In this document: piece after piece, positions 1-64,000 of the stretch
Layout of the letters: the number at the start of each line of letters is the position of its first letter
Numbering within the stretch: the first letter of the stretch is position 1
From: Dacryopinax spathularia
Lineage: Eukaryota; Basidiomycota; Dacrymycetes; Dacrymycetales; Dacrymycetaceae
Assembly: GCA_037974965.1 (NCBI GenBank)
Contig: JBBPFI010000019.1
Span: 62,001 to 126,000 of the forward strand
Direction of reading: 5' to 3'
Length of the DNA: 64,000 nt
Translations under genes and position numbers: made by a program
The notes under the pieces: generated by a model
Databases searched by the model: none
Told to the model about the DNA's origin: nothing
The model's input: the letters and a program-made list of their open reading frames with translations, nothing else

Positions 1-423
1 GCAAATTTAATATACCTTAGATTTAGTTAATATTTAATTTTACTAATTGCAACTCTTATGTAGAATATTCTAAAAAATATTACATATTTATTGATATTAA
101 TAATATTACATTTTTATTGATTTTTATAAATATATGAAAAATTAGTTTCTTAATTCTGTTAAATTTTTAAAAATTTTAACTGAGTTAAAATAAAATATTA
201 GCAATACTAGTGAAAATGGTTAATAAGTATCTCGTTTAAAGACCATCGGTTATAATAAGTGATCGCTACAGACTGGTTCACTAGTGGGTAGCTGAAATGC
301 TGCTTAATGTACAGTCGGCTTCTTCCATAGTTATTACTATGCACTATGCACAAGTCTGGTTATAAATTTTTACCAGTATCTGAATTTAATTAGAGATTTA
401 AAAAAGTTAAATTTGAAGAAGTG
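1..423 (+). other. group I intron of cox1, 3' part only
   Basis: The conserved core lies at about 237-328 (stretches CGCTACAGACTGG, GGGTAGCTGAAATGCTGC and TACAGTCGG). The core is nearly identical to one in cob intron 3 (about 52290-52375, minus strand) and similar to one in cox3 intron 2 (about 21490-21575, minus strand), so the three are sister introns. The intron ends with G at 423, before the 11-nt exon completing LFWFFG. No ORF is seen in this portion. Confidence 0.75.
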
Positions 424-3400
424 GATTTTTTGGTCAATGGTGGCCTTTTGAAAATGTATTTTTTTTTCAATATAACGTACTATAAGCAAGAACTTCAAAA
501 TTATTTTAATAGATACATTAAATATCAATGGCAAGGTTTTTACCTTTAATTAAAAATGCTATTAAAAAAGAAGAACCTGCAAGTAACCAAAGCGTTTAAC
601 TCGTGAGTAGGAACCTCAGAGGCCATACGTACGTTAAATAAAATATGATTTATTTTTTATATTTTTTATTTAAAGATATGGTCCAACTATTAAAAAAAGC
701 ATCCAGAAGTAGAAAATATAAGCTTCTAAATACTGCTATATACGGAAATAACTTTAAAAATAAAATTGTATTAAATTCTTATAATAACAAAGTTTTAATT
801 TTGTAGTCAATCCGCAGGATTAAAAAAAAGTAATATCCTTAGAGACTTTACGCAGTAAATCTAAAAAAAAATAATAACTAAATAATAAATTACACAGATT
901 AAGATACAGTCCTAACAAAAATGAAAATTTTTGAAAGATAGATATTTTTTGTATTATTAGTATTAATACTATAAATAAAAAAAAAGCCTATCTAAAATAA
1001 TGTTATATATTAATTATACCAGGATTTGGTATAATTTCTCATGTTATTTCAACTTTCTCAAGTAAACCTATTTTCGGTTTAATTTAAATAGCCATTTTTT
1101 AAAGTAATTTATCTAATTTTAGCATACTAAATGCAGGGAAAAAAAAATTATAAGTTATCAAATATAAATCTGCAAGTTAATAATGATTTTTTTATAACTT
1201 CAGAGACTATACGTATGCTTTCTAATTTAAGTAATTAAAACATAAATAATTGAAATTTAACATTATTTATAGTGTTTTTGGTTTAATATAATCTGGAGCT
1301 CTTAAAGCTAATTCACTACCTTACAAAAAATTTTGTCGCCGGGCGTTAAAATTTACCAATTTACCAATTTACCAATTTACCAGATGGCGATAAAAAGATT
1401 ATAAAAAAAATAAACTTTATTATAAAAATTTTAGAAAAAGAAATAGTCCAAAAAATAAAAAATTATTAATTATATAATATTCAATTTTTATTTACAGTAT
1501 TTAGGAATGATATATGCTATGTTCAGTATTGGTATTTTAGGATTCATAGTATGGAGTCAAATGATGGCTCTCTCAGAGCGAGAGTTTTGAGTAATAAATA
1601 TTACTATAGGCTGGGAAGAATGTTGTATTTTTTTTAAGCACATCGCGGATGATTTTATACAAATATTATTAAATACTTTTAATAGTTCAGATGTTAATAA
1701 TATATTCCAATCAGCAGGAAACTTTAATATACTAAATAGAGAAAAAGAATCCTCAGAGTACATACGTAATGATAGTTTTAACAAATTTAAAGAAGCATAT
1801 AAATTTTATTTTAAAAATTCTTTTTCTATTAATAAAAATTCTAGTCAAAAAGAAGATGATGATTGGTTAAATTGATTAGTTGGATTTATTGAAGGGGATG
1901 GTGCTATACTTGAACATAAAGGTAGAAGTAAACTAGTTATTACTCAAAAAGATTCAAAAGTTTTGATAGAAATACAAAAAATTTTAAATTTTGGTAAAGT
2001 AAAACATTTTGAAAAGTTCTCAAGATATATTATAGAAGACAATAAAAATTGTTTATTATTTTATTTGTTACTTAATGGAAATTTAGTTTTAAAACATAGA
2101 ATTAATCAATTGCAAAAATGACAAACGGCTCTTAATAATGCTCAAAAACTTAAATTATCAGAATTTAACTTAATTTCTATTCCAGTAATTATAAATACTT
2201 CTAAAGTACCATCATTATTAGATAGTTGAATTTCAGGATTAACAGATGCTGAAGGATGTTTTTCTATTACTATTCTTAAAAGAAAAAAGACAAATATGGA
2301 ATATATTAAAGGAAGGTTTATATTAGATCAAAAAGATGGTGAAAATATACTCCAATTTATTGCAAATTTATTTAGTCCTAAAACTGTTAAAATAAAAGGT
2401 TATCCAGTTAAACTAAGAAAAGAGACTATAAATGTATATAGACTTACTATTAGTTGTACAGATGTTAAAAATCCAAACTGAAAATTAATTTTTAAATATT
2501 TTAACGACTATCCTCTTAAAACAACTAAAAACCAATCATTCCTTTTATGATCAAAAATATTATCTCTTGCTTTAGGAAAACAACCTCTAGACCCTAACAC
2601 TATACAAAATATTAGATTCTTAGCTAGAAAAATAAATAAATTTATTATTGAAAATAATCCTACGGGATCTTCTAAATTCTCATAAACTATAAGATATCGT
2701 CCATAGGTTTTTTTTAACCAAGCATCACATGTTTGCAGTTGGATTAGATGTAGATACAAGAGCATAGTGCGAGACGAAAAGCTAAAAATGGTAATGAAGT
2801 GTAATCCTTCCTGGAGTATTCCCTCCTGACTCTATCCAAACATGCATTAAGAGTAATCTTTTTGTATGAAGCTTTGGAAACAATGGGATATTATGTTTTA
2901 AATATCCTTAGAGTAAGAGAATAATGGTAAACGTAAGTGAAGATGCGGCACATATGAACCGTAACAGTACCTGTTAAATTATGAGGTTAAGGATGGAGTG
3001 AGATGTATATGCAGTCGAAGCCGGAATCAATAATCCTGCGGTTTAAAGTATCTACCTAAAATTCTTGTAAATTGTACCAATCTTGGAACGTCGTAAACCC
3101 AATAGCTTCCTTCTTAGGATTATTTTAACAATTAACCCTTGGCTTACCTCTAATTTAAATTAAAAAAAACTTAGAAGGAGGTAAAATATCTAGTAGATGT
3201 ATATTAGCCTTTAACATAAGAGAAGGCTTTAGAATTTATACATAATAAAGAGAAAATTAAAGAAGGTGGTCTTATATAACCGATGAAAATATTAAACGGA
3301 GAAATTAAGATAACGGCTAGTGGGTATGAGAGAAACTAAAAAGCGAAGGCCAATTTGTAATTGAATTGGATAGGGTTATAATGATCTATACTGAAAGGTA

Positions 3401-6400
3401 GCTGACTTAGTCATCAATACTCAAATTCGTTAAAAAAAATTTTTTTTGTACGAAGTGATGTTACAAAAAATAAGACATCCCAATTAAGTTAAAATTGTGA
3501 GAGTGTTCGAGCCGTGTGCTGGGAAACTCGCACGCACGGTTCCGAGGGGGGGAAAGCTTGGAAAGGCCTACCTATCCCAATTTTCACAGCTGCTACGTGC
3601 GCTATTTAATTATTTATAACCTTGAGTGTAAACACTCCATCTCAGTTCTTTCCTATAAAAAGAAATTATAGTAAACTTAATACTACAAAACAGAATCAAA
3701 TTATCTTATGAGAACCTAGACAACCATCATTCAAAATATATACTGGTATTTTTACAAAAATCATAAGAAAGAGTTGAAATTTAAACAAATTAGATATTAG
3801 TATTATAATAAGTATTTTATTATCAGATGGTTGATTAAAAAAAAAAAAAAGGATGAAATCCAAAAATAGGATTTAAACAATCAATTAAATATCAACACCA
3901 AAACTATTTTTGATTTGTCTTTTTACATTTATCTTATTTTTGTTCCTACTTTGTTTTATACAAAAAACAAAGTAGGCTTTTAACTTTTTCTGTGAAAAAG
4001 TTAAAAGCAGGTTATCCTTGAAAGGTAAAAAATTTTAAACGGGGTTCAGTCTTTTATGATTTAGAAATGCAGACTCGACAATTAAATTGTCTAAATATTA
4101 TTTATTATATTATGTATGAAAATAAAAAAAGTGATAAAACCAGATTTACTTATCTATTTTAATGATCCTGTACTAGCTCTTTTCTTTCTTTTTAAAATTA
4201 AAAAGCAAGATTTTCATTTCTTTATTTTTTTAAAAAATAAAGAGAATTATGGGAGATGGTGCAAAAAAAGAAATAAAGGTATTACATTATGTACTGATAG
4301 CTTTTAATATAAAGAACTCATAATATTAATTAATATCTTAAAAATGAAATATGATATAAATAGTACAATTCATAATGAAAAAGGAAAACCTAGAATATAT
4401 ATTAACAAAAAAGAATTTAATAAAGTTTTTTTACAGATAAAACCTTATTTTGTACAAAGTATGCTATATAAAATTTTGTAGAGATGTAAAGCATTAAACT
4501 TAGGTAGAAATTGTAAAATTTCACTGACAACAGCATGTTTTCCAAATTTGTCTTCAAAACACAAATAAGGATCTATAATATTATATTATTATAGAAAAAA
4601 AGGATATATAAGTTTATTTTTAAATAAAATTGGGTATTCCTGAGCTACGTTTTTCATGGTAATAATAAGAAACAATAGGCTAAAAATTGTAGCAGATTTT
4701 TAGTAGAAAGAACCTCAAACGTTTCATTACCTAACAAAAAATTAATAGGTTATAAATAAGAACTTAGGATTGACCTAATATTAAAAATTTAGGTTAACGG
4801 AGTTTTCATAGTAAATAATAAAAATTATAATTATATTAATTCTATAAGAATTAGTATATTATTATTAAATTTAGTTTTAATGATAAGTTTTTAATTTCAA
4901 TATTATTGAAGGGAAACAGCCTTAAAAATATTTTTTTTTAAGGGGGAGAGCCGTATGCGATGAAAGTCGCACGTACGGTTCGGGAAAGGCTTTTTAATTA
5001 AGGTTTGTTGTAAATATTTTTTCAACAAGCAGGATTAATCTGCTATTTCACAATGATAATCGCTGTACCTACTGGAATCAAAATTTGGGCGACCGTTCGA
5101 GTGTATGCGAAAGTGTTGTTTTCAACCATAAAAACAAACAGCAAAGCGGAATTTGCTGAAGGCCTTAGTGCTTACTTCAATTCAGTGATGATAGAAGGAC
5201 CAAAGCCTGCACTAAAAGGAATTATGAGGGTATTAGCTGACGCAAATTTTTGCAGACCCAAGATAAATTTCGAGGCCATCGGATGTTCAAGGATGAGGTT
5301 GAATTACCAAAACTCAAGTAACTTCGGGAGTGATCACGCCTATCTATGGCTTCAGCTGCTACATAGATATCTCGGTCCCTTGAAAGTGAAAATTTATTTC
5401 AAAGGCATTTCCACGACTGAGACGTTACCAATAGCATTTAGGACATGTTACAAAAGAGTCTCCTTATTCATCAAATCAAGAGTCGCATATGCTACCGGTG
5501 AAGTCTTCAATTCTAACATAAGTCAAATTGGAGATGGCAGAGGGTCCGTAGTACCAACTTTTTTCGTTGGAAAGGGACCTAAACACCTTTTGGGATTAGA
5601 CTCAATAGTCAATCAAAGAAGGTCATACGTTACTAGAAGCAGAGTCAATAGTCTGGTTCCTGTACAGGAACAACCAGAACTACCGAAAGGACTATTTATT
5701 CTTGCGAAACATTGGCAAATTTGCCACCAAAACCCTAATCGAGTTTTCTATGATCTAAGAGGTATCTTGAAACAAGAATCTATCTGGTTTGCTGCTTACC
5801 TAAAACTAAAAAGCAATAAAGGATTTACAACGCAAGGTTACGATGAAAATAGCATTGACACACTAACCAAAAAAAGAATCTTAGAACTTAGAGAAGCAGT
5901 ACTAACAAATAAATTCTCATGGGTTGATGTTCGAGAAATCATGATTCCAAAATTTGGTAAACTAGGAAAATTTAGACCTTTAGGTATTCCTTCGATAAAT
6001 AATATACTTGTTCAGGAAGTTATTCGTACTATTATAGAGCCTATCTTTGAGCTTAACTTTAGCAACCTTTCACATGGATTCCGTCCTAATAGAAGTTGTC
6101 ATACAGCTTTAAAATGGATGAATACAAAAATGAAAGATTCAAATTGATTCATAGAAGGAGATAGTAAAAGTTATTTTTCATCTTTTGATCATAAAATTCT
6201 TATGACTATTCTTGAAAAGAAAATTCAAGACCCTACTATTCTAAGACTAATTCGAACTGGATTAAAAGCTAAAGTTATACAAAAAGATAAGTCCTTTTAC
6301 TGACCAGAAATTGAAACTCCACCTTTTGCCCACAGCGCAAAAGCAAGGGAAGGAGGTATACTTAGCCCATTACTATCTAATATTTATCTAAACGAATTAG

Positions 6401-9400
6401 ACCTTTTTATGGAAAATTTATGTAAACAGTATCAAGGTAACGTTAAACCTAGCAACAGGAAAAAAAATTCTATTGCTATAAAATTACTAAGATCTGGTAA
6501 TAAAGGTAAATACTTAAGATCGAAAATGGCTAGTAGAATACCAAACGAAGTCAACTGTAAATATATTAGATTTGCAGATGATTTTGTAATAAGTGTACTA
6601 GGTCCGCGCTTAATGGCCGTAGAAATACGAGACAAGGTTAAGGATTTTCTGAAAAAGGAATTAAATGTAGAACTTAGTCTAGAGAAGACTAGAATAACAC
6701 ACATTTCCCAAGGAATCGAATTCCTCGGTTATATCTTCAGTCAAAAATATGTAATCATAAAACAATCTTATGCTGGTACTATTGTCAGACGTAAAATGAT
6801 AATATCTACATTAGATGTTAATATGAAGAGAGTAATCTCTTGACTTGCCGAAGCTCAATTTTGTGATGGAGATGGTAACCCTACACCTAATTTCAAATTT
6901 CTTAGATTACCACAATCACAAGTCAACCTTAAAGTGAATTACATTTTAAGAGAGCTAAGTGAATGGTGATCCATAGCTCGTAATCGGAGAGCCGCCATAG
7001 CCAGAGTAGCATATATCTTAAGATACTCCGTAGCAAAACTATATGCTGCTAAGTTCAAACTAAGATCTGTTGCAGCTGTATTTAAAATCGGAGGAAACGA
7101 TTTGAGCAAATCAATCGGAACTAGAATTAAATCAGTAGTAGGAGCTAAGGAAAAACAGATAACTCAAGGTTTAAATAAGAAAATACCAGGTATTATTTTC
7201 GATCGATATTATAAAATTCCTAAACCTAAAGCAAATAAACTAAACCCTGATTGGAAACCCAAATATTTGAAAATTTTAGAAAATAACCTCAATTTAGAAT
7301 CCTTAATTGACGAGGTATGAAACTTAAAACGATAGAATGCGAATAATCCGTTAGCGGCAATGCTCTGGTGATTCGAAAAGGCCTTGCTATTGCTAAGTCA
7401 AGGAGCACCTTGTTATATCTGTGGATTTTTCGACAATGTACAAATCCATCACGAAAAAGCCATGAAAGATATAGCTAAATCAGCTAACAACGCCTATAGA
7501 CATAGGATTGCTATTGTACGAAAACAGATTCCATTATTAGGAAAGATCATCTCGCACTCTACAGGGGTGGGCTAACAAACCCAACAAATTTCCGATGAAG
7601 CCAAGTAACGTTGGAGAGCCGTGTGATGGGTAACTATCTTGCACGGTTCGGTGGGAGCTCGAGCTCCGTTATCGAGACTAATGTGTTAAATTAGTGATAA
7701 CTACAGTGTCGTTCGACCCAATTTTCATGGCTGTCATTCTCCTTAAGCAAGAGTTATATGGCCAACATATTTATAGAAAATAATAAGAATATAATAAAAA
7801 AATATAAACGTATTATCTTTATATAAACAACTTCCTAGATAAAATAGAAATTATATTAAAGAAAATAATGAAATATAAATAATAGTTTCTTTAAAAAATT
7901 TAAATAATACCTCATAACACATATGACCTACTAACTATCAAAGATTTAGCACTTTTCTTGCTTTTTTAACTTAAAAAAGCAAGATCTTTATTTATTTATT
8001 TTTAAAAAAATGAAGGGATGGTGATCGTTCTTTCAAAGATAAAGAACTAACACTAAATACACAAAGTTATAGTATTATAGAAAATATAAGATTAATAAAT
8101 GTTATTATTATTTTATTTAACTGTAAATCTACCATCTTTTTGCAAAGAGCAGTACCAACTATACATATCTCAGAAAAATTTTTTAAAAAACTTGTTTCAT
8201 TATTATTACCACATTTAATACCATCTATACATTATAAATTAATACATATTTCACGCGTGGCGACCCGTGTGGCGACCCGCGTGGCGTAGAAAAAAAAATT
8301 AAAATAGATAAATAATTTTTTTATATAAACTATGAATATGCGGGGCAAACTCGAAAAAACTCTTTTTATTAGAATAGAAAATAATAAAAAGACAATTGTC
8401 GAACTAAATCACAATCAGGAAACTATTGTGTAAAAGTGTAGAGGCCATACGCCCCACTATTTCTAAATAATTAAATTATTGTTTTAACAAAACAATATGA
8501 ATTTTGTACGAAATAGTAAGACATGGTCCAGACCGCCGGTAACGGTTTTTGAGATTTAACCCTCAAATAAAATAAATTGAATAATATACTATTATACTAT
8601 ACAATTCAATTTATTGAGGTAATAAGCCAGCTTTATCTGAAATGATTAAAGGCCCAACCCTGAGCAACTTGCTATGGAGGTTCAATTAGATTTACAGCAC
8701 CAATGATTTTTGCTTTAGGTTTCCTTGCTTTATTCACAATCGGTGGATTAACAGGAATTGTTTTAGCAAATGCCAGCTTGGATATAGCATTACACGATTC
8801 GTATAAAATTTTTTATAAATATATTTTATTAATCTATAAAATGATTTGTAATTCTCAGTTAAATATTTCATATTGTGTTATAATTCCTATTATAAATAAA
8901 GATCCTTTATCTATAATGTTAAAAGAAAAAGAAAATCTTGAAGAGGAGTATTTAGAACAATTTTGAGTAGGTTTATTAGAAGGTGATGGTACAATCACAG
9001 TTTATCTAGTTGAAAATAGAATTCAAATAAGGATGGCTATAGCTATTTTAAACAAGCCTAAAAACTTCGAAATGTTAAAAATTCTTCAAAGTTCAATTGG
9101 TGGAAGGGTAGCTATAGAAAGAAATGATAAATACGTAACATGAATAGCTGATAACAAAAAAGATTTAATAAAATCTTTTGCTATATTAGCTAAATATCCT
9201 TTAATAACACCAAGGAAACAAGCACAATTAAATTTTGCTTTAAACTGCTATAAAAATCCAGATTTATTTTTATTAAATTTCAAAGAAAAAAGAGACAATA
9301 AATATTTAGATACCGCTAATATCAGAATAATAACAAATTACAAAGATATACCTTATTTTTCAAGTTGATTATCTGGATTTATAGAAGCAGAAGGAAACTT

Positions 9401-12400
9401 CTCATTAATATTAAAACAAAATAAAACTATAAAGAAATGTAGTTTTAGTATAGGTCAAAATTCTGATATAAACATATTAGAATTAATTAAAAACTATTTT
9501 GAAAGTAAAAACAAAATTACACAAGATAAAAAAGTAACAAAATACATTCATTATCGTATATCTCTCTCAGGACCTTCTTCTAGATTAAACATTATTAATC
9601 ATTTTAATGAATATCCTCTATTAGGAGATAAACAATTGTCATATTTAAATTGATTACAATATTTTATTTTAAGAAATAAATTATAAAATTAGCTGTCGTG
9701 CTCTCACATTGTAATAACGGTAAAAATCTTTCTCCAACCACGTCTAGCTATAGCGCAAAATAAAAAAGATTAATACACTATTTTTTAAATATTTTTTTTC
9801 CACGGGTATGCAAATTTAAATAATAAATAAAAATAAAGAGTTAAGAAAATACCGTGAAATATTATTTTAGAAGATTTAAGTATAAAAAATATTTTGTAGA
9901 GACTAAACGCAATGTTGTTAATTATATCCCCTTAAAAGATCATTACAGAATTTATAGTCCAAGCAATAAATTAATTTATTGTTTAAAGATACTGTCTTAT
10001 TACGTCGTCGCTCAATTGGGCCATAATAATATTTCTTCTATTAATTATTATTTTGCAACTGACTATATGCTGGAAACTATGTTTTTAGACTACTGTTTAC
10101 TATTTATTAATATGTTTTATCTTTATAATTTAGATGCCAGTAGGATTATGTAAAATATTTATTCATGTTTTTTAAATAGTCAAAATAACAGTATGTCTAT
10201 GGATATTTCACCCATAAATATACAATCAGCAGAAAACTATAAAGAATTCTCAGAGACTGCACGTCAGTTACCTGATACAGAAGAGTATAAGTTTTGAAAT
10301 TGATTTGCAGGAATTTTAGCCTTCATTTTTTGATATTCATCAAATAAATGAAGATCTTGATTTATTTTATATTTATAATAAAATCAAGAACGGAGATGGT
10401 AATTTTGACATTAGAAATACTTCCACAGATAATAAAAGAGTTCTTAAACAAATAAGAATAAAATTACATAATAGAGATATTCGAATATTAACAAGAATAA
10501 AAAATTACTTACATATTGGAAGGATTAGAACAGTTAAAAATAAACCATATTCAATGTATATAGTTTCCACAAAAGAAAGTATGGCATATATTATTAAAAA
10601 TATAAACGGTTTAATCAGATTAAAAGTACCTAGTTTTAAAGAAGCTTGTTTGTTGTACAATATCAAATATATTGAAGCCAATTATAATATAGGCTTATAT
10701 ATCCTTATTTTTCTGGATTAGTAGATACAGATGGAAGTATAGTCTTCAATTATGCGGGTAATAGAATAGAATGTAATTTAGAATTTCAATTTAATGAATA
10801 TACTTCTAAATTAAACTTCAATAATACTATATTACATTCTAAGCCATTTATAATTAAATGTCAAAAATCAAGTAAAAGTTTACATCCATTGCATTCAAAT
10901 TTCAAAACGTTAATACTATGCTATTTATATACGATTATTTTAGGCATAATAGATTATATTGTGATATGAAGTTTTATAGAGTAACAAAAATTAAACCATT
11001 TATAGAAATTAGAAAATATAAAACAAGTCCTAAAAATAGTGTAGAACACAAAATATACTCTCAATTTGTAATAGATTGAATAAAATATAAGAATCCTTTA
11101 TGATATAAAGTTCCTTTTGTAAATAAACATCTATTACAAAATAATAAATAGCATAGTATTACAGGTAAAGATACAGTCCACACCTTTTTCTAAAAAAAAA
11201 AGTTGCATTTCCATTATGTATTATCAATGGGAGCTGTTTTTGCATTATTCGCTGCATTTTACTTCTGAACACCAAAAATCATTGGAAAACCATATAATGA
11301 AGCATTAGCTAGAATACATTTCTGAACATTGTTTATAGGGGTTAACAAAATAAAGGGAAGTATTTTTGAAGTAGGTAAAAGATTGTATAGTAATAATCCA
11401 AATGGAAGTTCACATTTTAATTCTGAAGAGTTTATAATTTTTTTTAATAATCTTAAACAAGATAAAAAAAATATATAAAGAATTAAGAAAAAAATCAGGT
11501 GTATATATTTTTATAAATAATATTACTAATCAATTATATATAGGTAGTAGTATTAATCTTACTAAAAGAATGGTAAGTTATTATTATTATACCAATTCTG
11601 ATAAATTTTCCAAATTAGTTATAATTAAAGCTATGAAAAAATATGGTTTGGAAAATTTTTCTTTAGGTATATTAGAATTTTGTAAACAAGAACCTAAAAT
11701 TTGTTTAGAATTAGAACAAAAATGAATAGATTTTTACAAACCTAAGTATAATGTTTTAACTATAGCAGGGAACTCATCTGGTTTCAAACATAGTGTTGAA
11801 ACAATTAATAAATTAAAAAAAATATTAAGTGGAAAAAATCATCCTAACTTTGGTAATGTTACTTCTTTTGAAACAAAAAGAGCTATTAGTGAAGCAATAA
11901 AAAACTTTTATTTCACTAATAATCACCCAAGTAAAGGTTTGAAGGGTAAACTATCTCCTCAATACGGTATAGGTGGTGAATTTGTATTTTGTTATAGTAA
12001 AAAAGGTAAAGAGTTCATTTTTCCTTCCATTAATGCAGCTAGACAACATTTTAAAGTCAGATGAACTAAAATAAAAAAGAATCTTGACACTCAAGAATGA
12101 ATAACTCTTCAAGATGAAAAATGAATTATACAATCTATCCCCAAACAAAAATAAATCAAAATTAGCCCCTCTCAATCCTTCTATATGCTGGAAAAATTTT
12201 AAGGCTTAAGTACATATTTAATAAGTAAAAATCTTGAGTATATCTAAATAATCAGCAGGAAACCAAAAGATATTGATATCTAAATCTAAGTAGGATCCCT
12301 AGAGACTATACGAAGGAAATTATATTTAAATAATTAAGATATAGTCCATATATGTAATTTAACTTTCTTCCCTTTACAAAACCAATTATTGTTGGGGGAT

Positions 12401-14061
12401 TACACATAGGAATAAAAATCTAAAATGATTTTTGACTTATTACAAAATTTGGCTAATTGCTGGAACGATTAAAAATTAAAATCCAATCAGCAGGTAATCT
12501 TTATTTTATTTCATTTTAAAGAATTAACCTCAACGATCATACGCCAAATATCTATTTTTTTTGATAATGATATGATCTAAAATTTAAATAAATGACTAAA
12601 AAGTATAAATTATTTTTATAAACAAAATTTATCTCGTCCAGACGTAAACAAGATTATTTAAATTATAAAAAAAATTATAAATCACAAATTTCAAACTAGA
12701 AATAAATGACATTAAACCGATTATATCTCTACCTTTAATCAAAATGGAGTTATATCTAAAATAAATAATCTCGATAATTCAGACTCTATAATTTTAGAAG
12801 CATTAGAACAAGCTTATAAAGAAATTCAATTCAAAATTTTAGGTGTTTTATAAAGAAATTCAATTCAAAATTTTAGGTGTTTTATAAAGAGATTCAATTC
12901 AAAATTTTAGGTGTTTCTGGTGTTTATAATTTAACCTCTATAAAAAACCCAAATCGATTTTATATAGGTAGTTCTAATAATTTAGCAAAAAGAATTGACG
13001 AATATATAAAATTAAAAAAATGATTTCGAAGTCCTTAATCTACTTCAAAATTAGAAATATAAAAATCTTCTGCTTTAGAATGACGATTAGAGATTAAAAT
13101 TTTGACTATTCCTCAAAGATCTTTAAATTTTGAGCAATATGCCATAATAAAAAAAAATCCTACTATATATAAATATACCAAAATAATACCAAGAATAAAT
13201 CCTCAATGAGGTAATTTTAACGATGCTATAATAATTATTAAAAATTTTTTAAAATCATTTTCTAAAGACTCTGAAGCTATCAAATATGAGAAAGTTAAAT
13301 TTTATAGATTAAAATATTTAATTGAAAAACATTTACCCCATAACGGTAAAATTTATAGTTACAAAAATAAATTCAAACTTTTTTAGAAGACTATTTAAAA
13401 AACAGCAACACTTTTTAGGATTGGCTGGTAAATAAAATTGCCTCTATAATAAAATTAAAAATATTGTTAGAAAATAGGGTAAATTGCAAAAAAATTCCTG
13501 TAAAAAGAATTTAAATCTAACTAAATATAGGAAAATTTGCAGCGAAATTTATTTAAATACCTTTATAATTAAAATCTATAATGACTAAATAAATCGTTCA
13601 ATGACTAGTAAGTAAGTAGTATTAACAATAATCTTACAATCTATATATTAAGTTTAATATAGATAAAGCCCCTATATTATTATTTTTTTATATATTTAAA
13701 TAATATTAAGACATAGTCTGAACCTTTTTGTAAAAAAAGGAGTTAAAAAAAAATTTTTTAAATAATAACACAATTGATGCCAAGAAGAATACCTGATTAT
13801 CCTGATGCTTTTGCAGGTTGAAATGCTGTATCTAGTGTAGGATCTATGATTTCAGTGATAGCTACTGTAGTTTTTTTATATATCATTTTTGATATATATA
13901 CAAATGATAAAGTAGAATCACATAATCCTTGAGCTCTACCTTCATTTTTTATATCAAGAAAAATATTTGAAAATATAACACCAGCAGCACCATCATTAGA
14001 ATGAGTACTGAGTAGTCCCACGCCGTTTCACGCATTTTCCAGTTTACCTCAACAATCTTAA
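1..14061 (+). CDS. cox1: cytochrome c oxidase subunit 1, 5' end outside the window
   Basis: Catalytic subunit of complex IV in the inner membrane. Exons placed by matching the conserved protein and the group I rule (exon ends T, intron ends G): 424-434, 700-710, 1003-1078, 1498-1557, 2723-2766, 3582-3596, 5052-5086, 7723-7734, 8665-8798, 9995-10012, 11206-11342, 12355-12373, 13406-13429, 13777-14061. Joined, they read [22 protein letters not shown], then [47 protein letters not shown] and [20 protein letters not shown], all phases matching. UGA is Trp (for example in LFWFFG). The left edge lies inside an intron, so the N-terminal half is missing. Seven exons are 11-24 nt. The stop is TAA at 14059. 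Confidence is high for the gene and for most junctions; W-L-S-T at 7734/8665 replaces the usual W-I-A-T. Confidence 0.97.
435..699 (+). other. small group I intron of cox1, no ORF
   Basis: Only 265 nt. Paired stretches CAGAGGCCATACGT (about 628) and GATATGGTCC (about 675) look like the two halves of P7 and neighbours. Bounded by exon ends GGT and by G before CATCCAGAAGT, which joins FG to HPEV. No coding potential. Confidence 0.75.
711..1002 (+). other. small group I intron of cox1, no ORF
   Basis: A 292-nt intron between the HPEV micro-exon and YILIIPGFG. Core-like stretches AATCCGCAGGA (about 810), TTAGAGACTTTACGC (about 838) and GATACAGTCC (about 903) pair as P7/P3 in the usual order. No ORF. 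Confidence 0.75.
1079..1497 (+). other. group I intron of cox1, no ORF, with short tandem repeat
   Basis: Inserted between FG and YLGMIYAM. Core stretch TTCAGAGACTATACGT at about 1199 and AAATAGTCC at about 1441. Carries a GC-rich speck (GTCGCCGGGCG, 1334) followed by about four copies of the 9-mer AATTTACCA at 1347-1382. Confidence 0.75.
1558..2685 (+). CDS. LAGLIDADG homing endonuclease fused to cox1 exon
   Basis: Open in table 4 from the upstream exon to TAA at 2683-2685, about 375 residues in the intron. Two motifs are seen: [10 protein letters not shown] (about residue 107) and [10 protein letters not shown] (about residue 225), each followed by the usual beta-rich DNA-binding half. Both acidic catalytic residues (D/E) are present, so this is a two-motif monomeric enzyme that would cut intronless cox1 and may also act as a maturase. 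Several UGA codons are read as Trp. No hairpin element interrupts it, unlike many sister ORFs here. It looks whole. Confidence 0.88.
1558..2722 (+). mobile_element. group I intron of cox1 with LAGLIDADG ORF
   Basis: Interrupts IVWSHHMF after TGGAGT. The intron ends ...CCAAG at 2722. Its ORF is continuous with the upstream exon, a common arrangement in which the endonuclease is made as an exon fusion and then processed. Confidence 0.85.
2767..3581 (+). mobile_element. group II intron of cox1, no ORF
   Basis: Begins GTGCGAGACG after ...AGAGCATA and ends CCCAAT before TTTCACAGCTGCTAC. Domain V is visible at about 3508-3548 (GAGCCGTGTGC...GCACGCACGGTTC). At 815 nt it has no RT or LAGLIDADG ORF, so splicing would depend on nuclear or other intron maturases. 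Confidence 0.88.
3945..4007 (+). repeat. double hairpin element (C4) in cox1 group II intron ORF
   Basis: 63 nt. CCTACTTTGTTTT...AAACAAAGTAGG directly followed by CTTTTAACTTTTT...AAAAAGTTAAAAG. It lies in the first half of the LAGLIDADG ORF after YFC and before GYPWKV. Confidence 0.8.
4179..4246 (+). repeat. double hairpin element, family A (A7), in cox1 group II intron ORF
   Basis: About 68 nt. CTTTCTTTTTAAAATTAAAA...GCAAG, a slightly longer linker, then CTTTATTTTTT...AAAAAATAAAG. It lies within DPVLA...GDGA. Less well paired than the others, so older. Confidence 0.75.
5087..7335 (+). CDS. group II intron reverse transcriptase/maturase, fused to cox1 exon
   Basis: Open in table 4 from the upstream exon to TAG at 7333-7335, about 749 residues in the intron. 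Order: N-terminal region; RT fingers with [10 protein letters not shown] (about residue 310); [44 protein letters not shown]; catalytic RFADDF (about residue 506, an FADD form of YADD with both aspartates); LGYIF; then maturase domain X (LREL...WWSIARN...AAKFKLRS). It should promote splicing and retrohoming. The HNH part that normally follows is in the same frame but beyond the TAG (next feature). Neighbouring exons are only 35 and 12 nt. Confidence 0.9.
7336..7575 (+). pseudogene. detached HNH endonuclease domain of the cox1 group II intron
   Basis: Directly in frame after the TAG at 7333: [18 protein letters not shown], then a zinc-finger/HNH segment [20 protein letters not shown] (about 7405-7465) and RKQIPL (about 7528). 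After that the frame changes: [11 protein letters not shown] is in another frame from about 7536, where a G seems to be missing. So the endonuclease domain is cut off by a stop and then frameshifted. An isolated start codon exists, but the domain is not thought to be a gene of its own. Confidence 0.65.
7925..8245 (+). pseudogene. LAGLIDADG ORF remnant in cox1 group I intron
   Basis: Second half only: TIKDLAL, then a hairpin element, then [35 protein letters not shown] and [20 protein letters not shown]. This matches the C-terminal repeat of LAxWxMGDG-type enzymes. The first repeat is not recognisable between 7735 and 7925. The element again sits within the motif. Confidence 0.6.
7957..8015 (+). 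repeat. double hairpin element, family A (A6), in cox1 intron ORF
   Basis: 59 nt. CTTGCTTTTTTAACTTAAAA...GCAAG, AT, then CTTTATTTATT...AAATGAAG. It lies within the LAL...DGD motif, in the opposite orientation to A1 relative to the ORF. Confidence 0.82.
8252..8287. repeat. GC cluster, triplicated GCGTGGCG unit
   Basis: Three nearly identical GCGTGGCGACCC units (one GTGTGGCG) in a cox1 group I intron, at the end of the LAGLIDADG remnant. Confidence 0.8.
8799..9686 (+). CDS. LAGLIDADG homing endonuclease fused to cox1 exon
   Basis: Open in table 4 to TAA at 9684-9686, about 295 residues. Motif 1 is [12 protein letters not shown] (about residue 55) and motif 2 is [12 protein letters not shown] (about residue 190), with both acidic positions filled. 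The C-terminus reads [20 protein letters not shown]-like, the common 'NYPL...K...YL.W' block of this family. No hairpin element interrupts it. It looks whole. Confidence 0.88.
8799..9994 (+). mobile_element. group I intron of cox1 with LAGLIDADG ORF
   Basis: Splits the aspartate and serine codons of ALHD|SYYVVAH. The intron ends ...GATACTG at 9994. It is followed by an 18-nt exon. The ORF is continuous with the upstream exon. Confidence 0.85.
10285..11151 (+). pseudogene. LAGLIDADG ORF with hairpin element in motif 1
   Basis: Motif 1 reads WNWFAGIL, then a 70-nt double hairpin (10319-10388), then [12 protein letters not shown]. The first half continues open to about residue 120. Motif 2, [13 protein letters not shown] (about 10706), is in another frame, with one more frame change before the last block ([18 protein letters not shown], to TAG at 11149-11151). 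At least two frame changes besides the element, so it is probably dead, although A/T-run sequencing errors cannot be excluded. Confidence 0.75.
10319..10388 (+). repeat. double hairpin element, family A (A1), in cox1 intron ORF
   Basis: 70 nt. CTTCATTTTTTGA...CAAATAAATGAAG, AT, then CTTGATTTATTTTA...TAATAAAATCAAG. It lies between codons for WFAGIL and NGDGNF. Confidence 0.88.
11343..12354 (+). mobile_element. group I intron of cox1 with GIY-YIG ORF
   Basis: Interrupts FIGVNLTFFP within the valine codon and is followed by a 19-nt exon. After the ORF come the core stretches CAGCAGGAAACC, CTAGAGACTATACG and GATATAGTCC (12251-12350). Confidence 0.82.
11462..12154 (+). CDS. GIY-YIG homing endonuclease with NUMOD3 repeats
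   Basis: Open to TAA at 12152-12154. N-terminal GIY-YIG fold: SGVYIFINN...LYIGSS (residues about 12-34), catalytic arginine in NLTKRM, then a Glu-containing [16 protein letters not shown] (about 85-100). C-terminal DNA-binding part with NUMOD3-like [19 protein letters not shown] and a repeat near SEAIKNF, then [13 protein letters not shown]. The reading frame from the cox1 exon runs to a stop at about 11478. The GIY frame joins it only by a one-base change in an eight-A run (11464-11471), so either an internal start is used or the run length is misread. Confidence 0.82.
12814..12917 (+). repeat. 34-bp direct repeat, about three copies
   Basis: The unit begins TTATAAAGAAATTCAATTC and ends TTTAGGTGTT. 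Copies start at about 12814, 12848 and 12882 and are almost identical (one A to G change in the third). It duplicates the N-terminus of the GIY-YIG ORF. The near identity suggests recent slippage. Confidence 0.85.
12898..13386 (+). pseudogene. GIY-YIG endonuclease remnant
   Basis: SGVYNL...[14 protein letters not shown] marks the GIY-YIG core, followed by ALEWRLEIKIL and [18 protein letters not shown]. It ends in TAG at 13384-13386. The normal C-terminal DNA-binding region is very short. Upstream, the 34-bp tandem repeat (not a multiple of 3) shifts the frame of the leading sequence. Confidence 0.7.
13430..13776 (+). other. group I intron of cox1, no ORF
   Basis: A 347-nt intron between LAG and [12 protein letters not shown], the last in cox1. 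It ends ...CAATTG. ATTAAGACATAGTCTGAACC (about 13706) resembles the 3' half of P7. No ORF. Confidence 0.75.
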
Positions 14062-14110
14062 ACACCGCTACTTAATATTACTAATACACATGATATTAGT
14101 AATTTTTATT

Positions 14111-16138
14111 ATGATAGTAGTCCTTTATATTTTATTTTTTTTTAATATTAATATATATAATAATAGTGTCGAATTTAATTGAATATTGTCTATTATATAT
14201 AAAATATTTCAAAATTTATTCACATTAAGTCAATGAATCTGAGATTTAATATGTTTATATCTAACAAAGTTATTATACATCAATAATCTTTTTGAGAATT
14301 TACGACTGGTTGAAAATAAATTACAATTTTTATTAGAACTAAAAAACAATAATATAATATTAAGTTTAAAATCTAAATGAGATCTTATAATAAATTTCAC
14401 ATCTCAATTTAAATTATTAAGTTTATTATTACTAGTTATATTGTTTAGTATTATTATTAATATAACATATTCTAATAGAGATTTTTGTGCTTTAAATATA
14501 AGTTTTTTCGAGTTGACGCAACATATCAAAACTACAATCATCAATATAGTTAGATATTGAGCTAAACGAATAAGAAATAGAATAATTATGAATATTTTTA
14601 TTTTTAGTATTATACAAATAATAAGCTATTATGACTTATTCTCAGATATAACTATATTTGATAAATTTAATTTAAGTTTAGAATCTATCAATGATTATTT
14701 AATAACTATCTGTCTTTTATTGCCAACTGAATATATCTTAATATGATTTAAAAACGTATATTACAGCTTAAAACTTATTATAAAACATTTATTAAGTTTT
14801 AATAACTTACTATCACTAGGATTACCACAAATTCTATCTATGCGACCTTTCAATGCAAATAATCCATTTCATGACTCTCACGATAATGAAGAAGCTGATT
14901 TAGACTCAGGATCCGGTTCTCCAATGGATATTTCAGAAGAAAATAATTCTGAAAATCATTCTGAATGAGAATCAAGCGATCAGGGAATGGCTTATGAAGA
15001 ATATAATGATTCTGATAGTAATGGTCGTAGTACTCCTTCAGAATTTAGTCTTAACATGGCTAATGAATACAGAGGAGAAGATATGATGCATCATCCAGAA
15101 CTCTTCTCTCCAAATCCTAACATGACTGAACCTGATCATGATGAGGAGATAGAATATGAAATAAGTAATACTAAAACAAATGTAAATTACACAGATAAAT
15201 CTATTGAACATCGAAACAAATTGAATCTACATGTCTTTTTTTCTAAATCACTAGGTCAAGTAATCGCTACTAGTGTAAAATTTGTTTTTACATTAGGTAA
15301 AAAAACTGTTATACGTCCTCAATCAGAAGAAGAATTTGCAACAGAGGTACACACTTTAAGAAATTCAACTTGATTTAACAGTTACTTAGAAAAAAAAGGT
15401 ATTAAAACCATACGTTATCTTCACCATCCAACTCAAGGTCGAGCCTTAGTTGGTCTAAATAGAGAGAGAGTAGATTTTAATAACCTTAGCCCTGAAGAAC
15501 AAATTCGTGAGACAGTGAAAGCTACTTTAATGCAAATGTTTAACATTAGACCAGAGAGATATATACCTACTCAGTCTGAGATTGATCAACAATCCGACAC
15601 AGAGTCTATAGCTCAAACACACTATTCATCTATACCAGAAGACAGACTTTTACCTGGTAGCTATAGAAGATCTAATAATCAACAACCAGATAGAGAATCT
15701 ATGGTAGATTCTAATCATATTTCTAATAAAAATAAAGAATTTTTTGATTTATCACTAGAAGATAAAAATTTAATTAATTACTTCTTTAAATTTAGTTGAT
15801 TATTCATAAATTTAATTATGAATATATCAAATATAAATCAATTATCAGATTGTAAATTATTAGAGAATTATGTTTTAAATATGAATTATACAGAATTAAA
15901 AGTTACTTTATTACTTTTAGTTATTATTATCATTGCATTATTTACTTTATTTATTTTTAACTATATTACTTTATTTTTCAAAGACAACATTTTGAATTAT
16001 TTTAATAATAAATATATTTTATATTTTTTAAAATATAGATTTTATTTCATAAAATTAGAACAAATATTAATAATAATATTAATTCTAATTTGTTTACTAC
16101 TATTATTTATTGGATTGCATTTCTTAATAGCATGATAA
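14111..16138 (+). CDS. orf675, unknown membrane protein
   Basis: One uninterrupted table-4 frame of 675 residues, ATG at 14111, TAA at 16136-16138, starting 50 nt after cox1. Residues 1-250 are hydrophobic, with several likely membrane spans (near residues 105-120 and 155-170). Residues 255-380 are acidic and Ser/Asn-rich (for example NDSDSNGRSTPSEFS). Residues 390-470 look like a folded soluble domain (FFSKSLGQVIAT, HHPTQGRALVGLNRERVD). Residues about 605-675 hold two strong spans (LLLLVIIIIALFTLFIF and ILIIILILICLLLLFIG). I recognise no family. Length, codon use and composition look like a conserved gene rather than chance. Similar membrane-acidic-membrane accessory ORFs occur at 16817-17950, 39264-41990 and 59960-61348. 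Confidence 0.8.
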
Positions 16139-16531
16139 ATTTGAAATATTTTTAAAATAAAATATAACACTTTATAACAACCCCTTTATTAACTAGGGCT
16201 AACAACCCTTTATATCGACCCTATTAAAATGTAAAATCTTACCTAGGTAAGATTTTACATACTATACGCACCCCTTATAATTCATCAATTATTATTTATA
16301 TTGTTCATATTGTTTTTACCCCATAGGATACCCATAAAAAAGATAAAATTAAAAAAAAAAATAAGTTGGATTACATTAACACACATTAACAACAAGATTA
16401 AAACAATAATTATTATAACTGGATAACAAACAAACTAAATTTGTATTATTTTTTTATCCTAATTTTGTTGTTAATAGTAATTACTTCAACATAAACCAAT
16501 GAAGTCGTTTAAAAAATGAAATTTTATATTA
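16139..16531. other. non-coding spacer between orf675 and atp8
   Basis: Very AT-rich spacer. It contains a perfect 32-bp palindrome (own entry), runs of CCCC/CCCT around 16182-16275, and ACACACATTAAC-like short repeats at about 16378-16395. No tRNA or ORF seen. Confidence 0.6.
16229..16260. other. perfect 32-bp palindrome
   Basis: Self-complementary with centre CCTAGG and arms ATGTAAAATCTTACC. As RNA it would be a strong hairpin between orf675 and atp8, possibly a processing or 3'-end signal. Sequences near 34490-34525 and 37695-37735 carry a weaker version (AGTAAAGG...AGATT...TACATTT). Confidence 0.75.
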
Positions 16532-16696
16532 ATGCCTCAATTAGTACCTTTTTATTTTATGAATCAATTATTTTTTTTATTTTTAACAATAGCAATATTG
16601 TTATTTATATTAAGTAAATTTATTTTACCTTTATTTGCATCACAACAAGCAATAAGATTATATATAACTTACTTATTTCATCAAAAAAAAATATAA
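16532..16696 (+). CDS. atp8: ATP synthase subunit 8
   Basis: Encodes 54 residues. It starts MPQLVPFYFMNQL, the signature of fungal Atp8, followed by one membrane span (FLFLTIAILLFILSKFILP) and a short basic tail (TYLFHQKK). Subunit of the Fo part of ATP synthase. Usual length is 48-55 residues. TAA at 16694-16696. It sits on the same strand after cox1 and orf675, so the three may be co-transcribed. Confidence 0.95.
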   Translation: MPQLVPFYFMNQLFFLFLTIAILLFILSKFILPLFASQQAIRLYITYLFHQKKI

Positions 16697-16816
16697 ATTT
16701 ACTATATTTATTTTCCTTGTCTTAACCCTAGAAAAAAGATTAACCCCATATAGTATATTTAGATCCTAAAAATTGGAACTTCAAAAAGCTTTTATATAAA
16801 ATACAAAGAGATATCA

Positions 16817-17950
16817 ATGTTAAAAAAATCAAAAGTATCAATGTTACATACGTGTCTAAATAGAATCATAATTCTATTTATTATCTGTTATTTAAATACA
16901 AAATTTAATGTATTTAACGATTTATATTTATCGCTAAATATTAATATAATTGAAAATCTAGGTTTTATTTTTTTAATAAATCCAACGTATATACAGGTAA
17001 AAAAAAATTTTTTAAATCACCCATCTTTTGTCTATAGTTTAGACAAGACTGTACGTAAAAATAATTTTAATACTAATATTATACTTTTATCGAATAATAA
17101 ACGTAATACTAATATAGAAAATACTACTGATAATAATTTACTTACATCGGAACAAAACAAAACTAATGAAGCTACAATAAATAATGATGCATTAAATAGT
17201 GATCCTGGACCAATACCAAAAGACTTAATAACAAATTTAAATGAGATCAAAAATGCTAAGAGTTCAGAACTTTTAGATACTGTCAAGGAAAACACCTCTT
17301 CTTGACAAGAGGAATTTGGGCAAAGAATTATAAATAAAGAGAATGAAAATTTGGCTAAAGGTTCTAGTGGAAAAGACAATATTGTAAAAGAAAATAGTGA
17401 GAGCGAAACAGCAAATCAGATACTTTCTAAAAATCATGAAGAGAATCCACTGTTCACGGCGCCCACGGATGCCCACGCCGGAAAAAAAATAAAGCCCACG
17501 GCGGAAATTATTAAAATACTAGTTAACAAATTCTTATTATTAAAAAAAAAAATATCCCCTAATAAATTACAATGATTATTAGTTTTATCTTTGTTGGCTA
17601 ATTCACTATTTATAGTTTACTATTTTGATTGTTTTAACCTTATCTTTAATTTTTTTAGCTGATTCTACGCTTGTTTTATAAATAATGCCTGAGGTATTAT
17701 ACTATTTGCCACTATTTTACCTATTATACTATCTTGTTTTACATTATATTTAATAGATATATCAAAATTAAGAGATACAAAATATAAGACGAGAATAATT
17801 TTTTTACAAAAATATTTTGATTTTATATTTTATGTTTCTAAAATGGATACAGAAGGTGAAATAGCTATGAAATCATTAATTTGAACCAATATAAAATTTT
17901 ATCTTCTAATGCTTATTTTATTATTAATTATTTATGTTATATTTTATTAA
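16817..17950 (+). CDS. orf377, unknown membrane protein
   Basis: Open in table 4, ATG at 16817, TAA at 17948-17950, 377 residues. N-terminal hydrophobic segment (IIILFIICYL, residues 17-26), a second near residues 45-58, then a long polar, Asn/Lys/Glu-rich middle (80-250), then C-terminal spans (WLLVLSLLANSLFIVYYF, GIILFATILPIILSCFTLYL and a final YLLMLILLLIIYVIF). No family recognised. A GC cluster (17455-17506) lies in frame and adds roughly 17 residues to the polar region without breaking the frame. An alternative start is the second Met at 16841. Confidence 0.75.
17455..17506. repeat. GC cluster inside orf377
   Basis: Contains CGGCGCCCACGGATGCCCAC, GCCGG and a further GCCCACGGCGG. The unit GCCCACGG recurs across the window (33070, 34551-34614, 39145-39204, 42804-42828). 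Here it is translated in frame. Confidence 0.75.
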
Positions 17951-18368
17951 TTTTAACTTATACTTCATTTTTTTTTTTTTAATTTTTTATGTAAAATAAA
18001 TTATTTTTATTACTATTAATTCTATAAAATAGTTTTACAATTATCATTATATATTTTTATAATGTCACCCCCTTATATAATCAATAAATTTAAGGTTAAC
18101 GACAGCTAATGGCAAAAATCTAATATTTAATAGTTAATTAAATAAATAAAAAAATTTATCGTTCGGACGTAATAAAAATAAATAAGATAAGAAACTTGTC
18201 ATGCGAGGAAAAAAGTATCAATTACAAGCAGCCATTAATAAAATTAAACCTCCTTTAATGTAATATTTTCTTTAGATATATTTTATTCGTGGAAAAAATT
18301 ATAATATATATTTTTAATCTAAATAAAAAGTTACAAACACAACTTTGTTAAAAGCTTTAAAAGAAGAT
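17951..18368. other. spacer before assembly gap
   Basis: AT-rich, with a poly-T tract at about 17970-17982. A 63-nt ORF at 18201-18263 is too short to support. On the minus strand I looked for the missing last exon of cox3 and found none. Nothing else is supported. Confidence 0.55.
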
Positions 18369-18568
18369 NNNNNNNNNNNNNNNNNNNNNNNNNNNNNNNN
18401 NNNNNNNNNNNNNNNNNNNNNNNNNNNNNNNNNNNNNNNNNNNNNNNNNNNNNNNNNNNNNNNNNNNNNNNNNNNNNNNNNNNNNNNNNNNNNNNNNNNN
18501 NNNNNNNNNNNNNNNNNNNNNNNNNNNNNNNNNNNNNNNNNNNNNNNNNNNNNNNNNNNNNNNNNNNN
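18369..18568. other. assembly gap, exactly 200 N
   Basis: A round number of Ns, typical of scaffolding. Genes are on plus before it and minus after it, and cox3 intron 4 runs into it without its 3' exon. The join and the gap size should not be trusted. Confidence 0.97.
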
Positions 18569-19230
18569 CTTAGTTAAAAATAATCTTTCGGGTTTAACTA
18601 ACCTTGTTGGTTAAAAAAAACCAACCTAATCTTGTTTTAAAAAACAAGATGGTTACTAATCAAGGATGTAAATCTTCTTGATTTTTAAAAGATTGAATTA
18701 ATGGAAATAATTTCAAAATTTTAGGATAGTTTATTATATTTTTAGTATGAAAAAAAATTTTTTTTTAAAGATATCACTGAATATCGAATAAATAAATCTA
18801 GGTTCAATATCGTATTAGGAACCTCATCAATAAACTGAAATGAAAAGAAATAATCAAACGATATCCCTAGATATCAAATTTAACAAAAAAAAAATAATTA
18901 AATTTTTAACTTTAATTTTTTTTTGTAAGGATTTTGATTTGATAAATTTTCTCAAAATTCATTAGAGTATGCCTTAAATTAGATTTGAGTATTTTTATCT
19001 AATTAATTACCATCTACTCGTTGCTCTTTTACACTTTAATTTAATTTTTAATAAAAATGATTTAGATCCACGGTTATCTATTTCGTTTTCACTTATTTTA
19101 TAAATTATTACACTACATGATTGATTAGATCATCCACAGATTTATTTTCATAAATAGTTTGGTACTATAAATTTTAAGATATTCCTGGAATTTGGTAATT
19201 CACGTCAATGTCATGTTTTCCTAAAACATT
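18569..19230 (-). mobile_element. group I (IC-type) intron 4 of cox3, cut by the gap
   Basis: Core at about 19225-18925 on minus, with the same conserved blocks as rns introns 2 and 3 and cob intron 4: GTTTTAGGAAAAC, CAAATTCCAGG, AATCATG...TCTAAATC, AAAGAGCAACGAGTAGATGG. Downstream the start of a LAGLIDADG ORF is seen (PWLVT at about 18660), interrupted by a hairpin element at 18604-18651, then lost in the gap. Confidence 0.7.
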
Positions 19231-22200
19231 AGTCAACGAAATGTCAATTATAGTATAGCAGATTCGAAACCTAAATGATGAGAATCTGTTAAATGATATT
19301 GTAATAATCTAAAAAAACCTACAGCTATAAATAATGTTCCTACAATAACGTGTACAAATTGTTAAAAATTAAGAATACTTTTTCTTAATATTATCTATAT
19401 ATTTCTATATAGTTCAGACTATGTCTTAAATATTTTTTTTAAGACCGGCTAAATCAGTCCTGCTTTTAATATTTGAGGGCGTGAGATAATATTTTTTTTA
19501 TTTTTTAGTCGTTGAACCTTATAATATTAACATTGTTAATATTATATTGGCTGCACATTACCCATTAAGTTTAGGAATTTCATGCAATTAACCCTCTGTT
19601 CTTTCAATTCAATAATTTATTAAAAATAGGATAAAATTTAAAATTTATAAGTTTTCTGTTCTAAAAAAGATTTTTTTTTAGGTTTTTTTGCCACGCGCAA
19701 AATTTTTTTAATAATTTTTGAAATCAAAGGAGGTCTGTATAAAATCAAATTTATAATTTTTATAAATTTCACCTTTAATTAAGCAAGATTTAATTGTAGC
19801 TCGATTTAATTTTAATTTTTTACTACACTCAGTAATACTAGAGTAAATAGATTTATTCTTTAAATTGTCAATGACTAAAACTTTTACTTTATCCGACACC
19901 AAATTTCTAGTTCCTCTATAAAATCTAATTCCATTTTCTATACTATAAGGAGAAGGTATTTTTTAATAACATTTTATATTTTTCATCAAAAACTAGATCT
20001 GCTTTATTATTTATATTAGAGATAGATTTTAAATTAGTAGATAGTCTATAATTATTTCATTGACTTGTAATTTCATTAAATAATAAAACACCTTCAGGTA
20101 AGTTATAATAACCATAGTATTTTATGTTTAATAAAATAATTCAATCTTTAAAATCATTTTTTTTTTTTGCTTTTTAATATATTAGAAAAAAGTGGCTCAA
20201 TAACTTGTTTTAAAAAATGTATATTAGTGTAATCTAGATTAACAGTAGAATTTGAATTAATTCTATTAGAACGGGGTTTACTAATGGTAATCTTACCTGC
20301 TTTAAAGAACTTAATTAAATTATTAAATAAAGGAAGTTTTTTAATATGATTTTCGTATTTTAGTCTTAAATTATTTCCATTCACAGAAAATGAACCATCC
20401 CCATCTGTTATTTTTTGTAAAACAAAAAATGAACCTAAGTTTTATTTTTAAATAAAACTGGTAAAACCCCCTAATCAATATTTATTAATACTTATATTAT
20501 CATTAATATAAATTGGTTTTTTTTTGTCTTCAATTAGTTCATTATAAATTTTTATTATTTTTAATTTACCTTCAGCAGTAAGGTGTTCTTTATTTTTAAC
20601 TAAATTAACAGCTTTTTCACGCCCGGACGAGAAAATTAAAAATTGAGAATATTTAGAACTTTTTAAAGAAACACAATTTAAAATAGGTATTATACAATTT
20701 ATCAATGAATCTTTATTATTTATAAAGAAATTACATCTATTTTTTGTTTGCAAGTTTGTATACAAACTTAAAAACCTGACTTTTTAAAAAAGTCAGGAAA
20801 TTGAAATTTTACCACATCCTAAATTTTTTTGTATATATTTTAATACTTCTAAATCATCAATATGTAAACCTATTTGTTTTCAAAAATTATTATAATAATT
20901 TTTAAAAACCTACATAAAAATTATTTTTGTAGGAAAAGTTAAATTTAAACTTTTATAGTTATTTGATTTAAAATACTTTAAACTTATATTAAAATTTCCT
21001 TCAGCGTTCTCGATTTTTATTTTTAAGAATAAATCGAGATCTTTATTTTTTTTGTTCAAAAAAAAATAAAGGCTATAAATCCAGTTAATCAATGTATAAA
21101 ATTTAAATTAGGTTTAACTTCATTTATAGAGTTATTAAAATTAGGAGAAGTTCATAGCTCCTTAATTAAATTTTTCTTGATCCTTTCGGTTTGAAAAGGA
21201 ATTGTTACGCTAAATTTCCGTTTATTTATTTTTTCTGTGTGAATAATATTAAAATTGAAAGGGGCTACAAAAGTTAACCCATGAAGACCAGTTGAAGCAA
21301 AGAAAACACTTCCATAAACAGAGTCAGCAAAACTAAAAGAAGCTTCACTATATTCGACATATTGTAAATAAGTGAATAATATAGCTAATATTATAGTTAA
21401 AAAGGTTCCTATGATTGCACCGCTTCTATTCCCTGCTATTAAAGCATGATGCCCATATGTAATAAAAGCCAATAATTTAAAAATTATCCGACTGTACATT
21501 AAGCCTAGTTCTATTTAACTAGACCCATCAAAGAACCAGTCTGTAGCAGTTTTTAATAACTGACGGTCTTGATTACTAAATAGAAATATATAATATTAAA
21601 CAATTTATTGTTATTTAGTTTATTATTGACCGTTAACTTCGATGTCGCTGTTAAACATTGAATTTAAAATTACAATGTTTAACAACTATATAAAATATTT
21701 CATATTCATTATAATCTTTTTTTTTTTTTTTACATATTATTTAGAATGCCTAATTTATATAACATAGTTGGTACTATGAAAGGTTTAGTTAGTTGAATTA
21801 AATGAGGCAAGGAACTTTTATTTATATATATACTATAATAATATTCTTCTCCTTGTTTATAGTGTTTTTTAAGAGTTTTTAAACTTCTATGTATTGAAAC
21901 TTTTAGTTGAAATTTTTTATTTAATAAATTACTTAAATATATTACTTCTGATTGAGTAAAACTATGAGTAGCAATTACAAGTCCTCTATTCTTTATATAA
22001 TAACCATCATCCATTATCCATATAGCTAAAGTTTGTGGAGTTAAAAATTCACCTACAAAATTTGGTACAACTTTTATACCATTGACATAAAAAGATTAAT
22101 ATATTCAATTTCAACTAGAAAAGCTGAATGTATTAAATCGTACGATTTGTCTAGTTAAATTTAAATTATTTAAGTTTGTACCTAAATCTAGTAATTTAGA

Positions 22201-24228
22201 TACAGCAGGTATAAAAACACTTTTATTTTTATAAAATGTACGAGTGTTTGAACGAGTTGTTACTATAGGTTGATCTTGTTTACAATATCCTAAATTAGAA
22301 ATTAAATTATGTAAATATAAAACATATTCTAAGTGTATAGCAGAATAATAAAATCTAAAAAAAGTCCCATCCCCACGCTTTTCAGCATAACAGTCCCCTA
22401 ATAAACCAATAATCAAAATAGCTAATATATTAAAATTATGTGGACCTATTCTATTATGAACAGGTGTTTTAGGTTTATTAAAAGGTAAAATAGCTAAAGA
22501 ACTAGTGATAATTTGAATATTAGAGGATATTTCACATTTGTGGCAATAAATTGAACATTTACCACTTGATAATAATAAGATTGTATTTAATAAAGGAATT
22601 CCAAAAGGATCTAAAGCTTCTATACCTTGAGGAGGCCAAGTACCAGCTATTTCAACAGTAGGTGCTAAACTAGAATGAAAATATGCTCAAAATACACTTA
22701 AAAAAGCAAACACTTCACTAACAATAAATAGAGCTACACCTAAAGTTAACCCTTTTCTAACTTCACTAGTATGATTACCTAAATAGGTCAAAGTTTGTTT
22801 CAATTTTTCAATTGAAAATGGACTATATCTTATTAAAAAAAAATTTTTTAATTTTACGTCTAGTCTCTGAGGAGTCCCCAGTCGCCGTGTGGGGTTTCCT
22901 GCTGATTGTCCCTATATCTTTGAGATTGAACATAAAGGTACTTAAAGCTTTAGGAGTTTACAGCATATAGTAAATTTTTAGAAGGCACCTATTTAATTTA
23001 TTTTTCTTTTGTTATTCATATTGGATTTAATAGCTAAAATTTTAGTTCGACCTTGTTTCGTTAAATGTTCTTTAGTTATTATCATATTATAAACTTTACA
23101 TCAGTCTAGGTAATCTTTATATTTTGTACCCTTTAAAGGGTATAGATTTAAATAGTTGATTAAAGGTTTTATAGATACAACAGAAGAAAGACTTATTGAT
23201 AATGCCTCTTTTTTTACACCCTCAACATTAGTTTTATATTGAGTCTTCATAATGTTACAATTTAAGTAAGACGCTATAAATTCCATAACTTTATCCAGAG
23301 ATAAACCTGAAGGTTTGTCGATAGCTCGTTGATCTATTCTAAATACTATATGAATACTTTCACTTCGGGATCTGATTCTGGAAGAACTTGTAGGCAAAGC
23401 CGTACGATAATTTATACCAAAATGACCATCTGCCTCAATCATCCCCGTAAATCAACTGTTTTTAAATAAAGGCGATGTATCTATTAGACTCTCATTTATA
23501 TTTATACTATACTTTGTATTGATAAAATGTATTAGTTGGTTAAATCTGATATTTTTAGGAGTTCTAAGTTTTCCGTGTACTAATTGGATGAATTTAATGA
23601 TCCCTTCTTTATCACCTATAATGTAACAAAGAGTGTTAGTTCGTTTTGAGAATCTACCAATATTGCCTAGTTCTTGTTGTATATAACTATACATACCTAA
23701 ATTGTTCATGTGCGAAGTAAAAACTATTCGAGGATTTAAAACTCTATTTAATTGAGTCTTACCTATTGAAGGTAAAGAAATATGACCATCTCCTTTCTCG
23801 ATTTATTATATATATAATAAATCGAGATCTTTATTTTCTAAGAAAATAAAGGCTAGTAAACCTGCTAAATAGTATCCTAAATTTAAGTCATCACTTTGAA
23901 GATTAGGAATATTTTGTTCTTCTTTACAATAAAGATCATAAGCTTTCTTTACTTCTGTTGGCGAAATAACGTTTGAATTTATAACTTTATAGAATTGAAA
24001 ATTTAAGGAACCTTCTGTTATAACATCTTTAAACCATAGTGTCATACCGAAAGTTGTCAATAAGAAACCTAATAACAACATATAGCCACTAAAAGGAAAA
24101 CCATGAAAGTAAGAAACCGCAGATACAGTAAGAGTTAATAAAGCAAAACTAGTTAATAAAGGTCACGGAGATGGTTCTACTAAATGATAAGGAAAAGGTT
24201 GATATTCTATTCTAACTTTTTGAATCAT
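18569..24228 (-). CDS. cox3: cytochrome c oxidase subunit 3, 3' end lost in gap
   Basis: Complex IV subunit. Exons on minus: 24228-24010 ([20 protein letters not shown]...[12 protein letters not shown]), 22800-22561 ([18 protein letters not shown]...LLLSSG), 21469-21277 ([14 protein letters not shown]...FASTGLHG) and 19354-19231 ([16 protein letters not shown]...[10 protein letters not shown] and on). The first three phases fit exactly. In the fourth exon the expected YWHFVD is reached only if one A of the AA at about 19248 is ignored, so there is either a sequencing indel or a frameshift. The last exon (VVWLFLF...) would lie in or beyond the 200-N gap. Confidence 0.93.
18604..18651 (-). repeat. 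hairpin element, family B (B1), in a LAGLIDADG ORF
   Basis: Two hairpins on plus: TTGGTTAAAAAAAACCAA and CTTGTTTTAAAAAACAAG, separated by CCTAAT. It follows codons for PWLVT, the same position as in the rns intron ORFs. What follows is cut by the gap. Confidence 0.75.
20409..20459 (-). repeat. hairpin element (C1) in cox3 intron 3 motif 2
   Basis: 51 nt, 17 codons, in frame but with two TAA. Hairpins on minus: AGTTTTATTT/AAATAAAACT and TTCATTTTTTGT/ACAAAAAATA. It lies exactly between codons for WLGGFT and TDGDGSF. Confidence 0.8.
20752..20797 (-). repeat. double hairpin element (C2) in cox3 intron 3 ORF
   Basis: On minus: CCTGACTTTTTTAAAAAGTCAGG is the first hairpin, then AAGTTTGTATACAAACTT the second. 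It sits in the variable region after KISIS, not at a motif. A near copy of the second hairpin (AAGTTTG...CAAACTT) is in the rns intron 3 ORF. Confidence 0.78.
21009..21073 (-). repeat. double hairpin element, family A (A3), in motif 1
   Basis: 65 nt, so it shifts the frame. On plus: CTCGATTTTTATTTT...AAATCGAG, then AT, then CTTTATTT...AAATAAAGGC. It lies between codons for LTGFI and NAEGNF of cox3 intron 3. Confidence 0.85.
21470..22560 (-). mobile_element. group I intron 2 of cox3 with LAGLIDADG ORF
   Basis: Lies between LLLSSG and AFITYGHH, ending ...TTATTG. The core at about 21575-21490 (CTACAGACTGGTTC, CTTAATGTACAGTCGG) matches the cox1 partial intron and cob intron 3. Here the ORF precedes the core; in cob it follows it. 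Confidence 0.83.
21730..22560 (-). pseudogene. LAGLIDADG endonuclease fused to cox3 exon, one nonsense codon
   Basis: A single frame from the exon to TAA at 21730. Motif 1 is [18 protein letters not shown] (about residue 50) and motif 2 is [16 protein letters not shown] (about residue 175), both typical of the LLGDG/WxMDDG subfamily. FSSWNWIY is followed by an in-frame TAA at 22096-22098 where this family normally has a Glu codon (NWIYESFY), so a single G-to-T change explains it. No hairpin element. Likely recently inactivated, or read through. Confidence 0.82.
22993..24009 (-). CDS. LAGLIDADG homing endonuclease with an in-frame hairpin element in motif 1
   Basis: Frame runs from the cox3 exon to TAA at 22993-22995, broken only by two adjacent TAA inside a 57-nt element. 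N-terminus [14 protein letters not shown], motif 1 YYLAGLL (element 23797-23853) [12 protein letters not shown], motif 2 [17 protein letters not shown] (about 23445-23395), C-terminal block [16 protein letters not shown]. With the element left out the protein is about 320 residues, complete, with both catalytic acids. No other damage is seen in about 1 kb, which argues that the element is either very young or is removed or bypassed. This is the best test case in the window. Confidence 0.85.
23797..23853 (-). repeat. double hairpin element, family A (A2), in motif 1
   Basis: 57 nt. On plus: CTCGATTTATTA...TAATAAATCGAG, then AT, then CTTTATTTTC...GAAAATAAAGGC. It lies between codons for LAGLL and KGDGHIS. 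In frame but contains two TAA. Confidence 0.88.
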
Positions 24229-24437
24229 TAAAAAAAGAATACAAAGATTAAATAGTTAATTTTTGGCTAAAAAATAAAAATTTTAAACATATAAAACAAA
24301 TATTATTAAATATTAAAAAAATAAGATTGTAATAGTTTTTGCTATAAGTAAAAATAAAAACCTTTTTTTTAAAAGAAAGAGTTGTTTACTTTAGAATTTA
24401 AATTTTTCCTATAAGAAAATTTTTAATAAAAATCAAA
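24229..24437. other. spacer between cox3 and trnS
   Basis: AT-rich divergent spacer between cox3 (minus) and trnS (plus). It might hold promoters for both strands but no motif can be named. Nothing else seen. Confidence 0.5.
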
Positions 24438-24521
24438 GGATTTGTGGTAGAGTTGGTTTAATACGATCGTCTTGAAAACGATTACTTGAAAAAGTCATGA
24501 GTTCGAATCTCATCAAATCCG
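24438..24521 (+). tRNA. trnS: tRNA-Ser(UGA)
   Basis: Acceptor GGATTTG/CAAATCC, anticodon loop CTTGAAA (anticodon TGA), a long variable arm (ACTTGAAAAAGT) as in class II tRNAs, and T arm GAGTTCGAATCTC. The only tRNA on plus among its neighbours. Confidence 0.93.
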
Positions 24522-24593
24522 TTATAAAATAAAAGAATTAAAAATATTTATTTATTTCGTCTGGAAAAAAAAAAAGGTTAAGCGAAACTTAAT

Positions 24594-24668
24594 TAAGACT
24601 AAGGAGAATTGAACTCCTACTCTATCCATTATGAGTGGATTGCATTAACCAAATTATGCTATAGTCCT
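24594..24668 (-). tRNA. trnM: tRNA-Met(CAU)
   Basis: Acceptor AGGACTA/TAGTCTT, anticodon loop CTCATAA, T arm AGGAGTTCAATTCTCC. Initiator versus elongator cannot be told apart here. Confidence 0.88.
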
Positions 24669-24677
24669 TAAAATTTT

Positions 24678-24760
24678 TGAGCAGAGAAGGATTCGAACCT
24701 ACATAGGTAAATACCAATTGTTTTACAGACAACCACTTTAACCAATTCAGTCATCTGCCC
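24678..24760 (-). tRNA. trnY: tRNA-Tyr(GUA)
   Basis: Acceptor GGGCAGA/TCTGCTC, loop CTGTAAA, long variable arm (usual for fungal mitochondrial trnY), T arm AGGTTCGAATCCT. Confidence 0.92.
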
Positions 24761-24781
24761 TTACTATAAAATCTAATTAGT

Positions 24782-24855
24782 TGCTCCGAGACCGAATTGA
24801 ACGATCGCTCCCTACTGCTTCAAAGTAGTGCTTTAACCGGCTAAGCTACCGAAGC
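24782..24855 (-). tRNA. trnF: tRNA-Phe(GAA)
   Basis: Acceptor GCTTCGG/TCGGAGC, stem CTACT/AGTAG with loop TTGAAGC (anticodon GAA), T loop TTCAATT. Confidence 0.88.
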
Positions 24856-24917
24856 TTAACATATTTATGAATACTGTGAGAAATAAATAAATTTTACAAG
24901 TTACTAAAATAAAAAAT

Positions 24918-24942
24918 GCCCGCGTAAGCGCACGCGTGGCGG
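24918..24942. repeat. GC cluster in spacer
   Basis: GCCCGCGTAAGCGC followed by ACGCGTGGCGG. Related to the CGCCACGCG unit. Confidence 0.65.
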
Positions 24943-25072
24943 ATATAAAAAAAAATGTTTTATTTTCCTTTTTAATATCTTAAATTTTTAATTAAATAAA
25001 ATAAAAATGAATAATACTAACGTTATTTTAAATATAATTAATATAAAAATTGGTTTTAATTTACATATTACC

Positions 25073-25131
25073 CTTCATCTTTTTATAAATAAAATAAATG
25101 AAGATCTTACTTTTTAATTTTAAAAAGCAAG
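25073..25131. repeat. double hairpin element, family A (A8), intergenic
   Basis: CTTCATCTTTTTATAAATAA...AAATGAAG, then AT, then CTTACTTTTT...AAAAAGCAAG. Same layout and linker (GAAG-AT-CTT) as the copies in LAGLIDADG ORFs, showing that the element is not confined to them. Confidence 0.75.
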
Positions 25132-25456
25132 AAAACAGACAAAAAATGTGTGTTTTCTTTAAAAATTTTTTTACCTTAAAATTAAATGAGTACTATAACG
25201 TAATTCTTTTTTTTTTATTTTCAGCTTAAGAAAATAAAAAATAATTTCATACAATATATAAATTAATAAGATTATTATATTTAAAATTTAATAAAATAAA
25301 GGCGTTATGAAATCGTGGGCAGAAAACGTAAAAAAAGAACGAATAGTTAATAAATTTTCAATGTTTTGTTTAAGTGACCAGAGATAATAAATTAATTTTT
25401 TTTATTTAAGTAAATTTAAATAAAAAGTAAAAAAATTAGAATTATTACAATTAATT

Positions 25457-25529
25457 TGGAGAAAAATAGAATTGAACTATTATTTATGTATTGCAAATAC
25501 ATTAGATTAACCATTTATCTGATATCCCC
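25457..25529 (-). tRNA. trnA: tRNA-Ala(UGC)
   Basis: Acceptor GGGGATA, stem ATGTA/TACAT around loop TTTGCAA gives anticodon TGC, T arm ATAGTTCAATTCTAT. A shifted reading would give GCA (Cys), but trnC is found elsewhere and the five-pair stem supports TGC. Confidence 0.78.
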
Positions 25530-26679
25530 TTTTCAAAATTTTAACTTTTTTTAGTTTTATCATAAAACAAGAAAAATAGAACTAAATCTAATACTTTTAT
25601 TATTAAATTTAATATATATACTAACGGGGTTGTTATTTTTTTTTTTTTATAATGCAGCTGCACCTTCCAGTACAGCTACCCTGCTACGACTTCATCCCAA
25701 TTATAAAATTAGATTGGAAACACCTTCTTAAATAAGATTTATAAGTTTATTTTAGTAATATCTAACTTAAATATTATAAATCCTAAATTATTCTTTAATT
25801 CTAAAATTAACCTTAAAGATTAATTAATAAATTAAAGAATTATATAAAGTTTTATTCTTAAAAGCACAACTTCGGCTAACTCTACTTTCAGCACGTGACG
25901 GACGGTTAGTTCATTACGGATTATCTATTCACCGTTGCGTAATTATCAACGATTACTCGAAATTCCTGCTTCATGTTACCGAGTTTCAGGTAACAATCTG
26001 TATTCATCTTTTTTTTAGTGATTAGCTTTTCCTTTAATACAGCAATAATTTTTTAAAAATTATCCATAACACGGTTTTGCGTCACATTGTAAAAGATCTT
26101 GTGGCACATCTATCATGGTTATCAAATTTAACTAAAAAAAAATTTTTTTTTTTTCGTAAAAAATTTATTTTTCATTTTCATAGCCTTTTATATTTCATTT
26201 TCTATGCAAATTCATATTATTTATTATTTTTTTTATTTTATTTAAACCTTCTATTCTTTCTTGAAAAAAAATAAGTATTTTTATTTCTCCCGTGGGGAAA
26301 GATCTTCACTTTAAGTAATAAAGTGAAGAAAATGATCTTTATTATATACCATTTCTGCTATTAATTTAAAATCTAAAAAATCTAAATATTTTACACCCAT
26401 AATAGGATATTTTATAAAAAATGGTATTATCCTTTTTTTAATTATATCTAAATTCTTAATTTGTAATAAGATATTACCTTTAATTCTTGATTTATAAATA
26501 TATTTACTATTTTTTATATGATCTGACTCTAACAATAAATAATCTCTTATACCAAAAATTAAAAGTTCATCTTTAATATGTAGGTTTGTACCAAATAATA
26601 AACGAATTCTAAAGCCTAATTTTACATGTTTAGCTGTTTCTATTGAAACAGCAAAACTAGAGTCTCCAGAAATAAATCC

Positions 26680-26736
26680 TGTTGTGTTTTTTTTAATAAA
26701 AAAAACCAACCTAAGCTTGTTTTTACAAAACAAGCT
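26680..26736 (-). repeat. double hairpin element, family B (B4), in motif 2
   Basis: 57 nt, 19 codons, no stop. On plus: GTGTTTTTTTTAATAAAAAA...CC, CTAAG, then CTTGTTTTTACAAAACAAG. It lies between codons for WIS and GFISGD. Confidence 0.85.
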
Positions 26737-26982
26737 GGAAATTCAAAAAGGATTAGGAATTCCTTTAAATATGTAATTTGGTTTCTCTACAGTTTTAATA
26801 TCTGTGAAAGACACCTTTAATTCTTCAGTTAAACCTTTATTAAGATTAGTTTTTAAAGAAATAATTTTGTTTAAACCATTTAAAGTTAAATGCTTTTTTT
26901 CTCTTATTAACATATAAGATTCTTTAAATAATAAATAATCAGATTGTTTTCTACTAATTAAAGGATATTTATCCTTAAAAAA

Positions 26983-27030
26983 AAATGAATCTTTTTTTTT
27001 TAAGGCTTTTAAGTTTGATGTTTCAAACTT
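26983..27030 (-). repeat. double hairpin element (C3) in rns intron 3 ORF
   Basis: On plus: CCTTAAAAAAAAA...TTTTTTTTAAGG, then AAGTTTG...CAAACTT. In frame, in the region between the two motifs. Confidence 0.75.
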
Positions 27031-27270
27031 GCAAGCAAAATGTTTTATAATAACTTCTAATTCTTTAATATTATCTACTCTATATAAAACACTTGTTTTA
27101 CTATTTATGCGAACATTCCCCACTTTTAAGGTTTCTTTAATATTTTGTAATAAATTATAATCTTTAATATGAATATGTATAGAAAAGCTGGGTATGACCC
27201 GTCATCCCAATTTTAAACTAGAATCACGATATATAGAAATAATAAAAGAACCTTCTGCATCACTAAACCC

Positions 27271-27328
27271 CGTTGGTTTTTTTTCTAAAAAAAAAAACCA
27301 ACCTAATCTTGTTTTGGAAAAACAAGAT
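27271..27328 (-). repeat. double hairpin element, family B (B2), in motif 1
   Basis: 58 nt. On plus: GTTGGTTTTTTTTC...AAAAAAACCAAC, CTAAT, then CTTGTTTTGGAAAAACAAG. It lies between codons for PWFIT and GFSDAEG. Confidence 0.87.
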
Positions 27329-28725
27329 GGTTATAAATCAAGGATTTAGATTATTTTTAATTATCATTATTATTTTTATTTTTGTTTATTTGTACTTTGA
27401 TTTTTACTACGGTTTTGAAAAAAAATTTTAATATCTATTCGTTCGAAAATTTTTAAAAATATTTGTGCGTACTATATTTTTATTTAGTAAGGATTTTGAT
27501 TTGATTACTATTTTCATAGTTCATTAGAGTATATCTTAAATTTGATTTTTTCTAATTATCAAATTAACTATCATTTACTCGTTGCTCTTTTACACTTTGA
27601 CTAGAACCAAGTCAAAGTGATTTAGATCCGCGATTACCTATTTCATTTTATTTCATTTTTTGAATTATTACCATACATGACTTATTAGATCATTCAATCT
27701 TTTTTTTTTAATTTTAATTTTTTATTTTTTAAAATTTGGTATCAAAAATTTTAAGATTTTCCCGGAATTTGATAGTTAGAGCCAATTAAGTGTTTTCCTA
27801 AAACACATATCAGCCCATTCCATTAAGGCCATAACGACTTGTCGTCTCCCCAATTGTTTTCCCTCATCCATTATGGACTTTACCATTATTAACAAAAAAA
27901 TTAATAATAAGGATTGCGTTCGTTAACTGGAACAAACCAGACTTCTTGCGATACGAACTGGCAACAGCCATGCAACACCTGTAACATGATTCTAAACAAA
28001 GTTTGTAAAAAAAAAACAAACTTATGTTGAATCCTAAAAATAAGTATTTTTTTAAAAATACATAAAAAACATAGGTAGTATTTTTAGTTGTTATACAAGA
28101 AATGGTAAGATTTTACGCCATTTCGCCAAATTTATCATTACTAGTTTAATAATATAAAATTTTTTTTATAATCTTTATTAAATATCAATAGTTGATAGCA
28201 TTAAGTATAAATATAATATGATTTATTATTTCCTATGCCACCCACGGCTAAAAAAAAAAATAAAAATAATATATTTTTTTTTATTTTTTTTTAAGTATTT
28301 TCTTGTTTTTTTTTATTTTTTTTTTTATTTTATAATTTATTCTACCCTTGCCTTTTAGAATTCATACTTTGTTTTAATTTCATTATTTGATTTAAGCCGT
28401 TTTCAGTTAAATGTTTGGATTCTTTAATTATATTTGCTGCTTCACATCAATTGTTAAAATCTTTTTTTTTAATACCTATAATATTATTATTATTAAAAAA
28501 TGGAATAATAATATTATAAATATCTGAAAATTTTGTTACAGAAAAATAAATACTTCCTCTGTCTTCTGTTATATATCCACAATTAAAATATGAAATAAAA
28601 CTTTTTAATAAATTTTTATCTCGTTTATGTTGGCTAATACTAAATTTTAATTGTACATAGTTTTTGTTTTGGGATTTATTTGTAATAATATTTATAAAAA
28701 AACAAGCTTCACCTGAGACAAAACC

Positions 28726-28785
28726 TGTTGTGTTTTTTTTATTAAAAAAAAAACCAACCTAAGCTTGTTTTGAATAAAACAAGCT
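28726..28785 (-). repeat. double hairpin element, family B (B5), in motif 2
   Basis: 60 nt, 20 codons, one TAG. On plus: TTTTTTTTATTAAAAAAAAA with flanking pairs, CCAACCTAAG, then CTTGTTTTGAATAAAACAAG. It lies between codons for WMS and GFVSGEA. Confidence 0.85.
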
Positions 28786-29125
28786 GGACATTCATTGAGG
28801 GTTTGGTATTATAGAATTTTGAATGAGTGGACGAGGTACTGGAAAACAATTAAGAAAAGTATTTTTTAAAACAGACGTAAGGCCTAAATTCATAGAAGCT
28901 CTTATATTAATTATTTCCGCAATACCATTAACTGTTAAATGTTTCTTAGTTTGCATTAATATAACAACATTCTTAAATAGTAGATAATCTGCTTTTTTCT
29001 GTGTTATTAAAAAATACTTATCAAAATGAGGGATTACTTTAGAAGTTATATTTTTCAAAGATCTTATAGAAAAAACACATCTTTGTCTTTTTTTATCTAT
29101 TCTAATATTACTAATATTACCTTTG

Positions 29126-29145
29126 CCCTTGGCTTCAGGCAAGGG
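29126..29145 (-). repeat. 20-nt hairpin (C6) in rns intron 2 ORF
   Basis: CCCTTGGCTTCAGGCAAGGG, GC-richer than the other elements. A half copy (ACCCTTGCC) occurs at the ORF end (about 28343). Confidence 0.7.
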
Positions 29146-29282
29146 TCGAAATAATTTCTAATTATATTTAATAATTCTAAATCTTTCATATGTAAAGAAA
29201 TCTCAAATGTAGGTTCTATTGCTCATCCTTTGTGGAGTGAAGTTAATTTTCGTATTTTGATCATAAATGTACCTTCTGCATT

Positions 29283-29344
29283 CTTGATTTGTAATATTAA
29301 TATTACAAATCAAGATCTTTATTTTTTAAATAAAAAATAAAGGC
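29283..29344 (-). repeat. double hairpin element, family A (A4), in motif 1
   Basis: 62 nt. On plus: CTTGATTTGTAATATT then AATATTACAAATCAAG, AT, then CTTTATTTTTT...AATAAAGGC. It lies only 9 nt from the family-B element of the same motif. Confidence 0.88.
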
Positions 29345-29353
29345 AGTTATACC

Positions 29354-29405
29354 TGTAGGTTTTTTTATAAAAAACCTACCTAATCTTGTTTTAAAAAAAC
29401 AAGAT
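29354..29405 (-). repeat. double hairpin element, family B (B3), in motif 1
   Basis: 52 nt. On plus: GTAGGTTTTTTT...AAAAAACCTAC, CTAAT, then CTTGTTTTAAAAAAACAAG. It lies between codons for SWFIT and GIT. Confidence 0.87.
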
Positions 29406-30145
29406 GGTTATAAATCAGCTTAAATTCTTATCTAATATCATATTGTATTTATTTTTATGGTTAGTATAAAAAAATCGTTTTAAAAAATTTTGTTTAGAAA
29501 GGATTTTGGCTATATAGTAATTTTCATAAACTAATAGATCACACCTTAAATTATTTTTCAATAATCAACTACCATCTGTTCGTTGCTCTTTTACAAATTC
29601 AATATTAAATCTTTTACCACTTAAATTTTTATATTTTAAATTTGAAAAAGGTAAAAGTAATGAATATGATTTAGATACGCGATTGCCCATTTTATTTTCA
29701 TAAATCTTCTGACTTATTACTGTATCTGAATAATTAGTTCAGAGTAACATAATATTTATTTGTTGTTTTAGTATCAGAAGCTTTAGGGTGTCCCCGTAAT
29801 TTGATAGTTTACACCCAAAAAATGTAGATTTCCTAATTCTACTTTCGGGTTATCGTATTAAACAACATGCTTCACTTCGTTTGCTCCGAAACCGACTAAT
29901 TTTTTTGATTTCGCTTTTGCAAGTATAGTGTCAAGGCGGAATGCTTAACGTTCTTTTTACATCGACACCAATTCAATTTGAACTAGCGATCTAGCATTCA
30001 TCGTTGACTGTCAGGAGTTCCTGGGTCTCTATTTGGAATAGGTAGACTTTCTCAAGTTTTCCCCTCCTAAGAACCGGGCAAGCGACTTTCACCGCACACG
30101 GCTCAAGCATGATACTTACTTTTTTATAAATTAAATTTTAGTTTT

Positions 30146-30201
30146 CCTGAAAAAAATATTTTTTTTCAAGTTTGTAACTTTTGATTTCAAAAGTTGCAAA
30201 C
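30146..30201 (-). repeat. double hairpin element (C5) at end of rns intron 1 ORF
   Basis: On plus: CCTGAAAAAAATA...TTTTTTTTCA, then GTTTGTAACTTTTG...CAAAAGTTGCAAAC. It follows codons KKNNIKI of the LAGLIDADG ORF. Confidence 0.75.
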
Positions 30202-31015
30202 AATCTTTATATTGTTTTTTTTATAACCTAATAAAACTTCATTCATATTTAAATACTCAGTTAAAGATTTTAAATCTTTTTTACTTGTTATATTTAATAA
30301 ATAAGTTGTTTTTCTAGTATCTCTAGTACGAACTAATACTTTTGGTCCAAATTTAAAATAATCCTTAATATAGTATATAATTTTTTCATCAGTATGTTCA
30401 ATAAAAAATCTAGGTATTTGCTTATTTTTTTTTGATATATACGTAAAAGAAGCTTCACCATTCTTGATTTTTATATTAATATAATAAATCAAGATCTTTA
30501 TTTTTTAAATAAAAAATAAAGGTAATAAACCCTCCCAATCAGTTTTTCCAAAATTCAATTGTTATTTGATTTAAATCTGGAATTATTTTTTCAATTGCAA
30601 TATTTGATAAATTTTCATCTTTTTTTAAGTAGTTTATTTTATTTAGAATACATCATTTTATTTGTTCTAATCGTGTAGATTGATGACTGATTAATAAATT
30701 ATTTTGAGAGGTGCTTGAATGAAAAAAATTATTTATTAATCATTTTTAATCTTCATATTTTGCAATAGATAAGTGAACTTCATTTCTATGCTCATACTTA
30801 TATATTATACCTCTATATCCTAATTTACTATGTATTTCTTCTATAAGTAAAGTATCTCTTATATGTAAACTTAAATGAAAAGAAAATTGTAGTGTATAAT
30901 GTGTAAAAATCCCTTTACTATTAGTTCTTTTTACTTTTGTTGTTTGAAATTTTCCTTCGGCGTCAATAAAGCCAATTAATCATTGTTTAAATTTTTCATC
31001 GTTTCAAATTTTTAT
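30187..31015 (-). pseudogene. LAGLIDADG ORF in rns group II intron
   Basis: Motif 1 is intact: WLIGFIDAEGKFQTTK (about 30985-30940), followed by IFTHYTLQFSFHLSLHIRD. Motif 2 is NWLGGFI, element 30463-30523, NGEASFTYISKKNKQIPRF, then VRTRDTRKTTYLLNIT and a short C-terminus ending in another double hairpin (30146-30201). The frame is open between motif 1 and the element in table 4. It is of the group II-resident LAGLIDADG subfamily. The element shifts the frame (61 nt). Confidence 0.72.
30463..30523 (-). repeat. double hairpin element, family A (A5), in motif 2
   Basis: 61 nt. On plus: CTTGATTTTTATATTAATAT...AAATCAAG, AT, then CTTTATTTTTTAAATAAAAA...AAAGG. It lies between codons for WLGGFI and NGEASF. 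Confidence 0.86.
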
Positions 31016-32536
31016 CATTATTAATATTTAGTAGCTACACTTCTTAAAAAATTAGATAAAACTAAATAACATTAAAATTAAGTTTATTTGTATTAAGGTT
31101 TATTGGAGCTGGAGCAAAATATTTTTAGTTTTATTTATTAATTTATATTTTATTTTTAATTTAAAGTATAATTTGATCACACCAAAAGAAAGTCAGCATC
31201 CTTTCAGATTAGTTTATATAAACCTATCTAATTCATTACAAATTAGCATTTGCTTTTTTCTTATCATTTTACCTCTAATTAATATATTTATCCTCACGAA
31301 TAAAATAGCAATAAAACTATCATTGCAAATTATAGGTATTACCTTGTTCCTAAATAAATACAATAGATAACATTAGGTTCTTACTTTACTATATTAAATA
31401 AAATGTTCGTCACCAACTCACCAGGACGTTAAGTTGTCTATTTAATAAGTTTTAAAACATAAGTTCAGTTTCCTTAACCTTAGAAATCAGTCCTCGTTAA
31501 AATAATTAATTTTATTAAAAAAATTAAAAACAGCAAGATAATCTTTAATTAACTTTATCCTAAAGCTTTATACAAAAATATTACTATCTTTGCATATTTA
31601 GGTGGACTATTATCTGACGAAAGATAACATACTTTTTAAGTACAATATTATATTTAAGCTTTCAAGTCGCACATCCTGTTTCCTTCCCTGACCTTAGTTC
31701 CCTCAGCGTCAATTAAACTTGGATAATTGCCTTTGCCTTTATCATTCCACTTCTCATCTCCAAATTAAGCCTCTCATAGAAGCGTTCTATTATCCTCTAT
31801 AAAATTCAATCATCTTATATAAATATAAAAATGCTGCCTACGAACCCTTTATGCCTATTAATTATGAATAACGTTAGCACTAGCCGTTTTACCGCGACTG
31901 CTGGCACGGCGATTGGTCAGTACTACGAGGTAATATCGTGTCATTATCTAATTATTACTCTATTCTTGATGACGTAAAGACGTTACCAATGAATTCTAGT
32001 TAGCTCCATCAATCTTGCGATCATTGTGAAAAATTCTTAGCTGCTGCGGAACAATTCCCGGAGGGTTGATTTCATCCCCACTGTGGCCGGTGGCCCTTTC
32101 GAGACGACTATGGATCATCGGCTTGAGCTAGTCCGTTACACTATCAACTACCTATACCAAATTAAGCAAATCCTATAACAGAAACATTCCTTTATATTAA
32201 CTTAAAAGCTCTTTATTAGAGACTCATGATAACAACGGATCAAAGTTTCGTAAGTTAATTGTTCTTAATCTCTAAGAATTATAGGGTATCTTCTTAACCA
32301 TTACTCACCCGTACGCCAATTATCTCATTGAGATAGATTAACTTGCATGCTTTAGACTACTAGGCAACGTTCCATCCGAACCAAAATTAAATTCCTTCTT
32401 ATTGTTAACTTAAGATTTTAGTCTTAGCGTATTATATTCACATTGCTTGTGATTTTTCTAATTTAAAGAGAGATTTTTAATTCTCTTCTTTTATATAAAA
32501 AGAAAAAAATTCTAATTATATTTTGTTTTAATATTT

Positions 32537-32617
32537 TACGAACAAAGAGACTTGAACTCATACGGATTTCTCCACTTCTACTTAACAGAAGACTGGCTAC
32601 CATTTCAGCATGTTCGC
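32537..32617 (-). tRNA. trnL: tRNA-Leu(UAA)
   Basis: Acceptor GCGAACA/TGTTCGT, loop GTTAAGT (anticodon TAA), class II variable arm, T arm TGAGTTCAAGTCT. Confidence 0.92.
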
Positions 32618-32673
32618 TTAGAATTATTTAATTTTTAATAATTAAAATTAAATAAAATATATTAGTATTATTT

Positions 32674-32746
32674 AACACCTTACAGGAGTCGAACCTGGAT
32701 TATATTACTCCGAAGGTAAACGTATTGACCATTATACTAAAGGTGT
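32674..32746 (-). tRNA. trnR: tRNA-Arg(UCG)
   Basis: Acceptor ACACCTT/AAGGTGT, loop CTTCGGA (anticodon TCG), T arm CAGGTTCGACTCCTG. Confidence 0.87.
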
Positions 32747-32782
32747 GCATAAAAAAGTAAAATAAAAAGTAATTATTATAAT

Positions 32783-32865
32783 TACGAGTAAAGAGACTTG
32801 AACTCTTAGTCCTAAAAGGATGAACGCCTAAAATTCACTTGGCTACCAAATTTCAACATACTCGT
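32783..32865 (-). tRNA. trnL: tRNA-Leu(UAG)
   Basis: Acceptor ACGAGTA/TACTCGT, loop TTTAGGC (anticodon TAG), long variable arm. Clearly related to trnL(UAA) about 250 nt away. Confidence 0.93.
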
Positions 32866-33060
32866 AAAATTAAAGTTAAACATTGAAATTCAAAAAGCTT
32901 TTAGAATTGAAAATTTTTTTTACTTACTTTTCTTTTAAACGGGGTGGAAATTTTTATAATTATTTTTTAATTCTAATTGTAATTATATTAATAAAAAGTT
33001 TAAGTTTAATTAAATAAATAATTAATTATAAAAATGAAATGTAAATTCTCGTTCTGGGCT

Positions 33061-33080
33061 AACCATGGCTGCCCACGGCA
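33061..33080. repeat. GC cluster next to atp6 stop
   Basis: ACCATGGCTGCCCACGGCAC region sharing the GGCTGCCCACGG core with the two 10-mer arrays. Confidence 0.65.
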
Positions 33081-33863
33081 CTAATGTAAATGTATACTAT
33101 CATTTAAATAACTACATACTAAAATACAAAATACATAAGCTTGGATTACTGATACAACTAATTCTAAACCTAATAGTGCTACAAAAATAGTAAATGGAAC
33201 TAAGGTTATTATAAATGAGATAATACCGCTAGTAAACATTTGGCCTAAAAAAGTAGATAATATTTTTATTAAAGTATGACCACTAAGCATATTTGCAAAA
33301 AGTCTGATACCTAATGAAAAAGCTCTTGCTAAATAAGATACAAATTCGATTAGTGCTAATAATGGAGCTAATAATAATGGAGTACCTCCTGGTATAAAAA
33401 AAGAAAAAAATTTGATTTTATGTATACTTAAAGATAAAAGTGTTACAGCAATAAAAATTGTAATACTTAAACCCATAGTAACAATAACTGAAGTTGTAAC
33501 TGTATAATTATAAGGTACATTACCAGTTAAATTTGCTATTAATATAAAAAAAAATAAAGTATAAATTAAAGGAAAATATTTATCATTATTACCTGATATT
33601 TGACTTTTTACCATACTTAGTATACTGGCATATAAACTTTCCAATACAATAGTCATTTGAGATGGTACTATTTTTTGGTTATTAATACTATAATAATGAA
33701 ATGATATTATTAAGAATAATGTTAATAAACAGTATAAACCTAAATTAGTTAGACTTAGATTTAAATAACCAAAAATAGGAGCTTGTATACTAAAAATACT
33801 ATTGACTTCAAATTGATCTAAGGGTGAACAAAATATTGAAAATTGAGGTTTTGAAAACAACAT
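33081..33863 (-). CDS. atp6: ATP synthase subunit a (subunit 6)
   Basis: Encodes 260 residues from ATG at 33863, or 268 from an upstream in-frame TTG at 33887. ATG is preferred because it gives MLFSKPQF...SPLDQFEV, close to the usual fungal N-terminus. Membrane protein forming the proton half-channels of Fo. The signature SLGIRLFANMLSGHTL carries the essential Arg, and the C-terminus LGLELVVSVIQAYVFCIL is typical. Stop TAG at 33081-33083. A GC cluster abuts the stop (33061-33080). Confidence 0.96.
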   Translation of the reverse strand: MLFSKPQFSIFCSPLDQFEVNSIFSIQAPIFGYLNLSLTNLGLYCLLTLFLIISFHYYSINNQKIVPSQMTIVLESLYASILSMVKSQISGNNDKYFPLIYTLFFFILIANLTGNVPYNYTVTTSVIVTMGLSITIFIAVTLLSLSIHKIKFFSFFIPGGTPLLLAPLLALIEFVSYLARAFSLGIRLFANMLSGHTLIKILSTFLGQMFTSGIISFIITLVPFTIFVALLGLELVVSVIQAYVFCILVCSYLNDSIHLH

Positions 33864-34072
33864 TAAAAGAAAAGGTTTTTCGGACAAGATAATAATTTTG
33901 AGTTTTAATTGAGTATTTGACTTATTAAAAACTTTTTTTTTTAATAGGATGCCATTTTTAATCGAACACCTAATGAGAAAATTAAAGTTTTTTTTTATTA
34001 TTTTTCTTTTTGAATCGAACGCCTTGTGATAAAATTAAAGTATGTTTTTATTTTTATTTTTAAAAAATATTT

Positions 34073-34146
34073 CGAGCTTTATCGGATTCGAACCGACACC
34101 CCTCTAAGTGACAGTTAGAGACTCTATCCAATTAAGATAAAAGCTC
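34073..34146 (-). tRNA. trnD: tRNA-Asp(GUC)
   Basis: Acceptor GAGCTTT/AAAGCTC, stem TCTAA/TTAGA with loop CTGTCAC (anticodon GTC), T arm TCGGTTCGAATCCGA. Confidence 0.93.
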
Positions 34147-34889
34147 ATTAAGTTAGAAAAATTTCTATTATTATTTGAAATTCTTTCTAATCTTTTAAAA
34201 AAAGTTTAAATTTAATGAAAATAAAAATTTCAATTTCAATTACAATTTTTTAAATGATTTATGTAATTATATATATTTTTTTCCGTGGGGAATGATTATT
34301 AATTTTATGCTATTGATAAAAGAAATAAAATTTTATTCATTATTCAATAGTTTATATAAAAGAAAAATAAAATTTATTAAATATTTAACTTATCTAAAGC
34401 AAACAATAGAGATAAAAGAGATAAAGGGGTGTTAATTATAAAAAAATATTATTTTGGATTAGTTTGTATATAATAATAATATTTTATTTTAACTTTTGTA
34501 GTAAAGGGGAGATATTACATTTTTATAAAAGGGTTTATAAAATTAGTGCCGTGGGCAGCCGTGGGCAGCCGTGGGCAGCCGTGGGCAGCCGTGGGCAGCC
34601 GTGGGCAGCCGTGGTTTAAAAAAAATTAAAAAAATATATTTTTTTTAAACGTGGGCGAAAATTTTGATTATTTTTATAAATTCGTAATAATTCTGAATTA
34701 TTGATTATATTACTTATTTATTTAAATATTTGGTTACTTATTCAAAATTTTTATTTTTTTTTTATTTTTAATAATTTTTTTAATAATTGTTCATTCAACT
34801 ATTATATGAACTTTTCATTTATTTCCCATAGCATGAACCTTAAAAATAAAAAAAAAAGATTTTTTTTTTTATTTTTAATTTTTAGGCAA
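34147..34889. other. spacer with GC 10-mer array
   Basis: AT-rich. Holds the tandem array at 34551-34614. The hydrophobic reading after it (34701-34895) is low-complexity and not supported as a gene. Confidence 0.5.
34551..34614 (+). repeat. tandem 10-mer array GTGGGCAGCC x6
   Basis: Six perfect copies plus GTGG, preceded by GTGCC. Its exact reverse complement is repeated six times at 39145-39204, so the two arrays form inverted repeats of about 60 bp bounding a 4.5-kb block. No variable spacers, so not a CRISPR array. Confidence 0.95.
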
Positions 34890-35800
34890 ATGTGAACAAA
34901 AAATATTAAAATCTTTTATTAAATATATAATATGTTTTAAAGCTTTAAATTCAGCATCTATAGTTTGTATCTCAGCTAAGCTTTTTTACACAAAACATTT
35001 AAAATTTTCAACCTCAGTATTCTTAGGTATTTATATGCTAGTTAAAAAAAGCAAAGTAAGCATATTTGTCACCTGCTTTTAATAATTTGTCCATACCTAA
35101 TATTATACTTCAAATTACTGCTGCAGGTTGTGGCTGATCTTATGTACCTTTTATACTAAAAATAGCTTTTACAGATAAATTTTTTCCTACGGCACTAATG
35201 CTAATATTTTCTGTGATGAATTACATATATTAAGAGCATTAGTGCCGTGGGTGAACCTAGTAATTTATAGAAATAATTATATATAATTATAGCTATAATA
35301 ACAAGTTAGATTCAAATTTCAAAAAAGGAATATTATATAAAAATAAATAAAGAGTATAGGAATATTTTAAGGTTCTGGTAACCTTTTTTAATATAGTAAA
35401 CTTAAAAATATTAATCCACTTGTTACAGGAAATAAACGAACTATTGGTTTATTTTTTAATTTATAATATTTTATTTCTTTTATTAAAAAAAAAAATATAC
35501 ATATTTTTTTTTTTAATAAAAAGCTTTTTTCTTAGAGAAAAGGGTAAGATTGATACCTTAAAGCTTTTTTAGCTTTTTATCATATTATACCAGTCACAGT
35601 ATTATTATACAAAACTACGTCTGAAAACATCCTTATATTTGCTAAACCAGAATCAATTTTATCTGATTTACCAGAATCCTTATTAATATTTGATTTGCCA
35701 GAATCTTTTTTAATTTTAGATAAATAAAATAATAATTTATCTGATTTAAAAAGATTTATATCACGTAACGTATTCTATATAATACTGATAATTGGATTTA
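34890..35800 (-). pseudogene. decayed fourth copy of a cob-fused accessory ORF
   Basis: Stretches resemble the extension of cob copy 2: 35590-35780 matches 38500-38690 (ISxFxKSD-like repeats, VTGxxWY), 35080-35230 matches 38095-38230 (AVKAI...GT...PxAxxLxIxLGxDxLLKA region) and 34890-35060 matches 37840-38080. No cob exon is attached. Stops in every frame. It shows that the block has been duplicated repeatedly. Confidence 0.6.
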
Positions 35801-36239
35801 TTAATATAATAATAAAAAATGTAACAAATAATAGAATGTAAATATAACTTATTAGGAATAAATCTAATAAGTATATAATAAGATAAAAGATCAATATATG
35901 AATCTTATATTATGATATTAAAACTAATAATAATAATGAATTATTAATATAAACTATCTTTCTAGTATATCTTTATAGACTAGATATATAAAAATAAAAA
36001 TAAAAATAAAATTTAAGAGGAGTCTCTAATATATTTAAAAAATAAATATTATAATAAGTTAATAAAAAAATAAAAAGAAATTTATTAAGTAAAAATCATA
36101 AACAAAAATTTCTAGCCTTTTTTTCTGGTGTAAAAATTAAGAAATTATAGATATTATATGGAGATATAAATTTATAAAACCTAAAAAGGGGTTAAACTTT
36201 TTTTATAAAAAATAAAGATTATTAAAAAAATAATTATAA
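35801..36239. other. AT-rich spacer
   Basis: Mostly A, T and short TAATA-like repeats. No gene or RNA seen. Confidence 0.5.
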
Positions 36240-36677
36240 TTATTTTTTTTTAGAGAAATCTTTATTTTTTACCAACTCCTTAATTTCATTTTTTAATTTA
36301 TTAACTTGTTCTTTGTTGTCTATAATTTGTTGTTGAGTTCCAGTCATTAATTCTTTAACATCACTAGTTGAGAATTCTGCAGAATGTTCTTTTATATATT
36401 TTTTAATTTTTAATCATTCAATGATTTCATCATGTGTTCTGATAGTTTCTGATAGTTTTTTCTTGATTTCAGTCATAATTTTACCTTGTGGTGTTTGAGA
36501 CCCAGGTATTAAACCAGCTATAAATGGTCTAAAAAAAGGATCTTTACCAGCTATTGTAAGAGCAGTATCATAACTTAACATAAGACCTCTCACTGCACCA
36601 ACTGGTGCAGCTTCATTACATAAACCTTTCACACACATAAGTTCTCTTATAGCTATTGTGGCAAATTGGTTTATAGG
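36240..36677 (-). pseudogene. second part of accessory ORF downstream of cob copy 3
   Basis: In frame after a TAA at 36678: PINQFATIAIRELMCVKGLC, NEAAPVGAVRGLMLSYDTAL, then a charged coiled-coil-like tail (EIKKKLSETIRTHDEIIEW, NKEQVNKLKNEIKELVKNK), ending in TAA at 36240-36242. It is paralogous to the segment at 37806-38214 (shared CVKGxC...AxPV and FFxPFxA). Function unknown. It may be a separate small ORF, since a stop lies at nearly the same place in both paralogues. Confidence 0.55.
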
Positions 36678-37354
36678 TTAATTATAAACATCTAATTTAC
36701 CAGAATGAATTAAATAATAAATATGAACTCATCTATTATAGGATATATATAGATGATAAATCCCAAATAATGTACCAATAAAAAGCAAAAAATATATAAT
36801 ATAAATATTAATCCCTAAATTAAACCTATGATTACTTAATATAATTAACAAACTTAAACCACCTAAAAACCGTAAAATTCTAATTTGTGGTAATAATTGA
36901 AACTTTAAAATCTTGTCAGGTAAAGTGGGTGTATTATAAGCTATTTTAAAAGCTAATCAAATTCTAGAGGATAAACTTTTAGTATTATTAGTAGAATTTA
37001 AATCTTCTAAATTATTTTTTCTATTAATAATATTAATATCATATAATGTATTTTCTACTATTCCAAATAATGGTGTCAGTATAAAAAAAAATAAAAAATA
37101 ATAGAAAGTAAAGAGTTGACCTAACTCTAAAAATGGTTGATCCGGATGTTGACTACCTATTCACCCTAAAGCAATAAAATTGAAAACAAAAAATCAAAAT
37201 TGGAATTTTGCAATAGGTCTAAATTGATTTCCTCGTAATCGTGAAGTATCTAATAATGGCAAGGCTAATAAAATAAGCAATGATCCAAACATGGCAATAA
37301 CCCCTAATAGTTTATTAGGAATAGATCTAAGAATGGCATAATAAGGTAAAAGAT
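36678..37354 (-). CDS. cob: extra cob 3' exon (copy 3) fused to an accessory membrane ORF
   Basis: Starts at a splice-like junction (...AATATAGTG|AT) and reads [40 protein letters not shown], then to [26 protein letters not shown], the normal end of cytochrome b. It continues without stop into [16 protein letters not shown] and two membrane segments ([32 protein letters not shown]), stop TAA at 36678. The cob part is intact and keeps codons lost in copy 1, so this copy could supply the real C-terminus of cytochrome b by alternative splicing. Confidence 0.72.
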
Positions 37355-37805
37355 CACTATATTAATAATTTTTTTTTTAATAACTATCTATTTGATTCAA
37401 ATTTATTATAAATTAAATATAAATATAAAAAAAAAATCTTAATCTTAAAGTTTTAAAGAGTTTATGAAAAAATATATTTTTCTATGATTTTTTTTTTATT
37501 TTTTTTTAAGGCGTATAACAGCCTGGAAAAAAAAAATTCATATGTAATCTTTATATCCTTCGGGCTATATTATTAATAAAATATAAAAAAAATTATTAAA
37601 GATTTACAATTTCAAACCGTAAAGATAAAATAGATGAAGGGTTATTAAGTATAAGGAAATCTTATTTTTTATTATTTTTTATTAAAATTAATATCTTGAC
37701 CTTATTAGTAAAGGTAAGATTCTACATTTGTTTATAAAAAAGGGTTATATAATTTTTTTATTTTATATTAGATTTTAGATATTTTTGAACAATTAACTAT
37801 AAAGT
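37355..37805. other. spacer between cob copy 3 and the copy 2 extension
   Basis: About 50 nt next to the exon (TTGAATCAAATAGATAGTTA-like) is shared with the region upstream of copy 2 and probably represents intron 3' end sequence. The rest is AT-rich. Confidence 0.5.
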
Positions 37806-38214
37806 TTATTTATTTAAAAATTTTTTTACTTCTTCAAAAATTTTACTTCATTGTTTAGCATTATTTAATAATTGTTCATTCAGTAATTTTATGAACTCTT
37901 CATACTCTTCTGCAGGTAAACCTTTAAAATCTTTAAGTGAATTTTTAACCTCTTCTAAGTTTTTAGATTCAGCCTCTATAGCATTTATTTCTGTTATACT
38001 TTTTTGAATAAGATGTTTAATTCATGTAGCATCATAAATTTTAGGTACTAATATGCTAGCTAAAAAAGGGTGCAAAAAAAGCATGTTGAGAACATGCTTT
38101 TAATATTTCGTCTACACCTAACATTATACCTAATGTTAATGCTACAGGTTATGCAGTATCACAAGTACCTTTTACACAAGCAATAGCTTTTACAGCTAAA
38201 CTTGCTAATCTATC
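37806..38214 (-). pseudogene. second part of accessory ORF downstream of cob copy 2
   Basis: After TAG at 38215: DRLASLAVKAIACVKGTCDT, one in-frame TAA, PVALTLGIMLGVDEILKACS, HAFFAPFLASILVPKIYDAT, then a Glu/Lys-rich helix (EINAIEAESKNLEEVKNSL) ending in TAA at 37806-37808. Paralogue of 36240-36677. Broken by the internal TAA unless it is two ORFs. Confidence 0.55.
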
Positions 38215-38969
38215 CTATGGTGAATTACGAACATTGAGAGCATCAGATCGCAGTAATTTATATAAATATTTAATTCTAATAATAGATATAACTATATGAT
38301 AGACTAAAAATAATACTCCTATAAACAAAAAAACACAGAGCATATGAAAACTCCAGGGTTCTGGTAAGCTACTATTACTTAGTAAAGCTAACATACTTAA
38401 TCCACTTATTACACGAAATACACGAACAATTAGTTTATTCTGAAAGTCCAATACATTTTGTGGTAATGTTGGTGTGTTAAAACCTTTCTTAACACCATAT
38501 CAAATTCTACCAGTCACAGAATTACTATAAATAACTCCAGTAGAATCTTTCCTAATATCTGATGAATTAGAAAAAATTTTATCTGTTTTATCAGAATCCT
38601 TTTTAATATTTGATGTATTATAAATAAACTTATCTAATTTAAATTGATTTACATCTTGTAAAGTATTTTCTAAAATACCGGTCATTGGTATTATTAATAT
38701 ATAATATCCAAAGTAAAAGGCTGTAAAACCCTGACCTAACCCTAAAAAGGGTTGATCTGGATGTTGACTACCTATTCACCCTAAAGCAATAAAATTGAAA
38801 ACAAAAAATCAAAATTGGAATTTTGCAATAGGTCTAAATTGATTTCCTCGTAATCGTGAAGTATCTAATAATGGCAAGACTAATAAAATAAGCAAAGAAC
38901 CAAACATGGCAATAACCCCTAATAATTTATTAGGAATAGATCTAAGAATGGCATAATAAGGCAAAAGAT
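38215..38969 (-). CDS. cob: extra cob 3' exon (copy 2) fused to an accessory membrane ORF
   Basis: Same junction (...AATATAGTG|AT) and same [10 protein letters not shown]...[12 protein letters not shown] as the other copies, but a different ending: [30 protein letters not shown]. It is then fused to a Ser/Asp/Lys-rich linker ([20 protein letters not shown]) and membrane segments ([32 protein letters not shown]), stop TAG at 38215-38217. The cob part is complete and plausible as a functional C-terminus. Confidence 0.72.
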
Positions 38970-39263
38970 CACTATATTAATATTTTTTTTTTAACTATTT
39001 AGTTAATTCAAATTTATTATAAATTAAATATAAAAATAAAAATAAATTCATTTATAAACACATAATTATTGAAATTTACAAATGATACATGTAAAATAAA
39101 AAATAATAAAAAAAGGGTTTTTTTTTTATTTTTTTATTTTATCAGCCCACGGCTGCCCACGGCTGCCCACGGCTGCCCACGGCTGCCCACGGCTGCCCAC
39201 GGCTAAAAAAAAAAATATTTTTTTTTTAACCACGACATTAAAAAAAATTAATCAAAAAATATA
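38970..39263. other. spacer with inverted GC 10-mer array
   Basis: Holds intron-like sequence next to cob copy 2 and the array at 39145-39204. No gene. Confidence 0.5.
39145..39204 (-). repeat. tandem 10-mer array (GGCTGCCCAC units), inverted relative to 34551
   Basis: Six copies of GCCCACGGCT, the reverse complement of the 34551-34614 array. Perfect copy identity suggests recent expansion or gene conversion between the arrays. Confidence 0.95.
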
Positions 39264-41990
39264 TTAATTTCTTTTAAACATATTAATAAATAAAGTTATT
39301 AATATTATGTATGGGAAAACTGGTATAGAAGTAATAGTAATAAATAATAATACTAGAATAGTACAAATTAGTAATTTAAAAAAAATACATAATCAATTAT
39401 CACATAATATATATCTTATTTTTGTAATAAGATAAGTAATAGGAACACCTAATAATATTTTTTTATTAAACATTAGATTAAGAATATCTAATGAATCAAT
39501 ATCTATAATAGGACAAGAAATTAAATAATGAATAGTAAATAAAAAAAATATTGAAACGAAACAAAAACAAATTAAAAAATATAAAGCTATAGGTAATAAA
39601 ATGAATTTGTCTGTAATTGTTAAATTTTCTTTTAAATTTTCTTTTTCTTCTATCTTTAATCAGGTATAGATATCTAGGATAAAAGAAATAATGAATCTAA
39701 TAAATATAATTCATAAAATTTCTTTTGGTAAATTTGATAAAATAAAATGTAATGGTGTAACTAATAAAAACATACATAAATAATATGTTTTTAATCCAAA
39801 AATAAAATTTGAAACTATTGGAAAAATAAAGGATAACTCATTTAAATCTAAAAATTTAAATATGGTTTTTGTTAATAAACTACTTTCTTCAAGATTCAAC
39901 TTGGTTGAATCTAAAATAAAGGTTTTAATTTTTTCTGGTATAGTTTGTAAATATTTTAATGGCTTATCTGGTATATTTTTAATAAGTTTTCACAGCTTAT
40001 CATCAGTATGCGCACGTAATCCATTACCTAACATCCTATTAAAATCAGGTAGTAAAACCATATTGATTTGGGGAGAACTACCGGTAGGAGGAACACTATC
40101 CCTATATCTAATATAGGTTAACATGTGTTGTCTAATCAAATCTTGCCCAGGATAAGTTCCGTATTCTCTAATATGATCTCTGATATAACCAAAAAGATAA
40201 TCATACATTTCATGAGGGTTTACTCTGTTAGAACGTAGCTCGGTAAGCTCATTCCGGTATCCTGTGTTACCAAGAGATGCAAACATACTACCCTCTCTCA
40301 CCCGAGCTACCCATAGGCTAGTCAAGTGATGCATATCTCAAGATGCAAAAGCCGGCACAGTTTCATTTGGATTTCGAGATAGGTAGTTATTTTGAAACAT
40401 AAATATATTTTCCATATAAAGACGAGATTGCGCATCATCACTGGTTAAACCTAAGTATAGAAACATAGGAGATAAATGACGATAATTATTTATCATATAT
40501 GTCAATATATCTATTAAGTTTTCCATACTCCGACTAGTATTTTCTACACTTTCTAGTATAAAAAATATGTTAGGGATAAGGTTACTTAACATTATTGAGT
40601 TGGGACTTTGATTTAAAAGGCCAATTAACTGAGGATCAGTCCAAATTGTATCTAAAAAAGTTTGTGGAGTTTGTGGGTGACTGTAAATGCTGACGAACAT
40701 CCTGTAATAAATATCATATTGATGGTCTTCCCACATCAGACAAACGACGATCAGTCATAATATCATTTATTATTAAATCCATTAACTCAGGCTCAATTCA
40801 ATATCTGCATAGAAAGAATCGAATAAACCCAGTGTACTCCTTAAATGTTCGATATTGGTATACAACCTTTGTCTGTTAATATCTAAAGATATTCTTATAA
40901 TATCTCAAACGTTTAAATTGTTTTGATTAGTGATTATGTTTAGGTTACCACCATAATTAAGGGTAACAATAAGATTTATGTTGCTAGTTAAATCTTGATA
41001 TACTACAATAACTTCATTATATCTATTAAGTAGAATATCTCTATTAGCATTAACAGAGCTATTATTGATAATACGGCTTATAAATCGATTGAAAAAATCT
41101 GACCTAGGATTCCGTTGGAAATTCAATCTCACTCTTATAACAGTATTAATAGCTTGATTATTAGCGAAAGATAAAGGTTGACGTGAAGCTTCAGATAAAT
41201 GAGATCTTCTGATGAATTCTAAGATATTTATTCTACCCTCATTTGATTCTAAATTATTTATACGTGGAAAACCAGCTCTACTTCTTAGTGTACCTAAACG
41301 GTTAGTATTATATACATAAGTCATAAAGTCATTTCCAATACAACGAAAACCTAGCCCTAGCATGCATCATAGTTTCGTAAGGCTGGATCGTTCACTTGAG
41401 TAGACAACGAACTACTAGTAGCTATATTACTAGAACTTGGCTGTTGGTTCTGAGACACTTGATTCATAATTTCCCGTCCCTGTCTTAACCTAGACTTTGG
41501 GCTCAAGGCTAAATTATTTTGATCAAATAGTTCTAATGTATCATCAGGAAGATTAACTATTGCCGGATACCTAATATGAGATTGATTATTATTGCTTCTT
41601 TCTAAATGAGTCCTTCTGCTTCATCAGATTCTCTCTAATTCATCCTTTGGTACTAAATTTCAATTTCGATTCATCATTGAACTTTGACTCCTGTTAAAAG
41701 ATGCTGAAACGATTTTTTGCTCAGAGGAAGTTGGAGTATCCTCTGAATTAGTTTGTATTTCTTTTTCTTTTCCTTTTCCTTTATTGTTAAGCTTTTCTGA
41801 CTTTTAGTCTTGTTTTTAGTCTTAATAATAGGTTCATCTCAATCAGTTGGTTTTCAGTTACTCTTTTTATTAGGATCGTTTGGGATCATCTTCATCATCA
41901 TCTTCATCACGACTGAATCCCTTCCCCCACAGAACCGGACTAGGTAAACTAAGCAAAACATGATTTTTATTACTAAAATTTTTTGTTTTG
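39264..41990 (-). pseudogene. large accessory membrane ORF downstream of cob copy 1
   Basis: The largest open part runs from about 40780 to TAA at 39264-39266 (about 500 residues): FLDTIWTDPQLIGLL, ESVENTSRSMENLIDILTYM, WVARVREGSMFASLGNTGYR, LTYIRYRDSVPPTGSSPQIN, then several membrane spans (TYYLCMFLLVTPLHFILSN, IALYFLICFCFVSIFFLFTI, VLLFITITSIPVFPYIILI). Upstream blocks in other frames: 41363-40790 (MLGLGFRCIGNDFMTYVYNT) and 41960-41390 (Ser/Gln-rich, QPSSSNIATSSSLSTQ). Layout resembles orf675: polar middle and hydrophobic C-terminus. At least three frame changes, so degenerate or misassembled. No family recognised. Confidence 0.55.
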
Positions 41991-42119
41991 CTTAGTTTAT
42001 TAACTTCTCCTCCTCCTTTTCCTCCTGCCTTTCCTCTTTTTCACCCAAAAAATTACATCATGTAAGGAATTTTCTACTATTCCAAATAATGGTGTCAGTA
42101 TAAAAAAAAATAAAAAATA

Positions 42120-45100
42120 TTAGAAAGTAAAGAGTTGACCTAACTCTAAAAAGGGTTGATCAGGATGTTGACTACCTATTCATCCTAAAGCAATAAAATT
42201 GAAAACAAAAAATCAAAATTGGAATTTTGCAATAGGTCTAAATTGATTTCCTCGTAATCGTGAAGTATCTAATAATGGCAAGGCTAATAAAATAAGCAAA
42301 GAACCAAACATAGCGATAACCCCTAATAATTTATTAGGAATAGATCTAAGAATGGCATAATAAGGCAAAAGATCAAATTTTTATTATTATTAAATTTAAA
42401 AATAATTTATAAAATTAAAAAAAAAAATACTAAAAGATGTATATTTTAAATAAATTAACTAGTAGTCTCTTGAAAATTTCAATCTAAATTAAATTTTAAA
42501 TTTAGACTTTTTTATTAAGTATATGGTAAATTCATCATTGTTTTTAAAATATATCCTATTTTTTATCTCTATTTATTTTTTTTTATAACTCCTAAATAAA
42601 AATTTTATTATTCTGTTATTTTAAAATTATAAAAAAATTCTATATCCTCTTGAAAATTAAAAAATTAATATTATCTTTATTTTACAATAAAGCTTGGACT
42701 ATCTATTTATCTTAAACGTTATAAAGATATTTCACATATAGTCTCTGAAAAAAAATTACTTCTAAACTATTCCTTAAAAAAAACCACAGCAGCTGCTGCA
42801 GACCACGGCTACCCACGGATGCCCACGGAAAAAAAAAATAAAAAAAAATTTTTTTTATTTTTTTTTTTTACTACGGTAGAAAAAGGTTAAAATTAGAAAT
42901 AAAATTCCTGCTGATTGTCCAAAAATAGGATATTTTAGCATATAGTGAAATTTATTAAAATTTTAAAATTTAAATTTTATTAAGAATGGCATCTTATTAA
43001 GCACCATTCAGGAACAATAGATGCCGGTGTTGACATTGGATTTGCAGGTATATAGTTATCTGGATGCTATCAAATAAATAATTTTATTTAATTGGACTAT
43101 ATCTTCTAAATAATTTATTTAATAGATAATATTCTACGCTATGGGTAATTTAATAAATTTAATATATACCATGCGTAAAAAAAAAAAAGAAATAAATAAA
43201 TCTTCTAATAAACGAATTTATTTATTTAATCCTATATTTATGTATAAGTATAAAATAATAGAAAAAAAATATCTTAAATTATTTTCAGATAGGACTACCG
43301 TATAAAAAAAAAGATAAGTGAGATAATTACTAATTTGTTAATAAGATATCTCTTACCTGAGTTGAAGGGTAGCCAAAGGTAAAGGAAAGAAAATAAACAG
43401 AAGAAAAAAGAAAGTTTTTAAATTTTGACTTTATGGTTTATGATAAAATAACGATAATATTTAATTTTAACTTTTATTGTTTCATTTTTTCATAAATAAT
43501 AATCATTTTTTATATAATATAGAATTAGGACTTTGGTTTAAATAAGCCTTTAATTCATTTTAATTCATGAAAATCTTGGATCAAGTATGTTCTATGTCTT
43601 TTTATTGTTTTAGGTGGAAAATTTCTAAAATATTCATATAATTTTAAATGTAATAATTTAGAGTTAGCTTTTCAAATATAATAACCGTTTTGAGATTTAT
43701 CAAAAAAGATTTGACCACTCTAGTATTTCAGGTAAATAACTCTAAATTTGTTTTATATTTACTACTAATGCTGATTGTCAATTGATATCTATATAAATTA
43801 TCATTTAATTTTTGTTCATAAATATTAATAGAACCATCAGCATCTAATAAACCACTTAAATAAGCAGAATCAATAGTTGGTTTAATACTCTCTAATATTG
43901 GAATATTTTAAAGCTAAACAAGCTTTATGTAATTGTTTTAATCTTATATTATTTATGATTAAATCCATTCAAACAATGAATAATTTTTATTATAGCTTGA
44001 TTATTTTGAGTTCTATATCGTATAGCATTCACACCTGAACGAGGTTTAATATTTCCCCCAAATTTATTTTGTATAATACGTAAAACTTTTTCATCACAAA
44101 TTGGTAATGTGATTTCATACCCAACATAATTTTCTTTTGTTACATAAATATAACCATCCCCATCTGTTAATCCTGCAAATCACTCTTTAAAATTTAAAGA
44201 AATGATATTATTATGATTATCTGTTATTTCATCACTTGTCTTTGCTTCTAAATTAATTTCACAATCTTTTTTATTTATAATACTATTACTTAAAATTTTA
44301 GTATTAGTACTATAATTTTTATGAAAGATAGTTGATTTAATATATTCAGTCTTAGGAACTCCCCATAAAGAGAAAAATTATAAAAATGTCTTATATTTTG
44401 TGTGCGTATAGTCTCTGAAATTCCTACTGGTATATTAGTATTTTTACTTTTTAAGGCGTGATATTTTATGCTCATAATTAAAAGCCGAAACGCTTGAAAA
44501 GGTAACTTAATTATTTTTGTTAAATCCGACTTATTTAGTATAAATTTGAATCCGTGACATAAAAAAAAAAACGCATGATGATAAAAAGAATTATTATAAT
44601 ATACTTTGTGTTATCTGCTGATTATATATTTTATTTCAATATTTTACTAAATCGTGATTTAAATTTTTATTACTTAGAACGAATTCATTATTTAATAAAT
44701 ATAGACTCACACCCAAGAAAATAAGTTACAATAAAAGTTATTTTCGGTTATGGGACTTATATAAATCGTTTATAAATTTAGTTTTGGAAATAAATTTTTA
44801 TTAAGTAAAATCTTAATATATACTTCCAGCTTATAGCACAAATTGTTATAATATAAAAAATATTTCATATTATAATAGGCCAAACAAGACCTAATGTATT
44901 AGGCATATAGAACACTACAAAACTTAATACCCAAAAAAATAATAGTATTGTTACTAGATCATTGAACTAAGGCCGCGAACTATATAAGATCTTTCGGACT
45001 CGTCACCGAACGGTGCAGGAAACTTTCGTATTCACACCGCTCTCCACTAAATACAAAAATCTAGTTATAGTTATTTATTCCTCTTTTGTTATATGATAAG

Positions 45101-48100
45101 AAGCTTTAGGTATTATTAAGGAATTATTATGATATTTCATATGACATTGTCTACATAAGGTATTTGTTTACGATTAGCTTTTACCATTAATGCATCTAAA
45201 CCTTTAGTTTTAGGAGATAAATCTTTCATCATTCTTACATGATGCATTTCAACTCTATATTTACTATTACAAACTAAGCACTCTAATCTATCTAAAGTAG
45301 CTAAAGAATACCATCACTATAAGATATACTTGGTATATTGTTTTTATTTCACCCTTAAAATCTCACACATTCATTAATTTCACCATTAGATGCTTTTATT
45401 TGTTCCTTAATAGTGATATTACTTCCAAATTTTTTCACTACTTTAGCTCGACGTTTTTAAAGAGAGTTTATGAGCTATAGTTCTTAAACATGAGTCCCAT
45501 ATTATATAATAAAGTCAATTCATTAATATTCCTTTATTATGAGTAAAAGAATAATAGTTTTCATATCCTCTAGTTATAGAATTATAATTGTGAAACAATT
45601 TGTCTAAGTGTTAATGGTGTTCAAGAAATTCTAGAGATACCTCCTATTATTTTTGGCTATCCCTTTTTCACTTAATTTCTTTTTTAATTAAATTTAAAGG
45701 TGCAGTTAACATTAATGCCAGTCTATTTCTTTGTAGAAAGCCATTTCTATGTACTGAATAAGTACGATGAATAGCATGTCTGATATAAGTTCCCAAAAAA
45801 TAATATTTTATCTTTATATGAATTAGTTATTTTTGTTTTAGTAGGTGAAATAGTTAAGCCAATACTACTACAGAATTTAGTGATTTTTTTCTAAAATGTC
45901 TTTCGTTTGGTTATAAGATCCGTTTATAGCAACAATTCAATCATCTGCATATCTAACGTATTCTAATCTTTGAGTTCTTGAATCATTAAGCTTAGCTGGA
46001 ATATTTTTAGCTTCAATAAGTAATTTTCGTAAATCTTTACCACATATTCCTTCTTGTTTGGCTTTATTAATTTTATATTTATATGCCTCAATATTGTGAA
46101 GTTTTTAGATTTCGATTAGATGCTTTACTATCAAAAATTATTTTTAAGCTCCAGTATAAAAAGATCAAGTTGATGCATATAAATATTAGCTAAGATAGGA
46201 CTTATAATAGAACCTTGAGGTGTTCCTATAATATTGGTTTCATGTGTTTTTAAAATCAAAATATCCAGTATTTAAAGCTTTTCGAATTAATTGAGTAAAT
46301 CTTTTATCTTTTATTTTGGATTCTAATATAATCATGAGTTTATCATGAGGAATGGTATCAAAGCAATTTTGTATGTCACCTTCAATTCATCAAGTAGTTC
46401 CTACAAATTTAGTAAAAATATGTCTTAAGGCAGTATTGACAACTTCGTAATGGCCTAAATCATGTGAATTATTAACAAATAACGGTTCAAATATAGCTTC
46501 TAGAATCAATCTAATTACTTCTTGTATTATCTTATCTCTAGGTTTTCCAACCCACTAAATGTCTTGTGCCTCCTGAATTTTTTTTAATTTTAACAAGTTT
46601 TCCAGGAGTAAATTGGAAAGATTCATCCTTTAGATTGTCAATAATTTTCATTATTTCATCTAATGACATACCATCTAGGTAGTTGGATTTATACAGGAGT
46701 CATAGAGCCAGGTTTAGATCTTAATTTTTGATAAGCAGCTAAATACATAGTAGGATTTAACATAAACTGCTTATATAAGCTTCTATCTATAATTTTAGTA
46801 CGGACTTTTTTTCACTATAATTACGTAGATCATCTAATTTGTTGAATACATTTTTTTCCACTTCCTGTGGCTGTATCAATATTTTTAGATTGTAATTTAG
46901 CTGGACCACTTCGCCTTCCCTCTACTTTCGTAGAAGCGTATCGTTTAAAAACACTTTTTTGTGAATTTTGTGAATAAACACCGGCTACTAAAGGTCCTCT
47001 GTAGGCTTTCGCAATTAAGCTAGGAGTCCGCCCCCCTTAGCCCACCCACGGTACGAATGTTTGTACAAACTGTAGTTTTAGGTTGACCACTCATTTCCCT
47101 TAATTATATAATTAATATAACTCAGTTCTTTTGTCTCCTTTGCAGAATCTTTAAAGCCTATTCTGCAACAATAGAACGATATCCCTACACAAACTGGATA
47201 ACCCTCTTCACTTGAAGGTAATGGAAATTGATCTTTAAGCAGTAAAGCTTTAACCATGACTACGTTGTCTTGAGTATCTTTACATATTTGCTTCTGCATT
47301 ATATACTCTTTTTTCTGTACATGCTCTGTTCAGCAAGTGATTTCCCACATTACCTAAGTACAGTGACTTTATTTCATTGGAGAAGAAATAGATTTGTAAA
47401 ATCATTACAAACATCGCCGCGTGGCGCAATTTAAAATGTGAAATAAGGATGAAATGGTAATCTATCACTATTCCCTGAGAATCCTAAAGGATTTCCTGAA
47501 CCATGTGTATGGATCGTCATTAAATGCAATATAGCTAAAACAGCTAAAATAAAAGGCAAGAGATAATGTAAAGAAAAAAATCTATTTAAAGTTGCATTAT
47601 TTACACTGCATATTTATTGATAGTCACAATATTACAAAATTTTTACTAAATTACAAATGCGTCTCATCACGTCTAATTTTAATCAAGCTTAAATCAAGTT
47701 TAAGTCGATGATAAACAAAAGAGGGAAAGACTGTATTTTACGACGTAAAAATAAAATAATATTCTCACTATACTCAAATCATTTCTTCATTGTTTGGATA
47801 ATATCTTGATCTTTATTACTTAATTATAATAGAATTAATAATTAAAAAGGTATGTTAATCTTTTTATTATATCTATCAATTTTTCTTAAATTTTTTAATC
47901 ATAATTGATATTGTAATTTCTTATAGCCTAACAATTTTTATAGGTGAAATTTTTAAAAATTTTATAACATTTTCTATATTTATAATACTGGTACATTTTA
48001 ATTTAAAACAATTATTTTTATCAGGATATACTACAGGTGTAATAGATAGATAGTCTCGAATAGCCAATAATAAATGTTCTCCATATTTTTGACTAATTTC

Positions 48101-51100
48101 AAAGCTAGCTATTAAATAATCACTATTTGGTTTAATAGGATAAATACTAAAAGAACCTTCTGCTTCTATGAAACCTACTAACCAAAAGGAAAAATAATAA
48201 GCATTTTTTATTTCTTCAATAATACTATTTAAAGGTATTGTACTTCTAGTATAATTTGGTAAATCAGAATATCTTATAATATTAGATAATAAACTATTTT
48301 TAAATCTTAAATAATCATATTGTTTATTTGAAAACATAGGATATTTATCAAAAATAGGTAACATTACTAATTTTAGATGATTTTTATTTCTTATTCTTAA
48401 AGATACCATTTCACTATGTTTTTTTTTCTGAAATAAATCTCACCTACTCCCAATATTTTTTTAATTTTATAAATTAATTGAGTATCTCTAACAGATAACT
48501 CTATTCCAATCTCATAAGATAAATATATACCTTTTTTGTTTATAGAAAAAAAAACCATCACCTTCAAATAATCCTACTATATAAGCAAAAATAAGATCTC
48601 CTGTGTTTAATCTCTGAGAAGCTTCGAAAGTTGTTAAATTTCTTACCCCGGCTGATTGGTCCCCTTGTCATTACAATTGTCACGTAAAAAAATATAAAAT
48701 TTAAATTAATACGTATGTAATTTCTAACATTGAGGATATTTTAGCATCAAACAGGATTTTAAACAATATTTCAAAATATTGCGGTTCCATGTGTTTAAAA
48801 CCTCCCCATACAACAAAATTTTTAATGATTTTTGACAAATCATGACATTACTTTTCAATAATGATAAGACTATGTTATTAACCTTAATAATAGGTTATAG
48901 AGTTATTATTTTTTTTTTTTATAAATTCTACCCTACGTCAGCAAATGTATAAACTTTTAATTAGTCGTTGAACAAACATAAATAATTTATTGTTTGCTGC
49001 AAATTTTCTTAATATTGGAGATAATTTAAAAAAAGAATTTTTTGCAATTTACTCTATTAACTTATAATATGTACTATTTTAAGGAGCCTGTATATTATAG
49101 ATCAATAAATTATGTTATTTATTATAACGTAAATTAGCATATCGTTTACTATTTTGTAAAGATAAGATTCAATTCTTATATTGAATAGCTTTAAGCCCAA
49201 TTAAAGGATGATGTCCTGAAAAAGAAAAAAAATCTATCACTTTTTGAATATCTGTTTTAGAACTAACAGAAAATTGTTGATATTTAGAGTCTTGATAAAT
49301 TTTTTCTATTTGTGTTAAATGTTAATTTAATAGCTTCAAAAAGCAAAATATGAATGCGTTGTTTAAGTTGAAAACACCCTTCATTATTTTTTTTTATTAA
49401 AAAAGAACCTTCGGCTACAGTAAAACCTACTAATCAATCCTTAAAATAAGGTAAATTTAAAATATATTGTGAGTTTTCAAATAAATATAAACTCGAATAC
49501 GTTGTAAGAGAATATTTTGTATTACCTATCTCTTCGTATTTTTTAATGTTATTTTCTAATATATAAGTAGATAATTGAAATTGAGATCTTCTAGTTTCAG
49601 TTAAAAAATTTATATTATGAAAAATTAACAATGGAAATATTACTTCTTGTAATTCTGTACGATTAAATATTAATTTACAAGTAGGACTCTTAAGATTTTT
49701 GTATATATTTAATTTACCTAAATTAAAATTAGATTGTATATATTCTAGAGTAGCCATATCATTTAAGTGTAAAGATATAACTAATTTTATAGTTATAAAC
49801 CCTTTTAAAGTTTTAGTTATTTGAATATACCCATCACCATCTATTAAAACCAACTAAAAACCCTAAAAAGTTCACGGATATGTTAAGATATTCCTTTTTT
49901 ATCTTTACTTAATATCGGTTTTTTTTTAGTAGCTTGTGGACTTATAATACCTATTACAGGTAAAATTGTAAATTCAATTGAAGAAAAGATTGATTTAATT
50001 CTATAATTAATTTTGACTCAACAAAATCTTTACCCAACCAAGGTATTGCACTTAAAAGATTTGTAATAACGGTAGCACCCCATACATGGTTTTATCAAAT
50101 TCTACATTACAATATAGTTAATATATCTATCTTTCTTTATTTTATATTAAAAAAAAAAATCTTTTTTTCTTTTATGTAAATATATATAAAACCTTTTTTG
50201 ATTAGTAAGGATTTTGATTTGACTACTATTTTCATAGTTCATTAGAGTATACCTTAAATTTAATTCCTCACAGTAATTAAATTAACTATCGTCTACTCGT
50301 TGCTCTTTTACAATTAATTATCTACCATTAGTCTATGATAAAATATTATTGATTTAGATCCACGATTATCTCTTTCATTTTCATTCATTTTTTGAATTAT
50401 TATCATACATGATTCATTAGATCATCCACTATTATGATATATAAATAGTTTGATATCAAAAATTTTAAGGTTTCTCTGGAATTTGATAGTTAGAGCCAAT
50501 TAAGTATTTTCCTAAAACACAAATCAGCTCATTTGACCCATAGGTAAAACATACAAACTTACTAATTATTTTTAACTTTTTATTATTATTTTTTATTAAA
50601 TCTTATATTATACCTTCATTTCAATTATTAAAAATAGAAAGAAAGATCTTATAAAAAAAAAATGAAAGTCTAGATTTTAAAATTAAAAATAAAGAATTAT
50701 TTAACAGATTCAAATAAAAATCTATTTTTATATAACTTACCAGTGTCTATTTTTTTTGATATAATAGAAGCAATATCTCTATTACCTATAACTATAGCTG
50801 CTTTATTATATGATTCAAAAGGAGAACCTTCTACTAATTTACCATTATCAAAGACATTTACTTTGATTCCTTTTTTTAATTTTGAAGATTTTAATACTAT
50901 ATTAGATAATTGACGATAAGATAGTCCACTAGTAAGATCAAAAGGTGGGGGTGTCTCTGATAAAAAAGAAGTTATTTCATCTATATTTGGGATTATTCTT
51001 TCATTTTTGTTATTAATTGTTATATATGTTGAATAACGTTTATTATTAATATAATTAGAAATAATGATTAGATAATTTCAACCTTTAGGTAAGGTATGAT

Positions 51101-54100
51101 AACCTAAAGCTCTTATTTTTACCATATTCATCCAAAGTATAAAATCTACTTTTTTTCTCGTTTTAAATTCTAAAGAACTTAAAAAAGGTAAAATATAATT
51201 ATACAATTGTAATATATTACTAATTGTTAAATTTAAAACAGAAGTATTTAAAGCTTTACCTGTTGCATTTGAAATACAAGGTGTTGGTTTAGTATTAAGA
51301 ATATCTAATTTAGGACCAATTTCAGGATTATAAGGTAACTTATTTAAAAATGAAGCTATATCTTCTAAATATTTTAAATTTTTAGAATGTTGTTTAAACA
51401 CAATCATAGGTAACATGTTTGATGAACATAAAGAACCATCTCCCTCCAAAAATCCTAATAACCTATAAGGTGTAAAGGATCGATAAGGTATTGAAGAAGT
51501 ATTATGAACTTTTCTATTTTTATTCATTTTTGATTTTAAATTTAAAATAAATTGTTTATCTCGTAGGGACTCCATGTTACTTATATCTAAACCCTGTTCT
51601 TTATTATTTAAAGCAGTTTCTATAATGTAAGCTGCTGATTTTCAATCTTCAAAATCATAATATTTAGTACTAGTAAAAAAAAAGGTATTAAATATTGGAA
51701 TAATGATCTTAATAATATCTAATATAGTATGTATCTCAAATCTACAAGCATTTTCAGAATTTAACACTCTAACTATACCTACTTTTCTATTAACAAATTT
51801 ACTTAATATATCTTGAATAAAATATAAAGTATTTAAATCATCAATATGTAATTTAATACGAAAAGTTAAATGAGCTGTATTAGTTATATAAAAATTAGAT
51901 TCAGCCTCTGAAAATCCACTAAACCATTCCAAATTATTTTTATCTTCCTCACTTAAATATTCTAAATTTAAAGGTTCAATAAATTTTGTTATTTTTTTTT
52001 TATTTTGTACCAAAATAAAACTTGACATTTGTCAAATTGGTTCTAAATTATTATACTAACCTTTATTTGCTCTGGCTAAACCATTCTAATAAAAAAAAAT
52101 ACATTTTATTTTAAAGCTTTTTTTTAAAAAGGCCAAATATAAAAAATTTAAATTTACCGCGTGGCGAGTAAACAGAAACATAATAGAAAAAATAAAAATA
52201 AAGTAAAAAGTCAATAAAAAGTTAGAATTACTAAATATTAGTATCTTCTATTAGTTAATAAAAAAAAAAATTAACTTAAAGTTTCGACTGTGCATTAAGC
52301 AGCATTTCAGCTACCCATCAGTGATCCAGTCTGTAGCGATTATTTATGTAACCGACGATCTATTAGTATTTTATAATTTAATCGTTTTCACTGACATTGC
52401 CAAATAAATAAAACGTATTATTTATTTTATATTCTTATTAAATGATAGATAAGGGCTAAAAAGAAAATAAAAAAAAAAATATTTTTTTTATTTTTTTTTT
52501 TTTATAAATTTTTTTAAGCCGCGTGCTACTAAAATAATAATTTAATAAAAATATACCATTCTTATCTTTTTTTCTCATAAAAATTACAAAAGATATTATA
52601 TATCTATGGGACTATAATTTTAGTTTAAATTTAAATAATTAGCAAAATATTTAATAAAAATTTAGATTTAATTTTATTGATATTAAAATATAATTTTATA
52701 AAATTCAAACTAAACTTCTTTTATTCTTCTACTATATATTTTTTAATTTTATCTTAAAAAAAAAATTATTTTAGGCTATAAATATAACCTAAAAACGCAG
52801 TAGCCATCATTAAAATAAAAATTATTACCCCTATTGAAAATGGTAAAGTTCTTGGTGATTTAAAACTTCCATAATATATATTTCTTCCTATGTGTAAATA
52901 TACAAAGATGAAGAAAAAAGATGCTGTGTTGGCGTGAAAATATCGAACCATCCATCCATTATTTACATCTCTCATAATCTAAAAAAAAAAAAAAAAGAAA
53001 AAATTAGTGTTTATATTTTTATATTATTTAGTTTAATATAATATTATATTATATTAACTATTACCTGCCTTATTTATTTTATTTGTATCGATATATCTAT
53101 ATCTATAAACCATTCTGTTATTAGATTTCAAAGCAATAGCTTTTTGAGCTAAACTATAATTTTCAAATTCTCTTATAAATTTATTAAAACGATATACAAA
53201 AACATTATTTAAATTACCTAATCTACGGGTTTAATAGAAAATTTTCGTGCTTCTGATTAATAAGGCAACAAAGGATCTAATAAACGCGACAATTTAAATA
53301 ATGGTCTAATTTATCTATAATAAAATTTATATTATAAATAGAAAATTTTTATCTTGAGTATATGGCTTTATTTATATTTTTACTAATTAGAACTAAAAGT
53401 GATTTACCTTCTTTTGTTTCTTGCCCGGATAAAAAAAATATATTTTTTTTACGTCTAAACGAGATGTCCAAAGGATAATTTTCTTTAAGCCGTGGGTCGC
53501 CACGCGGGAAAAGGTATAAATAAGAAAGTATTTGAAATCGATATTTATAAGTAAATTTTGAGTTTTTCTATTACAATATCATAATAATAAAACTCAATCA
53601 GGTTAAGTAAAAAAAAGTTCTTGCGCGTGACAATCTAAATTTAAACACAATAATTTTTAATTTTAAGTATTCAAGTATTTTTAAATACTTCTTAGACTAT
53701 TTCTTAATTTTATATAATAATTATAAAAAAAGTAAAAATTTATTTAATTAGTTTAATCTTTTATCTTTTACTAATTATAGTTTTAACATCATAAAAATTT
53801 TTTGCGTTTAGTCTTTGAGGAACTTTTTTTTATAAAAACTTTTTTAAAAAGTGTCCTGCTAATTGTCCTTTTAATATAAGAATTTTTTAGCATATAGCAA
53901 AATTTAAAGAACACATTAATACGAAAAAAATTTTAAATAATAAATTTCGTAGAGAGTTTAAATTTTATGTTCTACTGAGATAAATGCCAAATCAACATTT
54001 GGCGTATAATGCATTGCCAAAAATATTCCACTAATTATTTGAATTCCTAAACATACTGCTAGTAAACTATAGGGGTCAGATAATACTGCCCTCAGAACTG

Positions 54101-56816
54101 TACGTGATAGTTTCCCATCATACAGCTCGCACCCGAAATATATTATAAAATATTATTCATGAAACTCATTTAAAGTTCAATTTTTATATTTCTATATTAA
54201 TTGAATTCTAGATTGGGATGTCCTTTTTTTTTTTTAATAGATTTATTTAGAAAATTTGCTAATTTTTCTTAAGTCAGAAGCTGTTAGATTACCATTATAG
54301 TAAAGGTGATGGTGATAAGAACAAAGTGGAATTTGTTTTCTTAATGTAGCTCCAATTCATTGCGCATACGTAGAGTTACCAGTTCTCATTCGAGTACGTA
54401 CATTTTTTACAGAACGAAGATAATGCATTTCTATTTTATAAGAAGAACCACATAAAACACATTCTCTATTAAAAGTATTTTGAGTTAATTTAGCAGACCA
54501 TGAAACTCGAGCTAAGTACGAAAATTTAGGTATATTTGTTTTATTTTTATAATCATGTTAAACTTTCATTGTTGTAGGTCAAACTAATTGTATACCTGTA
54601 TCTGGATCTTTTAATAATTTACCAAATTGACTGAAAGATTTAGCAAAATTATTTAATTTATATTTTCTAGCCAAGGTGTATGCACATGACATTTGGAGAA
54701 AGTGAAGAATGTATTTTAATCTATTATAATTAGAAGCAAAAGAATAAAAATTTAATAATCCGTTTATTTTTGAGTTGTAAAAAGTTATAATTTCATAATG
54801 ACTTAAATTAGTTATTTTAGTATAAGCAATAGGATAATATTTACCTAATTTATCTTGTCTTATGAAACCATTTTTCTTTAAAGTTAATAAAAGATCATCC
54901 AAAGGTGCTTTAATTAAAAGTCTAGAGTGACTTCTCCTTTTAGATTTACGTCCTAAAGAGTATTTTATCTTATGAACAAAAGTAGGATTATTTTTCATTT
55001 TTACAATTTCTGCTCCTAAAAATTTAAAATTATTATCACTTAAATTGGTAATAAGAGTTTTATCTAAGTTTAAATTAAGACCACAATTTTGTAGTAAAAA
55101 TGACTTTATTAGATTTCTATGGTAAATAGCATCATCTTTAGATCCTTCAATCAATACCACGAAATCATCACGATATCTGATAAACATCATTCGTTTATAG
55201 TTTGGATCTTTAGAAATACCAGAAGGAATAGTTCTTGATTTTAATCTCATAGTTGATTTGTCATTAGTATCTGATTTCTTTATTTGATATTGCATTTTTT
55301 TATATTCAGGATTCATTTTTCTTTTAGTTCCTTTTGAAAATTTAATAATTAAATTTTCAACAAAGTGATCAAAGTCGTTCAGAACTATATTTACTAAAAT
55401 AGGACTTAGCATACCACCTTGCGGTGTACCAATATCCGTTTTAATTAATTTACCATTTTTAGGTTTTGATCCTGTTTTAAGATATTTTTGTATTAACTCT
55501 AAAAATCGTGGATCTCCAATTTTTTGTGATACTTTTTTCATAATAGCAGCATGTGGTATCATATCAAAACATTTACTTATATCACCTTGTATAACTCAGG
55601 TATAATTTCTACCCTTTAGATATAAAGGTAATAAAGCGGAATGGACAGATTTTCCAGGTCTGAAACCATAACTATTTTCTGAAAATATATCTTCTCAAAT
55701 TGCTTCTAAAATAACTTGTAAAGCTTTTTGTACTATTTTATCTCTAGGTGAGCCTACAGACAAAATTCGAAATTGACCTGGTTTGTTAGGTTTAGGTATA
55801 ATAACTTGACGAGTTGGTTTAAATTGAAATTTACCATTTTTTAGCTCTTCTACAATATGTTCAAATCATTTCAAGTTTATTCCATCTAATGTCTCAGGAG
55901 TAAAACCAGGTGACATATTACCATACTTACCTTTAATCTTTAAATAACAACTTACCAAAAAATCAACATTATATAAAAGTTCTTCTAGATTGTAAATCTT
56001 TTGATGAGTTTTCTGAAGTTTGCATATCCTACTCTTTAATTCTGTTTGAAAAGCATTACGTGAAAAGGCTTTTGAATTATTATTATCTATGAGAATATTA
56101 GGATTCGCCAGCTTGTTCTCAAGTAAAGCCTTTTTATTATTCAAATCAGAAACTTTTTCAGATATGCTATTTCGGCTAGGACCCTTCATTCTTACAACTG
56201 AATTACTAAGTTCCCTCTGTGTCCGCGGTACTGCGGTATGCAGTCTGAAGCGGTTTGTTCCCAAGTTTGCTATTATGTTACGTTTTATGTCTATTTTCCC
56301 GTAGATGCTTGCGCACATTATATTAACAGTGTTTTCGGTTAATATTAAATTACTATCCTGTAATGCCGTCGAAATTACTGACAACATCTTATCTATTGGA
56401 GCTGATAAAATGCATAATTCGAACCCTACCAAACTATTCTGCTTTATAAATGGATAGAGCCACTGGAAAAGATTGCAGCTGTACGTGTCAAGTTTGTAAA
56501 CCTCATCATAGGAAATCCTACTAATACCGTCCACTAGAAGTGGCAGACCTTCTTTTACGGTACATTGCATGATTGCTATCCGATTAAAGAAGTTATTAGC
56601 CTCAGAAACCGTATCATACTGTAGTACGTATATTAATAATCATATAAATATTAATGTCAGAAATACGTAAGAGCTCAGACAGAAAGCTCAATAAACATAA
56701 AGCTTTAAATGGCGCACACCAAAATTCCACATATAACTAATATTTGAAGGCTCAGGGTTATCTACAACATATGAATTTACAAAACCCAAGATATAATTCT
56801 TCTTCAACGTCCTCAT
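42120..56816 (-). CDS. cob: cytochrome b, ten exons
   Basis: Complex III core. Exons on minus: 56816-56718 ([20 protein letters not shown]...WNFG), 54068-53967 ([14 protein letters not shown]...SVEH), 52978-52787 ([20 protein letters not shown]...FLG), 50553-50526 (YVLPMGQMS), 50084-50016 ([20 protein letters not shown]), 48813-48798 (FVWGGF), 47605 to about 47434 ([17 protein letters not shown]...FHPYFTF), 44960-44889 ([20 protein letters not shown]), 43066-43003 ([20 protein letters not shown]), 42373-42120 ([10 protein letters not shown]...GQLFTF). Phases fit except near 47434, where TTTT should be TTT for FK-DLVT, and at 48798/47605, where a Ser is missing. The last exon here meets TAA at 42120-42122, about 20 codons early; copies 2 and 3 do not. 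Confidence 0.92.
42374..43002 (-). other. group I intron 9 of cob, no ORF, with GC cluster
   Basis: Splits the Tyr codon of PEWYLLP and ends ...AATTTG. Core stretches GACAATCAGCAGG (about 42920) and TTCAGAGACTATATGTG (about 42750) on minus, with ATAGTCC further on. GC cluster at 42784-42828. Confidence 0.75.
42784..42828. repeat. GC cluster in cob intron 9
   Basis: CCACAGCAGCTGCTGCAG (partly palindromic) followed by ACCACGGCTACCCACGG and ATGCCCACGG. It shares the CCCACGG core with the other GC clusters. Confidence 0.75.
43067..44888 (-). mobile_element. group I intron 8 of cob with broken LAGLIDADG ORF
   Basis: Lies between PNTLG and HPDNYIP. The ORF is looped in the first half. 3' stretches toward 43100 carry TAAGATATCTTA and GGTAGTCC-type sequence. 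Contains a long AT-rich tail. Confidence 0.75.
43560..44475 (-). pseudogene. LAGLIDADG ORF remnant in cob intron 8
   Basis: Motif 1 is [20 protein letters not shown] (about 44175), then [20 protein letters not shown]. Motif 2 is [19 protein letters not shown] (about 43865). No hairpin element in either motif. Several frame changes follow each motif, so it is broken, though both motifs are well kept. Confidence 0.68.
44961..47433 (-). mobile_element. group II intron 7 of cob with decayed RT ORF
   Basis: Domain V lies at about 45045-45000 (GAGAGCGGTGTG...CTGCACCGTTCGG) and the intron ends ...TTCAAT before GATCTAGTAACA. The 5' end is unclear: instead of GTGCG the exon is followed by AATTGCGCCACGCGGCG, which looks like a GC cluster (47413-47428) sitting on the splice site. 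Confidence 0.75.
45080..47420 (-). pseudogene. group II reverse transcriptase-maturase-HNH, many frame changes
   Basis: All domains can be followed across frames: N-terminal [20 protein letters not shown] (about 46940), [20 protein letters not shown] fingers [58 protein letters not shown], catalytic YVRYADDWIVAINGS (about 45945; YADD intact), maturase X, then [23 protein letters not shown] (about 45290) and ANRKQIP. At least six frame changes, most in homopolymers or as small indels. Third RT in the window and the most decayed. Confidence 0.78.
47606..48797 (-). mobile_element. group I intron 6 of cob with LAGLIDADG ORF
   Basis: Follows the 16-nt exon FVWGGF and ends near ...ATATGCAG. The 5' part carries GACCAATCAGCCGGGGTAAG-like and TCTCAGAG core sequence (about 48655-48605). 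Confidence 0.75.
47921..48615 (-). pseudogene. LAGLIDADG ORF in cob intron 6
   Basis: Motif 1 is [12 protein letters not shown] (about 48580), with a nine-T run right after it where the frame changes. It continues [20 protein letters not shown]. Motif 2 is [20 protein letters not shown] (about 48190), ending ISPIKIVRL at 47921. A second change is at the A run near 48425. No hairpin element. Both breaks are in homopolymers, so it may be intact in reality. Confidence 0.72.
48814..50015 (-). mobile_element. group I intron 5 of cob with LAGLIDADG ORF
   Basis: Splits the Phe codon of VEFVWGGF and ends ...AATTTTG. The frame continues from the exon for 24 codons before a stop. Confidence 0.77.
49110..49880 (-). 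pseudogene. LAGLIDADG ORF in cob intron 5
   Basis: Motif 1 is FLVGF then [17 protein letters not shown] (about 49855; one extra base between them). Motif 2 is [20 protein letters not shown] (about 49435), then [20 protein letters not shown] and LRYNK-TAA (about 49115) in a shifted frame. At motif 2 the usual Asp/Glu of the first acidic position is replaced (TVAEG). Two or more frame changes. Confidence 0.7.
50085..50525 (-). other. group I (IC-type) intron 4 of cob, no ORF
   Basis: 441 nt, essentially only the ribozyme. Blocks GTTTTAGGAAAATAC, CTAACTATCAAATTCCAG, AATCGTGGATCTAAATC, AGCAACGAGTAGACGATAG and ATACTCTAATGAACTATG. It closely matches rns intron 3 and cox3 intron 4. Confidence 0.82.
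50554..52786 (-). mobile_element. group I intron 3 of cob with LAGLIDADG-NUMOD ORF
   Basis: Lies between TAFLG and YVLPMGQ, ending ...GTTTG. The core at about 52375-52285 is almost identical to that of the partial cox1 intron at 237-328. The free-standing ORF follows the core. Confidence 0.85.
50697..52028 (-). CDS. LAGLIDADG homing endonuclease with NUMOD1 C-terminus
   Basis: Intact ORF of 443 residues, ATG at 52028, TAA at 50697-50699, table 4. Motif 1 is [14 protein letters not shown] (about residue 35) and motif 2 is [16 protein letters not shown] (about residue 183). The first motif has Ser where Gly is usual (EAES). The C-terminal domain ([20 protein letters not shown]...[18 protein letters not shown]) is a NUMOD1-like helix-turn-helix for DNA binding. 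It starts on its own ATG rather than as an exon fusion. The most complete endonuclease in the window. Confidence 0.9.
52979..53966 (-). other. group I intron 2 of cob
   Basis: Lies between FISVEH and IMRDVNNGW. Core stretches GACAATTAGCAGGAC and CCTCAAAGACTAAACGC (53875-53795) on minus. A possible ORF relic at 53230-53060 ([20 protein letters not shown] then [16 protein letters not shown]) is not assigned to a family. GC cluster at 53489-53508 (GCCGTGGGTCGCCACGCGGG). Confidence 0.72.
54243..54557 (-). CDS. HNH endonuclease domain of cob intron 1, beyond an in-frame TAA
   Basis: Same frame as the RT above, right after [23 protein letters not shown], zinc-binding [19 protein letters not shown] (about 54465), [28 protein letters not shown], ending in TAA at 54243-54245. 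The CxxC...H...C..HH pattern of group II HNH domains is fully kept. Only the single stop separates it from RT-X. Without read-through it has no obvious start. Confidence 0.68.
54558..56717 (-). CDS. group II intron reverse transcriptase/maturase, fused to cob exon 1
   Basis: Continuous with exon 1 in table 4, about 719 residues in the intron, TAA at 54558-54560. Order: N-terminal region, [74 protein letters not shown], catalytic [14 protein letters not shown] (about 55200), LGAEIV, then domain X ([17 protein letters not shown]). The catalytic box is Y-R-D-D where Y-A-D-D is normal; both aspartates remain. No frame change, so it is probably expressed. The HNH part follows in frame after the stop. 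Confidence 0.9.
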
Positions 56817-57364
56817 AGAAGTTTTTTTATTATCTGAAAGCCATTTTTAATTTACTATTTAAAATAATAAATATATTAGTATGAATACATTTTAAATTTT
56901 AATATTAAAACATATTTTATTAAATTAAAAATATCTTTCTAATTTTAATTTATTACTTTAATTTCAATATTTATGTGAAAAGTGCGTGACGAGCGCATGT
57001 AGATTCTATGGATAAAGAAATTAAATTTATAAAAAAAAAATTTTTTTATCGCCAGTCTTTTGCCAGACGTTATCAAATTTTTTTTTTATTAAAAAATTAA
57101 ATATTAGTATAATAATAGTTAAACACTATATAAATTTGAAAAATTAATAAAACCATAATAAAACATCAGCTCTAGCATGCCGTGAGCACAAATAATTTTT
57201 AATAGGTTTAAATTTAATAATTATTTTTATTGATTACCTAAAATAAAGAATATAGCAAATAGCTTATAACTTCTCTTATTTTTAACTTTTTAGAAGATAA
57301 AAATCACCGTTTTTTTGAAAAAAATTTTTCAATAATATTAAGCCCATAAAAAAAAAATAAGTTT
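56817..57364. other. spacer upstream of cob
   Basis: AT-rich. A G+C-richer speck (GTGCGTGACGAGCGCATG, 56982-56999) and TCGCCAGTC...CCAGACG at 57050-57072. No gene. Confidence 0.5.
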
Positions 57365-57433
57365 AAGCTCAAGAAGAATCGAACTTCTATAAGTCTCGCA
57401 TCAGGAAACTATTTTACCTTTAAATTATGAGCT
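57365..57433 (-). tRNA. trnI: tRNA-Ile(GAU)
   Basis: Acceptor AGCTCAT, stem GTTTC/GAGAC with loop CTGATGC (anticodon GAT), T arm GAAGTTCGATTCTTC. Confidence 0.9.
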
Positions 57434-57597
57434 TTTATCATATATTTTAAGTCTTTATTTTCGTCACAGTATGTTTAAAAGATTTGAAAAAAATGAACTG
57501 TCGTAATTTAAGCAAGATAAACATACGATAAAAAAAAAAAGAGAAATACAAGTTAATTAAATACTTTATCATTATAAATTTATTTTTATTTAGCCAA

Positions 57598-57666
57598 GAA
57601 TAAAGCGATTCGAACGCCTACCATTGATTTTGGAGATCAATATACTACCATTATACTATATTCCTA
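57598..57666 (-). tRNA. trnW: tRNA-Trp(CCA)
   Basis: AGGAATATAGTATAATGGTA..., stem TTGAT/ATCAA with loop CTCCAAA, anticodon CCA. T arm GGCGTTCGAATCGC matches trnW(UCA) at 57804, so the two are paralogues. CCA reads only UGG. Confidence 0.85.
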
Positions 57667-57803
57667 AAAAAAAAATATTTAACTTTTTTTTTTAAAGGCT
57701 TTTAACTTTTTAAATATAAAAAGTTGCAAGCTTTTTTTATATTACTATTAAAAAATAGTAAATAAAAAAAACTATAATTAATTTACTAAAACAAAATATT
57801 TTA

Positions 57804-57873
57804 CAAGAGTAAAGCGATTCGAACGCTTACTAATGATTTTGAAGATCATGATACTACCATTATACTATACTCT
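57804..57873 (-). tRNA. trnW: tRNA-Trp(UCA)
   Basis: AGAGTATAGTATAATGGTA..., stem ATGAT/ATCAT with loop CTTCAAA, anticodon TCA. Acceptor AAGAGTA/TACTCTT. This is the tRNA needed for UGA as Trp, which is used in every gene here. Confidence 0.92.
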
Positions 57874-57944
57874 TAAAAAAATAAAGGGAGTTAATAAGAA
57901 TTAAAAATAAAAATAAAACTCTATAAATAAAAAGGGGGTTGTCA

Positions 57945-58015
57945 TTGGGAATATAAACCAAATATACACTTTAGAAGAATGTTACTTTTACCTTTCGGTT
58001 TTGGGTAAATATAAA
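57945..58015 (-). pseudogene. decayed tRNA-Arg(UCU) copy
   Basis: Retains ACATTCTTCTAAAGTGT (anticodon arm) and TTGGGAAT-like ends but has lost the T arm and acceptor pairing seen in the intact copy at 63063-63130. Confidence 0.75.
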
Positions 58016-58069
58016 AATGGTTTTTAACAATGAATATAAATTTTATGCTGGGGTATGATTGTAAACATA

Positions 58070-58160
58070 TAAAAATAAAAAAGTTTTTTTTTCTAGAAGG
58101 AATTGAATATTTAAAAACCATATTTACAATCCAGGGTTTAGCCATTTATACTTCACTCTA
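58070..58160 (-). pseudogene. decayed tRNA-Cys copy
   Basis: Matches the intact trnC at 63215-63286 (AAAAACCA.ATTT.CAATCCAG on plus) but the T arm and acceptor no longer pair, and the anticodon is altered. Confidence 0.72.
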
Positions 58161-58269
58161 AATTTAAACTTGTCCTATCTAGATAAGATACGTACTAAAT
58201 TTAATTACATTATTTTTGTTTAATTACTAAATAAAAAAAAAAAAGGATAATTTAAATATTTAAATTTAT

Positions 58270-58985
58270 TAGTTTAATAGCTAAATACTTTTTTTATTAT
58301 TTGTAATTAAGCCTTAAACTTAATACTCTAGGTCTAAATATTAATAAGAATAATATAAACCCCTTAATTATTAATAAAATCAGAAGTATATATTATTTGA
58401 CGTAACTTTTTTATTTATAAAAAAGTAAATATATTACTATATGATTAATTTAAAAAATATAGCAAATTTACATATATTTTCATTCAAAAAATATAATATG
58501 TATTATTATTATTTATTTAATTTGTTGCCGTAGGTTGTTTTTTTTTTTATTTTTTTTTTTAGCCATGGGCAGAAATTTTAATTTTATTTTTATTTATAAA
58601 TCATAATGGTAAAGATAGTATTAAATCATAATTTAAATTTATATAAGAATTAATTAACATTGCGTATAAAAATAAATTTGTAAAGATTTAATCTGATGGA
58701 AAATTTTTAGTATATTTTTAACCTTTCTAATAAGTTTACTAATTTTATATTGATCATCATAATAACAAATAGAAATAAAACTGTAATAGCACCTACGTAA
58801 ATAATAAGATAAGATAATCCTACAAAACCTACTCCTAATACTAATAAATAACAAGCAGAATGAATAAAAACTGAAGTTAAAAATAATACTAAAATTATAG
58901 GATTTTTAGAAGTTATAACTAATATTCCTGAAATAATTACTTCAAAAGCTAAAATATCTAATAGAAAATAACTAAATTCCATCAT
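58270..58985 (-). pseudogene. partial, decayed copy of nad6
   Basis: The first 85 or so codons are open from ATG at 58985 (MMEFSYFLLDILAFEVIISG, YLLVLGVGFVGLSYLIIYVG), matching the other copy almost base for base where they overlap. The reading then breaks at LLERLKIY-stop, and the remainder down to about 58270 is recognisable only in pieces. A GC speck (GCCATGGGCAG, 58562) interrupts it. Because the 5' end of the other copy lies beyond the window, I cannot say which N-terminus is used. Confidence 0.75.
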
Positions 58986-58989
58986 TAAT

Positions 58990-59372
58990 ATATTTTTGGT
59001 TATTTAATTTGTTTGGTTTTTTTATTAAATATCTTATATAATATATATTATTATAGTAAAATATTTACTATATATTAAAATTTTTTATATTTAAGTATTA
59101 ATCTTAAAAAATTTTTTTTTTTACTTTTTAAGTAAAAAAAAAGGATAAGGCATAGTTAGTGCGTAGCGAGTAAATTTGAAATAATTTATTAAGAAAACTA
59201 AATAGGAGTTAAATTTATTAACTTTCCATCAGTTAAAAGTGTAAATTTAAATTTGTTTGTTTAAATTTAATTAAAAAAAAGGATAGAATAATAAATTAAA
59301 AAAAAAAAATAAAATTTAAATATTCTTATTAAAATTTATTTATATATACATAAATAAAATCGTAAGTAAAAT
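58990..59372. other. AT-rich spacer
   Basis: Homopolymer-rich. Short G+C speck GTGCGTAGCGAG at 59159. No gene. Confidence 0.5.
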
Positions 59373-59444
59373 AGGTATTAAGAGGATTCGAACCTCTGTA
59401 ATGAGTAGTAACAGTACTCTGCATGACCACTATGCTATAATACC
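59373..59444 (-). tRNA. trnN: tRNA-Asn(GUU)
   Basis: Acceptor GGTATTA/TAATACC, stem GAGTA/TACTC with loop CTGTTAC (anticodon GTT), T arm AGAGGTTCGAATCCTCT. Confidence 0.93.
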
Positions 59445-59580
59445 AGAAATATTAATTTAGCAAACAAATGTTTAAATTTATATCCTAAAAATAATTTAAT
59501 ACCACCGACAAAAAATTTATATAATATTCCTTTTTTTAAATTTACTTTTATTTATATCAACACCTTGATAGAATAGGGGA

Positions 59581-59653
59581 TCTGGTGGGTCCGATTCGAA
59601 CGAACAAATACATAGTCCCAAACTATGCGACAAGCCAATTAGTCTTCCACCAG
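59581..59653 (-). tRNA. trnP: tRNA-Pro(UGG)
   Basis: Acceptor CTGGTGG/CCACCAG, stem CATAG/CTATG with loop TTTGGGA (anticodon TGG), T arm with TTCGAAT. Confidence 0.92.
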
Positions 59654-59959
59654 TTATAATAATTAATATTAAATTTAATTTTTTGCCGTAAGTTATTTTT
59701 TTTAACATACATACTTCTTTTAAACCTTTATCTATTTTTTAAAAAAGTTTATATTTATTTCTTTATTTAATCTTAATAATATTTGTTGATATTTTTTTTT
59801 TAATTAGAAATTAAACTTAAAAAAAAAAATATTAAATTCGATTAAAATTTAAAAGTAGAATTTAGAATTTAAATATAATTTAATCCGCATTCCCACAATC
59901 AGTTAGATTAAACAAAGTTGTCAATAAATTTGATTTACTTCTATATATAAAGGCTCGAG
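59654..59959. other. spacer before orf462
   Basis: AT-rich with A and T runs. Divergent arrangement (trnP minus, orf462 plus) so it may hold a promoter, but no motif can be named. Confidence 0.45.
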
Positions 59960-61348
59960 TTGCCAACGATAAATATAGTAACATTGTACTTTGCATTTAT
60001 TGCAGTACCTAACACAGATTATATAAAAATAAAAATAATTAAAAAAATATTCCCAAATTTAGTCAGCACTTTATTTATACACAAAATCCTTGCTATTATG
60101 CACACGGTACAAAAATTTAATAATAAAAATAATAGTAATATTAAAATTTTTAATAATGCAGGAGATATTGCCTTTTTTCTTTCTTTAATGTTATTTATGT
60201 TTTTTTTTCTATATTATTTAATAGTATATTCAAATTTTAATTGGTTGATTTTTGTTATAGGATTTACATTTTCTTTTTGTATACATTATTTTATTTTAGA
60301 TAAGTTTCATTATTCAGAGAATATAGTTATCAGGTTATTACAAAAATTTATTATTAATTTTATTATATGATTCTTATTATTGGTCCTGGGTACCGGTTTG
60401 CTTTATGAAAGCGGAGTCATAAAATTGGTATATTGTAGTACAGATGACATAGGATCTAGTGCAGGTTCAAATAGTGCCGTTGAAAACACAAATAAATCAA
60501 TTCTAGATGTAAAAGAGGTGCATGGGGCAGATAAAACTGAAACTGTGGAACAAAAACCTTATTATGAAGCTAGAGTGGACAAAAATGTAACTGATACGGT
60601 TTTAAGTGAATTAACTTATTTGGCTGGAAAAGCCATTGAACAAGCTGGTATTACTTTAGGAGCTAGTGCTGCAGGAGGTACAGTAGGGGCAACTGTTTTC
60701 AAAGGAACAGCCGGTATGCCAATGGCGCCTCGTATTGCTGTAACTGCAGCTAGTGCAGGTTTAACAGATGGTACAGTTGCAGTCGGGGGCATGGTCGGTA
60801 AAGCAATCGGTCAAAATATTTTAGACACTGCTAATTTAAAAACACAATCCTATAATTTGGATACTAGTAATCGTCCAAATAGTCCTACTGACAATTTTTT
60901 TGCCAGTCCATTCGAATCCTTAAGTCCTATGCAAGAATTATTAATTTATTCTATTATTTTAGATGTTATAGCCATAGGTGTAATATTATTATTAATTTTA
61001 ATTTTTCTGCTTAGATTATTATCTAGTTTTGATAAAAATCCTATTAAAGAAAAATTGGCCAAGTATCTACCAGTTTTTCTTAGTAGTTGGAGTATTAAGT
61101 GATTAGATAATTTTTTTAAATTTAGCAATACATTTTATTTATTAATAGCAATATATTCTATAATACTATTAATAATAATTATATTTATGCAAATTTATAT
61201 TAGTAATGAATTATTTAATAATATTGATAATTATATACTTGTTCATAATAGCTATAAAAATTTTTGTTTATTTTTAACTCTTAACACTATTTCTAAATCT
61301 TCATCTTATAATAGAAGTAGTTCAAAAACAAATATAAGACTTATATAA
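59960..61348 (+). CDS. orf462, unknown membrane protein with glycine-rich region
   Basis: Open in table 4, 462 residues from TTG at 59960, or 416 from the first ATG at 60098. TAA at 61346-61348. N-terminal spans (FLSLMLFMFFFLYYLIVY, WLIFVIGFTFSFCIHYFIL), a polar segment with a Cys near YCSTDDIGSSAGS, then a Gly/Ala-rich segment (LGASAAGGTVGATVFKGTAG, MVGKAIGQNIL), then C-terminal spans (LLIYSIILDVIAIGVILLLI, YLLIAIYSIILLIIIIFMQI) ending SNELFNNIDNYILVHNSYKN. The C-terminal pattern recalls accessory membrane ORFs of other fungal mitochondrial genomes, from memory only. Its codon use is balanced and the frame is long, so it is probably real. Confidence 0.8.
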
Positions 61349-62760
61349 AATAAATATAAGTATAACAACCCCTTATTTATATATTTTTTTTTTTATTTTA
61401 ATGGTGCAAAGTGTAAATAGTATTTATTTTTATAAAATTAAAATAAAAAAAAAAGTAAAATGGTATAAACAAAGAAAAATAGATAAAAAAGGTTAATCAA
61501 CTAGTAATATAAAATGTATTACTAAAAAAAAAATAGTAATATTCAGAGTATATAAGAATAATAGATTTTTGTTAAAATTTTACCCAGTATAAAATTTCAA
61601 AAATATTTATTGTTAAAAGTAAAAAAAAAAAATAATAATTAAAAAATGATTACTATTACTAATAATAAAAAAGATTTATAAGATTTAAGGTATCCATGTA
61701 GCAAATGAATGATTTCATTAAATTAGCTTAGTTTTACATGAAGTTTTAATAAACCTAAAAAAGATTATGAAAATATTCAGTTGATAGATTAAATTTGTAT
61801 TCTAATAAGTAAATAATTAAGAAATTTTTATATAAATATAGAGTATTATATGAGGATTTTCTACAGGAAAAATTATAAACTTTATATTTAAATTTTATAA
61901 CAGTAAAAATGAGCCTTCTACCGAGAAAAAAAAAATAGAAATAACATATACTTATTTTTATAATTTAGTTTCTTAGATTTTAGTATTTTACAAAGTGAAA
62001 TAGTGATAAATAATTTTGGAGAATAAAGTCTAAATCTAAATTTTAAGAAAGTATAAATATTTTTAAGTATTTTTCTATTTGAAAAAAAAATGTGGAGTAA
62101 TGTCTTAGCTAAATTAAATTTTTATAACATAGCTAGCTATAAATATTCATTCTATTTATAAACGCTATCTTATTCAGATTATTGGGTTTTATTGACTATT
62201 TAATCTATTAGAAATATTCTTATAATATAAGAAGGTTATAAAAATTAGAATTTATGGCTGCCATAGGCGGTAATTTAAATTATTCTAGATTATCTTTATA
62301 TACTCAATAAGATTACAACACAAATTATTTACACTTGATATCTAGTATTAAAGAATTAAAAATAAAAAAATTTTTCATGAAAATGTTTAAAAATTTTATA
62401 CCTCAAATCATTCTAATAAAAAAAAAAAGTATAATACTATTCCCAACAAAATTTTAAGAAGGACTATCAGTTTATTAATTATTGATATTGAAAACGACAT
62501 ATATGATATTCTTGTAAATATTACTTTTAATATTGGAAAACTTAAAAGAAATTTATATTTTTTGCACTATGAAAAAGACAAATTTACAAAAATTCAAAGT
62601 GTTAAAATAAGAAATATGTAAAATAAAAATAAAAAAGAATTTGAAATTTTTAGAAATAAAGTGCGAAATTATAAGTGAGTAAGTAATTAGATAAATTAAT
62701 TATAACAGTTAATTCTTTAGAATCCAAAATAAAGAAAAGAGGCTAATAAAAAAAAATAAA
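61349..62760. other. 1.4-kb spacer without recognisable genes
   Basis: AT-rich, stops in all frames. A G+C speck GGCTGCCATAGGCGG at 62254. From about 62750 the sequence begins to match 57680 onward (duplicated segment). Confidence 0.5.
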
Positions 62761-62884
62761 AAAAAAAATATTTACTTTTTTTTAAGGCTTTATACTTTAT
62801 ATTATAAAAAGTCGCAAGCTTATTTAAAAAAAGTATAAAAATCATTTTATTAGAATATTACTATTTTACTAAAATAAAATATTT

Positions 62885-62960
62885 TACAAGAGTAAAATGA
62901 TTCAAACGCTAACTAATGATTTTGAAGATCATGATACTACCTATATATTATACTAGTAAA
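62885..62960 (-). pseudogene. decayed tRNA-Trp copy
   Basis: Keeps ATGATCTTCAAAATCAT (anticodon arm, TCA) but the T arm (CGTTTGAATCATT) and D arm have lost pairing relative to 57804-57873. Confidence 0.75.
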
Positions 62961-63062
62961 AATAAAAAATAAATAAAGTTAATAAATATGCTACTATGGC
63001 TTACTTTAAGGCTACCCTAGGAACAAAAAATTATAAATAAAATTACATAAATAAAAAGGTTT

Positions 63063-63130
63063 TTCCCATTGGGAATCGAACCCAAATAAACACTTTAGAA
63101 GAATGTTACTTTCACCATTAAGTCATGGGA
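63063..63130 (-). tRNA. trnR: tRNA-Arg(UCU)
   Basis: Acceptor TCCCAT/ATGGGA, stem ACATT/AGTGT with loop CTTCTAA (anticodon TCT), T arm TGGGTTCGATTCCCA. Confidence 0.9.
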
Positions 63131-63214
63131 AATATTAAATATCATTATTTGACAGTTACTTTAAAATTCTTTATTATTTCGTATTAAGCAAACAAAGAAC
63201 GTAAAAGAGATAAA

Positions 63215-63286
63215 AGAGTTAAGAGGGAATTGAACCCTTAAAAACCAGATTTGCAATCCAGTCATAGAACCATCTATACTTAACTC
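63215..63286 (-). tRNA. trnC: tRNA-Cys(GCA)
   Basis: Acceptor GAGTTAA/TTAACTC, stem CTGGA/TCTGG with loop TTGCAAA (anticodon GCA), T arm AGGGTTCAATTCCCT. Confidence 0.92.
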
Positions 63287-63324
63287 GAAATATTAAGTTT
63301 GTTTTTCCCCAATGAAAGATTTTA

Positions 63325-63349
63325 GTCGCCACGCGAGTCGCCACGCGGG
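63325..63349. repeat. GC cluster, CGCCACGCG type
   Basis: GTCGCCACGCGA then GTCGCCACGCGGG. The same unit occurs, reversed, at 8252-8287 (GCGTGGCGACCC), and also at 53497-53508 and 47413-47428. Confidence 0.75.
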
Positions 63350-63474
63350 AAATTAAATTTTAACTTTTTTGTTCAAAATTAAGTCTAGACAACTTGTACA
63401 TAGAACAAAGAGTTTTTTAATTAAATATTATTAAATATAAAGGGGAGATATTTTTAAATTTAAATATTTAAAAA

Positions 63475-64000
63475 TTAATCATCTTTATGATTAATTCTTA
63501 AACTTAATACAATAGGTCCAAACATAGCTAAAAATAATATAATACCCATTATTATTAATAGAATGAAACCATAAGTATATAATGTTTGTCCTAACATTTC
63601 TATTTGTAAAAAATTATAAATTGTAGTATCTGATATGTTTTCAATAGATGGTAAATTATTTTTGTTTTGCATTAAAGCTAAATATTCAATATTATTATCA
63701 TTGTAATTTAACATCATAGCATTTATTTTATTTATAAATCATAATGGTAAAGATAGTATTGAATCATAATTTAAATTTATAGGAGAAATAGTTAACATTT
63801 CATAAAAAAATAAACTTGTAAGAATTAAACCTAATGGTAAACTTTTAGTATATTCTGATCCCACTTCTAATAAGTCTACTAATTTTATATTGATCATCAT
63901 AATAACAAATAGAAATAAAACTGTAATAGCACCTACGTAAATAATAAGATAAGATAACCCTACAAAACCTACTCCTAATACTAATAAATAACAAGCAGAA
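63475..64000 (-). CDS. nad6: NADH dehydrogenase subunit 6, 5' end outside window
   Basis: Complex I membrane subunit. Runs from the window edge to TAA at 63475-63477: SACYLLVLGVGFVGLSYLII, YVGAITVLFLFVIMMINIKL, LLEVGSEYTKSLPLGL, then MLGQTLYTYGFILLIIMGII and LFLAMFGPIVLSLRIN, all typical of fungal Nad6. A second, decayed copy lies about 5 kb upstream (58270-58985). Preceded in the duplicated block by trnW, trnR and trnC. Confidence 0.93.

Follow-up and report, generated by a model that had tools for sequence, protein, structure and literature searches.

Elements of three related kinds have been published before: short hairpins inserted into endonuclease domains, double hairpins that are mobile, and elements bypassed in translation. 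In the mtDNA of Annulohypoxylon stygium, fragments of 12-106 bp, most of them 30-60 bp in length, were described, many of which form hairpins and some of which are present in multiple copies. They vary between isolates and some are located within LAGLIDADG_1 and GIY-YIG endonuclease domains (available sections of PMC6140425). The elements analyzed here belong to the same size class of hairpin fragments located in introns or intergenic DNA, and some likewise lie in endonuclease domains. With the DHEs of Allomyces and the fission yeasts they share two adjacent stem-loops, putative mobility and the mitochondrial location (PMC10085805, in part), with the byps of Magnusiomyces capitatus the short inserts that break coding frames (PMC5009743, in part) and with the yeast GC clusters (GC42) the nature of a short, mobile palindrome that uses a brief target word (PMC4478555, in part).

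Hairpin elements in a fungal mitochondrial genome

The window, i.e., the whole stretch of 64,000 nt that was analyzed, is part of a fungal mitochondrial genome of approximately 141.5 kb (a circle of 141,479 nt), in which TGA encodes Trp. Compared by atp6, the closest matches were four relatives at 78-85%, whereas named Polyporales and Thelephorales reached 63-68%, so that the host is described here as basidiomycete-like. HEG numbers, core-gene names and all motif names other than those of Pfam and Rfam are given as we read or recall them. A total of 20 elements was delimited, 16 of them inside the window. Boundaries of families A and B were taken from the family consensus, whereas for families C and D the joints were placed with a view to restoring the frame, and part of their fit is therefore built in. 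The elements are AT-rich double hairpins of 46-83 nt with a GC content of 11-29%, and all 20 copies are in sense orientation. The length is a multiple of 3 in nine elements and not in the other 11, which is near chance; B2, B8 and D1 are multiples of 3 without an internal stop and could be translated straight through.

Adjacent double hairpins were found 18 times in the 141,479-nt circle (four of them as second copies in the inverted repeat) and not once in each of five order-2 Markov controls. For the 13 of 20 elements that were folded, z-scores ranged from -2.85 to -8.87, and 0-2 of 200 shuffles per element folded equally well. In an automatic test, Pfam-domain neighbourhoods, which make up 16.2% of the circle, were found to hold seven of the 14 distinct double hairpins (p = 0.0035), an undercount, since domains are disrupted by the elements. 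When read by eye, 11 of the 14 are located in LAGLIDADG ORFs, including the degenerate HEG9. The double hairpin at 11189, in the open leader of another LAGLIDADG ORF, was left out of this count, and those at 11604 and 131645 lie outside LAGLIDADG ORFs. It is confirmed that the elements exceed chance and sit where they were first described. No element was noticed in the core genes, as read without an exon-by-exon search.

Insertion points and target sequence

In all six family A copies, the D, E or N codon of the LAGLIDADG motif is split after its first base. The element is excised as CC...AGA between G and A of a single codon, or between two A in one of the copies, and the residues restored at the joint are D, D, E, D, N and D. 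Five copies are located in the window (joint marked by a slash): HEG10 on the plus strand (10320..10389, 70 nt; FAGIL/DGDG, split D codon, phase 1) and, on the minus strand, HEG8 motif 1 (21008..21072, 65 nt; LTGFI/DAEG), HEG6 (23796..23852, 57 nt; LAGLL/EGDG), HEG4 motif 1 (29282..29343, 62 nt; GIT/DAEG) and HEG3 motif 2 (30462..30522, 61 nt; GGFI/NGEA). These lengths were exact in the first-pass annotation; the joint was one base off, the G/A joining restoring D or E (N once) and not N or K. The HEG6 ORF is, in our own reading, in frame with a putative cox3 exon. The HEG3 region contains group II intron matches and adjoins an SSU rRNA match.

The seven copies of family B-I split a Ser or Thr codon (given in parentheses), in six of seven cases directly before the first Gly of the motif. 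Those in the window are on the minus strand, in HEG4 motif 1 (29355..29406, 52 nt; WFI(T)/GIT) and motif 2 (28727..28786, 60 nt; WM(S)/GFVSGE), HEG5 motif 1 (27272..27329, 58 nt; WFI(T)/GFSDAEG) and motif 2 (26681..26737, 57 nt, in frame without a stop; WI(S)/GFISGD), the degenerate motif of HEG9 (18606..18651, 46 nt) and, in divergent form, HEG8 motif 2 (20407..20460, 54 nt; GF(T)/DGDG). HEG4 motif 1 carries two elements, one of each family. The B subtypes follow position, with ATCTTG at motif 1 and AGCTTG at motif 2, for which inheritance or conversion within the paralogue clade could be an alternative explanation.

A LAGLIDADG motif is split by 13 of the 20 delimited elements (six of family A and seven of B-I). 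In the window, the LAGLIDADG_1 motif is split by 11 elements (A: 5, B: 6). Two A'-type elements on the plus strand, both with approximate boundaries, lie at a LALxL..GDG segment of LAGLIDADG_2-like ORFs, one upstream of a LAGLIDADG_2 match (4184..4244) and one at a segment read by eye as LALL..GDG (7957..8015). The resulting total of 13 agrees with the at least twelve interruptions noticed before. A third A'-type double hairpin is intergenic, between tRNA-Phe and tRNA-Ala (25073..25131, minus strand).

Seven of the 20 elements are located outside the motif, in other endonuclease segments (KxH-L three times, HFD-KYPL, LTF-QIGLHI, ISIS-KNR and CS-GYPW). In the window these are three B-II elements, two of them in HEG8 (20876..20932, minus, 57 nt; LTF/QIGLHI and 20746..20796, minus, 51 nt; ISIS/KNRCNF) and one in an ORF beside a LAGLIDADG_2 match (3946..4008, plus, 63 nt, in frame without a stop; YFC(S)/GYPWK), and in HEG5 one family C element near the C terminus (26259..26329, minus, 71 nt; KDH(L) segment) and one of family D (26973..27035, minus, 63 nt, in frame without a stop; HF/DKYPL). 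More than a single motif is therefore targeted: conserved segments elsewhere in these genes also carry elements, so that the motif-specific targeting proposed in the first-pass annotation is too narrow. In addition, a small GC-richer hairpin insert breaks the frame of HEG4 (29122..29145, minus, boundary by eye; NYFD/GNI), and a double hairpin without family assignment is located at the C-terminal end of HEG3 (30148..30201, minus).

When a 22-nt profile trained on the A sites was run over the 141 kb (cut-off at most 3 bits below the weakest occupied site), all ten unoccupied matches proved to be other LAGLIDADG motifs, and so were four of the five listed unoccupied matches of the B profile. The shared target word sought since the first reading is the motif's own coding DNA. 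Since the profiles were trained on LAGLIDADG sites, they do not separate DNA targeting from survival only in dispensable ORFs, and 2-25 further places for A and 9-76 for B attain the left-one-out scores. An empty site is present in the genome, since 17 of the 18 nt around the element in HEG5 motif 1 recur in HEG2 motif 1. That such a close match of the HEG5 target stays unoccupied speaks against the explanation preferred below.

Copy similarity, host genes and alternative explanations

The copies are far more alike than their flanks. The identity over aligned positions is 0.83-0.96 for A, 0.84-0.98 for six of the seven B-I copies and 0.92-0.93 for C, whereas only 12-30 of 45 flanking positions match between copies (17-27 of 45 for the ORF flanks of A elements). 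The same codon is reused in divergent hosts: the five hosts compared share 28-40% identity, and HEG1 and HEG4, 36-37% identical to HEG5, have B elements that are almost identical and occupy the same codon as in HEG5. With copies 83-98% identical, flanks that are not and hosts at 28-40%, the comparison points to repeated insertion rather than gene copying, in line with the mobile hairpin family, recurrent at the motif, that had been proposed in place of one copied ORF.

HEG5 and HEG6, with five joints in total, were aligned to 120 listed homologues each (41-63% and 50-60% identical, respectively). Among these, all homologues covering the four HEG5 joints are gapless within 2 residues (58/58, 120/120, 120/120 and 108/108), as are 120/120 at the HEG6 joint; within 8 residues the numbers are 55/58, 119/120, 120/120 and 104/108 for HEG5 and 119/120 for HEG6. 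The rejoining in frame noticed at first reading is borne out at these five joints. HEG5 homologues ending near residue 213-218 were considered as insertion carriers; their tails give no indication of insertions, and incompleteness is the simplest reading. In a tree of 30 of the 120 homologues, HEG5 falls within a clade (99/98) holding 27 homologues, and the join of HEG1 and HEG4 is flagged as long branches meeting. Judged from paralogues and distant homologues, the elements appear to be mobile.

Two-sided pair changes in family A were found at pairs 4 and 9 of hairpin 1 and pair 3 of hairpin 2, and stem positions broken in single copies at pairs 5 and 9 of hairpin 1 and pair 8 of hairpin 2 (counted from the outside in, since MAFFT alignments of the elements left the arms unaligned). 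Within the assembly, the exact A and B core words occur only on contig C19. Elsewhere, at least 139 matches of the A core word (21 stretches listed in viral contigs and at least 118 in prokaryote genomes) carry neither complementary arm and were rejected as chance. Viral contigs contained neither the B core word nor a C core word, and endonuclease relatives were found in them at two and one distant loci. A plasmid search with an ORF that we take to encode a reverse transcriptase gave no match.

The hosts HEG5 (26165..27375, double LAGLIDADG ORF, four elements), HEG8 (20150..21300, four), HEG4 (28360..29450, three plus the GC hairpin) and HEG6 (22994..24222, one) are on the minus strand with approximate ends. 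HEG5, with its four elements, shows no decay, whereas other hosts do. The hosts could stay functional if the elements were precisely removed from the RNA like mini-introns, which we regard as doubtful. In HEG5, all 41 of 41 near-invariant columns are retained and the joined frame stays open over 323 codons; HEG8, joined across its four elements and with the upstream exon included, has an open frame of 341 codons, and the acidic residue, whose place we take to be the catalytic position, is kept after joining in 16 of 16 motifs of eight hosts; in HEG6 the G/A joining yields the canonical E60, invariant in eight aligned sequences. However, the families lack a common splice consensus, just 69 of the 77 near-invariant columns are intact in HEG6, a figure found in a single one of the 120 homologues, stops or frameshifts occur outside the elements in HEG1, HEG3 and HEG10, HEG9 (approximately 18.6 kb) is degenerate, and no element was noticed in core genes, where a general removal machinery would tolerate one. 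The latter also argues against elements that are kept in the mRNA and jumped by the ribosome as in byps. This bypass is unlikely, even though inserts in coding sequence, hairpins and 11 of 20 lengths that are not multiples of 3 would fit, as would five family B Thr copies with ACC as take-off and ACA or ACG before the resume codon (own reading). In family A, the landing codons AAG/GAG match the take-off codons (TTA, ATA, CTA, ACT, ATT, ATA) in none of six copies, N or K would be placed where HEG6 homologues show E, and the Ser copies of family B are without a codon match. The junction codons of A and most B copies are in use: six ORFs read as core genes contain, among 2495 codons, 15 GCC, 6 ACC and 8 TCC. 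The element-free endonuclease set has few GCC codons (1 of 2314). The Magnusiomyces-type bypass considered in the first-pass annotation is not supported for family A.

That old, immobile elements were inherited with duplicating endonuclease genes is less probable still. HEG1, 2, 4 and 5 are related ORFs and the B subtypes follow motif 1 and motif 2 in HEG4 and HEG5, as inheritance would have it, but HEG5 is nested among homologues running through the sites without elements, and A elements are 83-96% identical though their ORF flanks are unrelated. Random insertion with survival only in dispensable ORFs, without target preference, is very improbable. It would fit the dispensable endonuclease ORFs, the core exons in which no element was noticed, the intergenic A' copy and the several other endonuclease segments occupied; yet A copies sit at one codon position in 6/6 cases and B-I copies at another in 6/7, which is unexpected for random placement along ORFs of about 300 codons and disfavours the random positions first named as a counter-argument.

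The explanation that we prefer and consider probable is that AT-rich double-hairpin mobile families insert precisely, and in sense, into conserved coding DNA of LAGLIDADG genes. Recognition would be at the level of nucleic acid, with approximately 20 bp of DNA coding for LAGLIDADG as the target, probably by an organellar endonuclease or a group II reverse transcriptase acting in trans, and the element would be copied without flanking sequence. Each insertion would interrupt its host gene and most hosts may be silenced; some, HEG5 above all, look maintained and would need RNA removal or bypass. For the hosts, interruption and skipping seem nearly equally probable, with a slight lead for interruption. 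More tentatively, these could be hyperparasitic mini-elements, with several families that each recognize conserved HEG-coding DNA and pass from one endonuclease gene to the next; precise RNA removal or ribosome jumping would skip them and thereby keep the endonuclease, and the intron carrying the element, mobile. In its arrangement, the system resembles selfish DNA that preys on other selfish DNA. The catalytic motif of the one would here plainly serve as the landing site of the other, and the many copies would offer a natural test of target choice and movement by tiny mitochondrial hairpin elements, for which the DHE and GC-cluster literature, in the parts available, offers just proposals. 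Four-insertion hosts, if still expressed, would indicate an undescribed RNA-removal or bypass route.

Comparison with described mitochondrial elements

In A. stygium, three of 44 fragments are named in LAGLIDADG_1 domains and 27 are single-hairpin; codon-level recurrence is not described in the available sections (PMC6140425), whereas here 20 elements are found in endonuclease ORFs at repeated codons. The first-pass statement that no description of such targeting was known is partly superseded by these hairpin insertions in LAGLIDADG_1 and GIY-YIG domains. A literature search for codon-precise families of hairpin elements found none.

In M. capitatus, 12 of 15 protein genes carry byps and an unused A-site codon is involved (PMC5009743, in part), whereas here no core gene was noticed with an element, the junction codons are used, and codons match only in the Thr copies of family B. 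For GC42 in S. cerevisiae, 82 of 89 positions are intergenic, with AG as target nucleotides (PMC4478555, in part). An AG target-site duplication was not found here: family A has none, and the two ends of family B have at most a C in common, or AC in the Thr copies.

The fission-yeast DHEs were sought as sequences of >75% GC and are located between genes or in rRNA genes (PMC10085805, in part), whereas the elements in this study have 11-29% GC and, with the exception of one A' copy, lie inside endonuclease ORFs. Common to both are a pair of neighbouring stem-loops of about 50-80 nt in the mtDNA and several near-identical copies with unrelated flanks. Together with the preferred explanation, it is probable that the elements represent a variant of the fungal mitochondrial double-hairpin/small-inverted-repeat kind.

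The mitochondrial contig

The assembly comprises 29.2 Mb in 24 contigs, and the window corresponds to C19:62001-126000. Contig C19 (JBBPFI010000019.1), with a length of 146,554 nt and a self-overlap of 5 kb, is the mitochondrial genome of about 141.5 kb, in which TGA is read as Trp. C19:1-20143 is repeated by most of contig C24. The identity of atp6 was 78–85% to four proteins and 63–68% to named Polyporales/Thelephorales, from which the host was classed as a basidiomycete-like fungus. An inverted repeat of ~10.3 kb was found at C19:29961-40259 and 80569-90905 (window 18569-28905), whose arms differ almost only by gaps (55 gap openings, 2 mismatches). It is directly preceded, beyond the window limits, by very long ORFs of 1412 and 951 codons (C19:22418-26653 and 26799-29651, +), at a guess possibly plasmid-type polymerases.

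A segment read as cob 3′ exon occurs in three copies with about 95% identity over ~319 nt (window 37038-37356, 38732-39046, 42057-42375 (-)). A nad6-like stretch, named by reading, is present twice (C19:120583-121005 and 125722-126141; window 58583-59005 and 63722 onward; 90.6% identity over 425 nt). GIY-YIG matches were found at window 11495-11752 and 12919-13155 (+), the second of which contains stops.

Hairpin families and their insertion sites

The hairpin insertions are real, precise and recurrent. In the circle, 18 adjacent double hairpins were identified at 14 distinct places; none of the five order-2 Markov controls contained any. The 20 delimited elements have a GC content of 11–29%, and the folding z-scores of 13 elements ranged between −2.85 and −8.87 (0–2 of 200 shuffles equally stable). 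A GC-rich palindromic cluster outside the window (CCCACAGCTGCCCAGGGC...; C19:131645-131729) differs from these AT-rich elements and may be a classic GC cluster type coexisting with them. A perfect 15-bp hairpin at window 16229-16260, read as intergenic, matches none of the element families.

The consensus of family A (six copies, 57–74 nt) is C-[CTTTATTT..AAATAAAG]-AT-[CTTGATTT..AAATCAAG]-A and that of family B-I (seven copies, one divergent, 46–60 nt) is C-[AKCTTGTTTT..AAAACAAGMT]-TAG-[GTTGG..CCAAC]. The three B-II copies (51–63 nt) start with CTAC or CTGAC; family C comprises three copies of 60, 71 and 83 nt, family D one of 63 nt, and three further A′-type copies have approximate ends. Base pairs 4 and 9 in the first hairpin and base pair 3 in the second show two-sided changes among the family A copies. 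Broken pairs occur in individual copies (5 and 9 in the first, 8 in the second hairpin), and pair 9 of the second is unpaired in most copies. Searched as exact matches, the core words of families A and B were not found in the assembly outside C19.

About 35 LAGLIDADG_1 motifs were counted by hand in the circle, 11 of them with an element. The first-pass annotation had claimed insertion exactly at these motifs, which holds for all six family A and all seven B-I copies, but not for C, D and B-II, which lie in other endonuclease segments. Family A cuts a motif codon after its first base. The join given earlier for this family left N or K and has to be corrected: reforming the split codon (G|A) restores D, D, E, D, N and D, and the rejoined motifs read ILDGDG, FIDAEG, LLEGDG, ITDAEG, FINGEA and LIDGEG. 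In six of its seven copies, B-I cuts the Ser/Thr codon that directly precedes the motif's first Gly (the motif is degenerate in the endonuclease ORF HEG9); the seventh copy cuts the Thr codon ahead of Asp in GFTDGDG. Two motifs, motif 1 of HEG4 and of HEG1, carry B and A elements together. In the C-terminal KxHL segment, the Leu codon is cut by all three C copies; the D site is HFDKYPL, and the B-II sites are LTFQIGLHI, ISISKNRCNF and YFCSGYPW.

Joints and state of the host genes

Leaving the elements out, 458 homologues were found for HEG5 (four elements) and 787 for HEG6 (one element), and 120 listed homologues per host were aligned. Within two residues of the joint, all covering listed homologues were gapless (HEG5: 58/58, 120/120, 120/120, 108/108; HEG6: 120/120). 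Within eight residues the numbers were 55/58, 119/120, 120/120 and 104/108 for HEG5 and 119/120 for HEG6. The fit at C and D joints is partly built in, since their boundaries were picked to restore the frame. The restored Glu of HEG6 is invariant in eight aligned sequences, and motif 1 of HEG2, an unoccupied site in the same genome, matches 17 of 18 nt of the HEG5 motif 1 flanks.

Of the 20 elements, 17 would cause a stop or frame shift when read, the exceptions being B2, D1 and B8 (window 26681..26737, 26973..27035 and 3946..4008). Host genes that are still maintained are suggested by HEG5, which keeps 41/41 near-invariant columns (106 homologues: median 1.0, minimum 0.8), by the open joined frames of HEG5 (323 codons), HEG2 (345) and HEG8 (341 over four joins, upstream exon included), and by an acidic residue at the catalytic position in 16/16 joined motifs of HEG1, 2, 3, 4, 5, 6, 8 and 10. 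Against this, HEG6 keeps 69/77 near-invariant columns, the level of one of 120 listed homologues, a TAG and a frameshift are present in HEG1, a TAA in HEG3, frameshifts in HEG10, an additional small hairpin insert in HEG4 and, farther on inside a homopolymer, a frameshift in HEG8, and HEG9 is degenerate; some frameshifts may be sequencing errors, since homopolymer lengths are unequal between the inverted-repeat copies. Judged from the sequence, silencing by the elements and their skipping would be about evenly likely.

Target word, spread and comparison with known elements

With each A site left out in turn, 2–25 other places score as high in 141 kb (both strands); for B these are 9–76. In the full A profile, ten places without an element reach a score within 3 bits of that of the weakest occupied site, and all of them are LAGLIDADG motifs, as are four of the five best unoccupied B places. 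A shared target word thus exists; since the profiles are trained on motif sites, they show that a DNA word is enough to explain placement rather than that it causes it.

Element identity over aligned positions is 83–96% for A, 84–98% for B-I (six copies) and 92–93% for C, in comparisons with up to 23 gap columns, and 45-nt flanks match at 17–27, 12–28 and 19–30 positions, respectively. HEG5 groups (support 99/98; tree of 30 of its 120 homologues) with 27 homologues, whose proteins are uninterrupted and element-free wherever the sites are covered. HEG1 and HEG4 lie outside this clade (36–37% identical), their join being flagged as long branches meeting, and carry B elements at the same codon as HEG5; HEG1, 2, 4, 5 and 8 are mutually 28–40% identical, which points to independent insertions. 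The B subtypes follow motif 1 versus motif 2, which counts against free spread, and therefore conversion or inheritance among related ORFs is possible for B.

In the available text of a review (PMC5009743), Magnusiomyces byps have an unused A-site codon and, in several cases, imperfectly matched take-off and landing codons. Here, by contrast, the junction codons of A and most B copies (GCC, ACC or TCC) are in use, with 15, 6 and 8 occurrences in 2495 codons of six ORFs read as core genes. These ORFs are open throughout, and no element was noticed in core reading frames. In family A, none of the take-off codons is matched by the landing codon (AAG/GAG), and in B only the Thr-codon copies match.

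Searches of open-licence literature yielded no title or passage on hairpin families that insert with codon precision into homing endonuclease genes, including the accessible portions of PMC4618339, PMC5009743, PMC6609731, PMC4478555, PMC10085805 and PMC7218506. To this extent the earlier remark that no description of such targeting was known stands, but hairpin insertions in LAGLIDADG_1 are known: as far as the accessible text of PMC6140425 goes, Annulohypoxylon stygium has 44 short insertions, many forming hairpins; LAGLIDADG_1 and GIY-YIG domains account for three each, and a hindrance of intron movement by the insertions was proposed. The elements described here belong with the mitochondrial double-hairpin/small-inverted-repeat kind and show a preference for conserved homing-endonuclease coding DNA.
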